Below, piece by piece: positions 1 to 64,000 of a DNA stretch of 64,000 bases (positions within the stretch are counted from its first letter, which is position 1; each line of letters opens with the position of its first letter). A program made the translations under genes and the position numbers. The DNA lies in contig SNWL01000006.1 in assembly GCA_004362315.1 (NCBI GenBank), forward strand, positions 62,001 to 126,000, in the 5' to 3' direction. Below the pieces are notes generated by a model that searched no databases, was not told the origin of the DNA, and worked only from the letters and a program-made list of their open reading frames with translations. The DNA is from Mycobacterium sp. BK086. Lineage in GTDB: Bacteria > Actinomycetota > Actinomycetes > Mycobacteriales > Mycobacteriaceae.

Positions 1-2
1 CC

Positions 3-998
3 TTCTGGAACCCGTTCCGGTGGATGCCGCCCGAGCCCGCGCCGCAGGACATGCCCGGCCCGATCTGGACCCTCGAACAGTCCTTCATGGCCGTGTTCCC
101 GAACGGCGTAAAGGCTGTCGCCCGTGAAGGATTCGAGCTCGGTTACCGTCTGACGCAGATGATCCCTTGGGTCAACATCATCGTCCCGGTGACCAACATC
201 ATCACCGAGCTGCCCGATGCATTCGCCGGTGACAAGGCGGCAGCCCAGCGGGTGATCAACAACCTGATCGTGACGATCCACCCGATCGCGGTGCTGTACT
301 ACGGCTACAACGAGCTTGCCGACGTCCTGAACCTGGAAGCACCGGCCCTGCAGTTGCAGAGCTGGTTCATCGGCTCGTTGTGGAATCTGTTCGACCCGTT
401 TGCGTTGCTGCACAACCGCGGCGAGTCCGGATTGCCGTTGTCGACAACGACCCCGCCGCCGGACCAGGTCACCCCGGAGGCTGCCACCACCACGCAGCTC
501 GCCGCAGCGGTCACGCCGACGGCCAGCGCGGCAGCGTTGCCGACCATCGATTGGCCCGAGACGTCCGATCCGTTCCGGGCCGACGATCCCAAGCCGTTCG
601 GGATGCCCACCGCGGTGTACAACACCGAAAAGGGCTTGGTCGCAATGTTTCCCACCGAGGTGCGGCCGATCGTTCGCGAGCTCTACGAGGCCAGCTGGCG
701 GATCTCGCAGATGGTCCCCGGCCTGAGCGCCGCGGTGCCGATCGCCGAGCTGCTGCCCGCGCTCTACCAGGCGGCCATCGGCCACCGGGACACCGCGCAG
801 GTCGCGATCAACAACGTGCTGCTGGCCACCACGGCACTGTCGATCCTGTACTACGGCTACGACCAGCTCGCAGACCTGCTGAATGTCGAAGACCAGGCAC
901 AGGCCCTGAAGGTCGAGATCTACGCCGCGGTGTGGGATGAGGCCGACCCCAACGGCTACCTGCACGTCCCGGGACACTCGGGGCTGAAAACCGTCTGA
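3..998 (+). CDS. Repeat-containing mycobacterial protein, 5' end cut off
   Basis: The frame is open from the first bases of the window, so this is the C-terminal part of a longer protein; the first internal ATG is at 24 but need not be the start. Two copies of a domain of about 85 residues are visible, one from FMAVFPNGVKAVAREG and one from LVAMFPTEVRPIVREL. Each contains a QM(I/V)P motif and ends in a shared YYGY(N/D)(E/Q)LAD(V/L)LN(L/V)E block, and they are joined by a Thr/Pro/Ala linker. The residues FWNPFRW at the window edge resemble the LWNLFDPF that follows copy one, so a further copy probably lies upstream. The repeats are mostly hydrophobic and helical-looking. I do not recognise the family and infer no function beyond a probable envelope or surface location. 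Confidence 0.75.
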   Translation, partial: FWNPFRWMPPEPAPQDMPGPIWTLEQSFMAVFPNGVKAVAREGFELGYRLTQMIPWVNIIVPVTNIITELPDAFAGDKAAAQRVINNLIVTIHPIAVLYYGYNELADVLNLEAPALQLQSWFIGSLWNLFDPFALLHNRGESGLPLSTTTPPPDQVTPEAATTTQLAAAVTPTASAAALPTIDWPETSDPFRADDPKPFGMPTAVYNTEKGLVAMFPTEVRPIVRELYEASWRISQMVPGLSAAVPIAELLPALYQAAIGHRDTAQVAINNVLLATTALSILYYGYDQLADLLNVEDQAQALKVEIYAAVWDEADPNGYLHVPGHSGLKTV

Positions 999-1125
999 GC
1001 TTCCGGTAAGCCCACCGTCGTTTCCGCAAATCGATAGGGCGGCTTGATAACTAACGGCTGAGGCCGTGTTTGGGCGAATGTTCGCGCTGCGCTGTCGGCA
1101 TTGACGGCGGCGTCGCGCGAATTCA

Positions 1126-1145
1126 GCAACCGTTCGTGCGGTTGC
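1126..1145. repeat. Inverted repeat upstream of peptide transporter operon
   Basis: A perfect 7-bp inverted repeat, GCAACCG and CGGTTGC, flanks a 6-base centre (TTCGTG). It lies about 140 bp upstream of the lipoprotein gene in the 283-bp gap that must hold the operon promoter. It could be an operator or a weak hairpin. No hexamer pair near it convinced me. Confidence 0.4.
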
Positions 1146-1224
1146 GATCACGTCCTGAGCCGCGATCCCCGCACACGCTCCCAGATGCGGACCAGCCGTT
1201 CTAGCCCCAAGATCGAAGAGTTAC

Positions 1225-1253
1225 GGCAGAGTGTCCTCACGCCCAACTCTGCC
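1225..1253 (+). promoter_or_regulatory. Leader inverted repeat before dppA-like gene
   Basis: A perfect 8-bp inverted repeat, GGCAGAGT and ACTCTGCC, is separated by 13 bases and ends 28 bases before the ATG at 1282. If the transcript starts upstream, this would fold into a stem-loop in the 5' leader. If it starts downstream, the site could be an operator. There is no U-tract, so it is not a standard terminator. Confidence 0.4.
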
Positions 1254-1281
1254 CGATTGGTCGCCGAATCAAGGGAGCGGT

Positions 1282-2916
1282 ATGAAGCTGCGCAACGTCA
1301 TTGCCGTGGGAAGTGTCGTGGCAGTAGCCACTTTCGGTGTCGCCGCCTGCGGCGGAAAGGGGGGTGGCGGCAGCCAGGGCGGGGACATCAATGTGTCCAT
1401 GACGTCGTTCCCCGACTACGTCGACCCTCAGCTGTCCTACACGCTCGAAGGCTGGGAAGTCCTGTGGAACGTCTACACCCCGTTGCTCACCTACAAGCAT
1501 CAAAAGGGTGATGCCGGTACCGATATCGTTCCCGGCCTCGCCAAGGACATGCCTGCGATCTCCCCCGACGGCAAGACCTACAAGCTGACATTGCGGCCGA
1601 ACATGAAGTACTCCGATGGCACGCCGATCAAAGCCTCGGACTTCACCTACGCGATCAAGCGCCTGTTCAAAGCCGACTCCGGTGGCTCGGTCTTCTACGA
1701 AGGTATCGTCGGGGCAACGGATTTCGCCGATGGCAAGGCGGACACGATCAGTGGGATCGTGACCGACGACAACACCGGCGACATCACGATCCAGTTGGAC
1801 AAACCCAACGGGACATTCAACAGTGTGCTGGCACTGATGTTCGCCGCGCCGGTCCCGCAGACCACCACGCTCGACAAGGATGTGACCAACAATCCGCCAC
1901 CCGCGAGTGGCCCGTTCGTGATCACCAAAGTCAACGCACCGAATACCCTTACACTGGAACGTAATCCACAGTTCAAGACGGTCAAGGACGCCGGGGCCAG
2001 CGAGGTGGCGGACGCGCAGGTCGACAAGATCACCGTCACGCAGAACAAGAACAACTCGTCACAGGTCACCGGCGTCGAGCAGAACCAGATCGACTTCATG
2101 ACCGATCCGCCCGACGCCGATCGCCTGCCCGAGGTGAAGGCGAAGTACAGCAGCCGCTTTCGGCTCGAGGATTCGATCAACACCTACTACTTCTGGATGA
2201 ACACGCAGAAGGCGCCGTTCAACGACATCAGGGTTCGCCAGGCGATCAACTACGCCATCGACCCCGAAGCGCTGAACCGGGTGTTCGGCGGACGCCTGCA
2301 TGCCACCCAGCAGATTCTGCCACCCGGCATGCCTGGATACGAGGAATACAAGCTCTATCCCGGCCCGAACCTCGACAAGGCCAAACAGCTTCTAGCCGAG
2401 GCCAATCCGGCAGACAAGGACATCACCGTCTGGACCGATGACGAGCCGGACCGCAAACGGATCGGCGAGTACTACCATGACCTGCTGACTCAGTTGGGCT
2501 TCAATGCGCAGCTCAAGGTGATCGCCGGCGACGTCTACTTCACCACGATCGGCAACACCTCGACACCGGATCTCGACACCGGGTTCGCCGACTGGTTCCA
2601 GGATTTCCCGCACCCCGACGACTTCTTCCGGCCGCTGCTCAACGGCGCCAACGTCCTGCCGACCAACAGCAACAACTTCTCGCAGGTCAAGCTGCCGGAC
2701 CTCGACGCCAAACAGAATGACCTGCTCACCCAGCAGCTCACCGACGACGTCAAGAAGCAGTACGCGGCGCTGGACAAGGCCTATATGGAGCAAGCGGTCT
2801 GGGCCCCGTACGGCAACGAGGAGTTCACCACGTTCGTCTCCGAACGCATGGACTTCGACAAGACCTATCACCATCTGCTGTTCAACCAGGACTACACCTC
2901 GTTCGCGCTCAAGTAA
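1282..2916 (+). CDS. Peptide ABC transporter substrate-binding lipoprotein (DppA/OppA family)
   Basis: This is the extracellular solute-binding protein (SBP_bac_5 family) of a peptide importer. The start was set at the ATG at 1282 rather than the upstream open frame: it has a purine-rich AAGGGAGCGG just before it and gives a clean lipoprotein signal, positive residues KLR, a hydrophobic core and lipobox VAAC with Cys23 as the lipidated residue, followed by a Gly-rich tether. The mature protein of about 520 residues has the family's usual length, with recognisable stretches such as SPDGKTYKLTLRPNMKYSDG and VRQAINYAIDPEALNRVFGG. Its TAA overlaps the next ATG by one base (TAATG), so it heads a five-gene operon. 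The substrate is probably oligo- or dipeptides; the exact ligand cannot be read. Confidence 0.9.
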   Translation: MKLRNVIAVGSVVAVATFGVAACGGKGGGGSQGGDINVSMTSFPDYVDPQLSYTLEGWEVLWNVYTPLLTYKHQKGDAGTDIVPGLAKDMPAISPDGKTYKLTLRPNMKYSDGTPIKASDFTYAIKRLFKADSGGSVFYEGIVGATDFADGKADTISGIVTDDNTGDITIQLDKPNGTFNSVLALMFAAPVPQTTTLDKDVTNNPPPASGPFVITKVNAPNTLTLERNPQFKTVKDAGASEVADAQVDKITVTQNKNNSSQVTGVEQNQIDFMTDPPDADRLPEVKAKYSSRFRLEDSINTYYFWMNTQKAPFNDIRVRQAINYAIDPEALNRVFGGRLHATQQILPPGMPGYEEYKLYPGPNLDKAKQLLAEANPADKDITVWTDDEPDRKRIGEYYHDLLTQLGFNAQLKVIAGDVYFTTIGNTSTPDLDTGFADWFQDFPHPDDFFRPLLNGANVLPTNSNNFSQVKLPDLDAKQNDLLTQQLTDDVKKQYAALDKAYMEQAVWAPYGNEEFTTFVSERMDFDKTYHHLLFNQDYTSFALK

Positions 2917-3899
2917 TGGCGACCCCCACCGCGGTCCGGGGTCGCAGTCCCTGGTACCTGGCGTGGATCCGGCTGCGGCGAAACAAGGTTGCCCTCGGCT
3001 TTGGTGTGTTGTTCGTGCTCATCGTGCTGTTCTGCCTGGCGGCACCGCTATGGGCTGACCACGTCGCCCACACCGGTCCCAACCAGAACCACATCACCGA
3101 CAAGATCCTGATCGACGGGCAGCAGACCAATATCGTCTCCACCGACGGCACGCCGTTGGGGCCGGGGCTTCGCGGCCGCTACCTGCTCGGTGCCGACCAG
3201 AACGGCCGGGATGTGATGGTGCGCTTGATGTACGGCGGCCGGACCTCGATCTACGTGGGCGTGGTCGCCGCCATGATCACCACGGTGCTCGCGGTGATCG
3301 TCGGCATGGTCACGGGTTATTACCGCGGTTGGATCGATTCGGTGTTGTCCCGAATCCTCGACGTGGTCTGGGCCTTTCCGGTCCTGCTGCTCGGTATCGC
3401 CCTGGGCACCACCCTGTCGCTCGGTGGCCTGAAGGTCGGCGGACTGCAGGTCGCCGGTGACTCCCTGTGGATTCCCATCCTCATCATCGGCTGCGTCTAT
3501 GTGCCCTATATGGCCAGGCCGATCCGCGGTGAGATCCTGGCGCTGCGCGAGAAGGAGTTCGTGGAAGCCGCTGTGGCCCAAGGCAAAGGCCCGATACGGA
3601 TCATGACTTCCGAGCTCCTGCCCAACATCGTGTCGACGATCATCGTGTTCTTCACCCTCAACATCGCCAACAACATGCTGCTGGAGTCGGCACTGTCGTT
3701 CCTCGGCGCCGGCGTACGCCCACCCAACGCCTCGTGGGGAACGATGATCGCCGACGGCTACCAGACGATCTACACCGCACCGCACCTGACGATCGTTCCC
3801 GGCCTGATGATCGTGTTGACCGTGTTGTCGCTCAACGTGTTCGGTGACGGGTTGCGCGACGCATTGGACCCGCGCGCCAAGATCCGGCTGGAGCACTGA
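2916..3899 (+). CDS. Peptide ABC transporter permease (DppC/OppC type)
   Basis: Inner-membrane permease of the same importer, 327 residues. The N-terminal part has the OppC-type layout: a first transmembrane segment around residues 25-47, then a long periplasmic loop containing HLLGTD-like YLLGADQNGRDV, then five further hydrophobic segments. The cytoplasmic EAA loop that docks with the ATPases is seen near residues 211-226 (EFVEAAVAQGKGPIRI). The start ATG overlaps the stop of the binding protein, indicating translational coupling. Unusually, this OppC-type subunit precedes the OppB-type subunit, the reverse of the common B-then-C order. Confidence 0.9.
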   Translation: MATPTAVRGRSPWYLAWIRLRRNKVALGFGVLFVLIVLFCLAAPLWADHVAHTGPNQNHITDKILIDGQQTNIVSTDGTPLGPGLRGRYLLGADQNGRDVMVRLMYGGRTSIYVGVVAAMITTVLAVIVGMVTGYYRGWIDSVLSRILDVVWAFPVLLLGIALGTTLSLGGLKVGGLQVAGDSLWIPILIIGCVYVPYMARPIRGEILALREKEFVEAAVAQGKGPIRIMTSELLPNIVSTIIVFFTLNIANNMLLESALSFLGAGVRPPNASWGTMIADGYQTIYTAPHLTIVPGLMIVLTVLSLNVFGDGLRDALDPRAKIRLEH

Positions 3900-3902
3900 G
3901 CC

Positions 3903-4865
3903 GTGGCCCGCTTCATCGCACGCCGGCTGGTCGGCATGGTCGCCGTCCTGTTCGCCATCTCGGTGATCGTGTTCCTGATCTTCAACGTCATCCCCAACTC
4001 CGACCCGGCCGCCCGCATCGCGGGCAAGAATGCCAATCCGGCTCTTATCGCGCGGGTCAGTGCCGATCTCGGGCTCGACCGGCCGCTGCCGGTGCAGTAC
4101 CTCACGATGATGAAGCAGATCTTTACCGGCGAGCTCACCTCGTACGCGAGCGATCAGAATGTGGCACAGCAGATTTGGAACGGCCTGCCGGTGACACTGT
4201 CTCTCACGATCGGCGCGGCGGTGCTGTGGATGGCGCTCGCGGTCTGGTTCGGCTATCTCAGTGCGGTGCACGCGGGCAGGTTCACCGACCGCGCGCTGAC
4301 AATCTTGTCGCTGGTCGGCATTTCGATGCCCGTCTTCTGGCTGGCCGCAATCCTGTTGTACTACCTCAGTTTCAAGGCACAGCTCTTTCCCACTGGCAGC
4401 TATGTACCCCTGACCGAGGATCCGCTGGACTGGCTGTATCACCTGATACTGCCGTGGATCACGCTGGCCGTGCTCTACGTCGGCTTCTACAGCCGCGTGT
4501 TGCGCTCCAACATGCTCGACGCGATGAACGAGGACTATGTGCGCACCGCGCGGGCCAAGGGAATCAGTGAACGGCAGGTCCGGATTCGCCACGTGCTGCG
4601 CAATTCGATGATCCCGATCGTCACGCTCTTCGGACTGGACTTCGGCGTCGTGGTCGGTGGCGGGGCCATCCTCACCGAGACAGTGTTCAACCTCAACGGG
4701 GTGGGACTCTATGCCGGGCAAGCCATCGGCAAGCTGGACCTGCCGCCGCTGATGGCCGTGACGATGTTCGGCGCGTTCTTCATCGTCTTGTTCAACACGA
4801 TCGTGGATGTTCTTTACGCGGTCCTGGATCCGCGGATTCGCCTCGGCGAGGCGGCCCCCGCATGA
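3903..4865 (+). CDS. Peptide ABC transporter permease (DppB/OppB type)
   Basis: Second membrane subunit, 320 residues, starting at a GTG three bases after the preceding stop. The N-terminus (FIARRLVGMVAVLFAISVIV) is typical of OppB/DppB permeases, which begin almost directly with a transmembrane helix. The EAA-type loop is near residues 208-230 (DYVRTARAKGISERQVRIRH), followed by the conserved IPIVTLFGLDFGVVVGGGAI stretch. The final ATG of the downstream ATPase gene overlaps its TGA. With the OppC-type subunit it forms the channel heterodimer. Confidence 0.9.
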   Translation: MARFIARRLVGMVAVLFAISVIVFLIFNVIPNSDPAARIAGKNANPALIARVSADLGLDRPLPVQYLTMMKQIFTGELTSYASDQNVAQQIWNGLPVTLSLTIGAAVLWMALAVWFGYLSAVHAGRFTDRALTILSLVGISMPVFWLAAILLYYLSFKAQLFPTGSYVPLTEDPLDWLYHLILPWITLAVLYVGFYSRVLRSNMLDAMNEDYVRTARAKGISERQVRIRHVLRNSMIPIVTLFGLDFGVVVGGGAILTETVFNLNGVGLYAGQAIGKLDLPPLMAVTMFGAFFIVLFNTIVDVLYAVLDPRIRLGEAAPA

Positions 4866-5851
4866 CCGCCATCCTGACCGTCGCCGATCTTCGTGTCAGC
4901 TTCACCACCGAAGACGGGGTGCTGCAGGCGGTTGACGGTGTGTCATTCGAAGTCGTTGCCGGTGAGGTCGTGGCCATCGTCGGTGAATCCGGCAGCGGAA
5001 AGAGTGTCACCGCTCAAACGCTGATCGGACTCACCCGTGCGTCCAACAGCACGATCAACGGCTCGGTGAAGTTCGACGGACGTGAACTCACCGGACTGTC
5101 CGACGACCAATTGCGCGGTGTCCGAGGCGAACACATCGCGATGATCTTCCAGGATCCGATGACGTCGCTGAACCCCGTTCACCGCGTGGGCGATCAGATC
5201 GTGGAGATGATTCGGGCGCACCGCGACGTTTCCAAGTCCGAAGCGCTCTCCCGCGCAGTGGAATTGCTCCGTTCGGTGGGAATTCCCAACCCTGAGCGCC
5301 GAGTGCGTGACTACCCGCACGAGTTCTCCGGCGGCATGCGTCAGCGGGTGATGATCGCCATGGGTCTTGCACTCGAACCTGAGGTGCTGATCGCCGACGA
5401 ACCCACCACGGCACTGGACGTCACCATCCAGGCGCAGATTCTGCGCCTGCTCGACGCGCTGAATCGCGACCGCAACCTGTCGGTCGTGCTGATCACGCAC
5501 GACCTCGGTGTGGTCGCCGAACTGGCCGACCGGGTCGTCGTCATGTACGCCGGCCAGATCGTCGAGGACGGCCCGCTCGACGAGATCTTCTACAACCCCC
5601 AGCACCCTTACACCTGGGGTCTGCTGAGCTCCATCGCCCGCCTCGACGAGCCCCGTCCGGAGCGGCTACCGCAGATCGCCGGCTCACCACCGTCGCTTCT
5701 GAACCCGCCCACCGGATGCCGATTCGCGCCTCGCTGCACGTTTGCCTTCGAAAAGTGCACGCAGCCACCACCTCTGGACGCCACCGCGGACAACCCCACC
5801 CACCTCGACCGGTGCTGGCTGTCACCGGACGAAAAGGCGGCGAACCGATGA
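4862..5851 (+). CDS. Peptide ABC transporter ATP-binding protein (DppD/OppD type)
   Basis: Cytoplasmic ATPase of the importer, 329 residues. Walker A GESGSGKS lies at about residues 41-48, the ABC signature FSGGMRQR near 155, Walker [12 protein letters not shown] near 176 and the switch histidine in ITHDLG. The C-terminal oligo_HPY extension carries the Cys-rich pattern CRFAPRC...KC...RCW seen in peptide-transporter ATPases. ATGA overlaps join it to both neighbours. It pairs with the next gene product, so this system uses two separate ATPases. Confidence 0.92.
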
Positions 5852-6831
5852 AAGGCGACCCGCTGCTGGAGGTCACCGACCTCTTCAAACATTTCCCCGT
5901 CAAATCCGGCATCGTGGTGGACCGCGAAGTCGCCCAGGTGCGTGCTGTCGACGGCGTCAGCTTCACCCTGCACGAAGGCGAAACACTAGGCCTGGTCGGC
6001 GAATCCGGATGCGGCAAATCGACACTGTGTCGGGCGATCCTGCAACTGGTCTCACCCACGTCGGGGTCGGTCCGTTTCGAGGGGCAGGAGTTGGTCGGTC
6101 GTTCTCGCCGCGATCTGCGGCCGCTGCGCCGCGAGATGCAGATGGTGTTCCAGGATCCGTTCGCCTCGTTGAATCCTCGCAAGCGCGTGGGTCAGATCAT
6201 CGGCGATCCACTCGCCCTCCACGGCCTGGCCAGCGGTGCGCAGCTCACCCGGCGGGTGCACGAGCTTCTCGACCGGGTCGGTCTGCAGGCCGAGCATTAC
6301 AACCGCTACCCGCACGAGTTCTCCGGCGGGCAGCGCCAGCGCATCGGCATCGCACGCGCACTGGCCCTGCAACCCAAACTCATCATCGCCGACGAACCGG
6401 TCTCCGCCCTCGACGTGTCGGTCCAGGCCCAGATCGTCAATCTGTTCGAGGAGCTACAGGACGAGTTCGGCCTGTCCTATCTGTTCGTGGCTCACGATCT
6501 GGGAGTCGTGCGGCATGTGTCGGACCGGGTCGCCGTGATGTACCTCGGCAAGATCGTCGAGCTCTCACATGCCGACGGGCTCTACGAGCATCCTCTGCAC
6601 CCCTACAGCCACGCCCTGCTCTCGGCGGTCCCAATCCCGGACCCCCGCAGGAACATCGCCCGGGAACGGATCCCCCTCGAAGGCGATGTGCCCAGCCCGA
6701 TCGACCCACCCCCGGCGTGCCGATTCCACACCCGCTGCGTCTTCGCCACCGACATCTGCGGCACCGAAGAGCCCGCACTGGCCGAGCTGGAGCCCGGCCA
6801 TTTCGCTGCCTGCCACCACCCCCGGTTCTGA
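5848..6831 (+). CDS. Peptide ABC transporter ATP-binding protein (DppF/OppF type)
   Basis: Second ATPase, 327 residues from the ATG at 5848, which overlaps the stop of the previous gene (ATGA). The open frame continues upstream, but this overlap and the fit to DppF-type N-termini decide the start. Walker A GESGCGKS is near residues 51-58, the signature FSGGQRQR near 158 and Walker [13 protein letters not shown] near 178. An oligo_HPY C-terminus with CRFHTRC follows. It is the last gene of the operon; a small gene on the opposite strand ends six bases beyond its stop. Confidence 0.92.
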
Positions 6832-6837
6832 AATCGG

Positions 6838-7086
6838 TTAGACAGCGCCACCGCTGTAGGAGCTCGAGCCGTGCCCGAACGGGACCGGGCTGTTCCAGTT
6901 GCCCACACCGTACGGAACCGACGGATCGGTGCCGTAAGGCACCGACGGGTCCGGCCCTGTCTGGAGGCACTCGTACGCCGTCGGGCAGGACGGCGCTGTG
7001 TCGGAGGCGTCGGCGACACCGGCCATACCCAGCCCAACGGCTGTCAGGGCACCGGCAAGGGTCGCGACGACGGCGGATTTCCTCAT
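6838..7086 (-). CDS. Small secreted protein with DPSVPYG repeat
   Basis: An 82-residue protein. The ATG at 7086 is preceded by AAAGAAG, an acceptable ribosome binding site, and starts a textbook Sec signal (MRKSAVVATLAGALTAVGLG... cleaved near ADA-SD). The mature peptide of about 55 residues has two cysteines (Cys34 and Cys40, possibly a disulfide), two tandem copies of DPSVPYG and a Gly/Ser-rich tail. I do not recognise a family. It is divergent from the small membrane protein/poxB pair, sharing a 173-bp intergenic region. Confidence 0.7.
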   Translation of the reverse strand: MRKSAVVATLAGALTAVGLGMAGVADASDTAPSCPTAYECLQTGPDPSVPYGTDPSVPYGVGNWNSPVPFGHGSSSYSGGAV

Positions 7087-7259
7087 GATCGACTTCTTTC
7101 GTCGATTGAATGCGTGACACCTCCAGTTATCCGCCGCGACGCTGCCGATTTCATTGGGGTTCGCCCCCAACCTGCTCTTCCAGGTAGCAGGTAACGCGTT
7201 TCGACCGGCGTGCGGGTGGGGATATAAAGCCAGCACAACCCGACGACTGAGGACGACAA

Positions 7260-7511
7260 ATGACTGATGGGGATAGCGCTTCGGGCGAGGCTCTCCGTAC
7301 GCTGGGCCTGATGCTGAATCTGTCCGCGATCGTGGCGTTCGCCCTGTTCCTGAGCACACTGTCGCCCAGCTGGGGTGGGCCGTCGGTGCTGGCTGCGGCG
7401 ATCACCGTCATCGCCTTCGTGGCCAGCCTGCTGTGCTTCGCGATCGATCGCCACCGGACTGAGGACGAGCAACTCCCGCAGGCTGCAGCGACCGCAGTCG
7501 CCGAGATCTAG
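7260..7511 (+). CDS. Small two-TM membrane protein
   Basis: An 83-residue protein with two predicted membrane helices (about residues 14-35 and 42-63) and short charged ends, the last being DRHRTEDEQL. The ATG at 7260 is preceded by GAGGAC. Its stop is two bases before the poxB start, so the two are co-transcribed and probably coupled. No family recognised. A role as a membrane partner of the peripheral quinone-dependent PoxB is possible but is only inferred from adjacency. Confidence 0.65.
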   Translation: MTDGDSASGEALRTLGLMLNLSAIVAFALFLSTLSPSWGGPSVLAAAITVIAFVASLLCFAIDRHRTEDEQLPQAAATAVAEI

Positions 7512-7513
7512 CT

Positions 7514-9253
7514 ATGCCGACTGTCGCGCAGCACCTCCTTGCAGCGTTGCAGTCGAGCGGCGTCAGCCGCGTCTACGGACTTCCCGGCGACAGTCTGAAC
7601 GGGTTCACCGATGCGATCCGGCGATCTGACGGCGGGATCACCTGGGAGCACGTGCGCCACGAGGAAACCGCGGCGTTCGCCGCCACCGCCGATGCCGCAC
7701 TCACCGGCCGGCTGGCGGTGTGCGCCGGTAGCTGCGGGCCCGGCAACACCCATCTGATCAACGGCCTCTACGACGCCCAACGCACCCGCGTCCCGGTGCT
7801 GGCGATCGCCGCGCACATTCCGCTGAATGAGGTCGGCACCGGCTACTTCCAGGAGACGCATCCGCAGGAGTTGTTCCGCGAGTGCAGCGTGTACTGCGAG
7901 TTGGTCAGTACGCCGGAGATGGCGCCGCGCCTGATCGAGATCGCGATGCGGACCGCGGTCGAAGAAAACGGCGTTGCGGTGCTGGTGATTCCGGGCGAGG
8001 TGTTCCTGGCCAAGCTGCCCGACCGTGCCTGGAACACCCGGCCTGTGCTGCCGACTCGTTCGGTCCTTCGCCCTGACGACGAGTCGCTGCGCCGCGCTGC
8101 GAGCATGTTGAACGCGGGATCGCGGGTGACGATCCTCGGCGGCGCGGGCACTGCCGGGGCTCATGACGAATTGATCCGGCTCGCCGATACGCTGAATTCG
8201 CCTATCGTGCATGCCTTCCGGGGCAAGGACCACATCGAATACGACAACCCGTTCGATGTCGGGATGACCGGGCTGCTGGGATTTGCCTCCGGGTACAAGG
8301 CGATCAAGGAAGCCGATGTCCTGCTCATGCTGGGCACCGATTTCCCGTACTCGCAGTTCTATCCCGACGATGCTCAGGTCATCCAGGTCGACATCCGGGG
8401 CAGCCATCTCGGACGCCGGATACCCGTCGATCACGGCTTGGTCGGATCGGTGAAAGACACCATCGACGCGCTGCTGCCGTTGCTGTCCCGCAAGGAGGAC
8501 CGCACGCATCTGGACAAGTCGTTGCACCACTACCAGCGGACCCGCAAGTCGCTGGATGCTCTGGCGGTCAACGACCGCGACCGCACCCCGATCCGGCCGG
8601 AATATGTTGCCGGAGTGGTGAATCGGCTTGCCACCGACGATGCCGTCTTCACCTTCGACGTCGGCTCGCCGACGATCTGGACGGCGCGGTATCTGACGAT
8701 GAACGGCAGACGCCGGATCAGCGGCTCGTTCACGCACGGGACGATGGCCTGCGCGCTGCCGCATGCGATCGGCGCGCAGACCGCCTACCCCGGGCGGCAG
8801 GTGATCGCGCTGGCCGGTGACGGCGGGCTGACGATGGGGTTCGGCGAGCTGCTCACGCTTGTGCAGAACAAGCTGCCGGTGAAGGTGATCGTCTTCAACA
8901 ATTCGTCGCTGAACTTCGTCGAGCTGGAGATGAAGGCCGCGGGCGTGGTCAACTTCGGCACCAACTTGAAGAACCCGGACTTCGGTGCCGTCGCGCAGGC
9001 CATCGGGCTCTTCGGGCGCCGGGTCGAAGAGCCCGCTGATCTGGAGCAGGCGGTGGCCGACGCGTTGGCACATGACGGTCCGGCGTTGGTCGACGTGGTG
9101 GTGTCGCGTCAGGAATTGTCCATTCCGCCAGCGATTTCCGCGGAGCAGGCCAAGGGGTTCACGCTGTATGCGATCCGGACCATCCTGGCCGGCCGGGCTG
9201 ACGAGTTGCTGGACCTGGTGAGCACCAATGTCGCCCGCCGCATTCTCGATTGA
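7514..9253 (+). CDS. poxB: Thiamine-diphosphate pyruvate dehydrogenase (PoxB family)
   Basis: A 579-residue ThDP enzyme of the PoxB/acetolactate synthase superfamily. The ThDP-activating glutamate lies in VRHEETAAFAA near residue 52, and the metal/ThDP motif GDGG (near 435) is followed after about 25 residues by FNN. SGPGNTH-like SCGPGNTHLINGLYDA and the YFQET region match pyruvate:quinone oxidoreductases and pyruvate oxidases rather than biosynthetic AHAS, and no AHAS regulatory subunit is adjacent. Expected reaction: oxidative decarboxylation of pyruvate to acetate and CO2 with electrons passed through FAD to membrane quinone. A promiscuous ThDP-lyase role cannot be excluded. Confidence 0.82.
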   Translation: MPTVAQHLLAALQSSGVSRVYGLPGDSLNGFTDAIRRSDGGITWEHVRHEETAAFAATADAALTGRLAVCAGSCGPGNTHLINGLYDAQRTRVPVLAIAAHIPLNEVGTGYFQETHPQELFRECSVYCELVSTPEMAPRLIEIAMRTAVEENGVAVLVIPGEVFLAKLPDRAWNTRPVLPTRSVLRPDDESLRRAASMLNAGSRVTILGGAGTAGAHDELIRLADTLNSPIVHAFRGKDHIEYDNPFDVGMTGLLGFASGYKAIKEADVLLMLGTDFPYSQFYPDDAQVIQVDIRGSHLGRRIPVDHGLVGSVKDTIDALLPLLSRKEDRTHLDKSLHHYQRTRKSLDALAVNDRDRTPIRPEYVAGVVNRLATDDAVFTFDVGSPTIWTARYLTMNGRRRISGSFTHGTMACALPHAIGAQTAYPGRQVIALAGDGGLTMGFGELLTLVQNKLPVKVIVFNNSSLNFVELEMKAAGVVNFGTNLKNPDFGAVAQAIGLFGRRVEEPADLEQAVADALAHDGPALVDVVVSRQELSIPPAISAEQAKGFTLYAIRTILAGRADELLDLVSTNVARRILD

Positions 9254-9313
9254 GGATTATCTCGGTGACGTTCTGAGTTAATGTCAGCAGACCCAGCCCG
9301 ACCGAGGAGAGCG

Positions 9314-10327
9314 ATGCCCACCCACCGCGCCGTACACGTGAAATCAGCAGGCGGACCGTTGGAACTGGCGGAGGTGGACACCAACTCGCCGCCGCCGGAC
9401 CACGTGCGTATCGCCGTCAACGCCTGCGGGGTGTGCGGCACCGATCATGCGTTCGTCAGCGGCGCCTTCCCGAACTTGACCTGGCCCATCACCCCGGGGC
9501 ACGAGATCGCCGGGACCATCGCCGAATTGGGTTCTGGTGTGGACGGATTCACGGTCGGTGACCGGGTGGCGGTCGGCTGGTTCGGCGGCAACTGCAACAA
9601 GTGTCTGCCCTGTCGCAAGGGCCAGTTCATGCAGTGCGTGAATCTCGAGGTGCCCAGCTGGAATTACCCGGGTGGCTACGCGGAGTCGGTGATCGTGCCA
9701 CGTACCGCGCTGGCCCGGATTCCCGACGAGCTGTCATTCGCCGAGGCCGCCCCGATGGGATGCGCTGGCGTGACGACCTACAACGCGCTACGCCACACGC
9801 GCGCGGTCGCCGGGGATCGGGTTGCGGTCCTGGGCATCGGCGGGCTCGGCCATCTGGGCATTCAGTGGGCCCGCGCGATGGGGTTCGAAACCATCGCGAT
9901 CGCTCGCGGCGCGGCCAAGGAGAAAGACGCCAAGGAGTTGGGTGCCCACCACTACGTGGACTCGACGGCCGAAGACGTCGGCGCGGCACTGCAAGCGCTC
10001 GGCGGCGCACAGGTGGTGCTGGCGACCGCGGCCAACTCCGCGGCGATGGCGGCCACGGTTCCCGGGCTGGCACCCCAGGGCGAGCTGGTGATCATCGGCG
10101 CCACGTTCGATCCGCTGCCGATCACCCCGGGCGATCTGTTGTTCGGCAATTTCAGCGTGGTCGGCCATCCGTCCGGCACCTCGGCCGATGTGGAGGACAC
10201 CCTGCATTTCGCGGTGCAGTCCGGCGTGCGGGCGCGCATCCAGGAGCTGCCGCTGGCCGAGGCCGCCGAGGCCTACGCCGCGATGGACGAGGGCCGTGCG
10301 CGCTACCGGATGGTCCTGACGGTCTAG
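9314..10327 (+). CDS. Zinc-dependent alcohol dehydrogenase (MDR family)
   Basis: A 337-residue medium-chain dehydrogenase. The ATG at 9314 with GAGGAGAG just upstream is preferred to the upstream in-frame ATG at 9281. The catalytic zinc site is Cys in GVCGTDH (near 37-42) with GHE near 61; four structural-zinc cysteines appear as C-x2-C-x2-C-x7-C near 94-108; the Rossmann motif is GIGGLGHLG near 174. This layout is typical of AdhP/AdhT-like NAD(P)-dependent enzymes acting on primary alcohols or aldehydes. Substrate unknown. It follows poxB by 60 bp on the same strand and may belong to the same C2/C3 fermentative or overflow metabolism (inference). Confidence 0.85.
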   Translation: MPTHRAVHVKSAGGPLELAEVDTNSPPPDHVRIAVNACGVCGTDHAFVSGAFPNLTWPITPGHEIAGTIAELGSGVDGFTVGDRVAVGWFGGNCNKCLPCRKGQFMQCVNLEVPSWNYPGGYAESVIVPRTALARIPDELSFAEAAPMGCAGVTTYNALRHTRAVAGDRVAVLGIGGLGHLGIQWARAMGFETIAIARGAAKEKDAKELGAHHYVDSTAEDVGAALQALGGAQVVLATAANSAAMAATVPGLAPQGELVIIGATFDPLPITPGDLLFGNFSVVGHPSGTSADVEDTLHFAVQSGVRARIQELPLAEAAEAYAAMDEGRARYRMVLTV

Positions 10328-10729
10328 CTACTCGGCCTCGTCGGCCTTCTCATCGGCAATGGTCGGAGCGTCGAGGACGCTGACGTCGATGCCGTAGGGC
10401 AGGAATCGCACGCTGCGATTGGCGTCGGTGTTGTGCTTGTTGGCGCGCAGCGCGTCGAGTTCGCTGTGGTAGACCTGCTCGACATGCGCCTTGCCGTCGG
10501 CGTCGGTGGTGTAGATGGCCCACACACCGTCACCGGCCTCGCCCGCGGTCTCCGGTTCCGTACGGGGCCGCGACCTGCGGGTGAACTCGTCGAACAGCAC
10601 GCCGAAGCCGGCGTTGCTCCCCGAGTTGTTCAGGAACTGCCCGAACGCGTCGCGAAGGCCTTCGCTGGCCTGGCGCACGACGCGATCGATATCGTCGGGA
10701 TCGAACCCGAACGGTCCGTTGTTCTCCAT
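10328..10729 (-). CDS. Conserved acidic protein of unknown function
   Basis: A 133-residue protein; the ATG at 10729 begins MENNGPFGFDPDDIDRVVRQ and is chosen over an upstream open frame whose composition looks non-coding. It is acidic, has no signal or membrane segment, and contains the stretch GVWAIYTTDADGKAHVEQVY, suggesting a small beta-sheet domain, then FLPYGIDVSVLD near the C-terminus. Its stop abuts the stop of the alcohol dehydrogenase with no gap (convergent). I do not recognise a function. Confidence 0.7.
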   Translation of the reverse strand: MENNGPFGFDPDDIDRVVRQASEGLRDAFGQFLNNSGSNAGFGVLFDEFTRRSRPRTEPETAGEAGDGVWAIYTTDADGKAHVEQVYHSELDALRANKHNTDANRSVRFLPYGIDVSVLDAPTIADEKADEAE

Positions 10730-10805
10730 AGCTGCCAGTGTGCGCGTGTTCGCGCCCTGAGTCGACAAAGTTGAACTTCGCGACGAGCGAAACCGTGTCC
10801 GAACT

Positions 10806-11717
10806 ATGTCTGCTTCCGTGCGAACCCGTTTCCTCAGCAGCTCGGCGGCCACCGCGATCGTGGCGCTCTCGATTGCTCCACTGGCGCCGCCGGTCGAAGC
10901 CCGCATCGCCACAGTCACTGCGCCGGACATCGAATTGGCCGCCGCTCCGATCGGCGCGATACCGCTGGCGTTCCTGCGAAATCAGCTGACGTTCTGCAGT
11001 CTGATCTGCCCCTTCATCGTGCAGGGTGCGGTGACGGTGCCGATCGGCGTGGCCGAGGCGCCCGGCACATTCCTCCAAACCTTGTTCCAGACCGGCAATC
11101 TCGCGGGGTCGCTCGGCGCGGCAGCCTCAGCAGTCACACTCCCGGCCGACGCGGCCGCCGAGGGCATCATCGGCAACGATCTGAATCTTGTTCTGCCCAA
11201 GGCGCAAAACACCCTCGAGGTCGCGGTCGTGCAGTTGATGGATGTGTTCTCCGGTCAGACGACACCCGGCGCGGCGCGCAACACGATCCTGGCCGCGCTC
11301 GACCAACCGCCCGGCGTGCCGACGGTTCCGGTTGGGGCACATGGTCTCCTGCAGGTCGCCACCGTCGAGGCCATCAACGTCGTCTCCGCGGTGGCGTTCC
11401 AGGCGTTCGAGACGGGGCTGTTGGGTGTGGTGCAGGCCGCGAACGCGACGGCCACCACCCTGGCGAGCACGCACAGTGTGCGGGCGGCGATCGTGGCGGG
11501 GATGGACTCAGCGCGCACGACGCTGAATACGGCACGCAATCAGGTGAGCACGGCGGTGACCACCGCGATCACCAACATCAGAGCCGCTGCGGGACACCCT
11601 GTTTCAACGGCGGTAAAGGCTCAGCGGCAGGTCGGCCATGGTGACAAAGCCGGCAGCGGCGTTGCACACCGCCCCAATGGCGTTCACAGCCTGCATCGCG
11701 GTCGCCACGCTGGCTGA
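10806..11717 (+). CDS. Exported Ala/Val-rich protein
   Basis: A 303-residue frame with an N-terminal signal-like segment (VRTRFLSSSAATAIVALSIA, with possible cleavage around VEA-RI) followed by an alanine-, valine- and threonine-rich helical body similar in style to mycobacterial exported proteins of unknown role. The last 40 or so residues (from about KAQRQVGHGDK, rich in H, R and G) look unlike the rest and lie antisense to the 3' end of the oxidoreductase on the other strand, a 114-bp overlap. The original stop may have been lost, so the natural C-terminus may be near 11600. Function unknown. Confidence 0.6.
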   Translation: MSASVRTRFLSSSAATAIVALSIAPLAPPVEARIATVTAPDIELAAAPIGAIPLAFLRNQLTFCSLICPFIVQGAVTVPIGVAEAPGTFLQTLFQTGNLAGSLGAAASAVTLPADAAAEGIIGNDLNLVLPKAQNTLEVAVVQLMDVFSGQTTPGAARNTILAALDQPPGVPTVPVGAHGLLQVATVEAINVVSAVAFQAFETGLLGVVQAANATATTLASTHSVRAAIVAGMDSARTTLNTARNQVSTAVTTAITNIRAAAGHPVSTAVKAQRQVGHGDKAGSGVAHRPNGVHSLHRGRHAG

Positions 11718-12641
11718 GCGGACGTGCTCGGCCAGCGGAACGTCGCGGCGAAAACTGGCCAGTGTCATCAGATGAGCCTGCATCGAGGGTGTGCCTTCGA
11801 TGGTGACGGTCCAGCCGTGCTGGGGTGTGGGCCAGTGCTTGGGCTGGGGTTCACCTACGGTCCAGAGGGTTTCGACGGCCACGACCTCCTGGCCGTTGCG
11901 CAGTCCCGACCATCGCCAGTGTTGACCGGCGACGGTACCGGCGCGCAAGATGCGCCCGCAGACGTCGCGATCGGCGCTGGCCGGGATCACCTCCAGATCG
12001 GTGATGACCTCGTCGACACAGAGCCCTAGTGCGTCTCCGAGCAGCCAAACTTGTTCTTGGAAAAGCTGACTCGTGAACCGTAAGCCGTCGGTCTGGGCAT
12101 TGACGGTGTCGAGCGGGCTGCCGAACTTCATCTGGTCGAAGGTGATCTCGACACTGTCGTAGACCGACCAGTCGGCGCGCTCCTGCACCGTGACGTGCTC
12201 GATGCTCCGGGACAGTCCGGTCAGCGCTATCGGGACGACGACGCCGAGGTTGCCCGGGTTCAGACCGGTGCCGTGCAGAGAACTGTTGCCTTGTATGCAG
12301 GCCTGCTGCAAACGATCACGGTCGGGCGGTACCATCCGGGCGGGGTGGAACGCGAACGCCGTGGTGATCAGGTTGGCCCCGGACGCCAGGATCGCGACGG
12401 CATCGTCGACCGACGGATGGCGTGGGGCGTAGAGCACAGCGTCGACGCCGGCGGTGTCGACATCGTTGGCGGCGGCGACGCCGGTCGGGTCACGCCCGGC
12501 CAAGACACCGGCGTCGATGCCGACCTTGTCGTCGGAATAGACCTTGACTCCGACCAATTCCAGGTCCGGATGGTCGAGGATGCCGCGAATCGCCTCGACA
12601 CCCACCGCCCCGGTGCCCCATTGCACGACCCGGTGGGCCAT
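11604..12641 (-). CDS. DapB-N-like NAD(P)-dependent oxidoreductase
   Basis: A 345-residue protein from the ATG at 12641 (MAHRVVQWGTGAVGVEAIRG), with a Rossmann nucleotide-binding motif QWGTGAVG at residues 7-14. It resembles the dihydrodipicolinate-reductase-N-like / 2,4-diaminopentanoate dehydrogenase group that is abundant in mycobacteria and often linked to lipid or steroid catabolic clusters. True DapB is shorter (about 270 residues), so a lysine-pathway role is unlikely. It starts 4 bp after the stop of the 411-aa gene upstream, so the two form an operon. Substrate unknown. Confidence 0.75.
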   Translation of the reverse strand: MAHRVVQWGTGAVGVEAIRGILDHPDLELVGVKVYSDDKVGIDAGVLAGRDPTGVAAANDVDTAGVDAVLYAPRHPSVDDAVAILASGANLITTAFAFHPARMVPPDRDRLQQACIQGNSSLHGTGLNPGNLGVVVPIALTGLSRSIEHVTVQERADWSVYDSVEITFDQMKFGSPLDTVNAQTDGLRFTSQLFQEQVWLLGDALGLCVDEVITDLEVIPASADRDVCGRILRAGTVAGQHWRWSGLRNGQEVVAVETLWTVGEPQPKHWPTPQHGWTVTIEGTPSMQAHLMTLASFRRDVPLAEHVRSASVATAMQAVNAIGAVCNAAAGFVTMADLPLSLYRR

Positions 12642-12645
12642 CGGG

Positions 12646-13881
12646 CTACACCACCGTAAGCGGTAGCGAACGCCGCTCTTGGAACTCGAACGTGACGCCC
12701 TGGCTGAACTTGGTGACCTCCACCTCGGGCGAGTCCTTGGCGGCGGTGGCGGTCTTCTCGAACTCGGCCGTCCAGTCGTCGCCGGTTCCGGACAGCCGCA
12801 CCGCGATATGCGGGTCGATCGCAGTTGCGATGGCCTGCAACGGTGCTGGAGATGCCGGTGAGCACAGCGACACCCACGACGCATCGCGATGCGACGGTGA
12901 GGGATGCACGTGCAGCCGGCCGCCTTCGACCTCGGCGACCACATAGCCCGCGGGGTTGAACAGCGGGTGCAGCTCGATGACTTTGGCCAGGCCGTCAAAG
13001 TCGTTGGGCAGCTTGAGGGCTCGCTGAATGCGCTCGGCCGCTACCCCGGCGATGCCGATGAGCTGCTTGGTGCAGATATCGGTGGCCAGTTCGATGTTGT
13101 CGCCGGCGCGGGCCCGCACCGCGATCCCGAACGACAGGTTCAGCAGGTGCATCTGCAGCACCACTTCGTCGGCGATGCGTACCAGGGCGGAGTGCGAGAA
13201 GGCCCCGAAATCGACATCGGAGAGCAGCGCGCCCGAATAGTCCGCCTGGCCTTCATCGTTCGGATCGATGGGTGCCAGTTCCCAATTGGCCGCGTTGGTC
13301 TTGGCCACGATGTCCAGTGCCGGGATGCTGCTCACCTCGGGGTAGGACTCGTCGATGATGACGGTCCACGCGCAGTGCGGCATGCGATCGGCGGGCGTGC
13401 GCGGCGGGCGGTGGATGGGCCGCACCTGCGCCTTGGCGTTGGTGGCCACGGCGGTGGCGTCGAAGGTGGGGTCCTCGATGTCGTGGCACATGCCTTTGAC
13501 GTAGTCGGGGCCCATCGGCTCGACGTCGAGCAGGGCGCCGCAGTGATCGAGGTGGAATTCGCCGTGCCAGCGGTCGTGGACGGTGTAGCGGAAGTCCATG
13601 AACTGCGGTGGGGCGCCGATGTCGAGCTGCAGGCCCTTGAAGATGGTGATGATGTCGACGCCCTCGTACTTGAGGGCCTTCTGCATGCGCTTGGTGTAGA
13701 GCGGGCTGGACCCGGCCCACTCCTCGATGGCGATCTGCAGCATTTCGGGGCGCCCGAACGACTGAATGCACCAGGCCATGCCGGAGCGGTCGATCATCTG
13801 CCCGATCAGGAGCAATTCGGGGACGAGGACGGCAAGTTCTTCCCTGGACAACTGGGCGTAGCGGCTGAGGGGCTGGCTCAT
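12646..13881 (-). CDS. Conserved protein of unknown function, 411 aa
   Basis: The start was set at the ATG at 13881 (MSQPLSRYAQLSREEL); an ATG five codons further upstream is possible but falls in the likely promoter. There is no signal peptide or membrane segment. Visible features are a HGEFHLDHCGALLDVEP stretch in the first third, rich in His, Asp and Cys and so possibly metal- or ligand-binding, and a C-terminal half with VRARAGDNIELATDIC. I do not recognise the family. It is divergently transcribed from a TetR regulator 41 bp away, which probably controls it and the downstream oxidoreductase. Confidence 0.72.
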   Translation of the reverse strand: MSQPLSRYAQLSREELAVLVPELLLIGQMIDRSGMAWCIQSFGRPEMLQIAIEEWAGSSPLYTKRMQKALKYEGVDIITIFKGLQLDIGAPPQFMDFRYTVHDRWHGEFHLDHCGALLDVEPMGPDYVKGMCHDIEDPTFDATAVATNAKAQVRPIHRPPRTPADRMPHCAWTVIIDESYPEVSSIPALDIVAKTNAANWELAPIDPNDEGQADYSGALLSDVDFGAFSHSALVRIADEVVLQMHLLNLSFGIAVRARAGDNIELATDICTKQLIGIAGVAAERIQRALKLPNDFDGLAKVIELHPLFNPAGYVVAEVEGGRLHVHPSPSHRDASWVSLCSPASPAPLQAIATAIDPHIAVRLSGTGDDWTAEFEKTATAAKDSPEVEVTKFSQGVTFEFQERRSLPLTVV

Positions 13882-13888
13882 AACGCGA

Positions 13889-13918
13889 AACATAGTCGGG
13901 TCAATGTTATAAAGTCAA
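13889..13918 (-). promoter_or_regulatory. Probable SigA-type promoter giving a leaderless mRNA
   Basis: On the minus strand TTGACT (13918-13913) and TATGTT (13894-13889) are separated by 18 bases. The expected transcription start, seven bases further on, coincides with the A of the ATG at 13881, so the mRNA would be leaderless, a common arrangement in mycobacteria. The direct repeat GTCAA-N9-GTCAA in the same interval could serve the divergent TetR protein. Confidence 0.5.
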
Positions 13919-13922
13919 CGAT

Positions 13923-14516
13923 GTGAAGGCGCTCGGCACTCCTCCCACGCGACAAACCCAGGCGCCGCGCAAGCGCGGCGATGACACCCGGGCGATGATC
14001 ATCGGCGAGACGGTCCGCTGCGTGGTCGAAGAGGGGTTTCCGGCAGCGACCGCCAAGCACGTCGCCGAGCGGGCCGGGGTCACCTGGGGCGTGATCCAGT
14101 ACCACTTCGGTGACCGCGACGGTCTGCTGATGGCCGTCGTCGACGAGGGTGTGGCTGGACTGCTGAAGAGTCTCGGCGAGGTTGACGTCGCCGATCTGGG
14201 GTTACGAGAACGGATCGAGGTCGTCGTCGACACCGCGTTCCGCTGCTACAGCAGCCCAACATCGTTGGCGGCGTTCGAGATTCTGCGCGCGACCCGAGGC
14301 ACCCACGGCGACAGCGCCAAACGGCATCTGCTGGAGATCAACACCGCAATCAACGAACTCGGACGACTGATCTCCGATGACCCTGTTGTGGCAGAGGTGA
14401 TTTGGTCGTCGCTGCGCGGCATGGTGCTTGTCGAGATGATCGTCAACTCGCATCTCGAATGGCAGCGGGAGCGTCAGCTATTGGTCGACATGGTCACCAA
14501 GTACCTGCAGGGCTGA
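13923..14516 (+). CDS. TetR-family transcriptional regulator
   Basis: A 197-residue protein from a GTG start. The N-terminal helix-turn-helix is seen around residues 40-65 (AKHVAERAGVTWGVIQYHFG), followed by the DRDGLL segment typical of TetR repressors and a variable ligand-binding helical domain. Gene arrangement (head to head with the 411-aa gene, 41-bp gap) suggests it represses that operon and itself. The effector is unknown; neighbours suggest a small lipophilic catabolic intermediate, which is inference only. Confidence 0.85.
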   Translation: MKALGTPPTRQTQAPRKRGDDTRAMIIGETVRCVVEEGFPAATAKHVAERAGVTWGVIQYHFGDRDGLLMAVVDEGVAGLLKSLGEVDVADLGLRERIEVVVDTAFRCYSSPTSLAAFEILRATRGTHGDSAKRHLLEINTAINELGRLISDDPVVAEVIWSSLRGMVLVEMIVNSHLEWQRERQLLVDMVTKYLQG

Positions 14517-14721
14517 GCCCCAAAGTAGTCAGCGAACTCCGTCACCCCCGCCGGGCGGTGGTGTCCGTCGTCACACCTCTGTCGACAGACGAGCTGGGAA
14601 AACGTTGTGCTGTAGCCAATCTCACATGGCAGAAGTTGATTTACACGAAATTAACAAGAACGATCAAGGGGTTCCTCTGACAGGCGATCCCTGATCGAGG
14701 AACGTCTAAACAGCAAATACG

Positions 14722-14739
14722 CCCCTGCAGAACCAGGGG
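14722..14739 (+). promoter_or_regulatory. Leader hairpin before the 48-aa gene
   Basis: CCCCTG and CAGGGG flank a six-base loop (CAGAAC), ending five bases before the AAGGAG ribosome binding site of the small gene at 14760. The hairpin lies within the 243-bp gap after the tetR gene, which is noticeably AT-richer than its surroundings around 14625-14720 and probably contains a promoter. It may modulate translation or mRNA stability. Confidence 0.35.
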
Positions 14740-14759
14740 TCATCAAGGAGTTGAGAACA

Positions 14760-14906
14760 ATGTCGTCGATTGCGAAGTTCCGCAACGATATGAAGCGGTC
14801 CATGACGCGTCGTCGTCTCTACGCACGGATCAACGCGCTGCCGCCGTCAACGGTTCGCGAGGAGCTCGTTGCCATCGCCCAGCGCTACGAAGACGACCTT
14901 CGCTAA
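14760..14906 (+). CDS. 48-aa basic small protein
   Basis: A short gene beginning ATGTCGTCGATTGCG with AAGGAG about nine bases upstream and ending TAA. The peptide starts MSSIAKFRNDMKRSMTRRRL and ends in an acidic helix (REELVAIAQRYEDDLR), so charge is split: a strongly basic N-terminal half with five arginines and three lysines, then an acidic C-terminal half. It looks like a two-helix cytoplasmic protein; similar short ORFs of unknown role occur in actinobacteria. It is convergent with the following membrane protein gene, stops six bases apart. Confidence 0.6.
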   Translation: MSSIAKFRNDMKRSMTRRRLYARINALPPSTVREELVAIAQRYEDDLR

Positions 14907-14912
14907 GGTCCT

Positions 14913-15752
14913 TCACTTCGTTTCTTCCTGTTCCGGGAACAACTTTCGCATCACTGCGCCGGCCACGACGCCGACGACGATGAGCGCGATGCCGATGCCC
15001 GCGGAGAACGAATCGCTGACCCAGCCGGCGATACCGATACCGATGACGAAGCCGGGCAGCCAGTCCAACAACTTGCCGAATGACGGCGGGTCGTCGACTG
15101 ATTCGCCCGCTGCGGCAAGGAATTTCGCTCGCGCGTAGTCGGGATAGAACTCGGTGATCGCGACGGCGACCAACGTGACGGCGAGCTGGACGATCCAGCC
15201 GGTCCAGAAGTTGTCGCCGTCGTGCAGCACCGCGTCGCCGAATGAGCCGACAAGGGTGTTGATCAAGAACGCACCGGCCCACACCGAGCTCAAGATGTAG
15301 TTGACCCGGACGAACAGTGGACTGTTCCAGTGTTCGGGGTCGACGGTGTCGCGGGCGTAGGAGATGGTGAACGGACGCCGGATCACGATGGTGGCCAACG
15401 CGTAGGCGGCCAGGGATCCATTGGTGATCTCGCCGGCCCACAGCTCCAGCCAGCTGATGAGAGTCGGCGAGCCTAGGATGCCCAGGCCGACGAAGATCGC
15501 GAACACCACCGCGCCGAAGACTTCGAGGGAATGCACCTTGATGCCGCGCCGGCTGCCCGCCCACATCACGATGAGGGTCAACGCCAGTGCAGCGGCGGCG
15601 GCCTGCCCGAAGCGGCCGGGCCCGGACATGATCGCCATCAGAATCCAGGGCGCGATGCCCGAGAACGGCGACCGCAGGAAGCTGTCGATGAAGTTGGACT
15701 GCTGGACGGTGGCGTCGGGCCTACTGGTGTCGGGCTGATCCGGTCCAGACAT
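14913..15752 (-). CDS. Integral membrane protein
   Basis: A 279-residue protein from the ATG at 15752, with AGGAG nine bases upstream on the minus strand. After a polar N-terminus there are about seven hydrophobic segments, including two at the N-terminal side separated by a short loop with GSRRG, a mid-protein pair around LISWLELWAGEITNG and SVWAGAFLINTLVGSF, and a final pair (WLPGFVIGIGIAGWVSDSF and IGIALIVVGVVAGAVM). No transporter signature recognised. It is divergent from the SnoaL-type gene across 86 bp. Confidence 0.72.
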   Translation of the reverse strand: MSGPDQPDTSRPDATVQQSNFIDSFLRSPFSGIAPWILMAIMSGPGRFGQAAAAALALTLIVMWAGSRRGIKVHSLEVFGAVVFAIFVGLGILGSPTLISWLELWAGEITNGSLAAYALATIVIRRPFTISYARDTVDPEHWNSPLFVRVNYILSSVWAGAFLINTLVGSFGDAVLHDGDNFWTGWIVQLAVTLVAVAITEFYPDYARAKFLAAAGESVDDPPSFGKLLDWLPGFVIGIGIAGWVSDSFSAGIGIALIVVGVVAGAVMRKLFPEQEETK

Positions 15753-15838
15753 CGGCGACTCCTGACGGTTGGCTACCCCCGGGCTGGGAACATTGTCACC
15801 GGGACAACTCTCCCCGTCGACACATTCGGTGTGCTGCA

Positions 15839-16318
15839 ATGACCGACATGGCTGATGTGGAAGCGATCGAAGCGATCAAACAGGTGAAGTACCGCTATCT
15901 GCGGGCACTGGACACCAAGCATTGGGACGATTTCGCCGACACCCTGACCGAGGACATCGTCGGTGACTACGGGTCGTCGCTCGGCGAGGAGCATCACTTC
16001 ACCAACCGCAAGGATCTGGTGGCGTTCATGGCCAAGTCGATGCCGGCCGGCGTGCTGACCGAGCATCGGGTCACGCATCCGGAGATCAGCGTGGACGGCG
16101 ATGAGGCCGAGGCCATCTGGTACCTGCAGGACCGGGTGATCGTGCCGGAGTTCAATTTCGTGCTGGAGGGCGCGGCGTTCTACCGCGACCGCTACCGCAA
16201 GACGGCCGACGGCTGGAAGATCAGCAAGACCGGCTACGACCGGACCTACGAGATCACGATGTCTACGGAGGCGCTGAACTTCAAGGCGACCGCGGGCGCG
16301 GCGATCGCCACTACTTAG
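15839..16318 (+). CDS. SnoaL/NTF2-like protein (Rv0310c-like)
   Basis: A 159-residue cytoplasmic protein with the NTF2-fold SnoaL_4 layout: an N-terminal helix (EAIEAIKQVKYRYLRALDTK), a catalytic-pocket acid in HWDDFADTLTEDIV, then beta strands with HRVTHPEISVDGDEAEAIWY and RDRYRKTADGWKISKTGYDR. This subfamily includes dehydratases and isomerases acting on polycyclic or lipid substrates, but many members have no known reaction. Size and neighbour (an Rv0309-like gene convergent at the 3' end, 8-bp overlap) match the remembered M. tuberculosis pair Rv0309/Rv0310c. The ATG at 15848 is an alternative start. Confidence 0.75.
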   Translation: MTDMADVEAIEAIKQVKYRYLRALDTKHWDDFADTLTEDIVGDYGSSLGEEHHFTNRKDLVAFMAKSMPAGVLTEHRVTHPEISVDGDEAEAIWYLQDRVIVPEFNFVLEGAAFYRDRYRKTADGWKISKTGYDRTYEITMSTEALNFKATAGAAIATT

Positions 16319-16973
16319 CGACGGCGATCAGCGCACCGGGCTGCAGCCAGCGCATGATCTTGACCAAGGTGTCGTCGTCGAGCGAGACGCAGCCCGCGGT
16401 CGGTCCGCCGTCGGTGGTGTGGACGAAGAAGGCGCCGCCGTTGCCGGGCACGCGCGCCTTGTTCACACCCATCACGATGGCGTGGGCGTACTGCGGGATG
16501 TAGAGGTTCTCGGTGCCGCTGGCCGGGTTGGTGTCGAACGCGCAGTCGGCTTTCTTGCAAACCTGCATGGTGTTGTAGGTCGGGCTCTTCATGTCGCCGT
16601 CCCACCAGTAGTCCGGGGTCACCTGGACGTACTGAAGGCCACCGCCGGGGTTGGGCTTGGTGCCGAAGGCGAAGTCGAGGGTGAAGATGCCCATCGGCGT
16701 TTTCGATTCGCCGTCGTGGGACTGCGGGACCATGCCGTTGGCGCCGACGTGTGTGGGGACGCCGACGAGGACGGGCTGCCAGCCGTTGGCGCCGCGCTGC
16801 CAGACGTCCATCTTGGCGGTGGCACCGCCGGTGCTGACGACGGAGAGGACCTGGGTGGCGTTGCCGACGTTGGCCTGAAACCACGGGGTTTCGGCGTGGC
16901 TGGGCGGGGCTGAGGACAGCGCAAGAGCCGCCGCGGTGAAGGCAGCAGACAGCGAAACGGCGACTCGACGCAT
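16311..16973 (-). CDS. Exported L,D-transpeptidase-fold protein (Rv0309-like)
   Basis: A 220-residue protein with a Sec signal (MRRVAVSLSAAFTAAALALS, cleavage near SHA-ET) and a YkuD-type catalytic domain. The catalytic motif is HTTDGGPTAGCVSLDD near residues 185-200, with the nucleophile at Cys195 and His185 upstream. The mature protein closely resembles the Rv0309 protein of M. tuberculosis as I remember it (WFQANVGNATQV, TPMGIFTLDFAFGT, NPGGGLQY). It acts outside the membrane on peptidoglycan stem peptides or another cell-wall amide; unlike LdtMt2-type enzymes it has no Ig domain. The exact reaction is not established. Confidence 0.85.
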   Translation of the reverse strand: MRRVAVSLSAAFTAAALALSSAPPSHAETPWFQANVGNATQVLSVVSTGGATAKMDVWQRGANGWQPVLVGVPTHVGANGMVPQSHDGESKTPMGIFTLDFAFGTKPNPGGGLQYVQVTPDYWWDGDMKSPTYNTMQVCKKADCAFDTNPASGTENLYIPQYAHAIVMGVNKARVPGNGGAFFVHTTDGGPTAGCVSLDDDTLVKIMRWLQPGALIAVAK

Positions 16974-17179
16974 CGATTCATGGTGTCTGGGAGGTCGCTG
17001 AGGGGTCAAGTCAAGGTTCGGTGACGGTCGGGTCTGGGCCAGCTAACGATGTGTGCGCGGTTTGCTGGGTTTTCGACGGTCCCGCATGCGCCTGAACTGG
17101 GTGTACTGGCTGGTCGGAGTGGGTATTGCGGATGTTGGTGAATAGCGCTCCGGCAAACGCAAAGGATACGATTTCGACC

Positions 17180-17719
17180 ATGTCGCAAGGACCGTACGGA
17201 CCCGCGCCTTCAGGACCAGCCCAGTGGCCGGCACCTTCCCCTTCACGCGGGCCGTCGAAGCTGCCGGCCATCGTCGCCATCGTCATCGCGGTGATCGCTG
17301 TTGCGGTGGCGATTGGCGCGTGGTTCCGGCCGGCGCCGAAGCCCGAGACCCCGGCGGCCAAGACCTATAGCGAGCAGCAAGTAGCGGACGCGAAGAAGGC
17401 TGTCTGCGACGCGTATGGCAGAACCGATCGCGCGCTTAACGCCACGGGCAAGAAAAACGGAGGGGATGACCCCACGGGAGTCATCGCCGTTGCCGTCAAC
17501 GTCCGCCTGGCATTGAGCGAGAGCAGCAGTTTTCTCTTGCGCACAATTGATGCCAATCCAGCAACGCCCGAAGACCTTCGAGGGCAGGTCATAGCGGCTG
17601 CGAACGCGTTCCAGAACATCGCGATCGACCAGCTCGGCGAAGCATCGCAAGCAGAACTCGATCCCTTTCTTAAGCAGGCGGATTCGTCCGACGCCGCAAT
17701 AAAACAGGCGTGCAAATGA
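17180..17719 (+). CDS. Single-TM protein, first gene of a coupled trio
   Basis: A 179-residue protein starting at the ATG at 17180 (MSQGPYGPAPSGPAQWPAPS); 18 upstream in-frame codons look non-coding. A Pro-rich cytoplasmic N-terminus is followed by one membrane helix (about residues 28-49, LPAIVAIVIAVIAVAVAIGA) and an extracytoplasmic domain of about 125 residues with two cysteines (KAVCDAYG and the terminal ACK). Mycobacterial proteins of this build are common near type VII-related genes. The stop overlaps the next ATG (ATGA). Its GC content is lower than the surroundings. Confidence 0.68.
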   Translation: MSQGPYGPAPSGPAQWPAPSPSRGPSKLPAIVAIVIAVIAVAVAIGAWFRPAPKPETPAAKTYSEQQVADAKKAVCDAYGRTDRALNATGKKNGGDDPTGVIAVAVNVRLALSESSSFLLRTIDANPATPEDLRGQVIAAANAFQNIAIDQLGEASQAELDPFLKQADSSDAAIKQACK

Positions 17720-20052
17720 GTGATTTGCCTCCTGGTGAATGGTCGGAACTGCTCGTCGGCCATCAATGGCCGAGCGTGGCTTCGCTCACGACCCTTGCAT
17801 CGGCAGGGCTCAATCGCGGGACCATCAGCACTGAATTCGACAGTTACGCAGACGTTCTGCAATCAATCCGGACCGGTCCGCTGGCACAGCAAGAAGGTGT
17901 GACAGCCGACGACACTCGAGATGCGTTCCAGGCTGGCGAAACGTCGGCCCGAGCGGTTTCGGAGAAGAATGGCGTCAATCAGCACTCCTACGACGCGGCG
18001 CATCGATCGACTCAATACCTTCGGACACAATTGAGTGAGATTGCGCAGCATGGCAACTCAGCAATTCACGACATCCAGCAGTCGAAAGACCCTGCTCCGA
18101 TCAAGCTGGGAAAAATCGTCCACGCCGTAATGGACGCGCAGACGCAAGCAAATAGCCGTGCTGCCAGCTGCAGCGACCGTATTTTTGGCGATATCCAACA
18201 GGTGCTTGATAGCCAGGGTTCAGGCCAGAGCGCACATCAATTCGCAAAGAGCAACGGCGTAGACCTTGACCAGGCGTTTCGGTCACCGAATGAGGCATCT
18301 GTCCGCCAACAAGTTAGCGCCCTACTGGGTAAGTCTGATGGAGCAACGTCGGGCCTCCCGGGCAGCAGTGCAGACGCAATGTCGGGCGGCGACTCGACTC
18401 AAGGAGGACCCGGACAATCCGCCGGTGGGGCGCAAGGCGGCCCGACAAGCGGAGGAATGTCCACGCTGCTTAACACCGGCAAGACTTCGCCGATTGACTC
18501 CCCGGGCGAAGTCGGAGCAGGTCCTGTGCAGCCGACCAAGGCGCCGTTCGGCGTTGTTCACACCGGCAACTCAGGGCCGGTGCAGGGCCCGGCCGCGGAT
18601 TCGGGGCCTTCCCAAAACGTCTCAGCGAATGCGCACGTGGGCTCTACATCGCCAGCAATCTCCGCAGACTCCTCACCTGGTGCATCCCAAACTGCAATGC
18701 CCTCGACGGTCGCAGGTGGCGGCGGAAGTGGAGGCATCGCCGCTCCTGGCGCCACCGGCACGGGCGGCCCCAATCTCAGCATGCCGCAGTCCTCCTCTCT
18801 CCCCTCGACCTCAGCCCCCACCAACGCACTCTCTCCCGAAGGCTTCGCCCAGAACTTCAACTCTGGCGCTCAGGCAGGCGGCCCGATGTCGTCTGGCGCA
18901 GAAGGACTTTCGAATACCGCCGCGCACGCGATGCAGCCGCAGGCCCCGATCCACCCCGAGAGCTTGGCAGCACCGCCGGCGTACACCACGCCGTCAGCTG
19001 GAGCGCCGCTCTTCGAAAATGCCCACGCCACAACGACTTACGATGCCGCCCCTGCGCCAGCCGCACCAGCGGCCGACACCACTCAGACCTACATGGCCGC
19101 ACCCGCCGCCCAAGCGCCCGTCATGCCGTCGACCGCCGCAGCAGCACCCGCCGGCCCCCTGCCCGCCTACGGCGCCGACCTCCGCCCGGCCGCCGCCGCC
19201 ACCGCACCCGCGGCCCCGCCCCCCGTGTCCTCGGCGGCAGCCCCCGCATCGGCACCCGTGCACCCGTCGAGCGGCACTCAGCTCGGCCAGCCCGCCGTCG
19301 TCCGCCAAGCACCCACCGCCCCGGGCACCTCAGTCCAAGCTCCCACCGGCATCACCGAAAGCGCCTTGGCGGCAACCGCTACCGGCGCTGTGGCCGGCGC
19401 TGGGGCCGCACTGACCCAGGAGCAGCAGCGCCTGCAGCGCCTCCTCGACGCCGTCGCCCGTCAAGAACCAAAGCTGCGCTGGGCCATCGGCGACCGCGAG
19501 GACGGCAACACCGCGCTGGTCACCGACCTCGCGAGCGGCTGGATCCCCCCGAACATCGAAATCCCCACCGGCGTCAAGCTGCTGAAGCCGCGTCTGCGAA
19601 GCCGGACCCTGGTAGGGCTGCTCGGCGAGACCACCTTGACCGCCACGTACACCCCCGGCGAATACCTCCCGCCCGTCGAGGACACCGAACCCACACAGAT
19701 GTCCATCCGGGCCCGCGACATCGACGAGGTCGACGAACTCGGCTGGGAACTCGCCCAAGCCACCAAATGGCGCGACGGGTTGCCGCGCCTGGCCCACACC
19801 CTGGCCAAGGCCGCATCGACCGGCACCGGTTATCTGGACTCCGAAGTCGAGCTGCTGCGCGAGAACCTCGCCGCCGTCGCCAGCCAGGTTCTGGGTGACT
19901 ACCCCGATCATGTCGACGCGGCTAAGGTCGGCAACTGGCAGCTCCTGGCGACCATCGACGCCCTGATCAAGAACGAAAAGACCGCTGCCAACTACCACTT
20001 CGCGTGGTTTCAGGCCTTGAGCCTGGCCCTGAAGGGAGAGGTGCACCCATGA
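17716..20052 (+). CDS. Large modular protein: helical N-domain, Pro/Ala linker, conserved C-domain
   Basis: A 778-residue protein with no signal peptide or membrane helix. Residues 1 to about 210 form a helical, WXG100/PPE-like-sized domain (SYADVLQSIRTGPLAQQEGV and onwards). A low-complexity Ser/Gly then Pro/Ala linker runs from about 210 to 540. The C-terminal domain of about 235 residues (RLLDAVARQEPKLRWAIGDR, then GWELAQATKWRDGLPRLAHT) resembles the DUF5631/DUF5632 type found in M. tuberculosis Rv3899c near ESX-2 and CpnT; that link is from memory. The N-terminal third is markedly poorer in GC (about 48% in one 60-base line) than the linker (above 80%). ATGA overlaps on both sides. Likely a type VII-associated or secreted protein; not proven. 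Confidence 0.65.
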   Translation: MSDLPPGEWSELLVGHQWPSVASLTTLASAGLNRGTISTEFDSYADVLQSIRTGPLAQQEGVTADDTRDAFQAGETSARAVSEKNGVNQHSYDAAHRSTQYLRTQLSEIAQHGNSAIHDIQQSKDPAPIKLGKIVHAVMDAQTQANSRAASCSDRIFGDIQQVLDSQGSGQSAHQFAKSNGVDLDQAFRSPNEASVRQQVSALLGKSDGATSGLPGSSADAMSGGDSTQGGPGQSAGGAQGGPTSGGMSTLLNTGKTSPIDSPGEVGAGPVQPTKAPFGVVHTGNSGPVQGPAADSGPSQNVSANAHVGSTSPAISADSSPGASQTAMPSTVAGGGGSGGIAAPGATGTGGPNLSMPQSSSLPSTSAPTNALSPEGFAQNFNSGAQAGGPMSSGAEGLSNTAAHAMQPQAPIHPESLAAPPAYTTPSAGAPLFENAHATTTYDAAPAPAAPAADTTQTYMAAPAAQAPVMPSTAAAAPAGPLPAYGADLRPAAAATAPAAPPPVSSAAAPASAPVHPSSGTQLGQPAVVRQAPTAPGTSVQAPTGITESALAATATGAVAGAGAALTQEQQRLQRLLDAVARQEPKLRWAIGDREDGNTALVTDLASGWIPPNIEIPTGVKLLKPRLRSRTLVGLLGETTLTATYTPGEYLPPVEDTEPTQMSIRARDIDEVDELGWELAQATKWRDGLPRLAHTLAKAASTGTGYLDSEVELLRENLAAVASQVLGDYPDHVDAAKVGNWQLLATIDALIKNEKTAANYHFAWFQALSLALKGEVHP

Positions 20053-21011
20053 GCGGTGGTGGAGCAGGACAGCTCAGCGCGAGCGCGGGCGCTTATCTCG
20101 CAGCCCAGGGCGGAAACCTGCCGCCGCCACCCATCACCTCCGATCCTCTCGTCGCCGGGATGACTCCCATCGAGCAACTGCTTCGCGTGCTTGGGCTGTC
20201 CGCCAATCTCGGTGACCCCAAAGACAACACCGAGAGCATCGAAGAGCACGCCAAGCGCGACTCCAAGACCGCCGACGCCGCAGCCAAGTTCCCCGCGCAG
20301 GACGAGCAAGCCGATGCCCAAATGAAAGGTGTTGCCGGACAGGGCGCCGATCAGATGGCGCAGCAGCTCCCGCAGATGGCCTCCCAGCTCGCCGGCGCTC
20401 TGGCCGGTGCGATGGGCGGCGCGCTGCAACCCTTGGCCCAGATTCCCCAGCAGCTCGCCCAGGGTGCCCAGCAGGCGATGCAGGCCGGCATGGGCATGAT
20501 GCAGCAGGCCGGCGGCGCATCAGCCGAGCTCGACAAGGCCAGCCTCACCGACCCGCTCGGTGAATTCGGGGAAACACCAGGCGAATCCGGCGCTGGCGGA
20601 GGGTCCGCAGGCGGAGGTGGTGGCGGCCTCGGCGGCACCACGCCGACCGCGATGCTCGGCCCACCCCCGGTTCCGTCGGCGGGCACGTCGCCCTCGGCCG
20701 CCAACACCGCAGTGCCGCCACCGCGGATGGCCGCGCCGGCGCCGATGACGACCGGCGGTATGGGCGGTATGCCCATGATTCCGCCGGGCGCGATGCACGG
20801 CGCGGGCGGGTCGGAGAAGGACGCCAAGGCCGACACCAAGCGAGTGTCCGTCCCGTCGGTGAAGAACGGCGCACCCGTTCAAGGCCGGATCACCACACCG
20901 CCGCCGCAGCCTCAGGTCACCAAGGCGGACGGTAAGCCCGTCGCCACCCGGCGCATCATCGTGCCGAACAGCAAAGCCGACGAGGAGCCAGCTCGCGATC
21001 CCAAGTCCTGA
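20049..21011 (+). CDS. Gly/Ala/Met/Gln-rich protein, third gene of the trio
   Basis: A 320-residue protein starting at the ATG overlapping the preceding stop. It has no signal. A central segment (about residues 100-165) is an alanine/glutamine/methionine-rich helix (QMAQQLPQMASQLAGALAGA, GAQQAMQAGMGMMQQAGG), followed by Gly-rich and Pro/Ala-rich disordered stretches and a basic tail (ATRRIIVPNSKADEEPARD). This composition resembles type VII secretion-associated Esp-type proteins and the Rv3900c-like group, but I claim no identity. Coupling with the two genes before it implies a common complex. Confidence 0.65.
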   Translation: MSGGGAGQLSASAGAYLAAQGGNLPPPPITSDPLVAGMTPIEQLLRVLGLSANLGDPKDNTESIEEHAKRDSKTADAAAKFPAQDEQADAQMKGVAGQGADQMAQQLPQMASQLAGALAGAMGGALQPLAQIPQQLAQGAQQAMQAGMGMMQQAGGASAELDKASLTDPLGEFGETPGESGAGGGSAGGGGGGLGGTTPTAMLGPPPVPSAGTSPSAANTAVPPPRMAAPAPMTTGGMGGMPMIPPGAMHGAGGSEKDAKADTKRVSVPSVKNGAPVQGRITTPPPQPQVTKADGKPVATRRIIVPNSKADEEPARDPKS

Positions 21012-21029
21012 TCCGGCTACGTTGGATTG

Positions 21030-22520
21030 ATGAGATCGCGAAGCTTGCTGGAAGGTCGGGGCATCCGTCAGATCACCGGCGGACTGGGGACCCTGGACCG
21101 CGAGGTGTTCGAGGCCGTCGCCGAATCACCGACCCCGCTGTTGGACAGGGCGATGCCCGTCCTGACCCGGGCCGCCGACCATTCCAAGCTGTGGTTCGCC
21201 ATCGCGGCCGCACTGACCGCGACCGGATCGCCGTCAGCGCGCCGAGGCGCCGGCCGTGGTGTGGTCACCCTCGCAGTCACCAGCCTGGTCACCAACCAGG
21301 TCGCCAAGCGCGTGTGGAAGCGTCAACGACCCAACACCACCCTGGTGCCCCTGATGCGACGGGCCCGCAGAATGCCCACGTCCAGCTCGCTGCCCTCCGG
21401 TCATTCGGCCAGTGCGGCCGCCTTCGCCGTCGGCGTCGGCCTGGAGAGCCCGCCGCTGGGCCTGGGCCTGGCGCTGCTCGCCGGCCTGGTCGGCCTGTCT
21501 CGGGTCGCCACCGGCGCGCACTACCCCGGCGACGTGTTCGCCGGCTTCGGCATCGGCGCCGCGATCGCGGTGCTCGGTGGGCGACTGGTTCCACCGATCG
21601 TGCCGGCGAAATTGCCCACCACCGAGCCACTCCGCGTAGACACCCCGGAACGCCCCGAGGGCCAAGGCGTCGTCCTGGTCATCAACCCGGCCTCGGGCAG
21701 CGGGACCGGCACCCGGGTGATCGACGAGGTCCGCGCGAAGCTCCCCAAGGCCGAGATCGTCGAACTCGGCGAAGACGACGATCCCGAAACCGTGCTGCGT
21801 GAAGCGGCCCAGCGCGCCGAAGTGCTCGGCGTGGGCGGCGGCGACGGGACGGTGGCCTGCGCGGCGTCGATCGCGGTATCCGCGGGCTTGCCGCTGGCTG
21901 TCTTCCCCGCCGGGACGTTCAACCACTTCGCCAAGGACATCGGCTGCGACACTGTCGATCGCACCGTGACCGCCATCCGCACCGGCACTGTGTCATGTGT
22001 GGACCTGGTCTGCCTCAACGAGGACCAGATGGTCATCAACACCGCCAGCATCGGCGCCTACCCCGCGTTCGTACGCACCCGGGAAAAGCTCGAACACAAG
22101 ATCGGCAAGCCGCTGGCCGGCCTGTACGCGATGATGCACACGCTCCGCAAAGAGAAGCCCGTACGGATCCGCTACGACAACAAGACGCTGCAGACCTCCC
22201 TGTTCTTCTTAGGCAATTCCGTTTATCTCCCAACGGGATTCGCGCCGGCACGGCGCACCCGCATGGACGACGGGCTGATCGACGTCCGCATCCTGGAAAC
22301 CGGTAAGCGGCTGAGTAAGGTGCGCATTCTGACCGCAATCCTGCTGGGGCGTCTGGTCCGAAGCCCGCTCTACCACGAGATGCAGGTGCCGGAGTTCTCG
22401 TTCGAAGCGGTCGACGGGCCGACGCCGCTGGCCCGCGACGGTGAGGTCGGTGACACCTACGACCGCGTGACCTTCACCTCGAAGTATCGGGCGCTGCCGG
22501 TCTTTCGGCCGCTGGCCTGA
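21030..22520 (+). CDS. PAP2 phosphatase - diacylglycerol kinase fusion
   Basis: A 496-residue two-domain protein. Residues about 25-185 are a PAP2 acid phosphatase domain with all three motifs: KRVWKRQRP, SLPSGHSAS and SRVATGAHYPGD. Residues about 210-495 are a DAGK-type lipid kinase domain with VVLVINPASGSG and the nucleotide loop GVGGGDGTVAC near 265-275. Such fusions are known in actinobacteria; they could interconvert phosphatidate, diacylglycerol or polyprenyl phosphates, or act on glycolipid precursors. Starts ATG at 21030. The last 47 bp overlap the convergent PAP2 gene. Confidence 0.85.
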   Translation: MRSRSLLEGRGIRQITGGLGTLDREVFEAVAESPTPLLDRAMPVLTRAADHSKLWFAIAAALTATGSPSARRGAGRGVVTLAVTSLVTNQVAKRVWKRQRPNTTLVPLMRRARRMPTSSSLPSGHSASAAAFAVGVGLESPPLGLGLALLAGLVGLSRVATGAHYPGDVFAGFGIGAAIAVLGGRLVPPIVPAKLPTTEPLRVDTPERPEGQGVVLVINPASGSGTGTRVIDEVRAKLPKAEIVELGEDDDPETVLREAAQRAEVLGVGGGDGTVACAASIAVSAGLPLAVFPAGTFNHFAKDIGCDTVDRTVTAIRTGTVSCVDLVCLNEDQMVINTASIGAYPAFVRTREKLEHKIGKPLAGLYAMMHTLRKEKPVRIRYDNKTLQTSLFFLGNSVYLPTGFAPARRTRMDDGLIDVRILETGKRLSKVRILTAILLGRLVRSPLYHEMQVPEFSFEAVDGPTPLARDGEVGDTYDRVTFTSKYRALPVFRPLA

Positions 22521-23142
22521 GACCACGCGGCGGCGCCAGCCGCACCCACACCAGGTAGTAGAGGTAGCCGAGCGCCCACCCCGCCAGGACGTCGGACGGG
22601 TGATGGACATTGAGCACCACCCGCGCCGAACCGACCAGCACGATCAGCACACCACCCAGAATCGCCAGAACCGTGCGCCACCGGGGAGCCAGGACGGGCC
22701 AGAACACGGTGAGCAGTGCCAGCACACCGACCATCACGCCCAGTGCGTGCCCGGATGGAAACGATGTCGACGCACCGTAGACCAGGGCCATCGCCGGGCG
22801 CGGACGGCCCGCGATGGACTTGGCGACCTCGGTGACAATCCCCATCAACCCGATGGTGACAAACAGAAACACCGCCGTCGCGGTATTGCGACGAACCAGC
22901 GCCACGACGAACAGCACCAACGCGACCACCCGAAAACCGTTCGGCCCGAACACGGTGCAGAACACCGCCCAGAACGACACCCACCCGGGGCGGCTGGCCC
23001 CGATGTTGTGGAAGGTCTGCAGCAGGTCGGTGTCGACGGTGTCCAGCCACGCCCAGTTCTGGGCATAGCCGATCCACATCGTCGCGTAGACGATCACCGC
23101 GGCGACGACAGAGGCGATCAACCAGGATTTTCTCGAGTGCAT
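22474..23142 (-). CDS. Stand-alone PAP2 membrane phosphatase (Rv0308-like)
   Basis: A 222-residue integral membrane protein with about six helices. The three PAP2 motifs are KSIAGRPRP, SFPSGHALG and SARVVLNVHHPSD, all intact, so an active lipid phosphate phosphatase is expected (for example of phosphatidate or decaprenyl diphosphate). The ATG at 23142 follows GAAGAAGGG directly. It is divergent from the 160-aa gene by 39 bp, matching the remembered M. tuberculosis Rv0307c/Rv0308 pair. Its C-terminal codons overlap the kinase fusion gene on the other strand. Confidence 0.85.
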   Translation of the reverse strand: MHSRKSWLIASVVAAVIVYATMWIGYAQNWAWLDTVDTDLLQTFHNIGASRPGWVSFWAVFCTVFGPNGFRVVALVLFVVALVRRNTATAVFLFVTIGLMGIVTEVAKSIAGRPRPAMALVYGASTSFPSGHALGVMVGVLALLTVFWPVLAPRWRTVLAILGGVLIVLVGSARVVLNVHHPSDVLAGWALGYLYYLVWVRLAPPRGLRPAAERPAAPDTSR

Positions 23143-23181
23143 CCCTTCTTCAGTACCACGAGATCTGGCACGATCTTCGGC

Positions 23182-23664
23182 GTGGCCATATTCCTGCGCA
23201 GGTTGTTCGGCATCGGCAAACTTCCGCGCGAGATGCGCGAGCAGTTCGAAGGCGAGGGCATCATCTACCTCGCCGACTACGTTCCGGTGACGCGCCGCTT
23301 CACCGGAAAGGTGCCCGGGCACCGCGCGAGCGGCGCCATCGCGAGCTACGTGGGGTCCGTAGTGTTCACCTCGCAACGCGCGGTGGCTACCCTGTCGAGT
23401 GTGCCCAAGGTGGCCGGTCGCGCCATGGATGTGCAGTGGAAAGATACGCAGCAAGGCGCTGTGACAGCGGAAATCAGCAGTAGTGGAATCACTTTGGAGG
23501 TCGACATCGCCACCGTCGACCCCCAGTTCAGCGGGCAGCTTTCTCTGACGTACAAGGTGGACATTCCCGAGGACGTCCTGACCCGGCTGCCTACCAGGCA
23601 GCTCGCCTTCAACGTCCCGCCCGAATACGTGTACCGCGCAGTGGGTGTGCCGCACAATCCGTGA
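23182..23664 (+). CDS. Conserved 160-aa protein (Rv0307c-like)
   Basis: Starts at a GTG at 23182 (VAIFLRRLFGIGKLPREMRE); the much longer open frame upstream is antisense to the PAP2 gene and is not coding. The protein is soluble and beta-rich, with YVPVTRRFTGKVPG and EISSSGITLEVDIATVDPQF. There is no signal or catalytic motif I recognise. Size and position next to a PAP2 gene fit Rv0307c of M. tuberculosis. Function unknown. Confidence 0.7.
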   Translation: MAIFLRRLFGIGKLPREMREQFEGEGIIYLADYVPVTRRFTGKVPGHRASGAIASYVGSVVFTSQRAVATLSSVPKVAGRAMDVQWKDTQQGAVTAEISSSGITLEVDIATVDPQFSGQLSLTYKVDIPEDVLTRLPTRQLAFNVPPEYVYRAVGVPHNP

Positions 23665-23773
23665 CGCGCGCAAGATTCCCGCAGTTGATAACCCTTGCGC
23701 GGGACGCCGGATGTCGGCACGGTCACTCGGCGGGGCAAGCTAGACCCCAACGATCCGAAACGGAGGCGCCTGC

Positions 23774-25165
23774 GTGAGCCAGCCGAGCCGCGACAACCTG
23801 CTGATCGTCCACTGGCATGACCTGGGCAGATGCCTGGGTGCCTACGGATTTCCCGGGGTGTCGAGCCCGCGCCTGGACCAGTTGGCCGCCGAGGGAATCG
23901 TGTTCACCCGCTCCCACGCCACCGCCCCGCTGTGCTCCCCCTCGCGCGGCTCGCTGTTCACCGGCCGCTATCCGCACAGCAACGGCTTGGTCGGTCTGGC
24001 CCATCACGGCTTCGAGTACCGTGCCGGGGTACGCACGCTGCCGCACATCCTGCACGAGCATGGTTGGTATTCAGCACTTTTCGGCATGCAGCACGAGACG
24101 TCGTTCCCAGCCAGGCTGGGCTACGACGAGTTCGACGTATCCAACTCCTACTGCGAGTACGTCGTCGAACGGGCGCAGGAGTGGCTGACCGAGAGCGCGC
24201 CGATCGACTCACACACTCCCTTCCTGCTGACCGCGGGCTTCTTCGAAACGCACCGGCCCTACCCCCGCGAGCGCTACGAGCCCGCCGACACCGCGGACGT
24301 CGACGTGCCCGACTTCCTGCCCGACACCCCAGAAGTGCGCGGTGACCTGGCCGAGTTCTACGGTTCGATCGCCGTCGCGGACGCCGCGGTGGGCCGATTG
24401 CTCGACACCCTCTCTGACACCGGCCTCGACAACGACACCTGGGTGGTCTTCCTCACCGACCACGGCCCCGCGTTCCCGCGCGCCAAATCCACCCTGTACG
24501 ACGCCGGAACCGGTATCGCGACGATCATCCGTCCACCGCGGCGCCTGGCGAGCACGCCACTGGTCTACGACCAATTGTTCAGCGGTGTAGACCTACTGCC
24601 GACCCTGCTGGAACTTCTCGGCATCACTCCCGGCGCCGACATCGAAGGCCTGTCACATGCGGGCAATCTGCTTGCCCGGCAGGGTAATACGATCGAAGTG
24701 CGCGATCACGTCTACACCGAGAAGACCTACCACGACTCTTACGATCCGATCCGGGCGATCCGAACCAAGAAGCACAGCTATATCGAGAACTACGCCCACC
24801 GCCCGCTGCTCGACCTGCCGCTGGACATCGAAGAAAGCCCGTCCGGCCAAGCCGTCGAGCCGTTCATCAACGGGCCGCGCCCGGCGCGTGAGTTGTACGA
24901 CCTGGAGGCCGACCCGACGGAGTCCACCAACCTGCTGGAGACCGACGACACCGCAGAGGCCGAGAAAATCGCTGAGGCGCTGGCGATCCGGCTCGACGAG
25001 TGGCGTCAGCAGACCGGTGACGTCATGCCCTCCGAGTTCGTCGGAACGCGGATCGCCGCACGCTACACCGAAACCTATTTCAAGATAAACGGGTTGACGC
25101 TGACCAGCCGGTCGGCCATCGCCGCCGAACGTGGACTCGACGACGAAGTTGGCTCGCAGCAATAG
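23774..25165 (+). CDS. Type I sulfatase (Rv0296c-like)
   Basis: A 463-residue alkaline-phosphatase-superfamily sulfatase beginning at a GTG. The formylglycine motif CSPSRG (C-x-P-x-R) is present near residue 56, so the Cys would be oxidised by a formylglycine-generating enzyme. Further family signatures are GYFxTHRPYP-like FFETHRPYPRERY and VFLTDHGPAFPRAK, which supplies metal-binding Asp-His. The N-terminal metal-binding Asp pair is less typical (LIVHWHDLGR). No signal peptide, so it is cytoplasmic. The following gene is the sulfotransferase Stf0; the pair could add and remove the same sulfate group. Confidence 0.88.
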   Translation: MSQPSRDNLLIVHWHDLGRCLGAYGFPGVSSPRLDQLAAEGIVFTRSHATAPLCSPSRGSLFTGRYPHSNGLVGLAHHGFEYRAGVRTLPHILHEHGWYSALFGMQHETSFPARLGYDEFDVSNSYCEYVVERAQEWLTESAPIDSHTPFLLTAGFFETHRPYPRERYEPADTADVDVPDFLPDTPEVRGDLAEFYGSIAVADAAVGRLLDTLSDTGLDNDTWVVFLTDHGPAFPRAKSTLYDAGTGIATIIRPPRRLASTPLVYDQLFSGVDLLPTLLELLGITPGADIEGLSHAGNLLARQGNTIEVRDHVYTEKTYHDSYDPIRAIRTKKHSYIENYAHRPLLDLPLDIEESPSGQAVEPFINGPRPARELYDLEADPTESTNLLETDDTAEAEKIAEALAIRLDEWRQQTGDVMPSEFVGTRIAARYTETYFKINGLTLTSRSAIAAERGLDDEVGSQQ

Positions 25166-25232
25166 TTTTCATCACGCGGAGTTAATGTTTCTGACTTCGG
25201 CGTGGACGGTCGACTGCCATTAGGCTCACCGC

Positions 25233-26036
25233 ATGCCCGATCAGCCAACCGCCTATCTCGTGCTCGCGTCCCAGCGCAGCGGTAGCACTCTGCTGGTCGA
25301 GTCGTTGCGCGCCACCGGCGTTGCCGGTGAGCCGCAGGAGTTCTTCCAGTACCTGCCGACCACCAGCATGTCGCCACAGCCCAAGGAGTGGTTCGCCGAC
25401 GCAGACGACGAGTCGATCCAGCGACTTCTTGATCCGCTGATCGAAGGCAAGCCGGATCTGGCGCCCGCGGAGATCTGGCGGGACTACATCCGCACGGTCG
25501 GGCGCACCCCCAACGGCATCTGGGGCGGCAAGCTCATGTGGAACCAGACGTCGCTGTTGCTCAGCCGGGCCAAAGATCTGCCCGAACGGTCGGGGTCGGG
25601 CCTGCTGTCAGCGATCCGCGATGTCGTGGGCAGCGACCCGGTGCTGATCCACGTCTACCGCCCCGACGTGGTGTCGCAGGCGGTGTCGTTCTGGCGTGCT
25701 GTCCAGACCCGGGTGTGGCGCGGCCGGCCCGATCCGGTGCGCGACGCGCGGGCCGAATACCACGCCGGCGCGATCGCCCACGTGGTGCAGATGTTGCGTG
25801 CGCAGGAGGAGGGATGGCGCAGCTGGTTCGTCGAAGAGGACGTCCACCCGATCGACGTCCCCTATCCGGTGTTGTGGCGCAACCTGACTGACGTCGTCGC
25901 CCAAGTCCTCGAGGCACTCGGCGAAGATCCGCGGCTGGCACCCGCGCCGGTCCTGGAACGCCAGGCCGACCAGCGCTCCGATGAATGGGTCGACCGTTAC
26001 CGGGCCGAAGCGGAACGCGAAGGACTGCCCACCTGA
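25233..26036 (+). CDS. stf0: Stf0-type trehalose 2-sulfotransferase (Rv0295c-like)
   Basis: A 267-residue PAPS-dependent sulfotransferase. The phosphosulfate-binding loop is near the N-terminus ([15 protein letters not shown], residues 10-24), followed by the Stf0-characteristic [11 protein letters not shown] containing the proposed catalytic glutamate, and GGKLMWNQ near 95. In M. tuberculosis Stf0 makes trehalose-2-sulfate, first step towards sulfolipid-1; rapid growers have the enzyme without that lipid, so the final product here is open. The 3' end overlaps the convergent tam gene by 40 bp. Confidence 0.9.
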
Positions 26037-26788
26037 GCGACGACGAAGATCCGGCGGAATGGGAAGTACGTGCGGCCGTCGGGCCGCATCGGGTACGCCT
26101 CGTCCAAGAGTGGGATCAGCTCGGCGCGGAACTGCTGCCACTGATCGTCGGTCAACTGATCGCGCACCGGTGTGAGCGCGGTGCCGGTGATCCAGTTCAG
26201 TACCGCGTTGTCTCCGCTGAGTTCGTGGAGGTAGGTCGTTTCCCAAGCGTCGACGCTACAACCAGCGGCGGTGAGCAGCTCGGCGTACCGCATCGGCGCC
26301 TCGACCACGTTGGCATCCCGGAATCGAAAGTGGCCCAGCACCTTTGACCAATGCTCTTGGTCGGCCAGCCACCGGATGGCCGCGTGCGACGGTGCGTCGA
26401 AGTTGCCGGGAACCTGAACGGCGATCCAGGCACCCTGCTCCAGTAGGGCCGCCCAGCGCACCATCAGCTCGGCATGTCCGGGAATCCATTGCAGCGCGGC
26501 ATTACTGAACACCACGTCGGTGCCGGGTCGCGGATTCCACGCGGCGATGTCCCCGAGTTCGGCGTCGATCCCCCGTTCACGGGCGGCCGCGACCATCTCC
26601 GGTGAGCTGTCCACCGCTTCCAGTACGGCATCCGGCCAGCGCTGGGAGAGGTGTTCGGTGAGATTGCCGGGCCCGCAGCCCAGGTCGGCCACCCGCCGCG
26701 GCGACTGCGCTCCGACACGTCCGAGCAGATCGAAGAACGGCCGCCCACGCTGATCGGCGAAGGCGAGGTACGTCTGCGGATTCCACAT
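25997..26788 (-). CDS. tam: Trans-aconitate 2-methyltransferase (Rv0294-like)
   Basis: A 263-residue class I SAM methyltransferase. Motif I is [14 protein letters not shown] near residues 33-46, acidic residue Asp in VDSSPEM binds ribose, and [14 protein letters not shown] is the signature seen in Tam proteins. Tam methylates the toxic citrate-cycle by-product trans-aconitate. The last residues ([12 protein letters not shown]) run past the usual FRRIFVVA ending and overlap stf0 antisense. It diverges from the GT39 gene across 29 bp. Confidence 0.88.
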
Positions 26789-26817
26789 GCCGCCACTTCA
26801 CCACATCCGGGTCGATC

Positions 26818-28719
26818 ATGAAATCCACAGTGATTTCCCAGCTGCGGCGACATCGGCCCGCCAGCAGCGTCGTGCACCGTGGTGCGGTGACCGCCACCGC
26901 CGACCGCGCCGACGTCCTCGGCGTGCGCGCGCCCGGCGCCGCGCCGCGGCGCGGCTCACGGTGGCCGGCTGTCGCCCTGACCTGCCTGCTGATCGTCACC
27001 GCTGCGCTCTACCTCTGGAATCTGCCGATCAACGGCTACGGCAACGCGTTCTACGCGGCGGCGGCCGAGTCCGGCGCCAAGAGCTGGTCCGCGTGGTTCT
27101 TCGGCTCACTGGACCCCAACAACTTCATCACCGTCGACAAGCCGCCGGCCGCGCTGTGGGTGACCGGGCTGTCGGTCCGCCTGTTCGGGATGAACAGTTG
27201 GGCCGTCTTGGTGCCGCAGGCGCTGATGGGCGTCGCCGCGGTTGCCGTCCTCTACGCCACCGTCCGCCGCACGGTGGCCAACCCCACTCGCGGAGCAATC
27301 GCCGGTCTGATCGCCGGCACCGTCCTGGCCCTGACACCCGCGGCCACCTTGATGTTCCGCTACAACAATCCTGACGCGCTGCTGGTGCTGCTCATGGTGG
27401 CGGCGGCCTACTTCTTGATGCGGGCGGTCACCGGCGGCTCGTGGCGATGGCTCGCTCTGGTGGGTGTCGCACTGGGCTTGGCGTTCCTCACCAAAATGCT
27501 GGCCGGGCTGATGGTTCTACCCGCGTTCGGCCTCGCGTATCTGCTGTTCGCGCCGGTGAATTGGTGGCGACGTCTGTTGCATCTGCTCGGAGCCGCTGTC
27601 GCACTGGTCATCTCGGCGGGATGGTGGGTGGTGATCGTCCAATTGTGGCCCGCGAGTTCGCGCCCCTACATTGGCGGCTCGACAGACAACAACGTGCTCA
27701 ATCTTGCGTTGGGATACAACGGCATCGACCGCATATCTGGTGGTGGTAACGCTATCTCGCACGGACACCCCAGCGGCTGGACCACCCACGCCGGAGTGCT
27801 GCGAATCCTCTCCGCGGAGATGGGTTATGAGGTGTCGTGGCTGCTGCCCGCGGTCGTCGTCGCGATCGTGGCCGCCGTGTACCTTGCGCTGCGCCGCAGA
27901 CTCACCCGGATCGAAGCGGCCGGCTTCACCACGTGGACAGTGTGGTTCATCGTCTGCACAGTGGTGTTCAGCTACATGACCGGCATGGTCCACCCGTACT
28001 ACACGATTGCCCTGGCGCCCTCGGCCGGCGCACTGATCGGCCTGGCCGCCGTGCTGAGCAGGTGGGCGGCGATGGCCATGGTGGTGGCCGCCGCGGCGTG
28101 GGGCATCGTCTTGCTGCACCGGGCTGGGTTGGGCCCGGTGTGGTCCCGCTGGGTCATCGGCGCCGCCGCGGTGACAGCCATCGCGCTGCTCGTCGCGGCG
28201 CTGACGAAGTGGCCCCGTCTGGCGCCCCTCGCACTGGCGGTATCGCTGTTCGCGAGCCTCTGTGGGACGGCGATGTTTTCGGTCGCAACCGCCGCCACCC
28301 CACACAACGGCTCGATTCCGAATGCGGCCCACACCGCCGATGTCTGGCCGACGGTCGGGTCGCATTTCGCGAAGACGATGATGATGGGCGCCAGTTCCGA
28401 CAATGTCGACCCCCATTTGGCGGCGTTGCTCAGCTCCACTCGAACCACGTGGTCAGCGGCCACGTCGGGATCGCAGGCCGCCGCCTCACTGGAGATCGCA
28501 TCCGGCACCGCCGTCATGGCGATCGGGGGATGGAGCAGCGACCCGGTGCCCACCTTGGCAGAGTTCGTCGATGCCGTACACGCACGCAAAATCACTTATT
28601 ACATCGAGAGCGGGCGGATGCGCAGCCACGACCGTAATGGCGGGGAGATCGCCGACTGGGTACAGCAGCATTACCAACCGGTGAAGGTAGGCGGGGCGAC
28701 GGTATTTCGCCTGTTGTGA
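26818..28719 (+). CDS. GT39-family membrane glycosyltransferase
   Basis: A 633-residue protein with a polar Arg-rich N-terminus (about 45 residues) and some 11-13 membrane helices. The first extracytoplasmic loop has the family motif NGYGNAFYAAAAES and a conserved ITVDKPPAALWV, typical of the actinobacterial GT39/ArnT-like group that uses polyprenyl-phosphate sugars. The C-terminal part is an extracytoplasmic soluble domain (from about 490). Acceptor unknown: arabinogalactan, lipoarabinomannan or protein. The ATG at 26818 has no obvious ribosome binding site; a GTG downstream near 26887 is an alternative start. Confidence 0.8.
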   Translation: MKSTVISQLRRHRPASSVVHRGAVTATADRADVLGVRAPGAAPRRGSRWPAVALTCLLIVTAALYLWNLPINGYGNAFYAAAAESGAKSWSAWFFGSLDPNNFITVDKPPAALWVTGLSVRLFGMNSWAVLVPQALMGVAAVAVLYATVRRTVANPTRGAIAGLIAGTVLALTPAATLMFRYNNPDALLVLLMVAAAYFLMRAVTGGSWRWLALVGVALGLAFLTKMLAGLMVLPAFGLAYLLFAPVNWWRRLLHLLGAAVALVISAGWWVVIVQLWPASSRPYIGGSTDNNVLNLALGYNGIDRISGGGNAISHGHPSGWTTHAGVLRILSAEMGYEVSWLLPAVVVAIVAAVYLALRRRLTRIEAAGFTTWTVWFIVCTVVFSYMTGMVHPYYTIALAPSAGALIGLAAVLSRWAAMAMVVAAAAWGIVLLHRAGLGPVWSRWVIGAAAVTAIALLVAALTKWPRLAPLALAVSLFASLCGTAMFSVATAATPHNGSIPNAAHTADVWPTVGSHFAKTMMMGASSDNVDPHLAALLSSTRTTWSAATSGSQAAASLEIASGTAVMAIGGWSSDPVPTLAEFVDAVHARKITYYIESGRMRSHDRNGGEIADWVQQHYQPVKVGGATVFRLL

Positions 28720-28775
28720 GACGCCTGTCCAGTTAACATCCGGGGTAGAGATATCGACCCCGAAAGGCCGCGACA

Positions 28776-29963
28776 ATGACGTCGAACGTCGACCTGCCCA
28801 TCCCCGTACCCGATGTGCCGGGTGCCGACGCCGGTTATGAGGGTCTGCCCGACCGCTCCGACCTGACCGCAGTTCAGCGGCTGATTGTGGATTCGTCGGC
28901 CGTCGCCGACATCGGTCTGCGCACGGCGATCGCCTCTCTGGTCGGGGCCTCGATGCTGCCGACAGTCGCGAAGAGCATCGTCCGCCGCTCGGACCTGCAA
29001 CGTGAACGCAGCAACCTCGAGTTCTACGCCGAGCTCGCCGCGCGCCAGGACCCGGCGGCGTCGTTTCCCGCGCCCACGGTGCTGCCTGCGGTGTCGACGC
29101 GCCCGGCGAACCCGGTCGCCCAGTACATCGCGCGCGGCAATGTCCAGAACATGCGGTTCGAGAGCAGCTTCGAACCGGTCAACCCGAAAATGCGCAAGCA
29201 ATGGAAACAGTTGGAGCGCAACAACATCGTGTGGGCACAGCACTGGCGCCACGACGACGGCCCGCGCCCGACCCTGTGCGTGATCCACGGTTTCATGGGT
29301 TCGCCGTATCTGTTCAACGGGCTGTTCTTTTCGCTGCCATGGTTCTACCGCACCGGGTACGACGTCTTGCTCTACACGCTGCCGTTCCACGGCCGCCGCG
29401 CCGAAAAGGGTTCTCCGTTCAGCGGTTACGGCTTCTTCTCCCAGGGCATGGCCGGTTTCGCCGAGACGATGGCTCAGGCCGTGCACGACTTCCGTTCCGT
29501 CATGGACTGGTTGCGCGATACCGGAGTGGACCGCATCGCACTCACCGGAATGTCGTTGGGCGGCTACACCTCAGCGCTGGTCGCCTCGGCCGACGATCGG
29601 CTCGAAGCTGTGATCCCGAACGTCCCGGTGGTCACCCCCGAGCGGACGTTCGACGAATGGTGGCCGGCCAACAAGCTGATCGAACTCGGCCGGACCTTCG
29701 GCACCATCAGCCGCGACGACTCCGCCGCCGCGTCGGCGTACCACTGCGCACTGAACTACGCGCCGTTGGTGCCGCGGGATCGCCGCCTGATCATCACCGG
29801 CCTCGGCGACCGGTTGGCCCCGCCCGAGCAATCGGAAGCGCTGTGGGAACACTGGGATCGCTGTGCGCTGCACTGGTTCCCGGGCAATCACATCCTGCAC
29901 GTGAGCCAGCCGGAGTATCTGCGTCGCATCAATCGGTTCCTGCGGCCGTTCATGTGGGACTAG
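28776..29963 (+). CDS. Alpha/beta-hydrolase, ABHD18-like
   Basis: A 395-residue protein, with GAAAGG-type ribosome binding site shortly before the ATG. The catalytic domain is in the C-terminal two thirds: oxyanion-hole segment CVIHGFMGSPYLFNG, nucleophile elbow LTGMSLGGYTSALV (Ser near residue 267), and a C-terminal HIL histidine in WFPGNHILHVSQPEY. The N-terminal 130 residues are helical and of unknown role. No signal peptide. It follows the GT39 gene by 56 bp on the same strand. Esterase or lipase-like activity is expected; substrate unknown. Confidence 0.8.
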   Translation: MTSNVDLPIPVPDVPGADAGYEGLPDRSDLTAVQRLIVDSSAVADIGLRTAIASLVGASMLPTVAKSIVRRSDLQRERSNLEFYAELAARQDPAASFPAPTVLPAVSTRPANPVAQYIARGNVQNMRFESSFEPVNPKMRKQWKQLERNNIVWAQHWRHDDGPRPTLCVIHGFMGSPYLFNGLFFSLPWFYRTGYDVLLYTLPFHGRRAEKGSPFSGYGFFSQGMAGFAETMAQAVHDFRSVMDWLRDTGVDRIALTGMSLGGYTSALVASADDRLEAVIPNVPVVTPERTFDEWWPANKLIELGRTFGTISRDDSAAASAYHCALNYAPLVPRDRRLIITGLGDRLAPPEQSEALWEHWDRCALHWFPGNHILHVSQPEYLRRINRFLRPFMWD

Positions 29964-29985
29964 ACCGGCCGCGGGAAGCGTCTCG

Positions 29986-32685
29986 TCAGGTTCGCGGGGC
30001 TCCGGGGTAGTCATCGAGGCTGACGACGGGACCCATCGCAGCCAGGCCGGATGGATTCTCGATCCATTGGTTCCTGACCAGCGTCGTGCTGTTCGGTAGA
30101 AAGATGGTGAAGTCACCGTAGGTGCGCAGGAACGCGTCGCCGTACGACGCCGTGCCGGTGGTTTGCGGCGCCAAGTTCTGCTTGACCGTGGTGGTTTCGG
30201 ACGCCTTCTCCTGGACGGATCCGGTGTACAGCGCGGTGGCCTCCACCTCAATCTGCTGTCCGACAAAGAGATTCGACTTCTCTTTGATCTTGAGCCCGCC
30301 ACCGGCCGACCAGCTCTCGGTCTCGGACTCGGAGGTGATGATGGTGTAGGTGAACGCGTTCACCTGCGTGCCGGGGTTGTAGTTCTGGTCATACGGCAGA
30401 CCGACCTGTTGGGTGTAGTAACTCTGGCCGGTCACGTCGGCACTGCACGAACCGGGCGTCGCACCAGAGCTGGTGTAATAGCACGCCGCGTCGACCGCGG
30501 CCGAAGCAAGGTTGACATCCGTCGTGAGATCGAAGGTGGTCGGGCTGGGCTGGATGATGTACATGACCTCGGCGGAGTTCGGTTCATCCTCGCCGCCGTC
30601 CATGCAGGCCGAATTCCCGCACTGCACTGCTGAACTGCCGTCCTTGTAGTTCTTCAGAGTCGCGGTACTTTGCGTCGTGGCTCCTCCGTCGTTGCGCTGC
30701 CAGGTCACATACGCCTCTTGATTGCCGTAGGAGGCGTAGTCCACTTCGATGCGGACCATCTGGAAGGGCTGAAGCACGTATCCGGACGCTGGGGAGTCGT
30801 CTTCTTCGATCTCACCGGTGATCGAAATCAGCTTCTGCGGGTAGGGCGTCAAGTTGACGACCTCGAATCCGCGGGTCGACAGCTGCCGCGGTTGACCGGT
30901 GCTCAGCACTTCGGGCAGGCTCAGAATCGCCCGCGTCTCGTCCCGGACGAATTTGCGCAACACCGACCCGAGCGACCGCTGGGCCGCTGGGGTGGAAACG
31001 GGAGCTGCAATATCGTGCGGAGTCGGGGCGGGGACCGTCGTCTTGGTGGTGGTCGGCGGAACCGGAGTCGAGGTCGAGTTGGGCGTAGGATCAGGCCCTG
31101 TTCCGATCGGGTAGTCAACGGTTATCCAGGTCGGACCGGCGATCGGATTCCCTGACGCGTCCACGCCACCAACGGGTACGGGGCTGACATACTCGAGACC
31201 CGGAATGTTGATGGTGACGTTCTTGTCGGTCAGCGTCATGTCGACGAAGTCATGATATTCGTTGTACGACAACTGGATCTGGCCGTAGGACCCGGGCGGG
31301 ATGTTCACCGTCGCACTCTTCCTGGTGAGGACGCTGCTGCTCCATGTGTGCCCGTACTTCTGTTGGATCACCGCGTTGATCTCGGTCTCGAAATTTATCG
31401 GTCCCAGGGTGAACTTGACCGAACCGCCGACGGCGATTTTCAGATTCTCTTCTACGCCGCTGGTCTTGACGACCTCGTGGCCAACCTCGTAGGAGTTGCT
31501 CGAAGTCTCCGATCCGTAGTTGAACACGGTGTTGCCGACACTCTTCGGCAGGGTCTCCACCACCTGCTGGCCGACCGCTTCCAGGGTGCAACTGCCGCGG
31601 TTCTCGCACAGCGCCGTGGCGACAATTGCCTGGCCAACTCCGTCAGTGGCGTCAATGGTGATTTCGCTGCCCGCCTTGGGCAGGAAGAGCACTGTCTGGG
31701 ACACTTCGGCCGTAGAGGGGCCGGTGATCGGCGTCGGATTCGTGAAGACGTCCGTCTGCAGGTTGCTGTTCGAGGGCGTCGCGGTGGCGCCCTGGAAGTT
31801 GACATAGACCGAGACCTGAGTCGACCCGTCCGACCATGTCATCGTGGCGCGGCTGGGCGTGTCCTCATCCTGGTTCTTATAGAAGCCCATCTCCACCTGG
31901 CGCCCGTTCTCGAGGACATAGTTCACCTGGGGCCCGAAAGCCAGTGGGTCGTTCGTCGAGATGGCCGTGAGTGTGAGCGACCGGCCGGTGACATTGAGAA
32001 AGGTGGTCTGTACCTGGGGCTGCGGGACGGGAATGTCACTGCTGGACACGCAAACCGAATCCACGCATGATCCTGGGAACTGCTCTTCGCGACTGCCGGG
32101 GACCACGCCGAATTCTGCCAACAATGTCCTGACCGGTGCCAGCAGCGTGACGATGACGGCGTCGATGCGACGGCCGACGGTACCGAAGCTGGGAGTTCTC
32201 ACGGCCGCAACTTCGAGCCGCGCGCTGCGGGCGGCCGCGTCCGTGGTGTCGCCAAGTTCGCGCCGGGCCGCGGCGGCAAGGAGCCAATTTGCCGGATTAT
32301 CAACCGTTTTCGTAGCTGGGATAGCCAACGAACTCAGCACTGAGGTCACGTCTGCGGCGACACGCGCGATGGCACGTGACATGACCGGGGGTGTGGGCAG
32401 CGGACTAGAGATCATCGAGGTGGTCGGGGTCACCGTCGATCCGCGGGGTTTCGACTTGACCGGTCCGCTCTGCGGCTTCTTGGGAGACCCAGTCGATTTC
32501 GACTGCACCGCATCGGCTTTCGCTCGCCCCCCGCCGCCGGTCGAGGCCGCGCCTGTCGACGACACATTGCCTTCCGACGACGAGTCGGCACTTGCAATCG
32601 CCGTGGGACCGCTAGCGAGTGCCACGCCCAGGCCAAACGCGACAGTTGCAGCCGCAGCGCGTGTGTTGAGCATTGATGGATTCAT
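29986..32685 (-). CDS. Large exported protein with two ETX/MTX2 (aerolysin-like) candidate modules
   Basis: An 899-residue protein; the ATG at 32685 has GGAGG upstream. A signal peptide covers about residues 1-33 (cleavage near ASA-DSS). A mycobacterial surface-protein N-region follows, with PANWLLAAAARRELG at 131-145. Two similar modules then occur: 227-505 and 606-899, joined by a Pro/Thr linker (525-560). Each has a beta domain, then a stretch of alternating Ser/Thr and hydrophobic residues (FNYGSETSSNSYEVGHEVVK at 388; FTYTIITSESETESWSAGGG at 778), then a closing strand such as VNIPPGSYGQIQLSY. That order and pattern fit ETX/MTX2 beta-pore-forming proteins. I inferred this by pattern only; four or more cysteine pairs are also visible. 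Role could be toxin, adhesin or wall component. Confidence 0.6.
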   Translation of the reverse strand: MNPSMLNTRAAAATVAFGLGVALASGPTAIASADSSSEGNVSSTGAASTGGGGRAKADAVQSKSTGSPKKPQSGPVKSKPRGSTVTPTTSMISSPLPTPPVMSRAIARVAADVTSVLSSLAIPATKTVDNPANWLLAAAARRELGDTTDAAARSARLEVAAVRTPSFGTVGRRIDAVIVTLLAPVRTLLAEFGVVPGSREEQFPGSCVDSVCVSSSDIPVPQPQVQTTFLNVTGRSLTLTAISTNDPLAFGPQVNYVLENGRQVEMGFYKNQDEDTPSRATMTWSDGSTQVSVYVNFQGATATPSNSNLQTDVFTNPTPITGPSTAEVSQTVLFLPKAGSEITIDATDGVGQAIVATALCENRGSCTLEAVGQQVVETLPKSVGNTVFNYGSETSSNSYEVGHEVVKTSGVEENLKIAVGGSVKFTLGPINFETEINAVIQQKYGHTWSSSVLTRKSATVNIPPGSYGQIQLSYNEYHDFVDMTLTDKNVTINIPGLEYVSPVPVGGVDASGNPIAGPTWITVDYPIGTGPDPTPNSTSTPVPPTTTKTTVPAPTPHDIAAPVSTPAAQRSLGSVLRKFVRDETRAILSLPEVLSTGQPRQLSTRGFEVVNLTPYPQKLISITGEIEEDDSPASGYVLQPFQMVRIEVDYASYGNQEAYVTWQRNDGGATTQSTATLKNYKDGSSAVQCGNSACMDGGEDEPNSAEVMYIIQPSPTTFDLTTDVNLASAAVDAACYYTSSGATPGSCSADVTGQSYYTQQVGLPYDQNYNPGTQVNAFTYTIITSESETESWSAGGGLKIKEKSNLFVGQQIEVEATALYTGSVQEKASETTTVKQNLAPQTTGTASYGDAFLRTYGDFTIFLPNSTTLVRNQWIENPSGLAAMGPVVSLDDYPGAPRT

Positions 32686-33116
32686 TGAGCCCTCCGGCGG
32701 TAGCGGTGTGTGCGCTGGACTATGTGCGGCAGCCACTCACTACTATCAAGCCGGTTAGATTTAACGCTGCAGTTAATTCTACTGTTCAGCCGAAGATCGC
32801 GGACTGTTCCACTGACGTCCACCGATCACTTTGCCCCACAAAGGAAATGCGGGAGGTGCCACCGCCGTTGCCCGTGACGTCGCATCGTCGAGCAAGGCTC
32901 GTTGAGACGCCGTCAAGCGTGCCAGGGCCATAGCTGTTCAGGTTGGCGACAACCGGGTCGACCGGCGTTACCGCTCCTGTCTCGGCCAGAAGCCTCACCG
33001 CGATGACGCCGACGCTGCTGCCGCGATCGTGAGTCACGATCCGATGGTTCTCCAGCTGCCGCCAGCGAAGCTCTGTCCCGCCGTCCCGCCGCTGCGGAAA
33101 ACGTCAGCTCAGCTTG
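32686..33116. other. 431-bp intergenic region, promoter side of the exported protein
   Basis: This stretch separates the large exported protein gene and the DUF2236 gene, both minus strand. The part nearest the exported gene (32730-32800) is AT-rich for this genome and likely contains its promoter. On the minus strand a GTG-started 83-codon frame (33037-32786) has fairly protein-like composition (LARRCDVTGNGGG and similar), but with no ribosome binding site I recognise; it may be a gene remnant. No RNA gene seen. Confidence 0.4.
32761..32776. repeat. TTAAC-N6-GTTAA inverted repeat
   Basis: A perfect five-base inverted repeat around GCTGCA, 76 bp upstream of the exported protein's ATG. The spacing and symmetry suit an operator for a dimeric regulator. 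The candidate is based on symmetry alone. Confidence 0.3.
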
Positions 33117-34010
33117 TCACACCAACGGGCGCCCGGTCCGCATGCGCCAATCCAGATCGCGCAGCAGCAAATTGAACGGGAACTCACGGAGGAATTTCGG
33201 TGTCAGGTTGTTGACGAATCGGATGCGCGCCATCAAACGGTCGAATTTTCGCTGCATGTCCGCGTTCCACTCCAGTTGCATCTCCTCGCGGAAGCGCTGC
33301 GGCAGGAACCCCGTCGTGATGAGGAGGTTGAATCGCTCGATCGCCTGCTGCCCCGGCACGCGAACCCCGCGGATCCGGGACACCGCGAAGGGGTACAGAT
33401 ATTCGCGGATGGTGTCGTCGATGTGGATCTTGTCCAGCGACTCCTGCCAGTACTTGTCGAACGCGGCCCGGTCGGCAGGCCACATCTCGAGGGGCACCTG
33501 CAAGGTGGTGGCCAACGCTGAGCTCTCCTGATACAAGCGGTCTGCGGTCTCGTCGTCGGCCTCACCGATGAACACCCGGGCGATGTCGACCCCGCCCTTG
33601 TAGAGGCAGGCTGCCACCCAGAGCTGGAGATCCTTGTCGAAGGCGTTGTACTGCACCGGGCTGTCGGGGGTCGAGTACACCTGCGCATGCGATTTGTTGA
33701 CCGCGCGACGGTAGGCCTTCTTCTGCTCGTCGGTACCGCGGCCGGCCACCGCCAGATAGGTGAACGTCGTCCGCGCCCGCTTCACCGGGTGCAGGTCGGC
33801 GCGTCCGCTGTGGACCCGGCTCTCCTTGACGCCGTATCCGACCCCTGGTCGGGCCAGTTCCATGATGATGTTGGCCGGGCCGGCCAGCAGCGCCACGCCC
33901 ATCAGGCCGTCGTCGAAGCTCGGCCCCCGCTTGCGGCGGCGCCGCGTGGGGATGGCCGGCGCGCTCACCCCGCGATCGACGTGACTGATGACCGGCTCGC
34001 GGATCGTCAC
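33117..34010 (-). CDS. DUF2236 protein (oxygenase MpaB/Lcp-like; Rv0276-like)
   Basis: About 297 residues from a GTG at 34010; a TTG at 34043 would add 11 residues. It belongs to the ER-bound oxygenase mpaB/latex-clearing (DUF2236) family: GPANIIMELARPGVGYGVKE near the N-terminus, the TFTYLAVAGRGTDEQKKAYR block, and VQYNAFDKDLQLWVAACLYK in the middle are typical. Related proteins bind heme b and some cleave isoprenoid double bonds, but most mycobacterial members are uncharacterised. It is divergent from a TetR gene, which likely regulates it, matching remembered Rv0275c/Rv0276. Confidence 0.82.
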   Translation of the reverse strand: MTIREPVISHVDRGVSAPAIPTRRRRKRGPSFDDGLMGVALLAGPANIIMELARPGVGYGVKESRVHSGRADLHPVKRARTTFTYLAVAGRGTDEQKKAYRRAVNKSHAQVYSTPDSPVQYNAFDKDLQLWVAACLYKGGVDIARVFIGEADDETADRLYQESSALATTLQVPLEMWPADRAAFDKYWQESLDKIHIDDTIREYLYPFAVSRIRGVRVPGQQAIERFNLLITTGFLPQRFREEMQLEWNADMQRKFDRLMARIRFVNNLTPKFLREFPFNLLLRDLDWRMRTGRPLV

Positions 34011-34095
34011 AATGCGCCACCTATCCTGATCAAAATCTGACAACAGATGTTTCCGAATATTGCCGCCCTGGCCACAGCAATGTCAAGATGGGCTA

Positions 34096-34716
34096 ATGAC
34101 GCAGGCACGCCCGTATGGCGGCGTCGACGCCGCCGATCGGCTGGCTCGGCGCCGGGCGCGGCTGCTGCAGGCCGGGCTGGAACTGCTGGGCAGCGATGTC
34201 GACCCGGCTGAGCTGACCGTTCGTGGCATCTGCCGAGAGGCCGGCGTCGCCACCCGCTACTTCTACGAGAGCTTCACCGACAAGGACGAGTTCGTCGCGG
34301 CGGTGTTCGACTGGGTGGTCGCCGAGCTGGCGGCCACCACCCAAGCCGCGGTGGCCACCGCCCCGGTCGACGCGCAGAACCGAGCGGCCATGGCCAATAT
34401 CGTGCGGACCATCGAGCTCGATCCCCGGGTCGGACGGCTGATGTTCAGCTCGCAGCTGTCCAACGCCACGGTGGTCCGCAAGCGACAGGAGTCCGGCGCG
34501 CTGTTCGCCATGCTGTCGGGCCAGCATGTCGAGGCGCTGCTGCACCGTCCGGCCAACGACCGGATCAAGGCGTTCGCGCACTTCGTCGTCGGAGGTGTCG
34601 GCCAGACGATCAGCGCGTGGCTGGGTGGCGCGATCACACTCACGCCGAACGAACTCGCCGATCAGCTGACCGCGATCATCGACGAACTCGGTGATCCTCG
34701 GTTGTTCCGGGACTAG
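34096..34716 (+). CDS. TetR-family regulator (Rv0275c-like)
   Basis: A 206-residue regulator from the ATG at 34096 (MTQARPYGGVDAADRLARRR). The helix-turn-helix spans about residues 38-60 (VRGICREAGVATRYFYESFT), then the DKDEF segment; the C-terminal domain is helical with a GGVGQTISAWLGG face suited to a hydrophobic ligand. Divergent from the DUF2236 gene with an 85-bp gap, so probable local repressor. Its stop overlaps by four bases the convergent VOC gene. Confidence 0.85.
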   Translation: MTQARPYGGVDAADRLARRRARLLQAGLELLGSDVDPAELTVRGICREAGVATRYFYESFTDKDEFVAAVFDWVVAELAATTQAAVATAPVDAQNRAAMANIVRTIELDPRVGRLMFSSQLSNATVVRKRQESGALFAMLSGQHVEALLHRPANDRIKAFAHFVVGGVGQTISAWLGGAITLTPNELADQLTAIIDELGDPRLFRD

Positions 34717-35291
34717 TTGGCAGCGATCGGCAGTCTGCGGTCGGCTGCGGTCTTGGGCTGCGTCGTAGCCTCGTGGTCGGTGAATTCCCTGGTCCAGCAA
34801 GCAAACTCAAGGACGATGCCGTCGGGGTCCAGGAAGTAGAACGACCGCACGTACACCCCCGGATGAAGCTCGCGTGTGGACCCGCGGGGGCTGTCGTCAT
34901 GGTTGAGCACCGGCCCGACCCGCACGCCCTTCTCCTTGAGCCGAGCGCGGTACTCGTCGAACTTCTCCTCCGGCACGTGGAAGGCCAGGTGGTTCATCGA
35001 ACCCACCGCGCTGACGATCGAGCCCAATCCGGGCAGCGCCGCGGGTGTGGTGCTGCCGACCGTGCCGTCGGGCGCCTCGGCGAACCAGAAAAACGCCACG
35101 CAATCGCCGTTGCCCGCGTCGAAAAAGAAATGCTGCCCCATGTCGTCGGGCAATTCGAGCGACTTTACCAGCGGCATACCCAGCACATTCGTGTAGAAAT
35201 CGACGGTGCGTTCCATGTCGGCGCACACCAGCGCGACGTGGTTGATTCCGCCGAGCTCGAATTCCGAGTTGGTGTTGTGCGGCTTGATCAT
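34713..35291 (-). CDS. VOC-family (glyoxalase/dioxygenase-fold) protein (Rv0274-like)
   Basis: A 192-residue protein starting at the ATG at 35291 behind a GGGGG-type site. Two beta-alpha-beta-beta-beta modules are visible: the first from INHVALVCADMERTVDFYTN, the second from MNHLAFHVPEEKFDEYRARL ending in FYFLDPDGIVLEFACW. The metal ligands would be His in NHVAL, His in NHLAF and Glu in VLEFA. This is the architecture of a single-chain VOC enzyme such as an extradiol dioxygenase-like or isomerase protein; reaction unknown. Confidence 0.82.
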   Translation of the reverse strand: MIKPHNTNSEFELGGINHVALVCADMERTVDFYTNVLGMPLVKSLELPDDMGQHFFFDAGNGDCVAFFWFAEAPDGTVGSTTPAALPGLGSIVSAVGSMNHLAFHVPEEKFDEYRARLKEKGVRVGPVLNHDDSPRGSTRELHPGVYVRSFYFLDPDGIVLEFACWTREFTDHEATTQPKTAADRRLPIAAN

Positions 35292-35411
35292 GTCGTGCCC
35301 CCACAGGTACTGGTCGACTCTCCCCACCGAACGTAACACCGGATTCAGGCGTGTACGTCGACGCTGACGAATATCGTCTCCTCAGCGTTCTACCGTGAGG
35401 AGGCCACCCCT

Positions 35412-36533
35412 ATGCCCACCCCCGGAGTCGTCCGCGAGTTCATCGGGGTCTCCTCACCCACCGCGCGCCGGGCCGGTGCCGGCGGACATCCCTGCCAGGG
35501 CCTCTACCACCGGGGCGTGGGCCGCAAGCCCAAGGTCGCCGTCATCGCCACCCACTACCAGATCGACTTCTCCGAGCACTACCTCGCCGATTACCTGGCC
35601 ACCCGCGGCATCGGCTTCCTCGGCTGGAACACCCGCTTCCGCGGCTTCGAGAGCAGCTTCCTGCTCGACCACGCCTTGGTCGACATCGGTGTCGGGGTGC
35701 GCTGGCTGCGCGAGATCCAAGGCGTGGAAACGGTGCTGCTACTCGGCAATTCGGGCGGCGGCTCACTGATGGCCGCCTATCAGTCGCAGGCCGTCGACCC
35801 GAATGTCACACCGCTGGAAGGGATGCGGCCCGCCGCCGGGCTGGCCGAGCTGCCGCCGGCCGACGGCTACATCGCCAGCGCTGCCCACCCCGGCCGGCCC
35901 GAGGTGCTGACAGCCTGGATGGACGCCGCCGTCGTCGACGAAAACGACCCGGTCGTCAGCGATCCCACCTTGGACCTGTTCGACGAGAACAACGGCCCAC
36001 CGTTCTCCGCCGATTTCATCGCCCGCTACCGCTCGGCCCAGGTCGCCCGCAACCATGCGATCACCGACTGGGCCGAGACCGAACTCAAACGGGTACAGGC
36101 CGCCGGCTTCTCCGACCGCCCGTTCACCGTGATGCGCACCTGGGCCGACCCGCGCATGGTCGACCCGTCGATCGAGCCGACACATCGTCAGCCCAACCTC
36201 TGCTACGCGGGCGTGCCGGCCAAGGCCAACCGCTCCCCTCATGGCATCGCGGCCGCCTGCACGCTGCGCAACTGGCTGGGCATGTGGAGCCTGAAGACCG
36301 CCCAGACCCGCGCCGAACCGCATCTGGCTCGCGTCACCGTCCCGGCGCTGGTGATCAACGCCCACCAGGACACCGGTGTGTTCCCATCGGACGCCGAGCG
36401 GATCTTCGGTGCGCTCGCCAGCACCGACAAGTCGCAGTGCTCGATCGACACCGACCATTACTTCACCACCCCGGGCGCGCGCAGCGAGCAGGCTGACACG
36501 ATTGTGAAGTGGATCCACAAACGGTGGCGGTAA
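35412..36533 (+). CDS. Alpha/beta-hydrolase (Rv0272c-like)
   Basis: A 373-residue protein from an ATG. The nucleophile elbow is LLLGNSGGGSLMAAYQ (Ser near residue 116), the acid candidate is in NAHQDTGVFPSD and the histidine in DTDHYFTTPGAR near the C-terminus, giving a complete triad. The N-terminal part (GVGRKPKVAVIATHYQIDFS) supplies the oxyanion hole. It lies upstream of the 2-hydroxyacid dehydrogenase, whose start codon overlaps its end. Size and neighbours fit Rv0272c. Substrate unknown. Confidence 0.78.
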   Translation: MPTPGVVREFIGVSSPTARRAGAGGHPCQGLYHRGVGRKPKVAVIATHYQIDFSEHYLADYLATRGIGFLGWNTRFRGFESSFLLDHALVDIGVGVRWLREIQGVETVLLLGNSGGGSLMAAYQSQAVDPNVTPLEGMRPAAGLAELPPADGYIASAAHPGRPEVLTAWMDAAVVDENDPVVSDPTLDLFDENNGPPFSADFIARYRSAQVARNHAITDWAETELKRVQAAGFSDRPFTVMRTWADPRMVDPSIEPTHRQPNLCYAGVPAKANRSPHGIAAACTLRNWLGMWSLKTAQTRAEPHLARVTVPALVINAHQDTGVFPSDAERIFGALASTDKSQCSIDTDHYFTTPGARSEQADTIVKWIHKRWR

Positions 36534-37495
36534 GAGTCCTGGCGCATTTCCTCCCCAGCCAGAGCGTGCTGGACCTCGTTGGGCCGGAATCGGATTGGCT
36601 CGATGTCCGATGGTGTCACGAGGACGACGACGAGACTCTGCACCGCGAACTTCCCGACGCGGAAGTGATCTGGCACGTACTGCGCCCACTGTCCGGCGAT
36701 GACCTTCGCCTCGGATCGCGGCTGCGCCTGGTGCACAAGCTCGGTGCGGGGGTCAACACCATCGATGTCGACACCGCGACCGAACTGGGGATCGCAGTCG
36801 CCAACATGCCGGGCGCCAACGCCCCCTCGGTCGCCGAAGGGGCGGTGCTGCTCATGCTGGCCGCCCTGCGGCGGCTGCCGGAACTGGACCGCACCACCCG
36901 GCAGGGTCTGGGATGGCCGACGGATGCCAGCCTCGGCGAGACGGTGCGCGATATCGGCAGCTGCACTGTGGGATTGGTGGGCTACGGCAATATCGCCAAG
37001 CGGGTCGAGCAGATCGTGCGCGCGATGGGCGGCACCGTCCTGCACACCAACACCGCCGACGACGGCACCGGCACCTGGCGGCCGCTGCCCGAGCTTCTCG
37101 CCGAATGCGACATCGTGAGCCTGCACCTGCCGCTCACACCGGCCACGGACAAGCTCATCGACGCGTCCGCGCTGGCCGCGATGAAGCCGCATGCGGTGTT
37201 GGTCAACACTTCTCGCGGCGGCGTCGTCGACGAACCCGCGCTCGTCGACGCGCTGCGGGATGGTCGGCTGGCCGCGGCCGGACTGGACGTGTTCACCGAA
37301 GAACCTGTCGCTGCGGACAATCCGCTGCTGCGCCTCGACAACGTCGTCGTCACCCCACACGTCACGTGGCTCACCGCGGATACGATGCGGCGCTACCTGG
37401 GCCACGCCATCGACAACTGCCGCCGCCTGTATGAGGGCCGCGACCTGGTCAACGTCGTCAACGGGAGGCAAGATGTCCGTCGTTTCGACCGGTGA
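36524..37495 (+). CDS. D-isomer-specific 2-hydroxyacid dehydrogenase
   Basis: About 323 residues from the GTG at 36524, which overlaps the hydrolase stop (an in-frame GTG at 36509 is possible). The NAD-binding motif is VGLVGYGNIAKRVEQI near residues 150-165. The catalytic residues are Arg in VNTSRGGVVDEPAL, Glu in DVFTEEPVA and His in VTPHVTWLT, all present. Family members reduce 2-oxoacids or oxidise D-2-hydroxyacids such as glycerate, phosphoglycerate or hydroxyisocaproate; phosphoglycerate dehydrogenase itself is longer and has a regulatory domain. The downstream transporter gene overlaps by 23 bp. Confidence 0.85.
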   Translation: MAVRVLAHFLPSQSVLDLVGPESDWLDVRWCHEDDDETLHRELPDAEVIWHVLRPLSGDDLRLGSRLRLVHKLGAGVNTIDVDTATELGIAVANMPGANAPSVAEGAVLLMLAALRRLPELDRTTRQGLGWPTDASLGETVRDIGSCTVGLVGYGNIAKRVEQIVRAMGGTVLHTNTADDGTGTWRPLPELLAECDIVSLHLPLTPATDKLIDASALAAMKPHAVLVNTSRGGVVDEPALVDALRDGRLAAAGLDVFTEEPVAADNPLLRLDNVVVTPHVTWLTADTMRRYLGHAIDNCRRLYEGRDLVNVVNGRQDVRRFDR

Positions 37496-38801
37496 GAAAT
37501 CACTGGAGTCGCGCACCCTGCGCAAGGTCATCATCCGCATCGTGCCGTTCCTGATGGCGCTGTATTTCGTCAACTACCTCGACCGCACCAACCTCGGCAT
37601 CGCCAAAGCCGATATCAGCGAGCACCTCCAGCTCACCGCCAGCATGTTCGGACTGGCGTCAGGCATCTTCTTCATCGGCTACGTGCTCGTCGAGGTGCCG
37701 TCCAACCTGGCTCTGGAGAGGTTCGGCGCGCGCCGGTGGATCGCCCGTATCGCGGTGTCGTGGGGAATCGTCGCGGTAGCAATCGGATTCGCGCCCAACG
37801 CGGCCACCCTGCTGGTGCTGCGGTTCCTGCTCGGGGTGGCCGAGGCCGGCCTGTTTCCCGGCGTGATCTTCTACCTCACCCGCTGGTTCCCCGGCGCCTA
37901 CCGCGCCCGGATCGTTGCGATGTTCATGATGGCCAGCCCGATCGCCGCAGCCGTCGGAACACCGGTGGCGGCGTGGATGATCCAGGCCGGCGAGGGACTG
38001 TTCGGACTGGCTGGCTGGCAATTCATGATGGTCGGCGTCGGCCTGCCCGCCATCATTCTGGGCATCATCTGCTGGTTCTATCTCACCGACCGTCCGGCCG
38101 ATGCGCACTGGCTGCAGCCCGACGAACGACAGTGGTTGATCGACGTGCTGGCCCGCGAAGAGCAAGATGTCGCAGGCACTTTCGAATTTCCGCTGCGCCG
38201 CGCGCTGACCAGTCCGCGGATCTGGGCGCTCTCACTGGTCTACTTCGGTGTCGCGTACGGTCTGTACGCGCTGGCGTTCTTCCTGCCGTCGATCATCTCC
38301 GACTTCAAGAAGATGTTCGACGTGCACCTGTCGATCGTGCAGGTCGGCCTGATCACCGCGGTGCCCTACACCTGCGCGGCGATCGCCATGTATCTGTGGT
38401 CCCGCCACGCCGACCGCACCCGTGAGCACGTCTGGCACGTCGCCATCCCAATGGGGCTGGGCGGCTTGGCGATTCCAGTCGCGTTGTATCTGCACAGCCC
38501 GGTGTTGGTGATGATCCCGGTGTGCATCGCGGCGATGGGCGTGTTCTCCGCGATCCCCAGTTTCTGGGCGCTGCCCGCGCAGTTCCTGACCGGTGCGGCC
38601 GCGGCCGGCGGGATCGGCCTGATCAACTCGATCGGCAATCTCGGTGGGTTCGCCGCGCCCTACGCCACCGGTGCGCTCAACCAGTTCACCGGCAGCGACA
38701 AGGCCGGGATGTGGGCGGTCGGCATCATCATGCTCGTGTCGGCGGTCGTGGTGGTGGTCTTGCGTGCCACCCCGCAACGGGACGGGCGGCCGGACAGGTA
38801 G
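37473..38801 (+). CDS. MFS transporter, anion:cation symporter (ACS) type
   Basis: A 442-residue transporter from the ATG at 37473, preceded by GGGAGG. Twelve membrane segments are visible. The N-terminal YFVNYLDRTNLGIAKADISEH is the signature of the ACS family (tartrate, phthalate, galactarate and similar carboxylate permeases), and GVAEAGLFPGVIFYLTRWFP is the matching motif in helices 4-5. Being coupled with a 2-hydroxyacid dehydrogenase and hydrolase, it probably imports an organic acid whose oxidation or release those enzymes carry out (inference). Confidence 0.87.
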   Translation: MSVVSTGEKSLESRTLRKVIIRIVPFLMALYFVNYLDRTNLGIAKADISEHLQLTASMFGLASGIFFIGYVLVEVPSNLALERFGARRWIARIAVSWGIVAVAIGFAPNAATLLVLRFLLGVAEAGLFPGVIFYLTRWFPGAYRARIVAMFMMASPIAAAVGTPVAAWMIQAGEGLFGLAGWQFMMVGVGLPAIILGIICWFYLTDRPADAHWLQPDERQWLIDVLAREEQDVAGTFEFPLRRALTSPRIWALSLVYFGVAYGLYALAFFLPSIISDFKKMFDVHLSIVQVGLITAVPYTCAAIAMYLWSRHADRTREHVWHVAIPMGLGGLAIPVALYLHSPVLVMIPVCIAAMGVFSAIPSFWALPAQFLTGAAAAGGIGLINSIGNLGGFAAPYATGALNQFTGSDKAGMWAVGIIMLVSAVVVVVLRATPQRDGRPDR

Positions 38802-38870
38802 CCTGGCTCCCAACCCACCGGTTAATTGGTCGACGTTTGATCGGCCGACACATCAGGGAAGGCACCCACC

Positions 38871-41069
38871 ATGCCCATCGCGATCACACCCGAGCACAAT
38901 GACCTCGCGGATTCGGTGAAGTCCCTGGTCGCGCGGGTGGCGCCGTCGGAAGTCCTGCACGCGGCCCTGGAAACCCCGGTGCCGAACCCGCCGCCGTACT
39001 GGAAGGCCGCGGCCGAGCAGGGGCTGCACGGTCTACACCTCGCCGAGGCGGTCGACGGGCAGGGCTTCGGCCTCCTGGAACTGGCGATCGTGATCGCCGA
39101 GTTCGGCTATGGCGCGGTGCCGGGGCCCTTCGTCCCGTCGGCGATCGCCAGCGCGCTGATCTCGGCGCACGATCCCGACGCCAAGCTGCTGACCCAGCTG
39201 GCGTCCGGTGAGCTGATCGCGACGTGCGCGCTGGAGTCCGGTCTGACCGCGACCCGCCAAGACCACACCCTCGTCATCCGCGGCGAAGCCCGCTCGGTGG
39301 TCGCCGGTGCGCAAGCCTCGATCCTGGTGCTGCCGGTCGCCATCGACAGCGGCGTCGAATGGGTGATCCTCGATGCCGCCCACCTGGAGATCGAACCGGT
39401 CGAGTCGGTGGACCATCTGCGGCCGGTGGCCCATGTGCGCGCCAACGCCGTCGAGGTCACCGAGGACCAGGTGCTCTCCAATCTGTCCCAGCCTGCCGGG
39501 CGAGCGATCGTCACGACGCTGCTGTCGGCCGAAGCTGTCGGCATTGCCCGCTGGGCCACCGACACCGCCGCGGCCTACGCGAAGATCCGCGAACAGTTCG
39601 GTCGCCCGATCGGCCAGTTCCAGGCCATCAAGCACAAGTGCGCGGAGATGATCGCCACCACCGAGCGGGCCACCGCCGCGGTCTGGGACGCTGCCCGCGC
39701 CCTCGACGAGGCCGCCGAAAAGTCTTGGGACAACGAACAAACCGCCTACCAGTTTGCCGCCGCGGTAGCCGCCAGCCTGGCACCGGACGCCGCTCAGCAC
39801 TGCGCGCAGGACTGCATCCAGGTGCACGGCGGTATCGGCTTCACCTGGGAGCACGACACCAACGTGTACTACCGCCGCACGCTGGGCCTGGTCGCCGCCT
39901 TCGGGCGCACGAACGAGTACCAGCAGAAGGTGTTCGACACCGCCACCAGCACCGGTATGCGGGCGATCAACATCGACCTCGACCCCGAGACCGAGCAGCT
40001 GCGCGCCGAGATCCGGGCAGAAGTCGCGGCGCTCAAGGCAATTCCGCGCGAGGAGCGCAAGGCCGCGATCGCCGAGGCCGGCTGGGTGCAGCCGCACCTG
40101 CCCAAGCCCTGGGGCCGCGACGCCAAGCCCATCGAGCAGATCATCATCGCCCAGGAGTTCACCGCCGGTCAGGTCAAGCGTCCGCAGATGGGCATCGCGG
40201 CGTGGTTGATCCCGTCCATCGTGGCGTTCGGCAACGAGGAGCAGAAGCAGCGCTTCCTGCCGCCGACGTTCCGCGGCGAAATGATCTGGTGCCAGCTGTT
40301 TTCCGAGCCCGGCGCCGGATCCGACCTGGCCAGCTTGACCACCAAGGCCACCAAGGTCGACGGCGGCTGGCGGATCACCGGCCAGAAGATCTGGACCACC
40401 GGCGCCCAGTACGCGCGGTGGGGTGCGCTACTGGCAAGAACGAATCCCACCGCACCGAAGCACAACGGCATCAGCTACTTCCTGCTCGACATGCAGAGCG
40501 AGGGCGTGGAGGTCAAACCGCTTCGTGAGCTCACCGGGCACGCGATGTTCAACACCGTGTTCATCGACGACGTGTTCGTTCCCGACGAGCTGGTACTCGG
40601 CGAGGTGGATCGCGGCTGGGAAGTCAGCCGCAATACCCTGACTGCCGAACGGGTTTCGATCGGTAGCAGTGAGCCAGGGTTCCTGGCCAACCTCGACGGA
40701 TTCGTCGACTTCGTCAGCGGCGGGCACTTCGACCAGATCGGCCATCACCGGGCCGGCGAGCTGATCGCCGAAGGGCACGCGGCCAAGCTGCTGAACCTGC
40801 GCTCGACGCTGCTGACCCTGGCAGGCGGTGACGCGATGCCGTCGGCGGCGATCTCCAAGCTGCTCTCGATGCGCACCGGGCAGGGGTATGCCGAATTCGC
40901 GGTGTCGTCGTTCGGTATCGACGGTGCCATCGGCGATCCCGAAGCGCTTCAAGGCAAGTGGGCAGAATGGCTGCTGGGCAGCCGGTCGACCACCATCTAC
41001 GGCGGCACGTCTGAGGTGCAGCTCAACATCATCGCCGAGCGACTGCTCGGCCTGCCCCGCGACCCGTAG
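38871..41069 (+). CDS. fadE6: Double-domain acyl-CoA dehydrogenase FadE6
   Basis: A 732-residue protein composed of two acyl-CoA dehydrogenase domains. The first covers roughly 1-360, with REQFGRPIGQFQAIKHKCAE and QVHGGIGFTWEHD near 320. The second covers 370-732, with FSEPGAGSDLASL near 474, IWTTGAQYA and the C-terminal IYGGTSEVQLNIIAERLLG. Length and fusion match FadE6 (Rv0271c) of M. tuberculosis, and fadD2 follows convergently, as in that genome. FAD-dependent alpha,beta-desaturation of an acyl-CoA is expected; the N-terminal domain may be structural. Start ATG at 38871 after GGGAAGG. Confidence 0.88.
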   Translation: MPIAITPEHNDLADSVKSLVARVAPSEVLHAALETPVPNPPPYWKAAAEQGLHGLHLAEAVDGQGFGLLELAIVIAEFGYGAVPGPFVPSAIASALISAHDPDAKLLTQLASGELIATCALESGLTATRQDHTLVIRGEARSVVAGAQASILVLPVAIDSGVEWVILDAAHLEIEPVESVDHLRPVAHVRANAVEVTEDQVLSNLSQPAGRAIVTTLLSAEAVGIARWATDTAAAYAKIREQFGRPIGQFQAIKHKCAEMIATTERATAAVWDAARALDEAAEKSWDNEQTAYQFAAAVAASLAPDAAQHCAQDCIQVHGGIGFTWEHDTNVYYRRTLGLVAAFGRTNEYQQKVFDTATSTGMRAINIDLDPETEQLRAEIRAEVAALKAIPREERKAAIAEAGWVQPHLPKPWGRDAKPIEQIIIAQEFTAGQVKRPQMGIAAWLIPSIVAFGNEEQKQRFLPPTFRGEMIWCQLFSEPGAGSDLASLTTKATKVDGGWRITGQKIWTTGAQYARWGALLARTNPTAPKHNGISYFLLDMQSEGVEVKPLRELTGHAMFNTVFIDDVFVPDELVLGEVDRGWEVSRNTLTAERVSIGSSEPGFLANLDGFVDFVSGGHFDQIGHHRAGELIAEGHAAKLLNLRSTLLTLAGGDAMPSAAISKLLSMRTGQGYAEFAVSSFGIDGAIGDPEALQGKWAEWLLGSRSTTIYGGTSEVQLNIIAERLLGLPRDP

Positions 41070-41070
41070 C

Positions 41071-41119
41071 GATTTCGGCGCGTTTTCGTTCGCCCAGCGA
41101 ACGAAAACGCGCCCAAATC
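41071..41119. terminator. Long bidirectional hairpin between fadE6 and fadD2
   Basis: A 16-bp perfect inverted repeat (41077-41092 with 41098-41113, arms GGCGCGTTTTCGTTCG) around a CCCAG loop is extended by GATTT/AAATC after one mismatch, giving 22-base arms. It begins two bases after the fadE6 stop and reaches the first two bases of the fadD2 stop codon. Position between convergent genes and symmetric T-run/A-run content make it a two-way terminator candidate. Confidence 0.75.
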
Positions 41120-42797
41120 ACTGGAGTTCGATCTCGCGCAGCTCCCGCTTCAGAATCTTGCCGGTCGGGTTGCGCGGCAGCTCGCTGAGGAACACCACCT
41201 CGCGCGGAACCTTGTAGCGCGCAAGGTGTTCGCGCACATAGTTCTTGACCGCGTCCTCGCTGAGTTCGGCTTGGTCGCGCAGCACTACGAACGCCCGCAG
41301 TCGGGCACCCCAGTCGGGATCGTCCACGCCGAGCGCGGTCGCCTCGACGACGTCGGGATGGCCGCTGATGAGATCCTCGACCTCGGCCGGGAAAACGTTC
41401 TCCCCGCCGGACACGATCATCTCGTCGTCACGCCCGCTGACGAACAGCAGGCCGTTGTGGTCGAAATAGCCGACGTCACCAGACGACATCAGCCCGTCGA
41501 TGATCTGCTTGTGCCCGCCACCGGTGTAACCCTCGAACGGGAAACTGTTGCCGACGAAGATCCGGCCGACCTCACCCTGCGGTACCTCGTTGCCATTCTC
41601 GTCGAGGATCTTGATCGTCACACCCCTGACGACCGGACCGACCGTGGCCGGATTCATCTGCAGATCCTTCGGACCCGCGATGGTGGCCAGCGCGACTTCC
41701 GTTGAGCCGTAAAGGTTGTAGATCACCGGACCGAGATCCTTCAGCGCCCGCGTCGCCAGCTCCGCGCCCAGTTGCGAGCCCGATACGAACACGATCCGCA
41801 GCGACGACAGATCCGGCTTGGTCTCCATGGCCTCCAAGGCATCGAGCATGCGCGACAACATGACCGGCACGACGACGATCGCGGTGACCTTGTGGGTCTC
41901 GATGTCCTCAAGCACGGTCGCGGGCTTGAACTTTCGGTGCAGCACCAGCGTCGAGCCCAGCGTCAGCGCGATCGTGGCGTGCAGATAGCCCAGCGCATGG
42001 AACATCGGCGACGGCAGCGAGGTGACCTCACCGGCGCGGAACGGTACCGCCGAGAGCACACCGCCGATCGGCGCCAGGGTCGGCGGTGTGTTCCGCGTGG
42101 CACCCTTGGGTGTCCCGGTGGTGCCGCTGGTGAGGATGACGATCGACGACCGCTTGGTGACCTTCGGCGCCGGGTCGCTCGGGGTTCGGGCGATCAGGTC
42201 GGCAAGGGTTTCGTCGGTGCTACCCGACGGCTCGTCTTTGTCAGGATTGGTGCCCAGTGCGCGCAGCTTGCCCAGTGGCGGCTCGGCCAACTGCACGGCT
42301 TCGGAGTACTCGTCGTCGTAGATGATCAGCTTGGCGCCCTCGCGTTCGGAGACGTCCCTGATCTGTGGTCCGGAGAACTCGGTGTTCAGCATGATGGTGC
42401 GGGCGCCCACCCGGGCGGCGCCATAGTTGGCGATCACGAACCAGCGGTGGTTGCGGGCCAGGATGGCCACCCCGTCGCCACCTTTGACGCCCTTGGCCAC
42501 CAGAGCGTTGGCCACCGCGTGGGCGGCCTCGTCGAGCTCCTTGTAGGTCATCGACCCTTCGTCGTCGACGATCGCCACCTTGGTGGGGGTGCGACGGGCA
42601 TTGAGCGCCGGGACCATGCCGATCTCGCCCCACCGGCGGATGTCGGCCACCATCGAGACGAGGTTCTGCGGATGCTCGAGCCGGAAGGCCCCCGACTCGA
42701 TCATCTTGAACAAATAGTGCAGCTCAGAGGAGCCGCGTTCGGCCAACTGCTGCGCCTTGGCCAACGCCTGGGCAGGCAGATCCATGAGACTGGGCAT
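41118..42797 (-). CDS. fadD2: Fatty-acyl-CoA ligase FadD2
   Basis: A 559-residue ANL-superfamily enzyme from the ATG at 42797 (the frame extends further but runs into polD2). The P-loop motif TSGTTGTPKG is at residues 223-232; YGSTEVALATI and the hinge-region SGDVGYFDHNGLLFVSGRDD follow, with the catalytic lysine in NPTGKILKREL near the C-terminus. Expected reaction: ATP-dependent activation of fatty acids to acyl-CoA via acyl-AMP. Length matches FadD2 (Rv0270); paired with fadE6 it suggests beta-oxidation of a particular acyl substrate. Confidence 0.88.
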   Translation of the reverse strand: MPSLMDLPAQALAKAQQLAERGSSELHYLFKMIESGAFRLEHPQNLVSMVADIRRWGEIGMVPALNARRTPTKVAIVDDEGSMTYKELDEAAHAVANALVAKGVKGGDGVAILARNHRWFVIANYGAARVGARTIMLNTEFSGPQIRDVSEREGAKLIIYDDEYSEAVQLAEPPLGKLRALGTNPDKDEPSGSTDETLADLIARTPSDPAPKVTKRSSIVILTSGTTGTPKGATRNTPPTLAPIGGVLSAVPFRAGEVTSLPSPMFHALGYLHATIALTLGSTLVLHRKFKPATVLEDIETHKVTAIVVVPVMLSRMLDALEAMETKPDLSSLRIVFVSGSQLGAELATRALKDLGPVIYNLYGSTEVALATIAGPKDLQMNPATVGPVVRGVTIKILDENGNEVPQGEVGRIFVGNSFPFEGYTGGGHKQIIDGLMSSGDVGYFDHNGLLFVSGRDDEMIVSGGENVFPAEVEDLISGHPDVVEATALGVDDPDWGARLRAFVVLRDQAELSEDAVKNYVREHLARYKVPREVVFLSELPRNPTGKILKRELREIELQ

Positions 42798-42855
42798 GGC
42801 CCCAACACTATGTGACGTGGGTCGCACCCAGGACGGAACGGCCGGCCTAATTACC

Positions 42856-44067
42856 ATGGCCACCATGGAGGTGAACGGCCGCCAGGTCACCGTCAGCCAT
42901 CCCGACAAAGTGGTCTTTCCCGCGGCCGGCGGACGCGATCCGGTGACCAAGTTGGACCTCATCACCTACTACCTGGCCGTCGCCGACGGCGCGCTGCACG
43001 GTGTCGTCGATCGGCCGATGATCCTCAAGCGTTTCGTCAAGGGCATCACCGAAGAGGCCATCTTCCAGAAGCGTGCCCCCGAGAAGCGTCCGGACTGGAT
43101 CGAGGTCGCCGAGCTGCGCTACGCGAGGGGAACGTCAGCCAAGGAGGCGGTGCTGCACGACGCGGCCGGGTTGGTCTGGGCGGTCAATCTCGGGTGCGTC
43201 GATCTCAATCCGCATCCGGTCCGCTCGGGTGACCTCGACCATCCTGACGAGCTGCGTATCGACCTCGACCCGATGCCCGGCATCGAGTGGGCCCAGATTC
43301 TGGACGTGGCGCAGGTGGCACGTGAGGTCCTGGAGGATCACGGGCTGACGGCGTGGCCGAAAACCTCCGGATCGCGCGGCTTTCACATCTACGCCCGGAT
43401 CGCACCGAACTGGCCGTTCAAGCAGGTGCGGCTGGCCGCGGAGACCGTCGCACGCGAGGTGCACCGCCGCGCGCCGGAGCTGGCGACGAGCCAGTGGTGG
43501 AAAGAGGAACGCGGAGAGCGGGTGTTCGTCGACTTCAACCAGAACGCCAAGGACCGCACCGTCGCGTCGGCCTATTCCGTGCGAGCCACCCCGGACGCCC
43601 GGGTGTCGACGCCGCTCACCTGGGACGAGGTACCCGGGTGCCGTGCCGAAAGCTTCACCATCGCGACGGTCCCGGCCCGGTTCGCCGAACGGGGCGACCC
43701 GTGGGAATCGATGGACGACTCGGTCGGTTCGCTGGACGCCCTGCTGCGGCTGGCCGAAGAACTCGGGCCCGCGGAGAAACCGCCGAAGGGCAACAAGCCG
43801 CTGATCGAGATCGCGCGCACGAAGACGCGTGACGAAGCGCTTGCGGCACTGGACGTTTGGCGTGCTCGCTACCCCGCGGCCGCACAGGTGCTCCAACCAA
43901 CCGACGTGCTTGTCGACGGCATGCGCGGGCCGAGTTCGATTTGGTATCGCATCCGGATCAATCTCGAGCACGTGCCCGAGGCTGCGCGTCCGGTGCAAGA
44001 GCCACTGATCGCGGATTACAGCCCGTGGGAAGGATATTCGGGCCGTCAGGCGCCTTCGGCCCAGTAG
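42856..44067 (+). CDS. polD2: LigD-like primase-polymerase PolD2 (Rv0269c-like)
   Basis: A 403-residue archaeo-eukaryotic primase-superfamily polymerase without ligase or nuclease domains. Catalytic acidic residues lie in LRIDLDPMPGIEW (DLD, near residue 137), followed by PKTSGSRGFHIYARI and the third metal aspartate in RVFVDFNQNAKDRT. The start ATG at 42856 (MATMEV) or 42865. M. smegmatis has stand-alone LigD-POL homologues PolD1 and PolD2 that fill gaps with ribonucleotides; the position next to fadD2 fits PolD2. Divergent from fadD2 with 58 bp between. Confidence 0.85.
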   Translation: MATMEVNGRQVTVSHPDKVVFPAAGGRDPVTKLDLITYYLAVADGALHGVVDRPMILKRFVKGITEEAIFQKRAPEKRPDWIEVAELRYARGTSAKEAVLHDAAGLVWAVNLGCVDLNPHPVRSGDLDHPDELRIDLDPMPGIEWAQILDVAQVAREVLEDHGLTAWPKTSGSRGFHIYARIAPNWPFKQVRLAAETVAREVHRRAPELATSQWWKEERGERVFVDFNQNAKDRTVASAYSVRATPDARVSTPLTWDEVPGCRAESFTIATVPARFAERGDPWESMDDSVGSLDALLRLAEELGPAEKPPKGNKPLIEIARTKTRDEALAALDVWRARYPAAAQVLQPTDVLVDGMRGPSSIWYRIRINLEHVPEAARPVQEPLIADYSPWEGYSGRQAPSAQ

Positions 44068-44124
44068 GGCTAGCGTCGCTCCTCCGTGCCACTGAAAACG
44101 ATTGTGCCCGTGACGATCCCCGGG

Positions 44125-46626
44125 TCAAGCGGCCGATGGTGCACCAGACAGTGAGATCACCGAGACGCTGCCGTCGGATACGATGTCGCCCAAGTTGACC
44201 ACATAGGCATATGTGCCGTCAGGACTGACGGCGACGCCGTATGGATAGCTGCCATCCACAGAAATGGTTGAGGTGAGCACGTTGGTGGCGGTGTCGATCA
44301 CCGACATGCTGCCGCTACCCGAACCGCCACCGGTGACATACAGGTGGGAGCCGTCGGGGCTGAGGGTCAGACCCTGACCCAGGACCGAGTCCGGCACGGT
44401 GAACATGGCGGCGACGGTGCCGGTGGCTGTGTTCACCACCGACACGGAGCTGTTGCCGCCCGCATAGACGTGGTCGCCGTCGGGGCTGATCCGGACTGAC
44501 GAAGCGTTCGCGTACACCGGCAATCCGACGGTGGAGGTCACGGTGTTGGTCGCCGTATCGATCGCCACCAGCTTCGCATCTTCGCCATTGTTGTAGACAC
44601 CGGCATAAGCGATGGCGCCGCTGGGGCTGACGGCCACACCCCCGACGCCGAGGTCACTGACCGTGACAGTCGTGGTGACGGCGTTCGTGGCAGTGTCGAT
44701 CACTTGCACGATGCCGCTGGGGGCAGCCCAGTCATAGTTGGTGACGTAGACGGACCGGCCATCGGGATTGACCGCAATCGACACCGGATTGCCGCCAACG
44801 GCGATGTCAGCGACGACGGTGCCGGTGACGGTGTCGACCACCGACACGGTGCCGGAGCCGGTGTAGTAGCCGTAGTTGGCGACGTACACGTAGGCGCCAT
44901 TGGGGGTGACGGCCACCGCACCAGGAACCGTGCCGACCGGAGTGCTGTCGATGACGGTGTTGGTGGCCGTGTCGATGACTTTCAGCGCGCCGTTCACCGG
45001 GACGTTCCTGTCCCCGACATAGTCGGTGGTGGTGACGTACGCACGGGCGCCGTCGGGGCTGAAGGCGACGGCCAGCGCCTCGGTGCCGAGTGCGATCGTT
45101 CCGGCGACCGTGGGCGCATCACTGCTGGGGATGGGCACGGCGGGAACGGGCACCGTGATGATTTGGCCACCGACGTTGCCGCTGGTGTTCGTGGCGAGAA
45201 TGTAAACGTGATCAGTGCTGCCCGGTGTGGCAGTGCTCGCCGGGATGTACGTGAATGCGCCGGTGGCAGTGTCGACGGTGACGTAGCCCTCGGCGGGCGG
45301 GCCACTCATGTTGATCGAATAGGTCAAAGTCTCGCCCGCGGGATCGGTGAAAACCGCCATCCCGGTGACGCGTCCGGTGACCGGATCGGGGGTGCCCACT
45401 ATCGGGGTGCCGGCGACTGGGACGGCGTCCAGCGGCAGGACCGCTACCGTCACCTGCTCGGTGATCGAGTTGGTGCCATTGGTCGCGGTCACCGTGAACA
45501 TGTCGGTGGTCGACTCGGTCGCGTTCAAGCGGGCGTGGACTGTGGGCGTGTACGTGAATGACCCTGTCGCATCAACGGTTACCGCACCTGATCCCGGAGT
45601 CGTGGACACCGTATACATCAGGGTTTTACCGCCCGGGTCGGTGATATGCAATGCGCCCGTCACCACACCGGTGGTGGCGTTCGGCGCGCCGACCGTCGGC
45701 GTACCCGCGACGGGGATGTCAGCCTTCGGAAGCACCGACACGGTGACGGTTTCCATCACCGAGGCGAACCCATTCGACACGGTCACCGTGAAGGTGTCCG
45801 TCGTCGATTCCGTCGCGTTGTAGCGGGCCTGAGCCGTCGGGATGTAGGCGAATCGCCCGGCGGAGTTCACCGTCGCAGTGCCCTGGCCGGCTTGGGTGGT
45901 GACGGTGTAGGTCAAGATCTGGCCGTTGGCGCTGACGTTCAAATCCCCTTTCACCACACCGCTATTCGGATCCGGGGGTGCCGAACTCGCCGTCCCTGCG
46001 ACGGGTGGCTTGATTCCGACGAGAGTCTGGAATTGCCGGAAGGCCCGCCACGACAAGGCGGCTAACGGATTGGCTGGTGCTGTTGGGCTATTCGTGTTCG
46101 CACCGAAGGCGTTGAGCACAGTCGCCACGAGTTTCAGCACGCCCCCGAACAACGACACGGCCGGACTCGCCGTCGCGGCAGCGATGGGCGCGACCACCTC
46201 TGACAGGGAACCGCCACTCAAAGCAGCGGCAGTCGGCTGGGCCGCAACCACCGTCCGCTCAACCGAATTCGATGACCTGCTATCCGAAGAGTGCGCTACG
46301 GCCAGCCGATTGGCGCTGGCGGCTAGCGGCGCCGGCTTCGGCGCGCGAGCACCGCTCGTCTGACGGAGGTCCACCAAACCTGACTGGGGCACAACCGAGT
46401 TAGCCGAACCAGTGGTGCCGCGGCCCGAAGCGGGTTTCGCGGGTGCGCTGGCATGAGGCCCCGAACTATGAACCGGTCCGGGCCTGGCCGAACCACCGGT
46501 ATCCGCCAGCGCCGCCGGCGTACCCACCGTCAACGCCGCGCCTACGCCGAGCGCACCAACCGCCCCCAGCCAGGCATACGGCTCCCGCCGCGAACTCGAC
46601 GAGCGCTTCGAACCACGACCAGCCAT
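44125..46626 (-). CDS. Exported Ig-like / YVTN beta-propeller protein
   Basis: An 833-residue protein. The N-terminus, MAGRGSKRSSSSRREPYAWL, then a hydrophobic segment ending near ALADT, is the elongated signal typical of mycobacterial surface proteins. An Ala/Ser/Pro-rich region and the common mycobacterial motif FRQFQTLVGIKPPVAG follow. Three cadherin/VCBS-like repeats come next, marked by TYTVTTQAGQGTATV, MYTVSTTPGSGAVTV and TYSINMSGPPAEGYV with the shared NATESTTD(T/M)FTVT block. The C-terminal half has about seven YVTN-type blades (VYVANYGYYTGSGTVSVVDT and similar). Probably an extracellular adhesion or wall-associated protein; no enzyme motif seen. Confidence 0.78.
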   Translation of the reverse strand: MAGRGSKRSSSSRREPYAWLGAVGALGVGAALTVGTPAALADTGGSARPGPVHSSGPHASAPAKPASGRGTTGSANSVVPQSGLVDLRQTSGARAPKPAPLAASANRLAVAHSSDSRSSNSVERTVVAAQPTAAALSGGSLSEVVAPIAAATASPAVSLFGGVLKLVATVLNAFGANTNSPTAPANPLAALSWRAFRQFQTLVGIKPPVAGTASSAPPDPNSGVVKGDLNVSANGQILTYTVTTQAGQGTATVNSAGRFAYIPTAQARYNATESTTDTFTVTVSNGFASVMETVTVSVLPKADIPVAGTPTVGAPNATTGVVTGALHITDPGGKTLMYTVSTTPGSGAVTVDATGSFTYTPTVHARLNATESTTDMFTVTATNGTNSITEQVTVAVLPLDAVPVAGTPIVGTPDPVTGRVTGMAVFTDPAGETLTYSINMSGPPAEGYVTVDTATGAFTYIPASTATPGSTDHVYILATNTSGNVGGQIITVPVPAVPIPSSDAPTVAGTIALGTEALAVAFSPDGARAYVTTTDYVGDRNVPVNGALKVIDTATNTVIDSTPVGTVPGAVAVTPNGAYVYVANYGYYTGSGTVSVVDTVTGTVVADIAVGGNPVSIAVNPDGRSVYVTNYDWAAPSGIVQVIDTATNAVTTTVTVSDLGVGGVAVSPSGAIAYAGVYNNGEDAKLVAIDTATNTVTSTVGLPVYANASSVRISPDGDHVYAGGNSSVSVVNTATGTVAAMFTVPDSVLGQGLTLSPDGSHLYVTGGGSGSGSMSVIDTATNVLTSTISVDGSYPYGVAVSPDGTYAYVVNLGDIVSDGSVSVISLSGAPSAA

Positions 46627-46805
46627 GTCGGCCCCCCGGTCACTAATTGTCAACGCCGTCAAAATAGGCGTACGCCTCCCCAACGGCGAGCGCTCGATCA
46701 AAGTTGACAGGAAACTCTCAGGAAGGGTGCTTGGTTCGACAACGCCTCGTAACGGCCCGTCCATGCCGATACAGCAAACCTCACAGGTGGAGGGTTACCC
46801 GTCGT

Positions 46806-47528
46806 TCAGGCCCCTTCAGCCCAGTAGGCCTGGGCCTTGATCGACGTCCGCGGGATGCGGTAGTCCTCGCGCAAGATCTTGGCGACCGCCCGGGTCGTGC
46901 GGTTATCGCAAGCGACCCAACCGAAGTGGTCCTCGGCGTCATAGGCGCCCTCGCTGACCGCCTCCACCAGTGCGGTCTCGGACGCCCTGCCGTCGATCCA
47001 GAACACCTCGGCGTTCTGCGCGACCGGCAGATCCTTGTCATCGTCGTGGACGGCGGCCAGGAACACCGTGGCCGGGACCTCTCCGATCGAGTCCAGCAGC
47101 GAGTTGATCGCCGGCAATGACGCTGTGTCACCGACGATCACATAGCCCGCAGGCGGTGGCGTGGGCAGGGCGAAACTGCTGCCGAGCACGGTCGCCCCGA
47201 TCGTGTCACCGGCCTGGGCCGCAGAAGCCCACCGCGATGCGATGCCGTCATGCAGTGCGAACTCGATGTCGACGGTGTCGCCCGCCGGGTCGGGGTTCAC
47301 CAGCGTGTAGCCCCGCTGGTGCAGCTTCGTTCCATCGGGGAACCACAGTCGGATCCACATCGTCGGATGAACCAGTCGATCGGCCAGCATTCCGCCGGCA
47401 TTGAAGTTCAGCCGCAGGTAGTGCTCGCTGATCTGCTCGCGACCGGTCACGGTCAGTTCGTATTCGCCGGCGCCGAACAGCTTGAGCACGGCGCCCTGCC
47501 AGCCGCGCGCCGGTTTGATGTCCAGCAT
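46806..47528 (-). CDS. Siderophore-interacting protein (ferric-siderophore reductase)
   Basis: A 240-residue flavoprotein of the SIP/ViuB family. The FAD-binding arginine motif is HQRGYTLVNPDP near residue 70, a second block ASRWASAAQAGDTIG follows, then the NAD(P)-side motif GYVIVGDTASLPAINSLL near 130-147, and the usual C-terminus AQAYWAEGA. Such proteins reduce Fe(III)-siderophore in the cytosol to release iron. It starts 13 bp after eccE3 on the same strand, so it belongs to the ESX-3 transcription unit or its tail, adding an iron-release step. Confidence 0.87.
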   Translation of the reverse strand: MLDIKPARGWQGAVLKLFGAGEYELTVTGREQISEHYLRLNFNAGGMLADRLVHPTMWIRLWFPDGTKLHQRGYTLVNPDPAGDTVDIEFALHDGIASRWASAAQAGDTIGATVLGSSFALPTPPPAGYVIVGDTASLPAINSLLDSIGEVPATVFLAAVHDDDKDLPVAQNAEVFWIDGRASETALVEAVSEGAYDAEDHFGWVACDNRTTRAVAKILREDYRIPRTSIKAQAYWAEGA

Positions 47529-47541
47529 GTGGATCCCTTCG

Positions 47542-48405
47542 TCAATTGACCAGGCGCACACCCGATAACGGATGCAGCGCGGCCAGGGCATTGGCCTGCC
47601 GCCCGGTGATCGGTACCAACCCCGGCAGTTCTGCCGTTGGCCGGTCTTCGGTGCGGATCGCCGCGCCCACCCTGATGCGGTCCAGCGGCGACGTTCCCGC
47701 AAGCTCTACCACCGTCCAGGACTCGGTGGCCGCAGCGGTGGCTGCCGCCAGGGCTTCGGGAGTCTTGGCGGTGTAGGTGGTCAGATGGCCACGCGCATCG
47801 GTGACCGATTGCCACCGCTCACGCGCATCCTTCGCCACCAGATCCGGAATCTGATCGGGATCGGCAATCGTTGCCGTCCAGCCGATTTCACGCAGGTGAC
47901 CGATCAGCCGGCGGGCGGCATTCTCAGCGGTCTCCCGCAGCGGTATCTGCGCCGACCTGCCCTGAAGCGCACTCAGATTCCGTGCGCCGCTGACGGTCAG
48001 TCCGATCCAGGTCGTCACATCGGTCTGGGTGGTGTGGGTGGTCACCCGCACCGAATCGCACAGCAGCCCATAGCGATCGAGGTAGCCCGCGAGCAGACGG
48101 TGCGGTAGTTCGCGGTCGCCGCTGTCGACGCGCACCAAGACCGTGGTGACCGCGTCGGCACCCGTGAAGCGCAGATCGGCCGGTGCGGCCTGAATCGGCT
48201 TACGGTGCAGCAGCACGCGAATGCGCTGGCCGATGATCGTGGTGAGGAAGCGGCCACGCCACCACAGCAGTGAGGCCACCACCACCGCGGCGGCGATGCC
48301 GAGCGCCCACCGGTCATTGGTCGACTGGTACGGGTAGGCCAGCACCGCCGACACGACGGCCAGCAGAACAACGGTCAGCCGCCAGCGGCCCGGGATACCG
48401 CTCAT
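47542..48405 (-). CDS. eccE3: ESX-3 membrane component EccE3
   Basis: A 287-residue protein with two N-terminal membrane helices (about residues 9-26 and 33-50) and a cytoplasmic domain with RFTGADAVTTVLVRVDSGDR and TQTDVTTWIGLTVSGARNLS. EccE subunits sit at the periphery of the ESX membrane complex. It is somewhat shorter than the roughly 330-residue M. tuberculosis protein. The start ATG overlaps the mycP3 stop (ATGA). Confidence 0.9.
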   Translation of the reverse strand: MSGIPGRWRLTVVLLAVVSAVLAYPYQSTNDRWALGIAAAVVVASLLWWRGRFLTTIIGQRIRVLLHRKPIQAAPADLRFTGADAVTTVLVRVDSGDRELPHRLLAGYLDRYGLLCDSVRVTTHTTQTDVTTWIGLTVSGARNLSALQGRSAQIPLRETAENAARRLIGHLREIGWTATIADPDQIPDLVAKDARERWQSVTDARGHLTTYTAKTPEALAAATAAATESWTVVELAGTSPLDRIRVGAAIRTEDRPTAELPGLVPITGRQANALAALHPLSGVRLVN

Positions 48406-49790
48406 TCCAGATTCTCCTTACGTCTGCGCGTGACGACGGCGACGGCGGCGACAACGGCCGCGAGCACCGCGGTCCCGACGAACGCCACCGTGCGCGGCGT
48501 GTGATCGACCACTGGCGGCGGTGCCGGCGCCGCAAGGTGTTTGGTGGCTTGGGCCGGTGCGCTGTCGCTGCCGGAGTCGATGGTCCAGGTGAGGGCGCCG
48601 ACCGGATCGAGGGTGCCTGCTCCGACGAGGTTCGAGGGTGCCTGCGCGCCGTTGTGAGCGGTCGCTGTCAGCCGGCGCACCACCTCGTCGGCGTGCATTC
48701 CCGGGTTGCGGCTGCGGACCAGGGCCGCCGAGCCGGCGACATACGCGGCGGCGAAACTGGTTCCGCTCAGCGGTGCCATGCCGCCGTGGCCGTCGGGCAT
48801 CCCGTTGGCCAACCCGCCTGCGGCATCATTGCTCACCGACACGATGTTCTCCCCTGGCGCGGCGATGCCTACCCAGGGGCCGGCCATCGTGAAGTCGGCC
48901 GGTTGCCCTTCGGCGGTCAGTGCCGCGACGGACAAGACGTACGGCTGCCACCAGGACGGCACCGATACCGACGTCACACCTGCCCAGTTGCGGGGATCGC
49001 TCGACTGTCCCGGGGCGCCAACCGGATTCGACGCACATTGCATGCCCGGTTCGCCGGTGGTGGTGGCGCCGGAATTACCGGCGGCCGCGACGATCACGAC
49101 GTCTTTGTCGATCGCGGCGTAACGCAGAGCCGCACCGAGGGTCTGCTGATCGCCGAGCCGGTCGGGTGCCAGGCACGCGGCCGTCGAGATGTTGATGACG
49201 GTGGCGCCCTGGTCGGCTGCCCGCACGACGGCGCGGGCCAGCGTCTCGATCTCCACACTGGCCTGTACCGACGCGAGATCCTTCCCGCCGGCGTTGGGCG
49301 AGAATCTCGGCGAGGTCTGCCGGATCGACAGCAGCCGCGCTCCCGGTGCGACACCGCTGAATCCGTCCGGACCGGGTTGTCCTCCGATGATCCCGGCGAC
49401 GAGCGTGCCGTGACCGTCGCAGTCGGTCAGCCCATCACCTGCGGAAAGATAGTCACCGCCGCCGGTCACGTTCGGCAGCCGCGGTCCCGGCCGCACCCCG
49501 GTGTCGATGATCGCCACCGTCTGGCCCTCACCACGCGAATACTCCGCCGCACCAGCGAGATTGAGCATCGCCTGATTCGCACTCACCGCGCCCGGGTCAC
49601 TACCCGGAAGTGTCCCGGTGGTCGCGCATTCGGAACGCTGGCTCATCCCCCCGGTCGGCCCTGCCGTACCCGGTGGCGGCGATGCCGCGGGGTCGGCAAC
49701 GGGCGGGTCGACGGCACCGGCCACCGGAGCGGTGACCAGCAGCACCACCGCGGCAATCGCGGCGGCCCGCATCATCGATCGAGGACCCAT
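48402..49790 (-). CDS. mycP3: ESX-3 mycosin protease MycP3
   Basis: A 462-residue subtilisin-like serine protease, essentially the length of Rv0291. The ATG at 49790 overlaps the end of eccD3; MMR a few codons later is an alternative. A signal peptide ends near GAVDP. The catalytic triad is complete: Asp96 (VAIIDTGVRP), His127 (DCDGHGTLVAG) and Ser345 (LSGTSFAAAYVAG), with oxyanion Asn in AAAGNSGA. A Pro-rich linker and C-terminal membrane helix (AFVGTAVLAAVVAAVAVV) anchor it. Mycosins stabilise the ESX membrane complex and cleave some substrates. Confidence 0.95.
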   Translation of the reverse strand: MGPRSMMRAAAIAAVVLLVTAPVAGAVDPPVADPAASPPPGTAGPTGGMSQRSECATTGTLPGSDPGAVSANQAMLNLAGAAEYSRGEGQTVAIIDTGVRPGPRLPNVTGGGDYLSAGDGLTDCDGHGTLVAGIIGGQPGPDGFSGVAPGARLLSIRQTSPRFSPNAGGKDLASVQASVEIETLARAVVRAADQGATVINISTAACLAPDRLGDQQTLGAALRYAAIDKDVVIVAAAGNSGATTTGEPGMQCASNPVGAPGQSSDPRNWAGVTSVSVPSWWQPYVLSVAALTAEGQPADFTMAGPWVGIAAPGENIVSVSNDAAGGLANGMPDGHGGMAPLSGTSFAAAYVAGSAALVRSRNPGMHADEVVRRLTATAHNGAQAPSNLVGAGTLDPVGALTWTIDSGSDSAPAQATKHLAAPAPPPVVDHTPRTVAFVGTAVLAAVVAAVAVVTRRRKENLE

Positions 49791-51166
49791 GTGAAGATGC
49801 CGACCAGATAGACCGCCACCGGGATCAACGAGGCATCGAGGCCGGCAGCGAGGAAACCCACCAGCCGGCGCACCGGCAGCGAATACCGTTCGGCCGAAGC
49901 CGTATCCGGGTTGACGGCGACGACCACCCACACCGCCGTCAGCACGCCCAGCGCCACCACAGTCCACAGGGCCGGGACGAAGCGCTGATCCACCACGTAG
50001 GCGACCAGCAGCCCGCCCGTAACCAGGAAAGGCTGGGCCAGCAGCCAGCCCTTGCAGGCCGCGGTGTCCCACACCCTTGCGCGCAGCACTGCCGCGGCGG
50101 CGGCAGCTGCTACCAGATACCAGCCCCAGGCGCCCGGCCCTTCGGCCCGCCCGGCCACCACCAGCGAACCGGCCGAAGACAGCAGCACCGTGCCGGCGAT
50201 CAGACCGGTTTGATGGGCCTCTCCGACGCGCACCCGGCGAGGCAGATCGGCCAGCACCCGAGCCGCAGGGCTCGACGGAGTTGGATCGCCGGGGGCAGGG
50301 ATCACCGGCAGCGGGAAGCGGGCCCACATCGCCGCGAACCCCGGAGCCGACACGGTGATCAGCAACGCCAGCACGATCAGCGCGCACCCCACGGTCAGAG
50401 CTGGCAGCTGCCACAGCGACGTGGCCGCGGCGACCAGTAGAGAACCGACACCGACAACCGCTGTGGCGGTGAACAAACCGACGCCATCCTCCGTCTGGGT
50501 CAGGACGATCAACGACCATGCGGCCACGCCTGCGGCGGCCAGCATCACGTGCGGAGCCCCCCACAGTCCCGGCACGGCCAGCCAGAATGCTGCCGCGATC
50601 GGGAGCAGGGCCGCCGCCGACACCTGGGTGGCAAGCTGTGCCGAACGGGCGCGCAGCAGCAGCCCGGCGACCGCGGCAACGACCGCCAGCGCGCTCACCG
50701 CGTAGACACCGATCACCGAAGCGGTCGCGGCGCGATGGGCAATCGCCACCGCGGACAACGCCACCACGAACAGCGCGGCTGCCAGGCGAGCGCCCAGCTG
50801 CAGGCGATGCGGCCCCCAGGGCCGCGTCCGTGCCGCGGAGAAGATCACCGCAGCGTCGGCAATGTCCTCGACCACACCCGGGGTGCTCGGACCTGCCGGA
50901 ACCGGTTGCAAGGCAAGCAGATCACCATCAACGACACCGACCGTGTCCAAGCTGGCATCCACACTGAACGGCGCGCCGCCGATCGGCGCCAGCGTCATCG
51001 GCGTTGGGATCGACGTTTCTACGTCGGAATCCGGCTGCGGTACCAGCCTTTTCACCGCGGGCAGGATCTCGCGCAGCGGCAGCTCGGCGGGCAGCGCCAC
51101 GTCGGTGATCCGGCCGTACGCCAGCACGGCGACGCGCACGATCGGCAGCACCGGGGTTTCGGTCAT
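49772..51166 (-). CDS. eccD3: ESX-3 membrane channel component EccD3
   Basis: A 464-residue protein with a ubiquitin-like N-terminal domain (about residues 8-90; VRVAVLAYGRITDVALPAEL, VDGDLLALQPV) followed by eleven predicted membrane helices from about residue 125. EccD dimers form the lipid-filled cavity of the ESX pore complex. AAGAGAGAGAAC before the ATG is purine-rich. It lies 18 bp from espG3 and overlaps mycP3. Confidence 0.93.
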   Translation of the reverse strand: MTETPVLPIVRVAVLAYGRITDVALPAELPLREILPAVKRLVPQPDSDVETSIPTPMTLAPIGGAPFSVDASLDTVGVVDGDLLALQPVPAGPSTPGVVEDIADAAVIFSAARTRPWGPHRLQLGARLAAALFVVALSAVAIAHRAATASVIGVYAVSALAVVAAVAGLLLRARSAQLATQVSAAALLPIAAAFWLAVPGLWGAPHVMLAAAGVAAWSLIVLTQTEDGVGLFTATAVVGVGSLLVAAATSLWQLPALTVGCALIVLALLITVSAPGFAAMWARFPLPVIPAPGDPTPSSPAARVLADLPRRVRVGEAHQTGLIAGTVLLSSAGSLVVAGRAEGPGAWGWYLVAAAAAAAVLRARVWDTAACKGWLLAQPFLVTGGLLVAYVVDQRFVPALWTVVALGVLTAVWVVVAVNPDTASAERYSLPVRRLVGFLAAGLDASLIPVAVYLVGIFTWVLDR

Positions 51167-51184
51167 TGTTGTTCTCTCTCTTGA

Positions 51185-52030
51185 TCAGATTGTGTTGCTG
51201 GAGAAGTCGCGCGCCAACGAGGCGGCGGGGAACCAGCGGCCGTCGGGCAGTGTGTCGGTGAGGCGTTCGAGCGCCAGGGCGATCGCGAACGGCGTGCCGG
51301 GCGCGAAGGTCGAGAGCCATTCGCCATCATCGGTGCGTTCCGGGTTCACCAGTACCCGGCCGGCCTCCGCGTCGATGATGCCTACGCCGACCTCGCTCAG
51401 GCTGTGCACGCCGTCGCAGGCCGAGCCTGCGCGCACCTCGACATAGCTGCGCGCACCGGTGAACACCGACCGCACCACCGGGACTGCCGAGGCCGGGAGG
51501 CCCAGGTGGTCCAGGACGGCGCCGAGATCGGCTCCGGCACGCAGCCGTTCGTCGGCGCGCACCCCCACCCTGGTCGGCAGCACGAACTCGGCGAACTTCG
51601 CCGGTGGGCGACCGGGCAGGCCCGCCGTGACGACCGGGGCCAGCAGGGTGGGGTCGTTGATGTCGACGTCGGTGAACGTGACCAGCTCGCCGCTGCGCAG
51701 CGCCACGACGGTGTCGTCCCCGCGGCGGGCCACCAGCCCGCGCAGCAGGTCGGTGCCGTTGCCCCGCACATAGCGCAGCTCCAGCCACCGATCGGGCGCG
51801 CAGGCGGTGCGAATCCACCGTGCCACCTTCGGATCCAGCGAACCGTTGTCCGACATCACCCGCGTGCGGGTCAGTTCCGCGCGCAGCCGGGCCAGTGCCG
51901 CCCCGGCTTCGCGCGGCTCGATCAGGGGCGGCGTGATCGCCAACACCCAGGGGAACGAACCGGCGCCAACGCTGTCGGCGGCGAGCCAGGCAGCATCGGT
52001 GGTCAGCTCGACCGCGTTATGTGCGGCCAA
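51185..52030 (-). CDS. espG3: ESX-3 PE/PPE chaperone EspG3
   Basis: A 281-residue cytosolic protein beginning MAAHNAVELTTDAAWLAADS; the initiator is a TTG, as no ATG or GTG lies in frame between the esxH stop and the conserved start of the protein. EspG proteins bind the helical tip of their cognate PPE (here PPE4-type) and keep PE-PPE dimers soluble and directed to the right ESX system. Conserved PLIEPREAGAALARLRAELT and VLPTRVGVRADERLRAGAD regions are present. It begins four bases after esxH. Confidence 0.93.
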   Translation of the reverse strand: MAAHNAVELTTDAAWLAADSVGAGSFPWVLAITPPLIEPREAGAALARLRAELTRTRVMSDNGSLDPKVARWIRTACAPDRWLELRYVRGNGTDLLRGLVARRGDDTVVALRSGELVTFTDVDINDPTLLAPVVTAGLPGRPPAKFAEFVLPTRVGVRADERLRAGADLGAVLDHLGLPASAVPVVRSVFTGARSYVEVRAGSACDGVHSLSEVGVGIIDAEAGRVLVNPERTDDGEWLSTFAPGTPFAIALALERLTDTLPDGRWFPAASLARDFSSNTI

Positions 52031-52033
52031 GTC

Positions 52034-52321
52034 TCAGCCCCACTTGGCGCCTTCGGCTTGGTCGCGCGCCTGCATCGACAGCGTGTTGCTCTCGTGGGTG
52101 GTGGCCATCGCCCGGTAGGCGCGCACGAGTTCCTCCATGGCCAGGTTCCACTGGGCCTGCCAGGCCTGGTAGGTCATCCCGGTCTCGCCCTGCCAGGCGC
52201 CCTGCAGCGCCTGCTGCTCGGTGGCGATATCGGCGCCGACCGCCTGCAGTGTCCCGGCGTAGCCGGCCATATCACCGGAGTGCGCCATCATGGCCGGGTA
52301 GTTGTACATGATCTGGGACAT
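52034..52321 (-). CDS. esxH: ESX-3 substrate EsxH (TB10.4-like)
   Basis: A 95-residue WXG100 protein, nearly identical in its N-terminus to M. tuberculosis TB10.4 ([20 protein letters not shown]). The hairpin turn has W43-Q-G ([18 protein letters not shown]), and the C-terminus ends GAKWG. It forms a heterodimer with EsxG that is secreted by ESX-3 and is needed for mycobactin-dependent iron use. The ATG overlaps the esxG stop by one base (TGATG). Confidence 0.97.
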
Positions 52322-52614
52322 CAGAAACCTCCGTATGTCGTTGCCGCGGCGGCATCTTCGGCGACGTAGGTGCCGCCGGCCTCGCCGAGGTTGATCTGGG
52401 CGATGTCCAGCAGCGAGTTGACCTTCGCGGCGACCTCGACGAACCGCGCGTGCGCGGCCTGGAAGGCGGCCGACGATTCGCCCATGTGGAATGCCTGGGC
52501 GGACATCGCTGCCTGCTCGGCTTGGGCGATCGTGCTGCGCATCAGCGCAGTCTTGGCGCCGAACGCGGCCTCGGCGGCCACGAGCTGCGGTATGTGGGCG
52601 TCTAGCATGCTCAC
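52321..52614 (-). CDS. esxG: ESX-3 substrate EsxG
   Basis: A 97-residue partner of EsxH. The start is the GTG at 52614 ([20 protein letters not shown]), preceded by GGAGA at good spacing and matching the M. tuberculosis start. Like other EsxG proteins it lacks the WXG tryptophan ([11 protein letters not shown] in the turn) and carries the C-terminal YxxxD export motif as YVAED. The gene is 13 bp downstream of PPE4. Confidence 0.96.
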
Positions 52615-52627
52615 TGCATTTCTCCAA

Positions 52628-54154
52628 TCATTCTCGGTGGGTATCTGTTTCGTCGGGATGGTTGTCCCAGGTGGTCGGCAGCATCGGCGTGGTGGGACGC
52701 TCCCCCGCGTCGGTGGCGAGTTCGGTGAGGCCTGCGGCAGTGACACCGCGGGTTCGGGTTTCGGTGCCGGTGAACCCGATCGGTCCCGCACCGCGATCCG
52801 ACGACGAGGTGGTCGGCTGCGGCGCCGGGTCCGCCGGCGGCCCGGTATCGCTGTCGAGGTCCATGTACTCGTCGCGGAAGCCTTTGTCCTTGGCCCGCGC
52901 GGCACGCCGGCGCTTGGCCCGATCTTTTGCCTGCACCGACGACAGCGCCGCGGCAGCCGGGGCGGCCTCGGGCACAAGGGCTTTGGCTCCGCTTCCCTCG
53001 TTCAGGGTCGGGCCCGGGTCGCCATCGGGATCAGCCGGAGCGACCGCGTAGAAGATGCCCTGCGCCGCGGGTACCGGGGCCGCGGATGCCGCGGGCGCGC
53101 CAGGCGCCGCGGAGGGGGCCGGCGCCGGGGCCGCGGGGGCGGGAGCCGCCGGTGCCGTCGACGAGACCGGCCACATATTGGGCTGTTGGGTTTGCGGCGG
53201 CGCAACGGGTTCGGGCGCAACCTCGGGTACGGGCATATTCGGTTGCAGCGCAAGAAGACCCAGCAATGGGAGCGCAGCGGCCGCAAGGGCGGGAATCAGC
53301 AGCGGTGAGGCGAGCGCAAGCCCCCAGGTGGTCCAGCCGACCGGCTGGAGGATTGCCTGATACACCAGCGCGGACAGCAACGGGCCCCATGTCGCCCACG
53401 CCTGAGCCGGATTGGTCAGGAAGTCGACGATCATCTGCTGGATGCTCTGCACGGGGTGCGTCAGGAAGTCCCAGATCAGATCGCCGTCCGGCAGAGCCTT
53501 GATGTAGGACTCGAGCAGCTGGACCAACCAGTTCGAATTGGTCAGCGAGGAGCCGGATTCGCTGGCCTGAGGCGCCGCGGTCGAGGCAGCCATCGCCGAC
53601 ACCGCCTCGGATCCCGGCAGGACGATCGTCGGAGCGGGCATGGTCTGGGGCGCGGCGGCCAGTGCGGTACCTGCCACCGCCTGATAGACACCCATCGTCG
53701 TGGCGGCCTGGATCCACATCCGGACGTAGTCCGCCTCGTTGACGGCGATCGGGATCGTGTTGATGCCGAAGAAGTTGGTGGCCATCAGCACCCCGTGCAC
53801 GGTGTGGTTGGCCGCCAGTTCGGGCAGCGTCGGCATGGTGGCCAGTGCGGTGCTGTAGGCGGCGGCGGCGGTTTGGTGCTGGAGTGCCGCGCCGGCACTG
53901 TTCGCGCTGGCTTGCTCCAGCCACGCCAGGTAGGGCGCGTGAGCCGCGACGTACTGTTCGGCGCTGGGTCCCTGCCACGAACCGGCCTGGACAGCGGCCA
54001 GGATCTGGGTGAGTTCTGCTGCGGCGGCGGAGTATTCGGTACTCAGGACCTGCCACGCCGAGGCGGCAGCCAGCAGCTCACCGGCACCCGGCCCGGCGCT
54101 CAGCAGCGCTGAGTGGACCTCCGGTGGTGAAGCGAGCCAGACCGGCGCAGTCAT
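52628..54154 (-). CDS. ppe4: PPE-family protein, PPE4-like, ESX-3 substrate
   Basis: A 508-residue PPE protein. The PPE motif is at residues 10-12 ([10 protein letters not shown]) and the WxG-like turn at about 60-62 ([19 protein letters not shown]). A long hydrophobic central region is followed by a Pro/Ala-rich segment and a basic patch ([20 protein letters not shown]), as in PPE4 (Rv0286). It pairs with PE5, whose stop overlaps this ATG (TGATG). In M. smegmatis and M. tuberculosis the ESX-3 PE-PPE pair is tied to siderophore-iron acquisition. Confidence 0.93.
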
Positions 54155-54465
54155 CAGCCTCCCCGTGCGATCAGGTAGGAGGCCGCCGCGGCGGCATCGG
54201 TGGTGGCGTAGCCGGTACCCGACTCGCCCACCGCCGCACCTGATCGTCCCAATTCGGTGACGCCCTGGGCGGCGGTTGCGGTGTGCTCCAGGCCCTGGGC
54301 ACTGAACCCGGCGGCGGTCTGCAGCGAAACCGGGTCGGCGGCAGGGGGCACCACAGCGGTGATCAACGGTGCGGTCGCCGCATGGACGGCAGCCAGCCGG
54401 GCGGTCAGGGCTTCGACGGCGGCACTGGCCGAGACCAGTCCTTCAGGAATGACACGCAGGGTCAT
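54154..54465 (-). CDS. pe5: PE-family protein PE5-like
   Basis: A 103-residue PE protein with Pro-Glu at residues 7-8 ([20 protein letters not shown]) and the two-helix hairpin typical of the family. The C-terminal YxxxD/E secretion signal is YATTD. No extension beyond the PE domain. Its ATG overlaps the eccC3 stop (ATGA), and its stop overlaps PPE4. Confidence 0.95.
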
Positions 54466-57400
54466 GACGGGTTGTCCTCTCCGAACGGGATCCGAGATGC
54501 GCTGTGCGCGTGTGCGAATGGATTGACGAGCTGAATATGGTCGACGACGTCGCTGTCGCCGAGCAACAACCCGCGCCCGACCGGCAGCCTGGTGAACCGG
54601 TGCCCGCGGATCTTGGCGCCGTCGGCGGGATTGCCCGACAGCATCACCACCGTCGACTGCAGATCACTCATCCGGCGCAGCAACGGGTTGGTCATCAGCG
54701 CGTGCGCCGATCCCCCGGCCCGGCCGGTGAGGATTACCCGCAATCCGAGATCGCCTGCCGCCGAGAGCAGCCCGAGCAGTGGGGTCCACGGCCGGTGGCC
54801 CGCGTACGGCCCGCTGATGGCGGGACCGTCGGGGATCTGATCGACGTCGTCGACGATCAGATAGTGCGTGTGCGTCGACCCGCCATGGCCGCGGTAGTCC
54901 CAAGTGACCAAGTCGGCGGCGGCCAATCCGGCCGGGGGCCGACGCTGTTCGATCAGTGCCGCGAGTCCCATCACCGCCGGGGTCACCCGGTCGATGTTCG
55001 CGCTGTACTCGTTGTCGGCGAACAGCGGCTCGTCGACAAGATGCAGGCGCCGGTCGAACACGGTGAATGCGACGTCGGTCGCGGTCGAGTTCTCCCGGAT
55101 GGTCCGGATCAGATGCCGCAGCAGCGTGGTCTTGCCGGTCTTGCTGTCCCCGAACACCATCAGCAGCGGCTGTTCGGCGAAGTCGTGCACGACGGGCGCG
55201 AGATCCACCTCGCGTTGCCCGAGTACCACCCGCTCGCCACCGCGGTACAACGGCGCCACCTCGGTGGGCTCGAGGTCGGCCGGCAACAGTCGTACGGGCG
55301 GCGCTTGCAGCCCCGAGTGGACGGCGTTGATGACCGGAATCTGCGCCAGATCGGGTTCGGCGAACAGGAAATGTTCACCGGCCATTGTGAGACCGCGACC
55401 CGGCTGGTCGTGCGGCACCGATTCGGCAGGGCGGCGCAGGCTGTCGGTCACCCGTACATTGCTGTCACGCGGGTCGGGCAGGCGCAGCTCCAGGCGCAGG
55501 CCGAGACCGTCGCGCATCGCCAGTGGCACCTCCAACCAGTTCGGCGTGGTGACCACGACGTGGATGCCATGCGCCAGGCCGGTATTGGCCAGTTCGGTGA
55601 CGACGGCCAACAGCGGATTGCGAGTGTTGAACTGGTCGGTGTTGTCGCGACCGAACGCGTAAAGGTTGTCGATCACCAGGAACACTTCGCCGTACTCGTC
55701 CTGGTAGCCACCCTGGCGACCGGCATTGCGCTGCCGCGACCGCAGCAGTTGCTCGAGCTCGCCGAACGTGCGGCGGATCCGCTCCGGCTCCAGTGGCGAG
55801 GCGACACTGCCCACATGAGCCAGGCCCTCCAAACCACGCAACCGGCCACCGCCGTAGTCCAGGCAGTAGAACGTGACGTCACGCGGTGAGTGCAGTGCCG
55901 CGGCCGACAGCACGAATGTCATCAGCGCCGTGGACTTTCCAGACTTGGCTCCGCCGTGGATCACCATGTTGCCCGCCGACGACCCCGCCTCGAAGATCAG
56001 GGGGTCGCGACGCATCTCGAAGGGACGGTCGATCTCACCGAGCGGCCAGCGCCACTGCCGCGGCGTCACCGCGGCGCCGGCCAGCACCTCGTCCAGAGGC
56101 AGCGATCCATCAAGCGGTGGCAGCCACAGTGCGGGCGCCTTGGGCCCGTATTGCGCGAGCTGATCGCCGATCGTGGTGATCAGCTTGCGGGGCAACCCCA
56201 CCGGGACGATCTCGTCGGACAACACCACGATGTCCTCGTCCAGCGCCGCCGGGCCCGCCGTGAAGGCGACCGGCTCGGGTGCCGCGGGCACCACATAGGA
56301 CGTGACCGGCCGGGGCGGGTCGTAGATTCCGTCGACGTAGGTGCTCCGGAATTTGACCGGTGCCGCCCCCGGTGCGGGCACGAGGAACCCAACTCCCTTG
56401 TGTTCCTTGCCCGATTCGATGTGGTAGGCATCCTCGACTCCGATGATCTGCCGGGAGGCCGCGGGGCTGGCCACCTTGAGGCCGAACCGGTACGAGGTGT
56501 TCTTGTCGATATCGCGGATGCGCCCGATATCAAGGGTCTGCGACGCGAACAGGATGTGGATCCGGAACGAGCGCCCCTTACGGGCGACATAGTCGAACAG
56601 CTCGGCGTACTCGGGGTGCTCGGCCAGCATCAGGGTGAATTCATCAGCCACCACGAACAGGGTGGGCAGCGGCGGCAGCTCGATCCCCACCTCCTCGGCG
56701 GCGGGGCGCGCGGCCTCGTACTCGGCCACCGAACCGAACGCGCTGCCCTGCACGCGCCTGCCGAAGTCACGCAGCATGGCCTCGCGACGCGCGACCTCGC
56801 CGCGCAGCGTATCGGCGAACCGGTCGGCAAGCGACTTCTTCTCGGCCATGTTCGAGATCACCGCGACCACCTGGGGGAAGTGGCGGAAGATATCTGCTCC
56901 GGCCTCACCCTTGAAGTCGACGTAGATCACGATGAGCCGGTCGGCGGAGTGTGTTGTCAACAGCGACAACAGGATCGACATCAGCGTCTGTGACTTGCCC
57001 GAGCCCGTCATACCGATCATCAGTCCGTGCGGGCCCATCCCGCCTTCGGCTTCGTCCTTGAGGTCGAAGTACAGCGGCACTCCGGTGGCGGTCACGCCGA
57101 TCGGCACACGCAATTCGTCGTCGCGCAGCCGGGGCGCCCACACGTCAGCGACATCGAGCGCCGACGCATCGGGAATGCCCATCAGCGTAGTGAAACTCGC
57201 CCCGCGGGTGGCCGGTGATCGCAGTCCGGCGTGGGTGGGATTGGAGTCCCACCGCGCCAGACCGCGGGCCAAGTGCACCGCCTCGGCCTGGGACATCTGG
57301 TCCGCTCGGTCGATGAACGGTTGCCAGCCGCCGGTTTCCCACCGCTGGATCGCGCCGTCGGCAACGTGCAGGACCGGTCGCTCCGGATCGGCGTACTGAC

Positions 57401-58454
57401 CCGCGCGCGGCTCAGAATCTGCTGCGGCGGTGTAGATTACCGTGACTCCCGACCATCCCGTCGCCAGCACCGAATCCTCCGGCGCGTGATCGGGATCATC
57501 GACGACGATCAGCAGATGGCGCAGCGGATCGTCGGAGTCGATACCGAACAGCGGACGTTCGGCCAGCGCCGGGCCGATCGACGCGATCAGATCGTCGGTG
57601 GTGGCGGCCAGGTAGCGCGCGGGCCCGCAGCCGTCGAGCTGACCGGGAATATCACTGTGCGGCAACCACTTCAGCCACGACCAGTCCGGGAACTCCAGAT
57701 CGGGGCTGGCCAGTGCAATGCCGAGGGAGGCAGCGTCGTGCCAGGTGACGGCCTGACCAAGCCAGGCGCGCAGCGCTGCGCGAACCTCCGCCGCGTCACC
57801 GACGACGGTGATCCGGGACACCGTCTTGAGGTCGATGCCCCTCGGAGCGTCGCGGACGACGCGCTGAGTATCCAACAGGGCACGTAATGCACTGTGCGAC
57901 ACCGGCTCCAAGTCCACCTCGTCGGCGGTGTCCTTGACCCGCAGCGTGGTGTCCAGCGGCACGGTGTGCAGTCCCGCGCGCAGCACCAGGAAGTCACTGT
58001 CGTGCGGGTCACGCTCCCATTGCCGACGGGTTCCGGGAATCGCGGCCAGCGCCGCCGGGTCGGGGTGCGACCAGAGCAGTGCGGCGCGCTGTGCTGCCGC
58101 CTCGGTACGGACGTTGTCGCGGACCACGGACAGGTAGCGCAAGTAGTCGGCGCGTTCGGCGTCGACCTCCTCGGTGCGCATCTTGTTGTCGGTGCCCCGG
58201 TAGAGCGCCGTCGCGGCGAGCAGCAACACGAAGGGGAAGAACAGCGTCTGCGGTGAGATCAGCCGCATCCCGGTCGCGAACAGCGCGACGATCATGCCCA
58301 CGATCAGGAAGACGATCAGGAACGGCAAAGCCCGGCGCAGCAGCGACGGCGGCACAACACGAGGCAACTCGGGCGGAGCCTCGATCACGATCGCACCCTT
58401 GCGGGTCTTCGGACCGGGCATTCGCCGGCCCGCCTCGAAGATCAGCCGGCTCAT
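54462..58454 (-). CDS. eccC3: ESX-3 motor ATPase EccC3
   Basis: A 1330-residue FtsK/SpoIIIE-type protein, the same length as Rv0284, with EccCa and EccCb parts in one chain. Two N-terminal membrane helices occur at about residues 38-58 and 63-80. Three ATPase domains carry Walker A GMTGSGKS near 480, GGAKSGKS near 832 and GDSKTGKT near 1101. The ATG at 58454 ([20 protein letters not shown]) overlaps the eccB3 stop. EccC recognises the YxxxD/E export signals of Esx and PE partners and drives secretion. Confidence 0.96.
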
Positions 58455-59983
58455 CGGGACTCCTGCACGTTCATGGGCCGGACCGAGTCGTAGGCGACCA
58501 GCGCGTCGGATTGGGACAGGGCCGGACCGGGCGCGAACAGGGTCAGCGCCGACCACGGGACCGGGAGTGGCGGTTGGGTCAGACCCAGTGCGGCGACCGA
58601 CTTTTCGGCGGTCTGGCGATCGCCGCCGATCCCGTACCGAACGCCGGTGTCGGAGATCCAGAACAGTGATCCGGCGGGCGGCGAGGCAGGCTGCTGACCG
58701 ACGGTCTGTACGAAGTAGCCTCGCCCGGGCGGCAGGGCGACCCGGGTCGCGGTGCCCGGGTTGCCACCGCCGACGAGATCAACCGAGCGGATGGTGTCCG
58801 GCAGCGGCAGCGTCGAACCCGACAGCAAGGTCAACGAACTGGTCGCGGCGCCATCGATTTTCGTCCATGCCGCGCAGGTCACCGGAGCATCAGCGGCGGA
58901 GACGAGTTTGACGGGCGTGGCTGGGAACGCTGCCACGTCCAGCTGTGATGACACCGGAAGCCGGGCGATGTCGTCGGCACCGAGGTGCGGCGGCTGCGCC
59001 AGACCATAGGAATTGGCATTGCGCAGCACTGCGGCCAGCACGGGGCTGATCGGCTGCAGACCGTCGGGAAGCACCGCGTAATTCATCGGGGTGGCGTCGT
59101 TGCCGTAAGCGATCACGACAGCGCCGATCGGGGCCGCCACGGGCAAGGGATATCCGGTGGGCAACCCGGCGTCGGGGATCTGCGGCACCCGCAGTGCGGG
59201 CGCTTCCGGAACCGCGTTGAACAGGCCGGGCACGATGGACCGCGGCGCTGGTGCCGCGGCGGGCAGGCCCAGTGCGTCGGTGACAGCCCGGTCCGCGAGA
59301 TCGATGGCGCTGCGCCGGCCATCCCACAGCAACCAGGTGCCGTCGGTGCCGCCGACCAGGATCGCGCGGCCGCCCGCCAGCGCGTCGGCATGCGCGCCAC
59401 CGCTTTCCAGCGGCCCGGCGATCACCGAGGTGCCCGCGGCCTCGGCCGGTCCGCCCGTACCGTCGCACACCGTCCACGCGGCATCGCGAGATGCGCTCTG
59501 CACCATGCGTTCCGGTGCCGCGGGGATACCGATCAGACTGCCTCGGGCGAACTGGTCGAGCTGCTCACTGCTCACTGTGGTGGGGTCCACCGGACGACCC
59601 ACGGCCAGACGTGCCGAGGTCAGGTTCAGCACGGGATGCAGACGGTCGTCGAGGCGGACATACAGCGCGGACGTCGTGCGGTCGGCCAGCACCGGGTCGT
59701 TACCCGGCACGCCACCCGGACGCAGTACTGAGAAGACGAAGCACCCGATCACCGCGGTCACCGCCAGCAGAACACCCATCATCACGGCGCGAGACTGGCT
59801 CCGCAGCGGATCCACCAACATCCGGGTGTCGTGCAGCGCGAGACCGGATGCGATGCGGCGCATGATGAATCGCCAGCCCGTTACCTGGTGGCGGGTGATG
59901 AACCCGCGCCGGTAGGTGACCCGGTCGGGGTTGTCGTTGGCCGGTGTGCGCGAGGTAAAGGACCGGCGATCGTCGTCGCTCAT
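58451..59983 (-). CDS. eccB3: ESX-3 periplasmic/membrane component EccB3
   Basis: A 510-residue protein with a cytoplasmic N-terminus containing [18 protein letters not shown], one membrane helix at about residues 67-90 ([20 protein letters not shown]) and a large periplasmic R-domain region ([20 protein letters not shown]). Two cysteines, in [11 protein letters not shown] and [10 protein letters not shown], probably form the disulfide seen in EccB proteins. Overlaps by four bases at both ends (ATGA) with eccA3 and eccC3. Confidence 0.95.
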
Positions 59984-61815
59984 GCCGGCACCGTCAGACC
60001 GAGGCCAAGCAGCAGCGGCACGACGGCGTTGCGCACATCGGCGGCAGTGATCGTCATCATCTGCTCGTCGGTGAAATCAGCACCGGCCAGGTCCATGTGG
60101 TCCAACCTGAATTCTCTTTCCTCCTCGGAGCGTTCGACGACGTTGCGGACGAACCGCCCGTTGCCCGCGATATCGAGGCTGCGTCGTGACACTCCAGCGG
60201 AGTCGGGGGTCGTCGAGTCGGCCAGCTGTCCGAACAGCTCTTCGAGGTTGTGCAACGCCGCGGGCTCGAACACGCTGTCCCGGTTCGCCGCCATCGACAC
60301 GGCGATGTCGACAAGCTCGACGGCCGAGTAGGACGGGAACACGATGCTGCGGGTGAAGCGTGATCGCAGACCTTCGTTGGTGTCCAGGAACCGGTCGAGG
60401 TCGGCGCGGTAGCCGGCGATGATCACCACGAGGCGGTCCCGGTCGTTTTCCATCCGGGCCAGCAAGGTGTCGATGGCCACCAGGCCGAAGTCGTTCTTGG
60501 CACCCGTCGCCACCAACGCGTAGGCCTCGTCGAGGAACAACACGCCGTCCAGCGCGCTGTCGATGATCGCGTTGGTCTTCGCCTCCGTCTCACCGATGTG
60601 CTGGCCGATCATGTCGGCGCGATGGACCTCGCGGACGTTCTCCCGCTTGAGAAGTCCGAGGCCGCAGTAGATCTTGGCCACCACACGGGCGATCGTGGTC
60701 TTACCGGTTCCGGGCGGGCCTGCGAACACCAGGTGATGGGTGCGCTGAGCCACCGCGAGGCCGCGCTCCTCACGCCGCAAGGCCATCGCCACCGAGCTCT
60801 TCAGCCGGGAAACCTGGTCCTTCACCTCGTCGAGGCCGATGAACTCGCCGAGTTCGCGTTCGGCTTCCTCCAGCAAGGCAGCCTTACGCTCGCGCGCCTC
60901 GGGATCGACGAAATCGTCTGCGGTGGGCTCTGTTTCGACGTCCCACGGGTCGGTGCGGGCGTCGATGCGGGCGGCGGTGGTGGTGGCGATGCCGAAGGTC
61001 GGGTCCGAGAGCGCCTGCTCGACCTGCTCGTTGCCCGGGTTCGCGGCATACAGGTCCTGCAACACGTCGGCGGCGGTGTCATCGTCGCCGTAGGCGCGTA
61101 GCGACAGTGCCCTGGCCAGGGCGCCGTCCAGTGCGGCCATGGCCACCGGACCGTCGGGTTCCTCGAGATGGGACAGTGCGGGAGCGAACATGCCAAGGCG
61201 AGCCAGTGCCACGCCCAACGAGATCTTGGCGGCGTGTGCGAACAGCGGGTCCAGGGCGGTGTCGTTGACCACCGGAGTCAGCAGCTTGACGACATCTGCC
61301 CAGCGCTGCGCCCGATATCGCAGAGCCACGTCGACCCAGCGTGCCTCGTGCCACTCGGGTCGGCGGGCACGCATCTCGGCCACGATCTGGTCGGCGGCAT
61401 GGAAGTCGCCTTCGTTGGCCAATGCCGCGGCATGCGCCAACCGGAAGTCGTCAGCGGTGGTCGCGCGGAACCGCAGATACAGCCCCGTGTCGTAGTCGAA
61501 CCCCAGAGCTCCGGCCGGGAGCTCGATACGCCGCTGCAGCACACCGCTGGTGTCGACGGTGCGAACCACCGCGGACAGCACTTCCAGGGTGGTGCAGCCG
61601 GTGGCCGCCAACCCGGTCCAGGCGTCGCACTGGTCGTAGGCGACCCGGGTCAGCTCGGTGAACGCCCGGCGGGCTGCCGCGATATCCGCGGGTCGGCGCC
61701 GGTCGTAAACGGGCAGGCCAAGGGCCTTGCAGCAGGTCGCGAACCTGCTCACCAGGTCTGCGTCGAGGCGCGCTGCGCGCGCTCTGGGGATCACCACACC
61801 GTTATCCATGTGCAT
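59980..61815 (-). CDS. eccA3: ESX-3 cytosolic AAA+ ATPase EccA3
   Basis: About 611 residues from the ATG at 61815; a GTG at 61848 is in frame but its purine-rich site would overlap it. The N-terminal half is a TPR-type domain (LAHAAALANEGDFHAADQIV and onwards). The C-terminal CbbX-like AAA+ domain has Walker A AGPPGTGKTT near 365, Walker B GVLFLDEAYAL and sensor/arginine-finger elements in FDLDTNEGLRSRF-like DTNEGLRSRFTRS. EccA proteins help handle substrates before or after export. First gene of the ESX-3 operon, directly under an iron-box promoter. Confidence 0.95.
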   Translation of the reverse strand: MHMDNGVVIPRARAARLDADLVSRFATCCKALGLPVYDRRRPADIAAARRAFTELTRVAYDQCDAWTGLAATGCTTLEVLSAVVRTVDTSGVLQRRIELPAGALGFDYDTGLYLRFRATTADDFRLAHAAALANEGDFHAADQIVAEMRARRPEWHEARWVDVALRYRAQRWADVVKLLTPVVNDTALDPLFAHAAKISLGVALARLGMFAPALSHLEEPDGPVAMAALDGALARALSLRAYGDDDTAADVLQDLYAANPGNEQVEQALSDPTFGIATTTAARIDARTDPWDVETEPTADDFVDPEARERKAALLEEAERELGEFIGLDEVKDQVSRLKSSVAMALRREERGLAVAQRTHHLVFAGPPGTGKTTIARVVAKIYCGLGLLKRENVREVHRADMIGQHIGETEAKTNAIIDSALDGVLFLDEAYALVATGAKNDFGLVAIDTLLARMENDRDRLVVIIAGYRADLDRFLDTNEGLRSRFTRSIVFPSYSAVELVDIAVSMAANRDSVFEPAALHNLEELFGQLADSTTPDSAGVSRRSLDIAGNGRFVRNVVERSEEEREFRLDHMDLAGADFTDEQMMTITAADVRNAVVPLLLGLGLTVPA

Positions 61816-61851
61816 CGTTCCGGGGCAGCCGTCGATGCCACCCCCCACTCC

Positions 61852-61870
61852 TTAGGTTTGCCTAACCTGA
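61852..61870 (-). promoter_or_regulatory. IdeR iron box upstream of eccA3
   Basis: TTAGGTTTGCCTAACCTGA matches the IdeR consensus TTAGGTTAGGCTAACCTAA at 16 of 19 positions. It lies 37 bp before the eccA3 ATG and covers the predicted transcription start of the adjacent promoter, the classic place for repression by iron-loaded IdeR. It implies ESX-3 is switched on in low iron. Confidence 0.85.
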
Positions 61871-61872
61871 GA

Positions 61873-61901
61873 AAGTTAGCATTGCATAAGTAGCCTGTCG
61901 A
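61873..61901 (-). promoter_or_regulatory. Probable promoter of the ESX-3 operon
   Basis: On the minus strand TCGACA (61901-61896; five of six bases of TTGACA) and TAACTT (61878-61873) are separated by 17 bases. The expected start near 61866 falls inside the iron box. The -10 element is weak, so this is a candidate only. It sits in the 91-bp gap after mbtH. Confidence 0.45.
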
Positions 61902-61906
61902 GGCCC

Positions 61907-62104
61907 TCAGCGCAGGCTCTTCGGCCGCATGTCCGACCAGTTCTGCTCGACGAACTGCACGCACTCGTCGCGACCGGCCTCGCCGAATACCACCTGCCAG
62001 CCCGCGGGGATCTCGGCGAACGCCGGCCACAGGCTGTGCTGCTCCTCATCGTTGACGAGCACATAGAAACGGCCGTCCTCGGCATCAAAGGGATTGGTAC
62101 TCAC
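61907..62104 (-). CDS. mbtH: MbtH-like protein
   Basis: A 65-residue MbtH-family protein from a GTG at 62104, with a strong AGGAGGA site before it. All family signatures are present: NPFDAEDGRFYVLVNDEEQH, SLWPAFAEIPAGW and NWSDMRPKSL, with the three conserved tryptophans. These proteins bind and activate NRPS adenylation domains; here the mycobactin synthetases. The start overlaps the mbtG 3' end by 20 bp. Confidence 0.95.
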   Translation of the reverse strand: MSTNPFDAEDGRFYVLVNDEEQHSLWPAFAEIPAGWQVVFGEAGRDECVQFVEQNWSDMRPKSLR

Positions 62105-63377
62105 TGTTCCTCCTGGTAGTGGAATGTGCTGGGCGGACGCCTGCTCCCCCACCGAGGACCCGGTCGGACAGCAGACCCAGACAGCTGAGGTTCGGAAAGC
62201 CCGGTCCCTGGGTGAGTCCGGAAAGATTGGGCAGGAACAACTTCGGCTGAACTCCGGTCAATGAGAGGTCGGCACCGATGGCCTGCTGCAGCCGGTCGCT
62301 GGTCAGAAGTCCGTTCAGCCTGACCTCGAGCAGATCCAGCGCGTCCTGGCCCAGCAGCGACAGGAACCACAACGAGTCGGCACCCGAGCCGTCGATCACC
62401 AGATCGAACCCGTGCACCGTCTCCAACCGCTCGCCGTGCCGATCGGTGTGCAGGGTGATCCGGATCCGGTCGTCGGCGGCGACACCGTGCGCGACGCGGC
62501 CACGCAGGTGCCGAATCCGGTCGTCGGCCAACAACGAATCCTGCACGCGTGCCGAGAACACTCCGCGGTCGGTGCGGGCCATCACGTCGCGGCGTTCGGC
62601 GATGGTCAGCCCCGTCCAGTCCGTCGGATCGCTGAACATCCGGTTCTCGAAGAAACTCTCTCCACGGGTGAAGAGGGTCGCCTGCGGAGAGATGACCGTG
62701 ATCGTCGAAACCCGGTGTTTGAAAAGCTCGTTGAGCATCGAAGCGGCGGTTTCGCCGCCGCCGATCACCGCGACCCGTTCGGCGTCGATCCGATGATGAT
62801 CGGCGGCCAGTTGCCAGAACTGGGCAATCGAGAGCACCTGCGGATGCCCGGGCAGCACCGACCTGTCGGGCTGGCCGGGGCCGGTGATCATCACTGCATC
62901 GGCTGTAACAGTGGCGTCGCGGGTGTGCAGCTGCCACGATGGACCGTCCAGCGACAGCCGAATGACCTCGCCCGCAACGATGTTCAGCCCGGCGGCATCA
63001 CCCACCCACCGCAGGTAGCCTGCCCAGGTCTCGTGGGTGGGCGCCGGTTTGCCGCGGTCGACCCACTCGGCGAACCGCCCCGTCGCCACCAGATACGACT
63101 GCCAGCTCAACGTCATCATCCGCTGGTCGAGTTCGGCGTTACGGCCGGGCAGGATCGCCGAGCGGTACGGGAAGCCGACATCCTTCTCCGGGCTGGTCCC
63201 CAGCCGGTGCTGGCCGTCGGTCCAGCCGCCGCCCGCCCGCCAGTTCGCGGCGATCGCGGTCTGCTCGACGGCGATGATGTCGGGTGTGGCCACGCCCATG
63301 TCGCGCAGCATTGCGGCCTTGGCCGCCACCGCAACGGCTTTGGCTCCTGCCCCGAGAATCGCCAGCCGCCCGGTCAT
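62085..63377 (-). CDS. mbtG: Lysine N6-hydroxylase MbtG
   Basis: A 430-residue flavin-dependent N-monooxygenase, very close to M. tuberculosis MbtG (431 residues as I recall): GTSPEKDVGFPYRSA, AVIGGGETAASMLNELF and LTQGPGFPNLSCLGLLSDRV. FAD-binding LAILGAGAKAVAVAAKA is at residues 4-20 and the NADPH motif GGGETAAS is mid-protein. It hydroxylates lysine side chains, providing the hydroxamate iron ligands of mycobactin. The ATG at 63377 overlaps the stop of the NRPS upstream. Confidence 0.95.
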   Translation of the reverse strand: MTGRLAILGAGAKAVAVAAKAAMLRDMGVATPDIIAVEQTAIAANWRAGGGWTDGQHRLGTSPEKDVGFPYRSAILPGRNAELDQRMMTLSWQSYLVATGRFAEWVDRGKPAPTHETWAGYLRWVGDAAGLNIVAGEVIRLSLDGPSWQLHTRDATVTADAVMITGPGQPDRSVLPGHPQVLSIAQFWQLAADHHRIDAERVAVIGGGETAASMLNELFKHRVSTITVISPQATLFTRGESFFENRMFSDPTDWTGLTIAERRDVMARTDRGVFSARVQDSLLADDRIRHLRGRVAHGVAADDRIRITLHTDRHGERLETVHGFDLVIDGSGADSLWFLSLLGQDALDLLEVRLNGLLTSDRLQQAIGADLSLTGVQPKLFLPNLSGLTQGPGFPNLSCLGLLSDRVLGGGAGVRPAHSTTRRNSEYQSL

Positions 63378-64000
63378 CGGGGCACCTCGGCCAACTCCCG
63401 GAGGGTGTCTTGCCAGATAGACTGCAGCGCGGCAACATCCGCGTCGTCAAAGATGTCGGGAACGGTTCGCCACTGGGTGACCAGTTTCCCACCGGCGATC
63501 GCCGCGACGAGGGTCAGTTCGTGGCGGACCGCGATGTTCGGCTCGGTCATGATCGGCACCCCGGCGAGCAGACCCCGGTCCAGTAGCGAGCCGGCGTCCA
63601 GGTCGAGCCTGCCGAGATAGTTCAGCAACACCTGGGGTCCCCGAAACCCACCGAGTCGTGCGGCGGTGTCGGGTCGCGCATACCGCAGCAACGCGAAGTC
63701 GGTTGGTTCCCCGGCGATCTCGGGGATCGGTTCACCCGGCCGGATCCGCAACGGATAGATGGCACTCAGCAGGCCGACGGTGTCGTCGGCGGCACCGCTG
63801 CGCCCGTGCGTTTCCAGCGCCACCAGTGGAACCGGGCCGCCCTCGCCACGCTCGTCGCGCCAGCGCGTGATCAGCCGCGCACAGGCATCGGCCAGCACAT
63901 CTTGGATCGGTACCTGGGCGCGCAACAATCCACTCGTGACGTCGTCCTCAGTGACCGATACGGTGATCGCCAGGTCGCCGAATCGGTCCACCCGTGGGCG
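63374..64000 (-). CDS. mbtF: 3' end of mycobactin NRPS, probably MbtF (cut by window edge)
   Basis: The last 208 residues of a large nonribosomal peptide synthetase; the frame stays open to the window end. The visible portion is the C-terminal lobe of a condensation/epimerization-type domain, with the NYLG motif in VLLNYLGRLDLD and TVGLLSAIYPLRI upstream. Order NRPS-mbtG-mbtH with an ATGA overlap to mbtG identifies it as MbtF, which ends in such a domain in M. tuberculosis. Adenylation and carrier domains lie outside the window. Confidence 0.85.
   Translation of the reverse strand, partial: RPRVDRFGDLAITVSVTEDDVTSGLLRAQVPIQDVLADACARLITRWRDERGEGGPVPLVALETHGRSGAADDTVGLLSAIYPLRIRPGEPIPEIAGEPTDFALLRYARPDTAARLGGFRGPQVLLNYLGRLDLDAGSLLDRGLLAGVPIMTEPNIAVRHELTLVAAIAGGKLVTQWRTVPDIFDDADVAALQSIWQDTLRELAEVPR

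Follow-up and report, generated by a model that had tools for sequence, protein, structure and literature searches.

ESX-3 loci are known from M. tuberculosis (Rv0282-Rv0292), M. smegmatis (from MSMEG_0615 on) and M. abscessus (MAB_2224c-2234c). ESX-3 secretes PE5 and PPE4, proteins thought to aid the use of mycobactin-bound iron (PMC9505556); the way in which ESX-3 supports this use is described as not yet fully understood (PMC9769883), and the export of mycobactin is ascribed to MmpS4/MmpS5 (PMC3561183). These accounts contradict the original prediction for the present locus, in which ESX-3 served as the export apparatus of the siderophore. In M. abscessus, iron boxes lie on both the ESX-3 and the mbt loci (PMC9505556), and three mycobactin genes have been described in the ESX-3 cluster of Segniliparus rotundus (Newton-Foot et al., 2016, PMC4791881). 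The presumed rare genomic link does join two functionally tied systems, but a like linkage had already been published with S. rotundus. Linkage of siderophore genes and ESX-3 is not new in kind; for the Mycobacterium rhodesiae clade, however, the literature searched (mainly open-access main texts) gave no record of it, and no description of mbtH beside eccA3 in any Mycobacterium.

The linkage was analyzed in a stretch of 64,000 nt (the window), whose minus strand carries the following features:

46806..47528, minus strand: SIP, stand-alone siderophore-interacting FAD protein, 240 aa (Pfam SIP 2.2e-21, FAD_binding_9 1.5e-11)
47542..48405, minus strand: eccE3 (NCBIfam T7SS_EccE 6e-44)
48402..49772, minus strand: mycP3, at one of several possible starts (NCBIfam mycosin 1e-109; longer open frame 48402-50564)
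49772..51166, minus strand: eccD3 (Pfam EccD and YukD)
51185..52030, minus strand: espG3 (Pfam EspG 1.8e-50)
52034..52321, minus strand: esxH, 95 aa (Pfam WXG100 7e-17)
52321..52614, minus strand: esxG, 97 aa (solved EsxG chain 2kg7, E 4e-42)
52628..54154, minus strand: ppe4 (Pfam PPE 2.9e-61)
54154..54465, minus strand: pe5 (Pfam PE 3.6e-20)
54462..58454, minus strand: eccC3, ATG at 58454 assumed, open frame from 58556 (NCBIfam EccCa and EccCb above cut-off)
58451..59983, minus strand: eccB3 (NCBIfam EccB 1.5e-164)
59980..61848, minus strand: eccA3 from its first possible start, ATG at 61815 and 61809 also possible (NCBIfam EccA 2.9e-239)
61852..61870, minus strand: IdeR-like iron box before eccA3 (2 mismatches to the 19-bp consensus)
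61877..61902, minus strand: promoter-like block CTCGACA-N14-TGCTA, 4 bp past the mbtH stop (conserved across linked loci)
61907..62104, minus strand: mbtH, 65 aa, overlapping the mbtG end (Pfam MbtH 2.7e-28)
62085..63377, minus strand: mbtG, lysine N-hydroxylase-like (Pfam Lys_Orn_oxgnase 1e-8)
63374..64000, minus strand: 3' end of an mbtF-like NRPS gene (open frames and domains)

The predicted order, mbtF-mbtG-mbtH, box, eleven ESX-3 genes and flavoprotein, was found in full, each element at its place and on its strand, with the ESX-3 genes spanning 47542-61848 in the expected order from eccE3 to eccA3. An early 197-aa open frame had suggested an EsxG-EsxH fusion; reading both frames gave two ordinary genes. 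The Pfam search of EsxG returned no match. The assignment to ESX-3 is supported by EccA3 matches of 67-94% across the genus, by a single EccC of this type in the genome, the next EccC being at 40%, and by the match of EsxG to the solved EsxG chain. The genome holds one ESX-3 and one MbtG (sole match at E 1e-40). SIP starts 13 bp past the eccE3 stop and, with both domains present, belongs to the SIP family; IrtA and ViuB are among its 13 solved matches, the nearest chains being the N-terminal part of the mycobactin importer IrtA (E 5e-38). It matches the siderophore-interaction part of IrtA and ViuB-type proteins over nearly its full length, but it is a stand-alone gene that ends the ESX-3 unit.

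Beyond the window, the mbtF-like NRPS gene runs on to C4:129660 of the genome (whole protein 1428 aa), and to its right follow mbtE, mbtB, mbtA (in the opposite orientation) and mbtI, the series reaching to roughly C4:142643. The rightward extension, proposed as a check for mbtA-E, thus recovered the rest of mbtF, mbtE, mbtB, mbtA and also mbtI, but neither mbtC nor mbtD. Contiguity of the siderophore genes (mbtI, A, B, E, F, G, H) with ESX-3 was borne out.

Compared with the known ESX-3 loci, the same eleven kinds of gene and an iron box before eccA3 are present, and LigD-fadD2-fadE6 homologues lie nearby, as in 14 of the 21 unlinked loci read. Here, however, mbtH stands directly upstream, SIP follows eccE3 in most linked loci and the LigD block is on the opposite side. 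The siderophore genes share with the M. tuberculosis cluster mbtI, A, B, E, F, G and H with matching domains, as well as IdeR-like sites, one at mbtI and one in the mbtA-mbtB gap, which are weaker in this genome (4 and 5 mismatches, respectively). They differ from it in that no mbtC was found, no gene separates mbtB from mbtE, the second A-T pair of MbtE is complete and the cluster abuts ESX-3. S. rotundus likewise has mbtH directly before eccA3 on the same strand with an IdeR-like site in the unit, but there the two genes overlap, the site lies ahead of mbtH and eccA3 points away from eccB3; the 38 kb read yielded only mbtA, mbtI and mbtH. In M. abscessus-type genomes, mbt and ESX-3 share one chromosomal region and SIP sits beside eccA3 (G088, G050), but 18-19 kb separate the loci, which lie on opposite strands; in G088, ABC-transporter-like and FAD-protein genes lie in between and MbtC is located some 145 kb away.

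In 22 of 145 Mycobacterium genomes, mbtG lies 240-300 bp from eccA3; 12 of the 145 had been added for their similar MbtG, and without them linkage amounts to 10/133. Of the other genomes, 4 have the two loci separated by 18-19 kb, 106 by 504 kb or more, and 13 carry them on different contigs. A separation of more than 500 kb or different contigs hence applies to 119/145, in keeping with the presumed rarity of the link. The suggested search for mbtH near eccA3 did find further cases, all in one clade of ESX-3 copies comprising M. rhodesiae, M. sphagni, M. vinylchloridicum and kin; among named eccA3 loci, 13 of 15 are linked. An assembly join at 61850-62100 is excluded, since a further 21 assemblies show the same junction, including five that consist of a single contig (G172, G322, G136, G295 and G241). 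SIP is the least constant part (present in 10 of the 13 linked loci read downstream, missing in 3), and a second ESX-3 copy, without an iron box, occurs in 4 of the 22 linked genomes.

Our favored explanation, which we consider probable, is an iron-acquisition island in which a mycobactin-type operon abuts ESX-3, with one origin, mainly vertical descent and one loss as a unit. The siderophore operon would consist of mbtI, the divergent mbtA and mbtB-E-F-G-H, adjoining the ESX-3 operon. At low iron, IdeR would release the boxes at mbtI, in the mbtA/mbtB gap (both weak sites) and before eccA3. The NRPS proteins, judging from their domains, would then make the siderophore, ESX-3 would export PE5-PPE4 and EsxG-EsxH, needed for siderophore-bound iron as known in relatives, and SIP, related to the IrtA N-terminal part, would probably free the iron. 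Most probably this layout has a single origin that predates the M. rhodesiae-M. sphagni radiation, ESX-3 remaining in its usual surroundings of LigD-fadD2-fadE6 homologues apart from a local switch of side, and the mbt operon ending up directly upstream of it.

A single origin is consistent with the EccABC tree, in which the linked copies are monophyletic (support 1.0); this tree holds copies of the ESX-3 type only and is therefore, taken alone, no test of orthology to ESX-3 versus other ESX systems. The rpoB DNA tree (46 genomes, including 21 of the 22 linked ones, without G286 and G320, whose matches were broken) places the linked hosts in one clade with G009 and G098, at a weak support of 0.689 and with an inner node of 0.277; in the rpoB protein tree, G284 and G098 are separated from the remaining hosts. 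Distances for EccABC and MbtG correlate (Spearman 0.87, 210 pairs), and both agree less with rpoB (EccABC 0.62, MbtG 0.71), so the block may have been exchanged to some extent within the clade. In the MbtG tree, the linked clade joins the copies in G105, G108, G117 and G222 (1.0) and those of the abscessus type (0.902), not the canonical ones, which makes replacement of mbt rather than its relocation possible. Recent transfer of the whole package is unsupported, the hosts lying together in the rpoB DNA tree, though this grouping is weak and MbtG falls with a different set of copies. Across 396 genomes, EccA3 and MbtG occur together in 313, EccA3 only in 18, MbtG only in 4 and neither in 61, a comparison made by hand from two tables in which incomplete genomes inflate the last class and species are not independent samples.

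The relative G098 has neither EccA3 nor MbtG, and its sequence joins the two flanks of the block at L186:13091/13131, about 40 bp apart; apparently the block was lost as a unit. G009 has ESX-3 and SIP at the site without mbt, which fits both a gain of mbt after its split and a loss of mbt in G009. The linked loci share their flanks, with the LigD-fadD2-fadE6 homologues nearby and the LigD block on the other side. With mbt and ESX-3 adjoining in one clade, two cooperating systems are inherited as one block.

The strongest alternative is that mbt and ESX-3 became neighbours through a neutral rearrangement that was then frozen in a single clade, unselected and with both operons acting as elsewhere, an explanation to which we give somewhat less than even chances. 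It draws on the wide separation of the loci in most surveyed genomes, on the retained promoter-like block before eccA3 and on parts that are otherwise ordinary. It sits less easily with the constant distance of 240-300 bp across 22 genomes, and with the mbtH-eccA3 junction in S. rotundus and the loose linkage in four abscessus-type genomes, which imply that the pairing recurs or has persisted.

Persistence could also mean that Segniliparus and Mycobacterium inherited the linkage from their common ancestor, after which it loosened in the abscessus group, broke in most other lineages and survived here. In S. rotundus (G402), mbtA and mbtI are nearby, mbtH and eccA3 overlap by 11 bp and an IdeR-like site (5 mismatches) lies 16 bp before mbtH; in G431, of the same genus, mbtF-mbtG lie about 3.5 kb ahead of eccB3, and G088 and G050 have SIP, mbtI, mbtA and mbtG within 19 kb of eccA3. 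We nevertheless regard such retention as unlikely, as the rpoB DNA tree does not place the rhodesiae clade at its base and the 14 of 21 unlinked loci with LigD, fadD2 or fadE6 homologues upstream of eccA3 are free of mbt, so that many separate losses would be needed.

Concerning transcription, a scan of the 64-kb window for sites with 5 or fewer mismatches to the IdeR consensus found the eccA3 box alone, and 20 random 35.3-kb sequences of matched neighbour frequencies contained 0 such sites. All 22 linked loci have the box within 2-3 mismatches and also the promoter-like block, which is found in 17 of 28 other loci examined. A consensus scan at the junction revealed no sigma-70-like promoter, and the block itself has no sigma-70 consensus match. 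Read from these sequence elements, mbt and ESX-3 are suggested to be two abutting iron-controlled units, not one operon; with block and box before every linked eccA3, a shared transcript is not needed. A single operon from mbtH to eccA3, with ESX-3 transcribed mainly by read-through from the mbt promoter, would fit the shared strand, the 58 bp from the mbtH stop to the first eccA3 start, the lack of a terminator-like site in 61500-62300 and the gene overlap in S. rotundus, but the conserved elements in between and the occurrence of the block before unlinked eccA3 genes make it improbable. Under the two-unit arrangement, each operon probably keeps its own iron-controlled start, to which read-through from mbtH may add.

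The siderophore pathway itself departs from the canonical set. At E 1e-100, the 22 linked genomes gave no stand-alone MbtC match, only large-PKS frames and none in G284, with only 36 of up to 58 candidates scored in several genomes; no gene lies between mbtB and mbtE in 9/9 loci read. The set therefore differs from the M. tuberculosis mbt, and the missing mbtC suggests that the linked-clade species make a different mycobactin. A product other than a mycobactin-type siderophore, as these gaps would allow, is improbable for the NRPS cluster given a MbtI salicylate synthase well above its cut-off (TIGR03494, 535 bits vs 325), MbtA, B, E, F and G that are 50-72% identical to the set of the mbtC-bearing G168, pockets shared with G168 (first MbtE pocket at 7/9 sites read, MbtF pocket 9/9), the locus being the only MbtG locus of the genome, and mycobactin-like clusters reported in all 73 genomes compared, M. 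rhodesiae included (PMC10517868). MbtA resembles DHB-AMP ligase, with a score under the cut-off of that model, and shares 64.6% identity with the G168 MbtA. The NRPS genes mbtB, mbtE and mbtF, the hydroxylase gene mbtG and mbtH are all present, as in a mycobactin cluster.

The second A domain of MbtE has no Asp at the amino-group site. It was rejected as a mark of the linked clade, as six unlinked genomes with MbtC keep it intact too (G337, G320, G110, G222, G060 and G143); by alignment, only remnants are left in G168, G195, G394, G366, G316, G307, G153 and G207. In a speculative extension, doubtful when its parts are taken jointly, the locus would be a self-contained iron island evolving as a unit, with a PKS-less mycobactin pathway, its own ESX-3 and an IrtA-like flavoprotein, the intact second MbtE A domain would load a hydroxy acid directly, and the linked ESX-3 copy would be the iron-dedicated one wherever a second, box-less copy exists (4/22).

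For the biology of ESX-3, the linked clade offers natural contrasts, in environmental species, as to which of its functions depend on the siderophore: members with a second, box-less ESX-3 copy, the block-less G098, and G009, which has ESX-3 and SIP without mbt.

At the right end of the window, the genome of Mycobacterium sp. BK086 (6.93 Mb, 11 contigs) carries mycobactin and ESX-3 genes side by side:

46806-64000, minus strand: a stand-alone siderophore-interacting flavoprotein (SIP), the eleven ESX-3 genes, mbtH, mbtG and the 3' end of an mbtF-like NRPS gene.

Reading beyond the window (stretches L003 and L031) completed the mbtF-like protein (1428 aa) and added an MbtE-like protein of 2165 aa (C-A-T-C-A-T, in which MbtE is extended by a complete second A-T), an MbtB of 1168 aa, mbtA on the opposite strand, and mbtI. 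As to the question whether mbtA-E lie here as well, mbtA, mbtB and mbtE are thus present together with mbtF and mbtI, and mbtC and mbtD are absent from this side. The genome has a single ESX-3 (the next EccC is only 40% identical), one MbtG and two MbtH copies, the second of which adjoins a large NRPS on contig 5. To the left of the window, an open frame of 1228 aa (L030:5689-9375, minus strand; genome C4:55689-59375) carries a condensation domain.

In a scan of species-named genomes, mbtG-mbtH was found directly upstream in 13 of 15 eccA3 loci, the exceptions being M. komossense and the second copy of M. pinniadriaticum. MbtG was then searched in 396 Mycobacterium genomes, and the positions of MbtG and EccA3 were compared in 145 of them: 133 that carry both genes and are assembled in no more than 11 contigs, and 12 fragmented genomes picked for a close MbtG. 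The contiguity proposed in the original prediction was borne out, with the same junction in 22/145 genomes (10/133 and all 12 added), where mbtG and eccA3 lie 240-300 bp apart on the same strand; these are M. rhodesiae, M. sphagni, M. vinylchloridicum and their kin. Four genomes (G050, G088, G092 and G220), which we infer from gene content to be abscessus-type, have the genes 18-19 kb apart on opposite strands; the spacing is at least 504 kb in 106, and the loci are on separate contigs in 13. Both EccA3 and MbtG occur in 313 of the 396 genomes, EccA3 alone in 18, MbtG alone in 4 and neither in 61 (Fisher p 3e-50, a value that ignores kinship and incomplete genomes). In one of the MbtG-only genomes (G188), EccC3 lies near a contig end, so this status probably reflects a contig break. 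In a set of 73 genomes, four near-complete ones (G002, G054, G055, G098) have neither an ESX-3 EccA3 nor MbtG.

In the EccABC tree the linked sequences are monophyletic (support 1.0), and the G009 copy is their sister (0.985). An rpoB DNA tree of 46 genomes united G009, G098 and 21 of the 22 hosts in one clade (0.689; inner node 0.277), and the rpoB protein tree placed G284 and G098 away from the other hosts. Within the clade, distances (Spearman, 210 pairs) correlated at 0.87 for MbtG versus EccABC, 0.71 for MbtG versus rpoB and 0.62 for EccABC versus rpoB. As judged from these sequence comparisons, the linkage most likely has a single origin and was inherited mainly vertically. In the MbtG tree, for which a long Segniliparus branch served as root, the clade copies group with those of G105, G108, G117 and one of two G222 copies, followed by the abscessus-type copies, which counts against a simple relocation of the mbt genes.

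The chromosomal site was compared by means of neighbouring genes that we take to be LigD, fadD2 and fadE6. Of 21 unlinked ESX-3 loci read over 12 kb upstream of eccA3, 14 have a homologue of at least one of these genes there, and G168, G056, G117 and G153 have all three. In 12 further linked loci read downstream, and in G009, at least part of this group lies beyond eccE3 or SIP. ESX-3 thus appears to have kept its chromosomal surroundings while switching sides locally. At this site G009 carries ESX-3 and SIP; a PPE gene precedes its eccA3, and a genome search found no MbtG. In G098, the sister of the linked G284 (0.999, rpoB DNA tree), genome searches found neither EccA3 nor MbtG; here the LigD side is joined within about 40 bp (L186:13091/13131) to sequence found beyond mbtI in G241. 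The simplest reading is that the whole block was lost once, along with about 4.7 kb of sequence beyond mbtI. In BK086, the gap between SIP and the LigD-like gene, which is shorter in the relatives read, encodes a protein of 879 aa (44125-46764, minus strand) in which cadherin-like and beta-propeller domains were recognised.

All 22 linked loci share a promoter-like block (CTCGACA-N14-TGCTA) and an iron box with at most 3 mismatches to the IdeR consensus between mbtH and eccA3. The block occurs in 17 of 28 other eccA3 loci. Across all 28, the closest match to the iron box differs at 2 positions in G009, at 4-6 in 21 loci (in many of them overlapping the block itself) and at 9 in six. Scanning 61500-62300 against a sigma-70 consensus revealed neither promoter nor terminator, so the block is called promoter-like for its conservation only. 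This negative scan slightly lowered our confidence in the overall reading of the block. A single operon, with eccA3 transcribed mainly by read-through from mbtH, gained a little in standing and is considered improbable. An mbt operon beside an ESX-3 operon, each with its own iron-controlled start, is the likely arrangement. BK086 has weaker IdeR-like sites at the mbtI start and between mbtA and mbtB. A second ESX-3 copy in four linked genomes (G018, G172, G184, G241; L105-L108; EccA3 74-76% identical) showed neither promoter-like block nor iron box, and close homologues of LigD, fadD2 and fadE6 were not found in the upstream stretch read. Further sites with 4 mismatches lie at L004:11297-11315, 15678-15696 and 15847-15865, one of them upstream of a flavin monooxygenase gene, and the iron regulon may thus reach beyond mbtI.

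Among solved structures, SIP is closest to the N-terminal part of the mycobactin importer IrtA. SIP lies directly 3' of eccE3 in 10 of 13 linked loci and was not found after eccE3 in G172, G004 and G018; in G088 and G050 it sits beside eccA3, facing away.

The MbtC of G168 served as query in 44 genomes. Stand-alone matches of 71-100% were found in 14 (G168 itself included) and of 50-52% in G117, G050, G088, G108, G105 and again G222. Among the candidates scored (in several genomes 36 of up to 58), the 22 linked genomes gave no stand-alone match, but at most fragments of large PKS frames, and mbtB is directly followed by mbtE in 9/9 linked loci read. In the second A domain of MbtE the catalytic motifs are intact, and Leu replaces the Asp carried by amino-acid-loading A domains; judging by these residues, it might stand in for the PKS by loading a hydroxy acid. 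The domain is likewise retained in six unlinked genomes that have MbtC, which leaves hydroxy-acid loading at the level of a hypothesis. Beyond mbtI, a small extra biosynthetic cluster (L004:1426-8215, plus strand; genome C4:143426-150215) encodes an ABC transporter pair, a glycosyltransferase and a one-module A-T-TE protein; it is also present in G289 and G172, and missing from the regions of G293, G004 and G053 that were read.

EccC3 matches at E ≤1e-300 occur in 30 of 301 family genomes and 2 of 31 genera, Mycobacterium and Segniliparus. Newton-Foot et al. (PMC4791881) report three mycobactin genes within the ESX-3 of Segniliparus rotundus. In this species (G402), as in the linked mycobacteria, mbtH lies next to eccA3 with an IdeR-like site; in contrast, the two genes overlap by 11 bp, the site (5 mismatches) precedes mbtH by 16 bp, and mbtI and mbtA adjoin mbtH. 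In a second Segniliparus genome (G431), which has two ESX-3 copies, mbtF-mbtG lie about 3.5 kb upstream of the eccB3 of one of them. The kind of linkage is therefore already known from Segniliparus and its component parts are mostly ordinary; in the mycobacteria studied here, the linkage is real, extends across the clade and makes biological sense.
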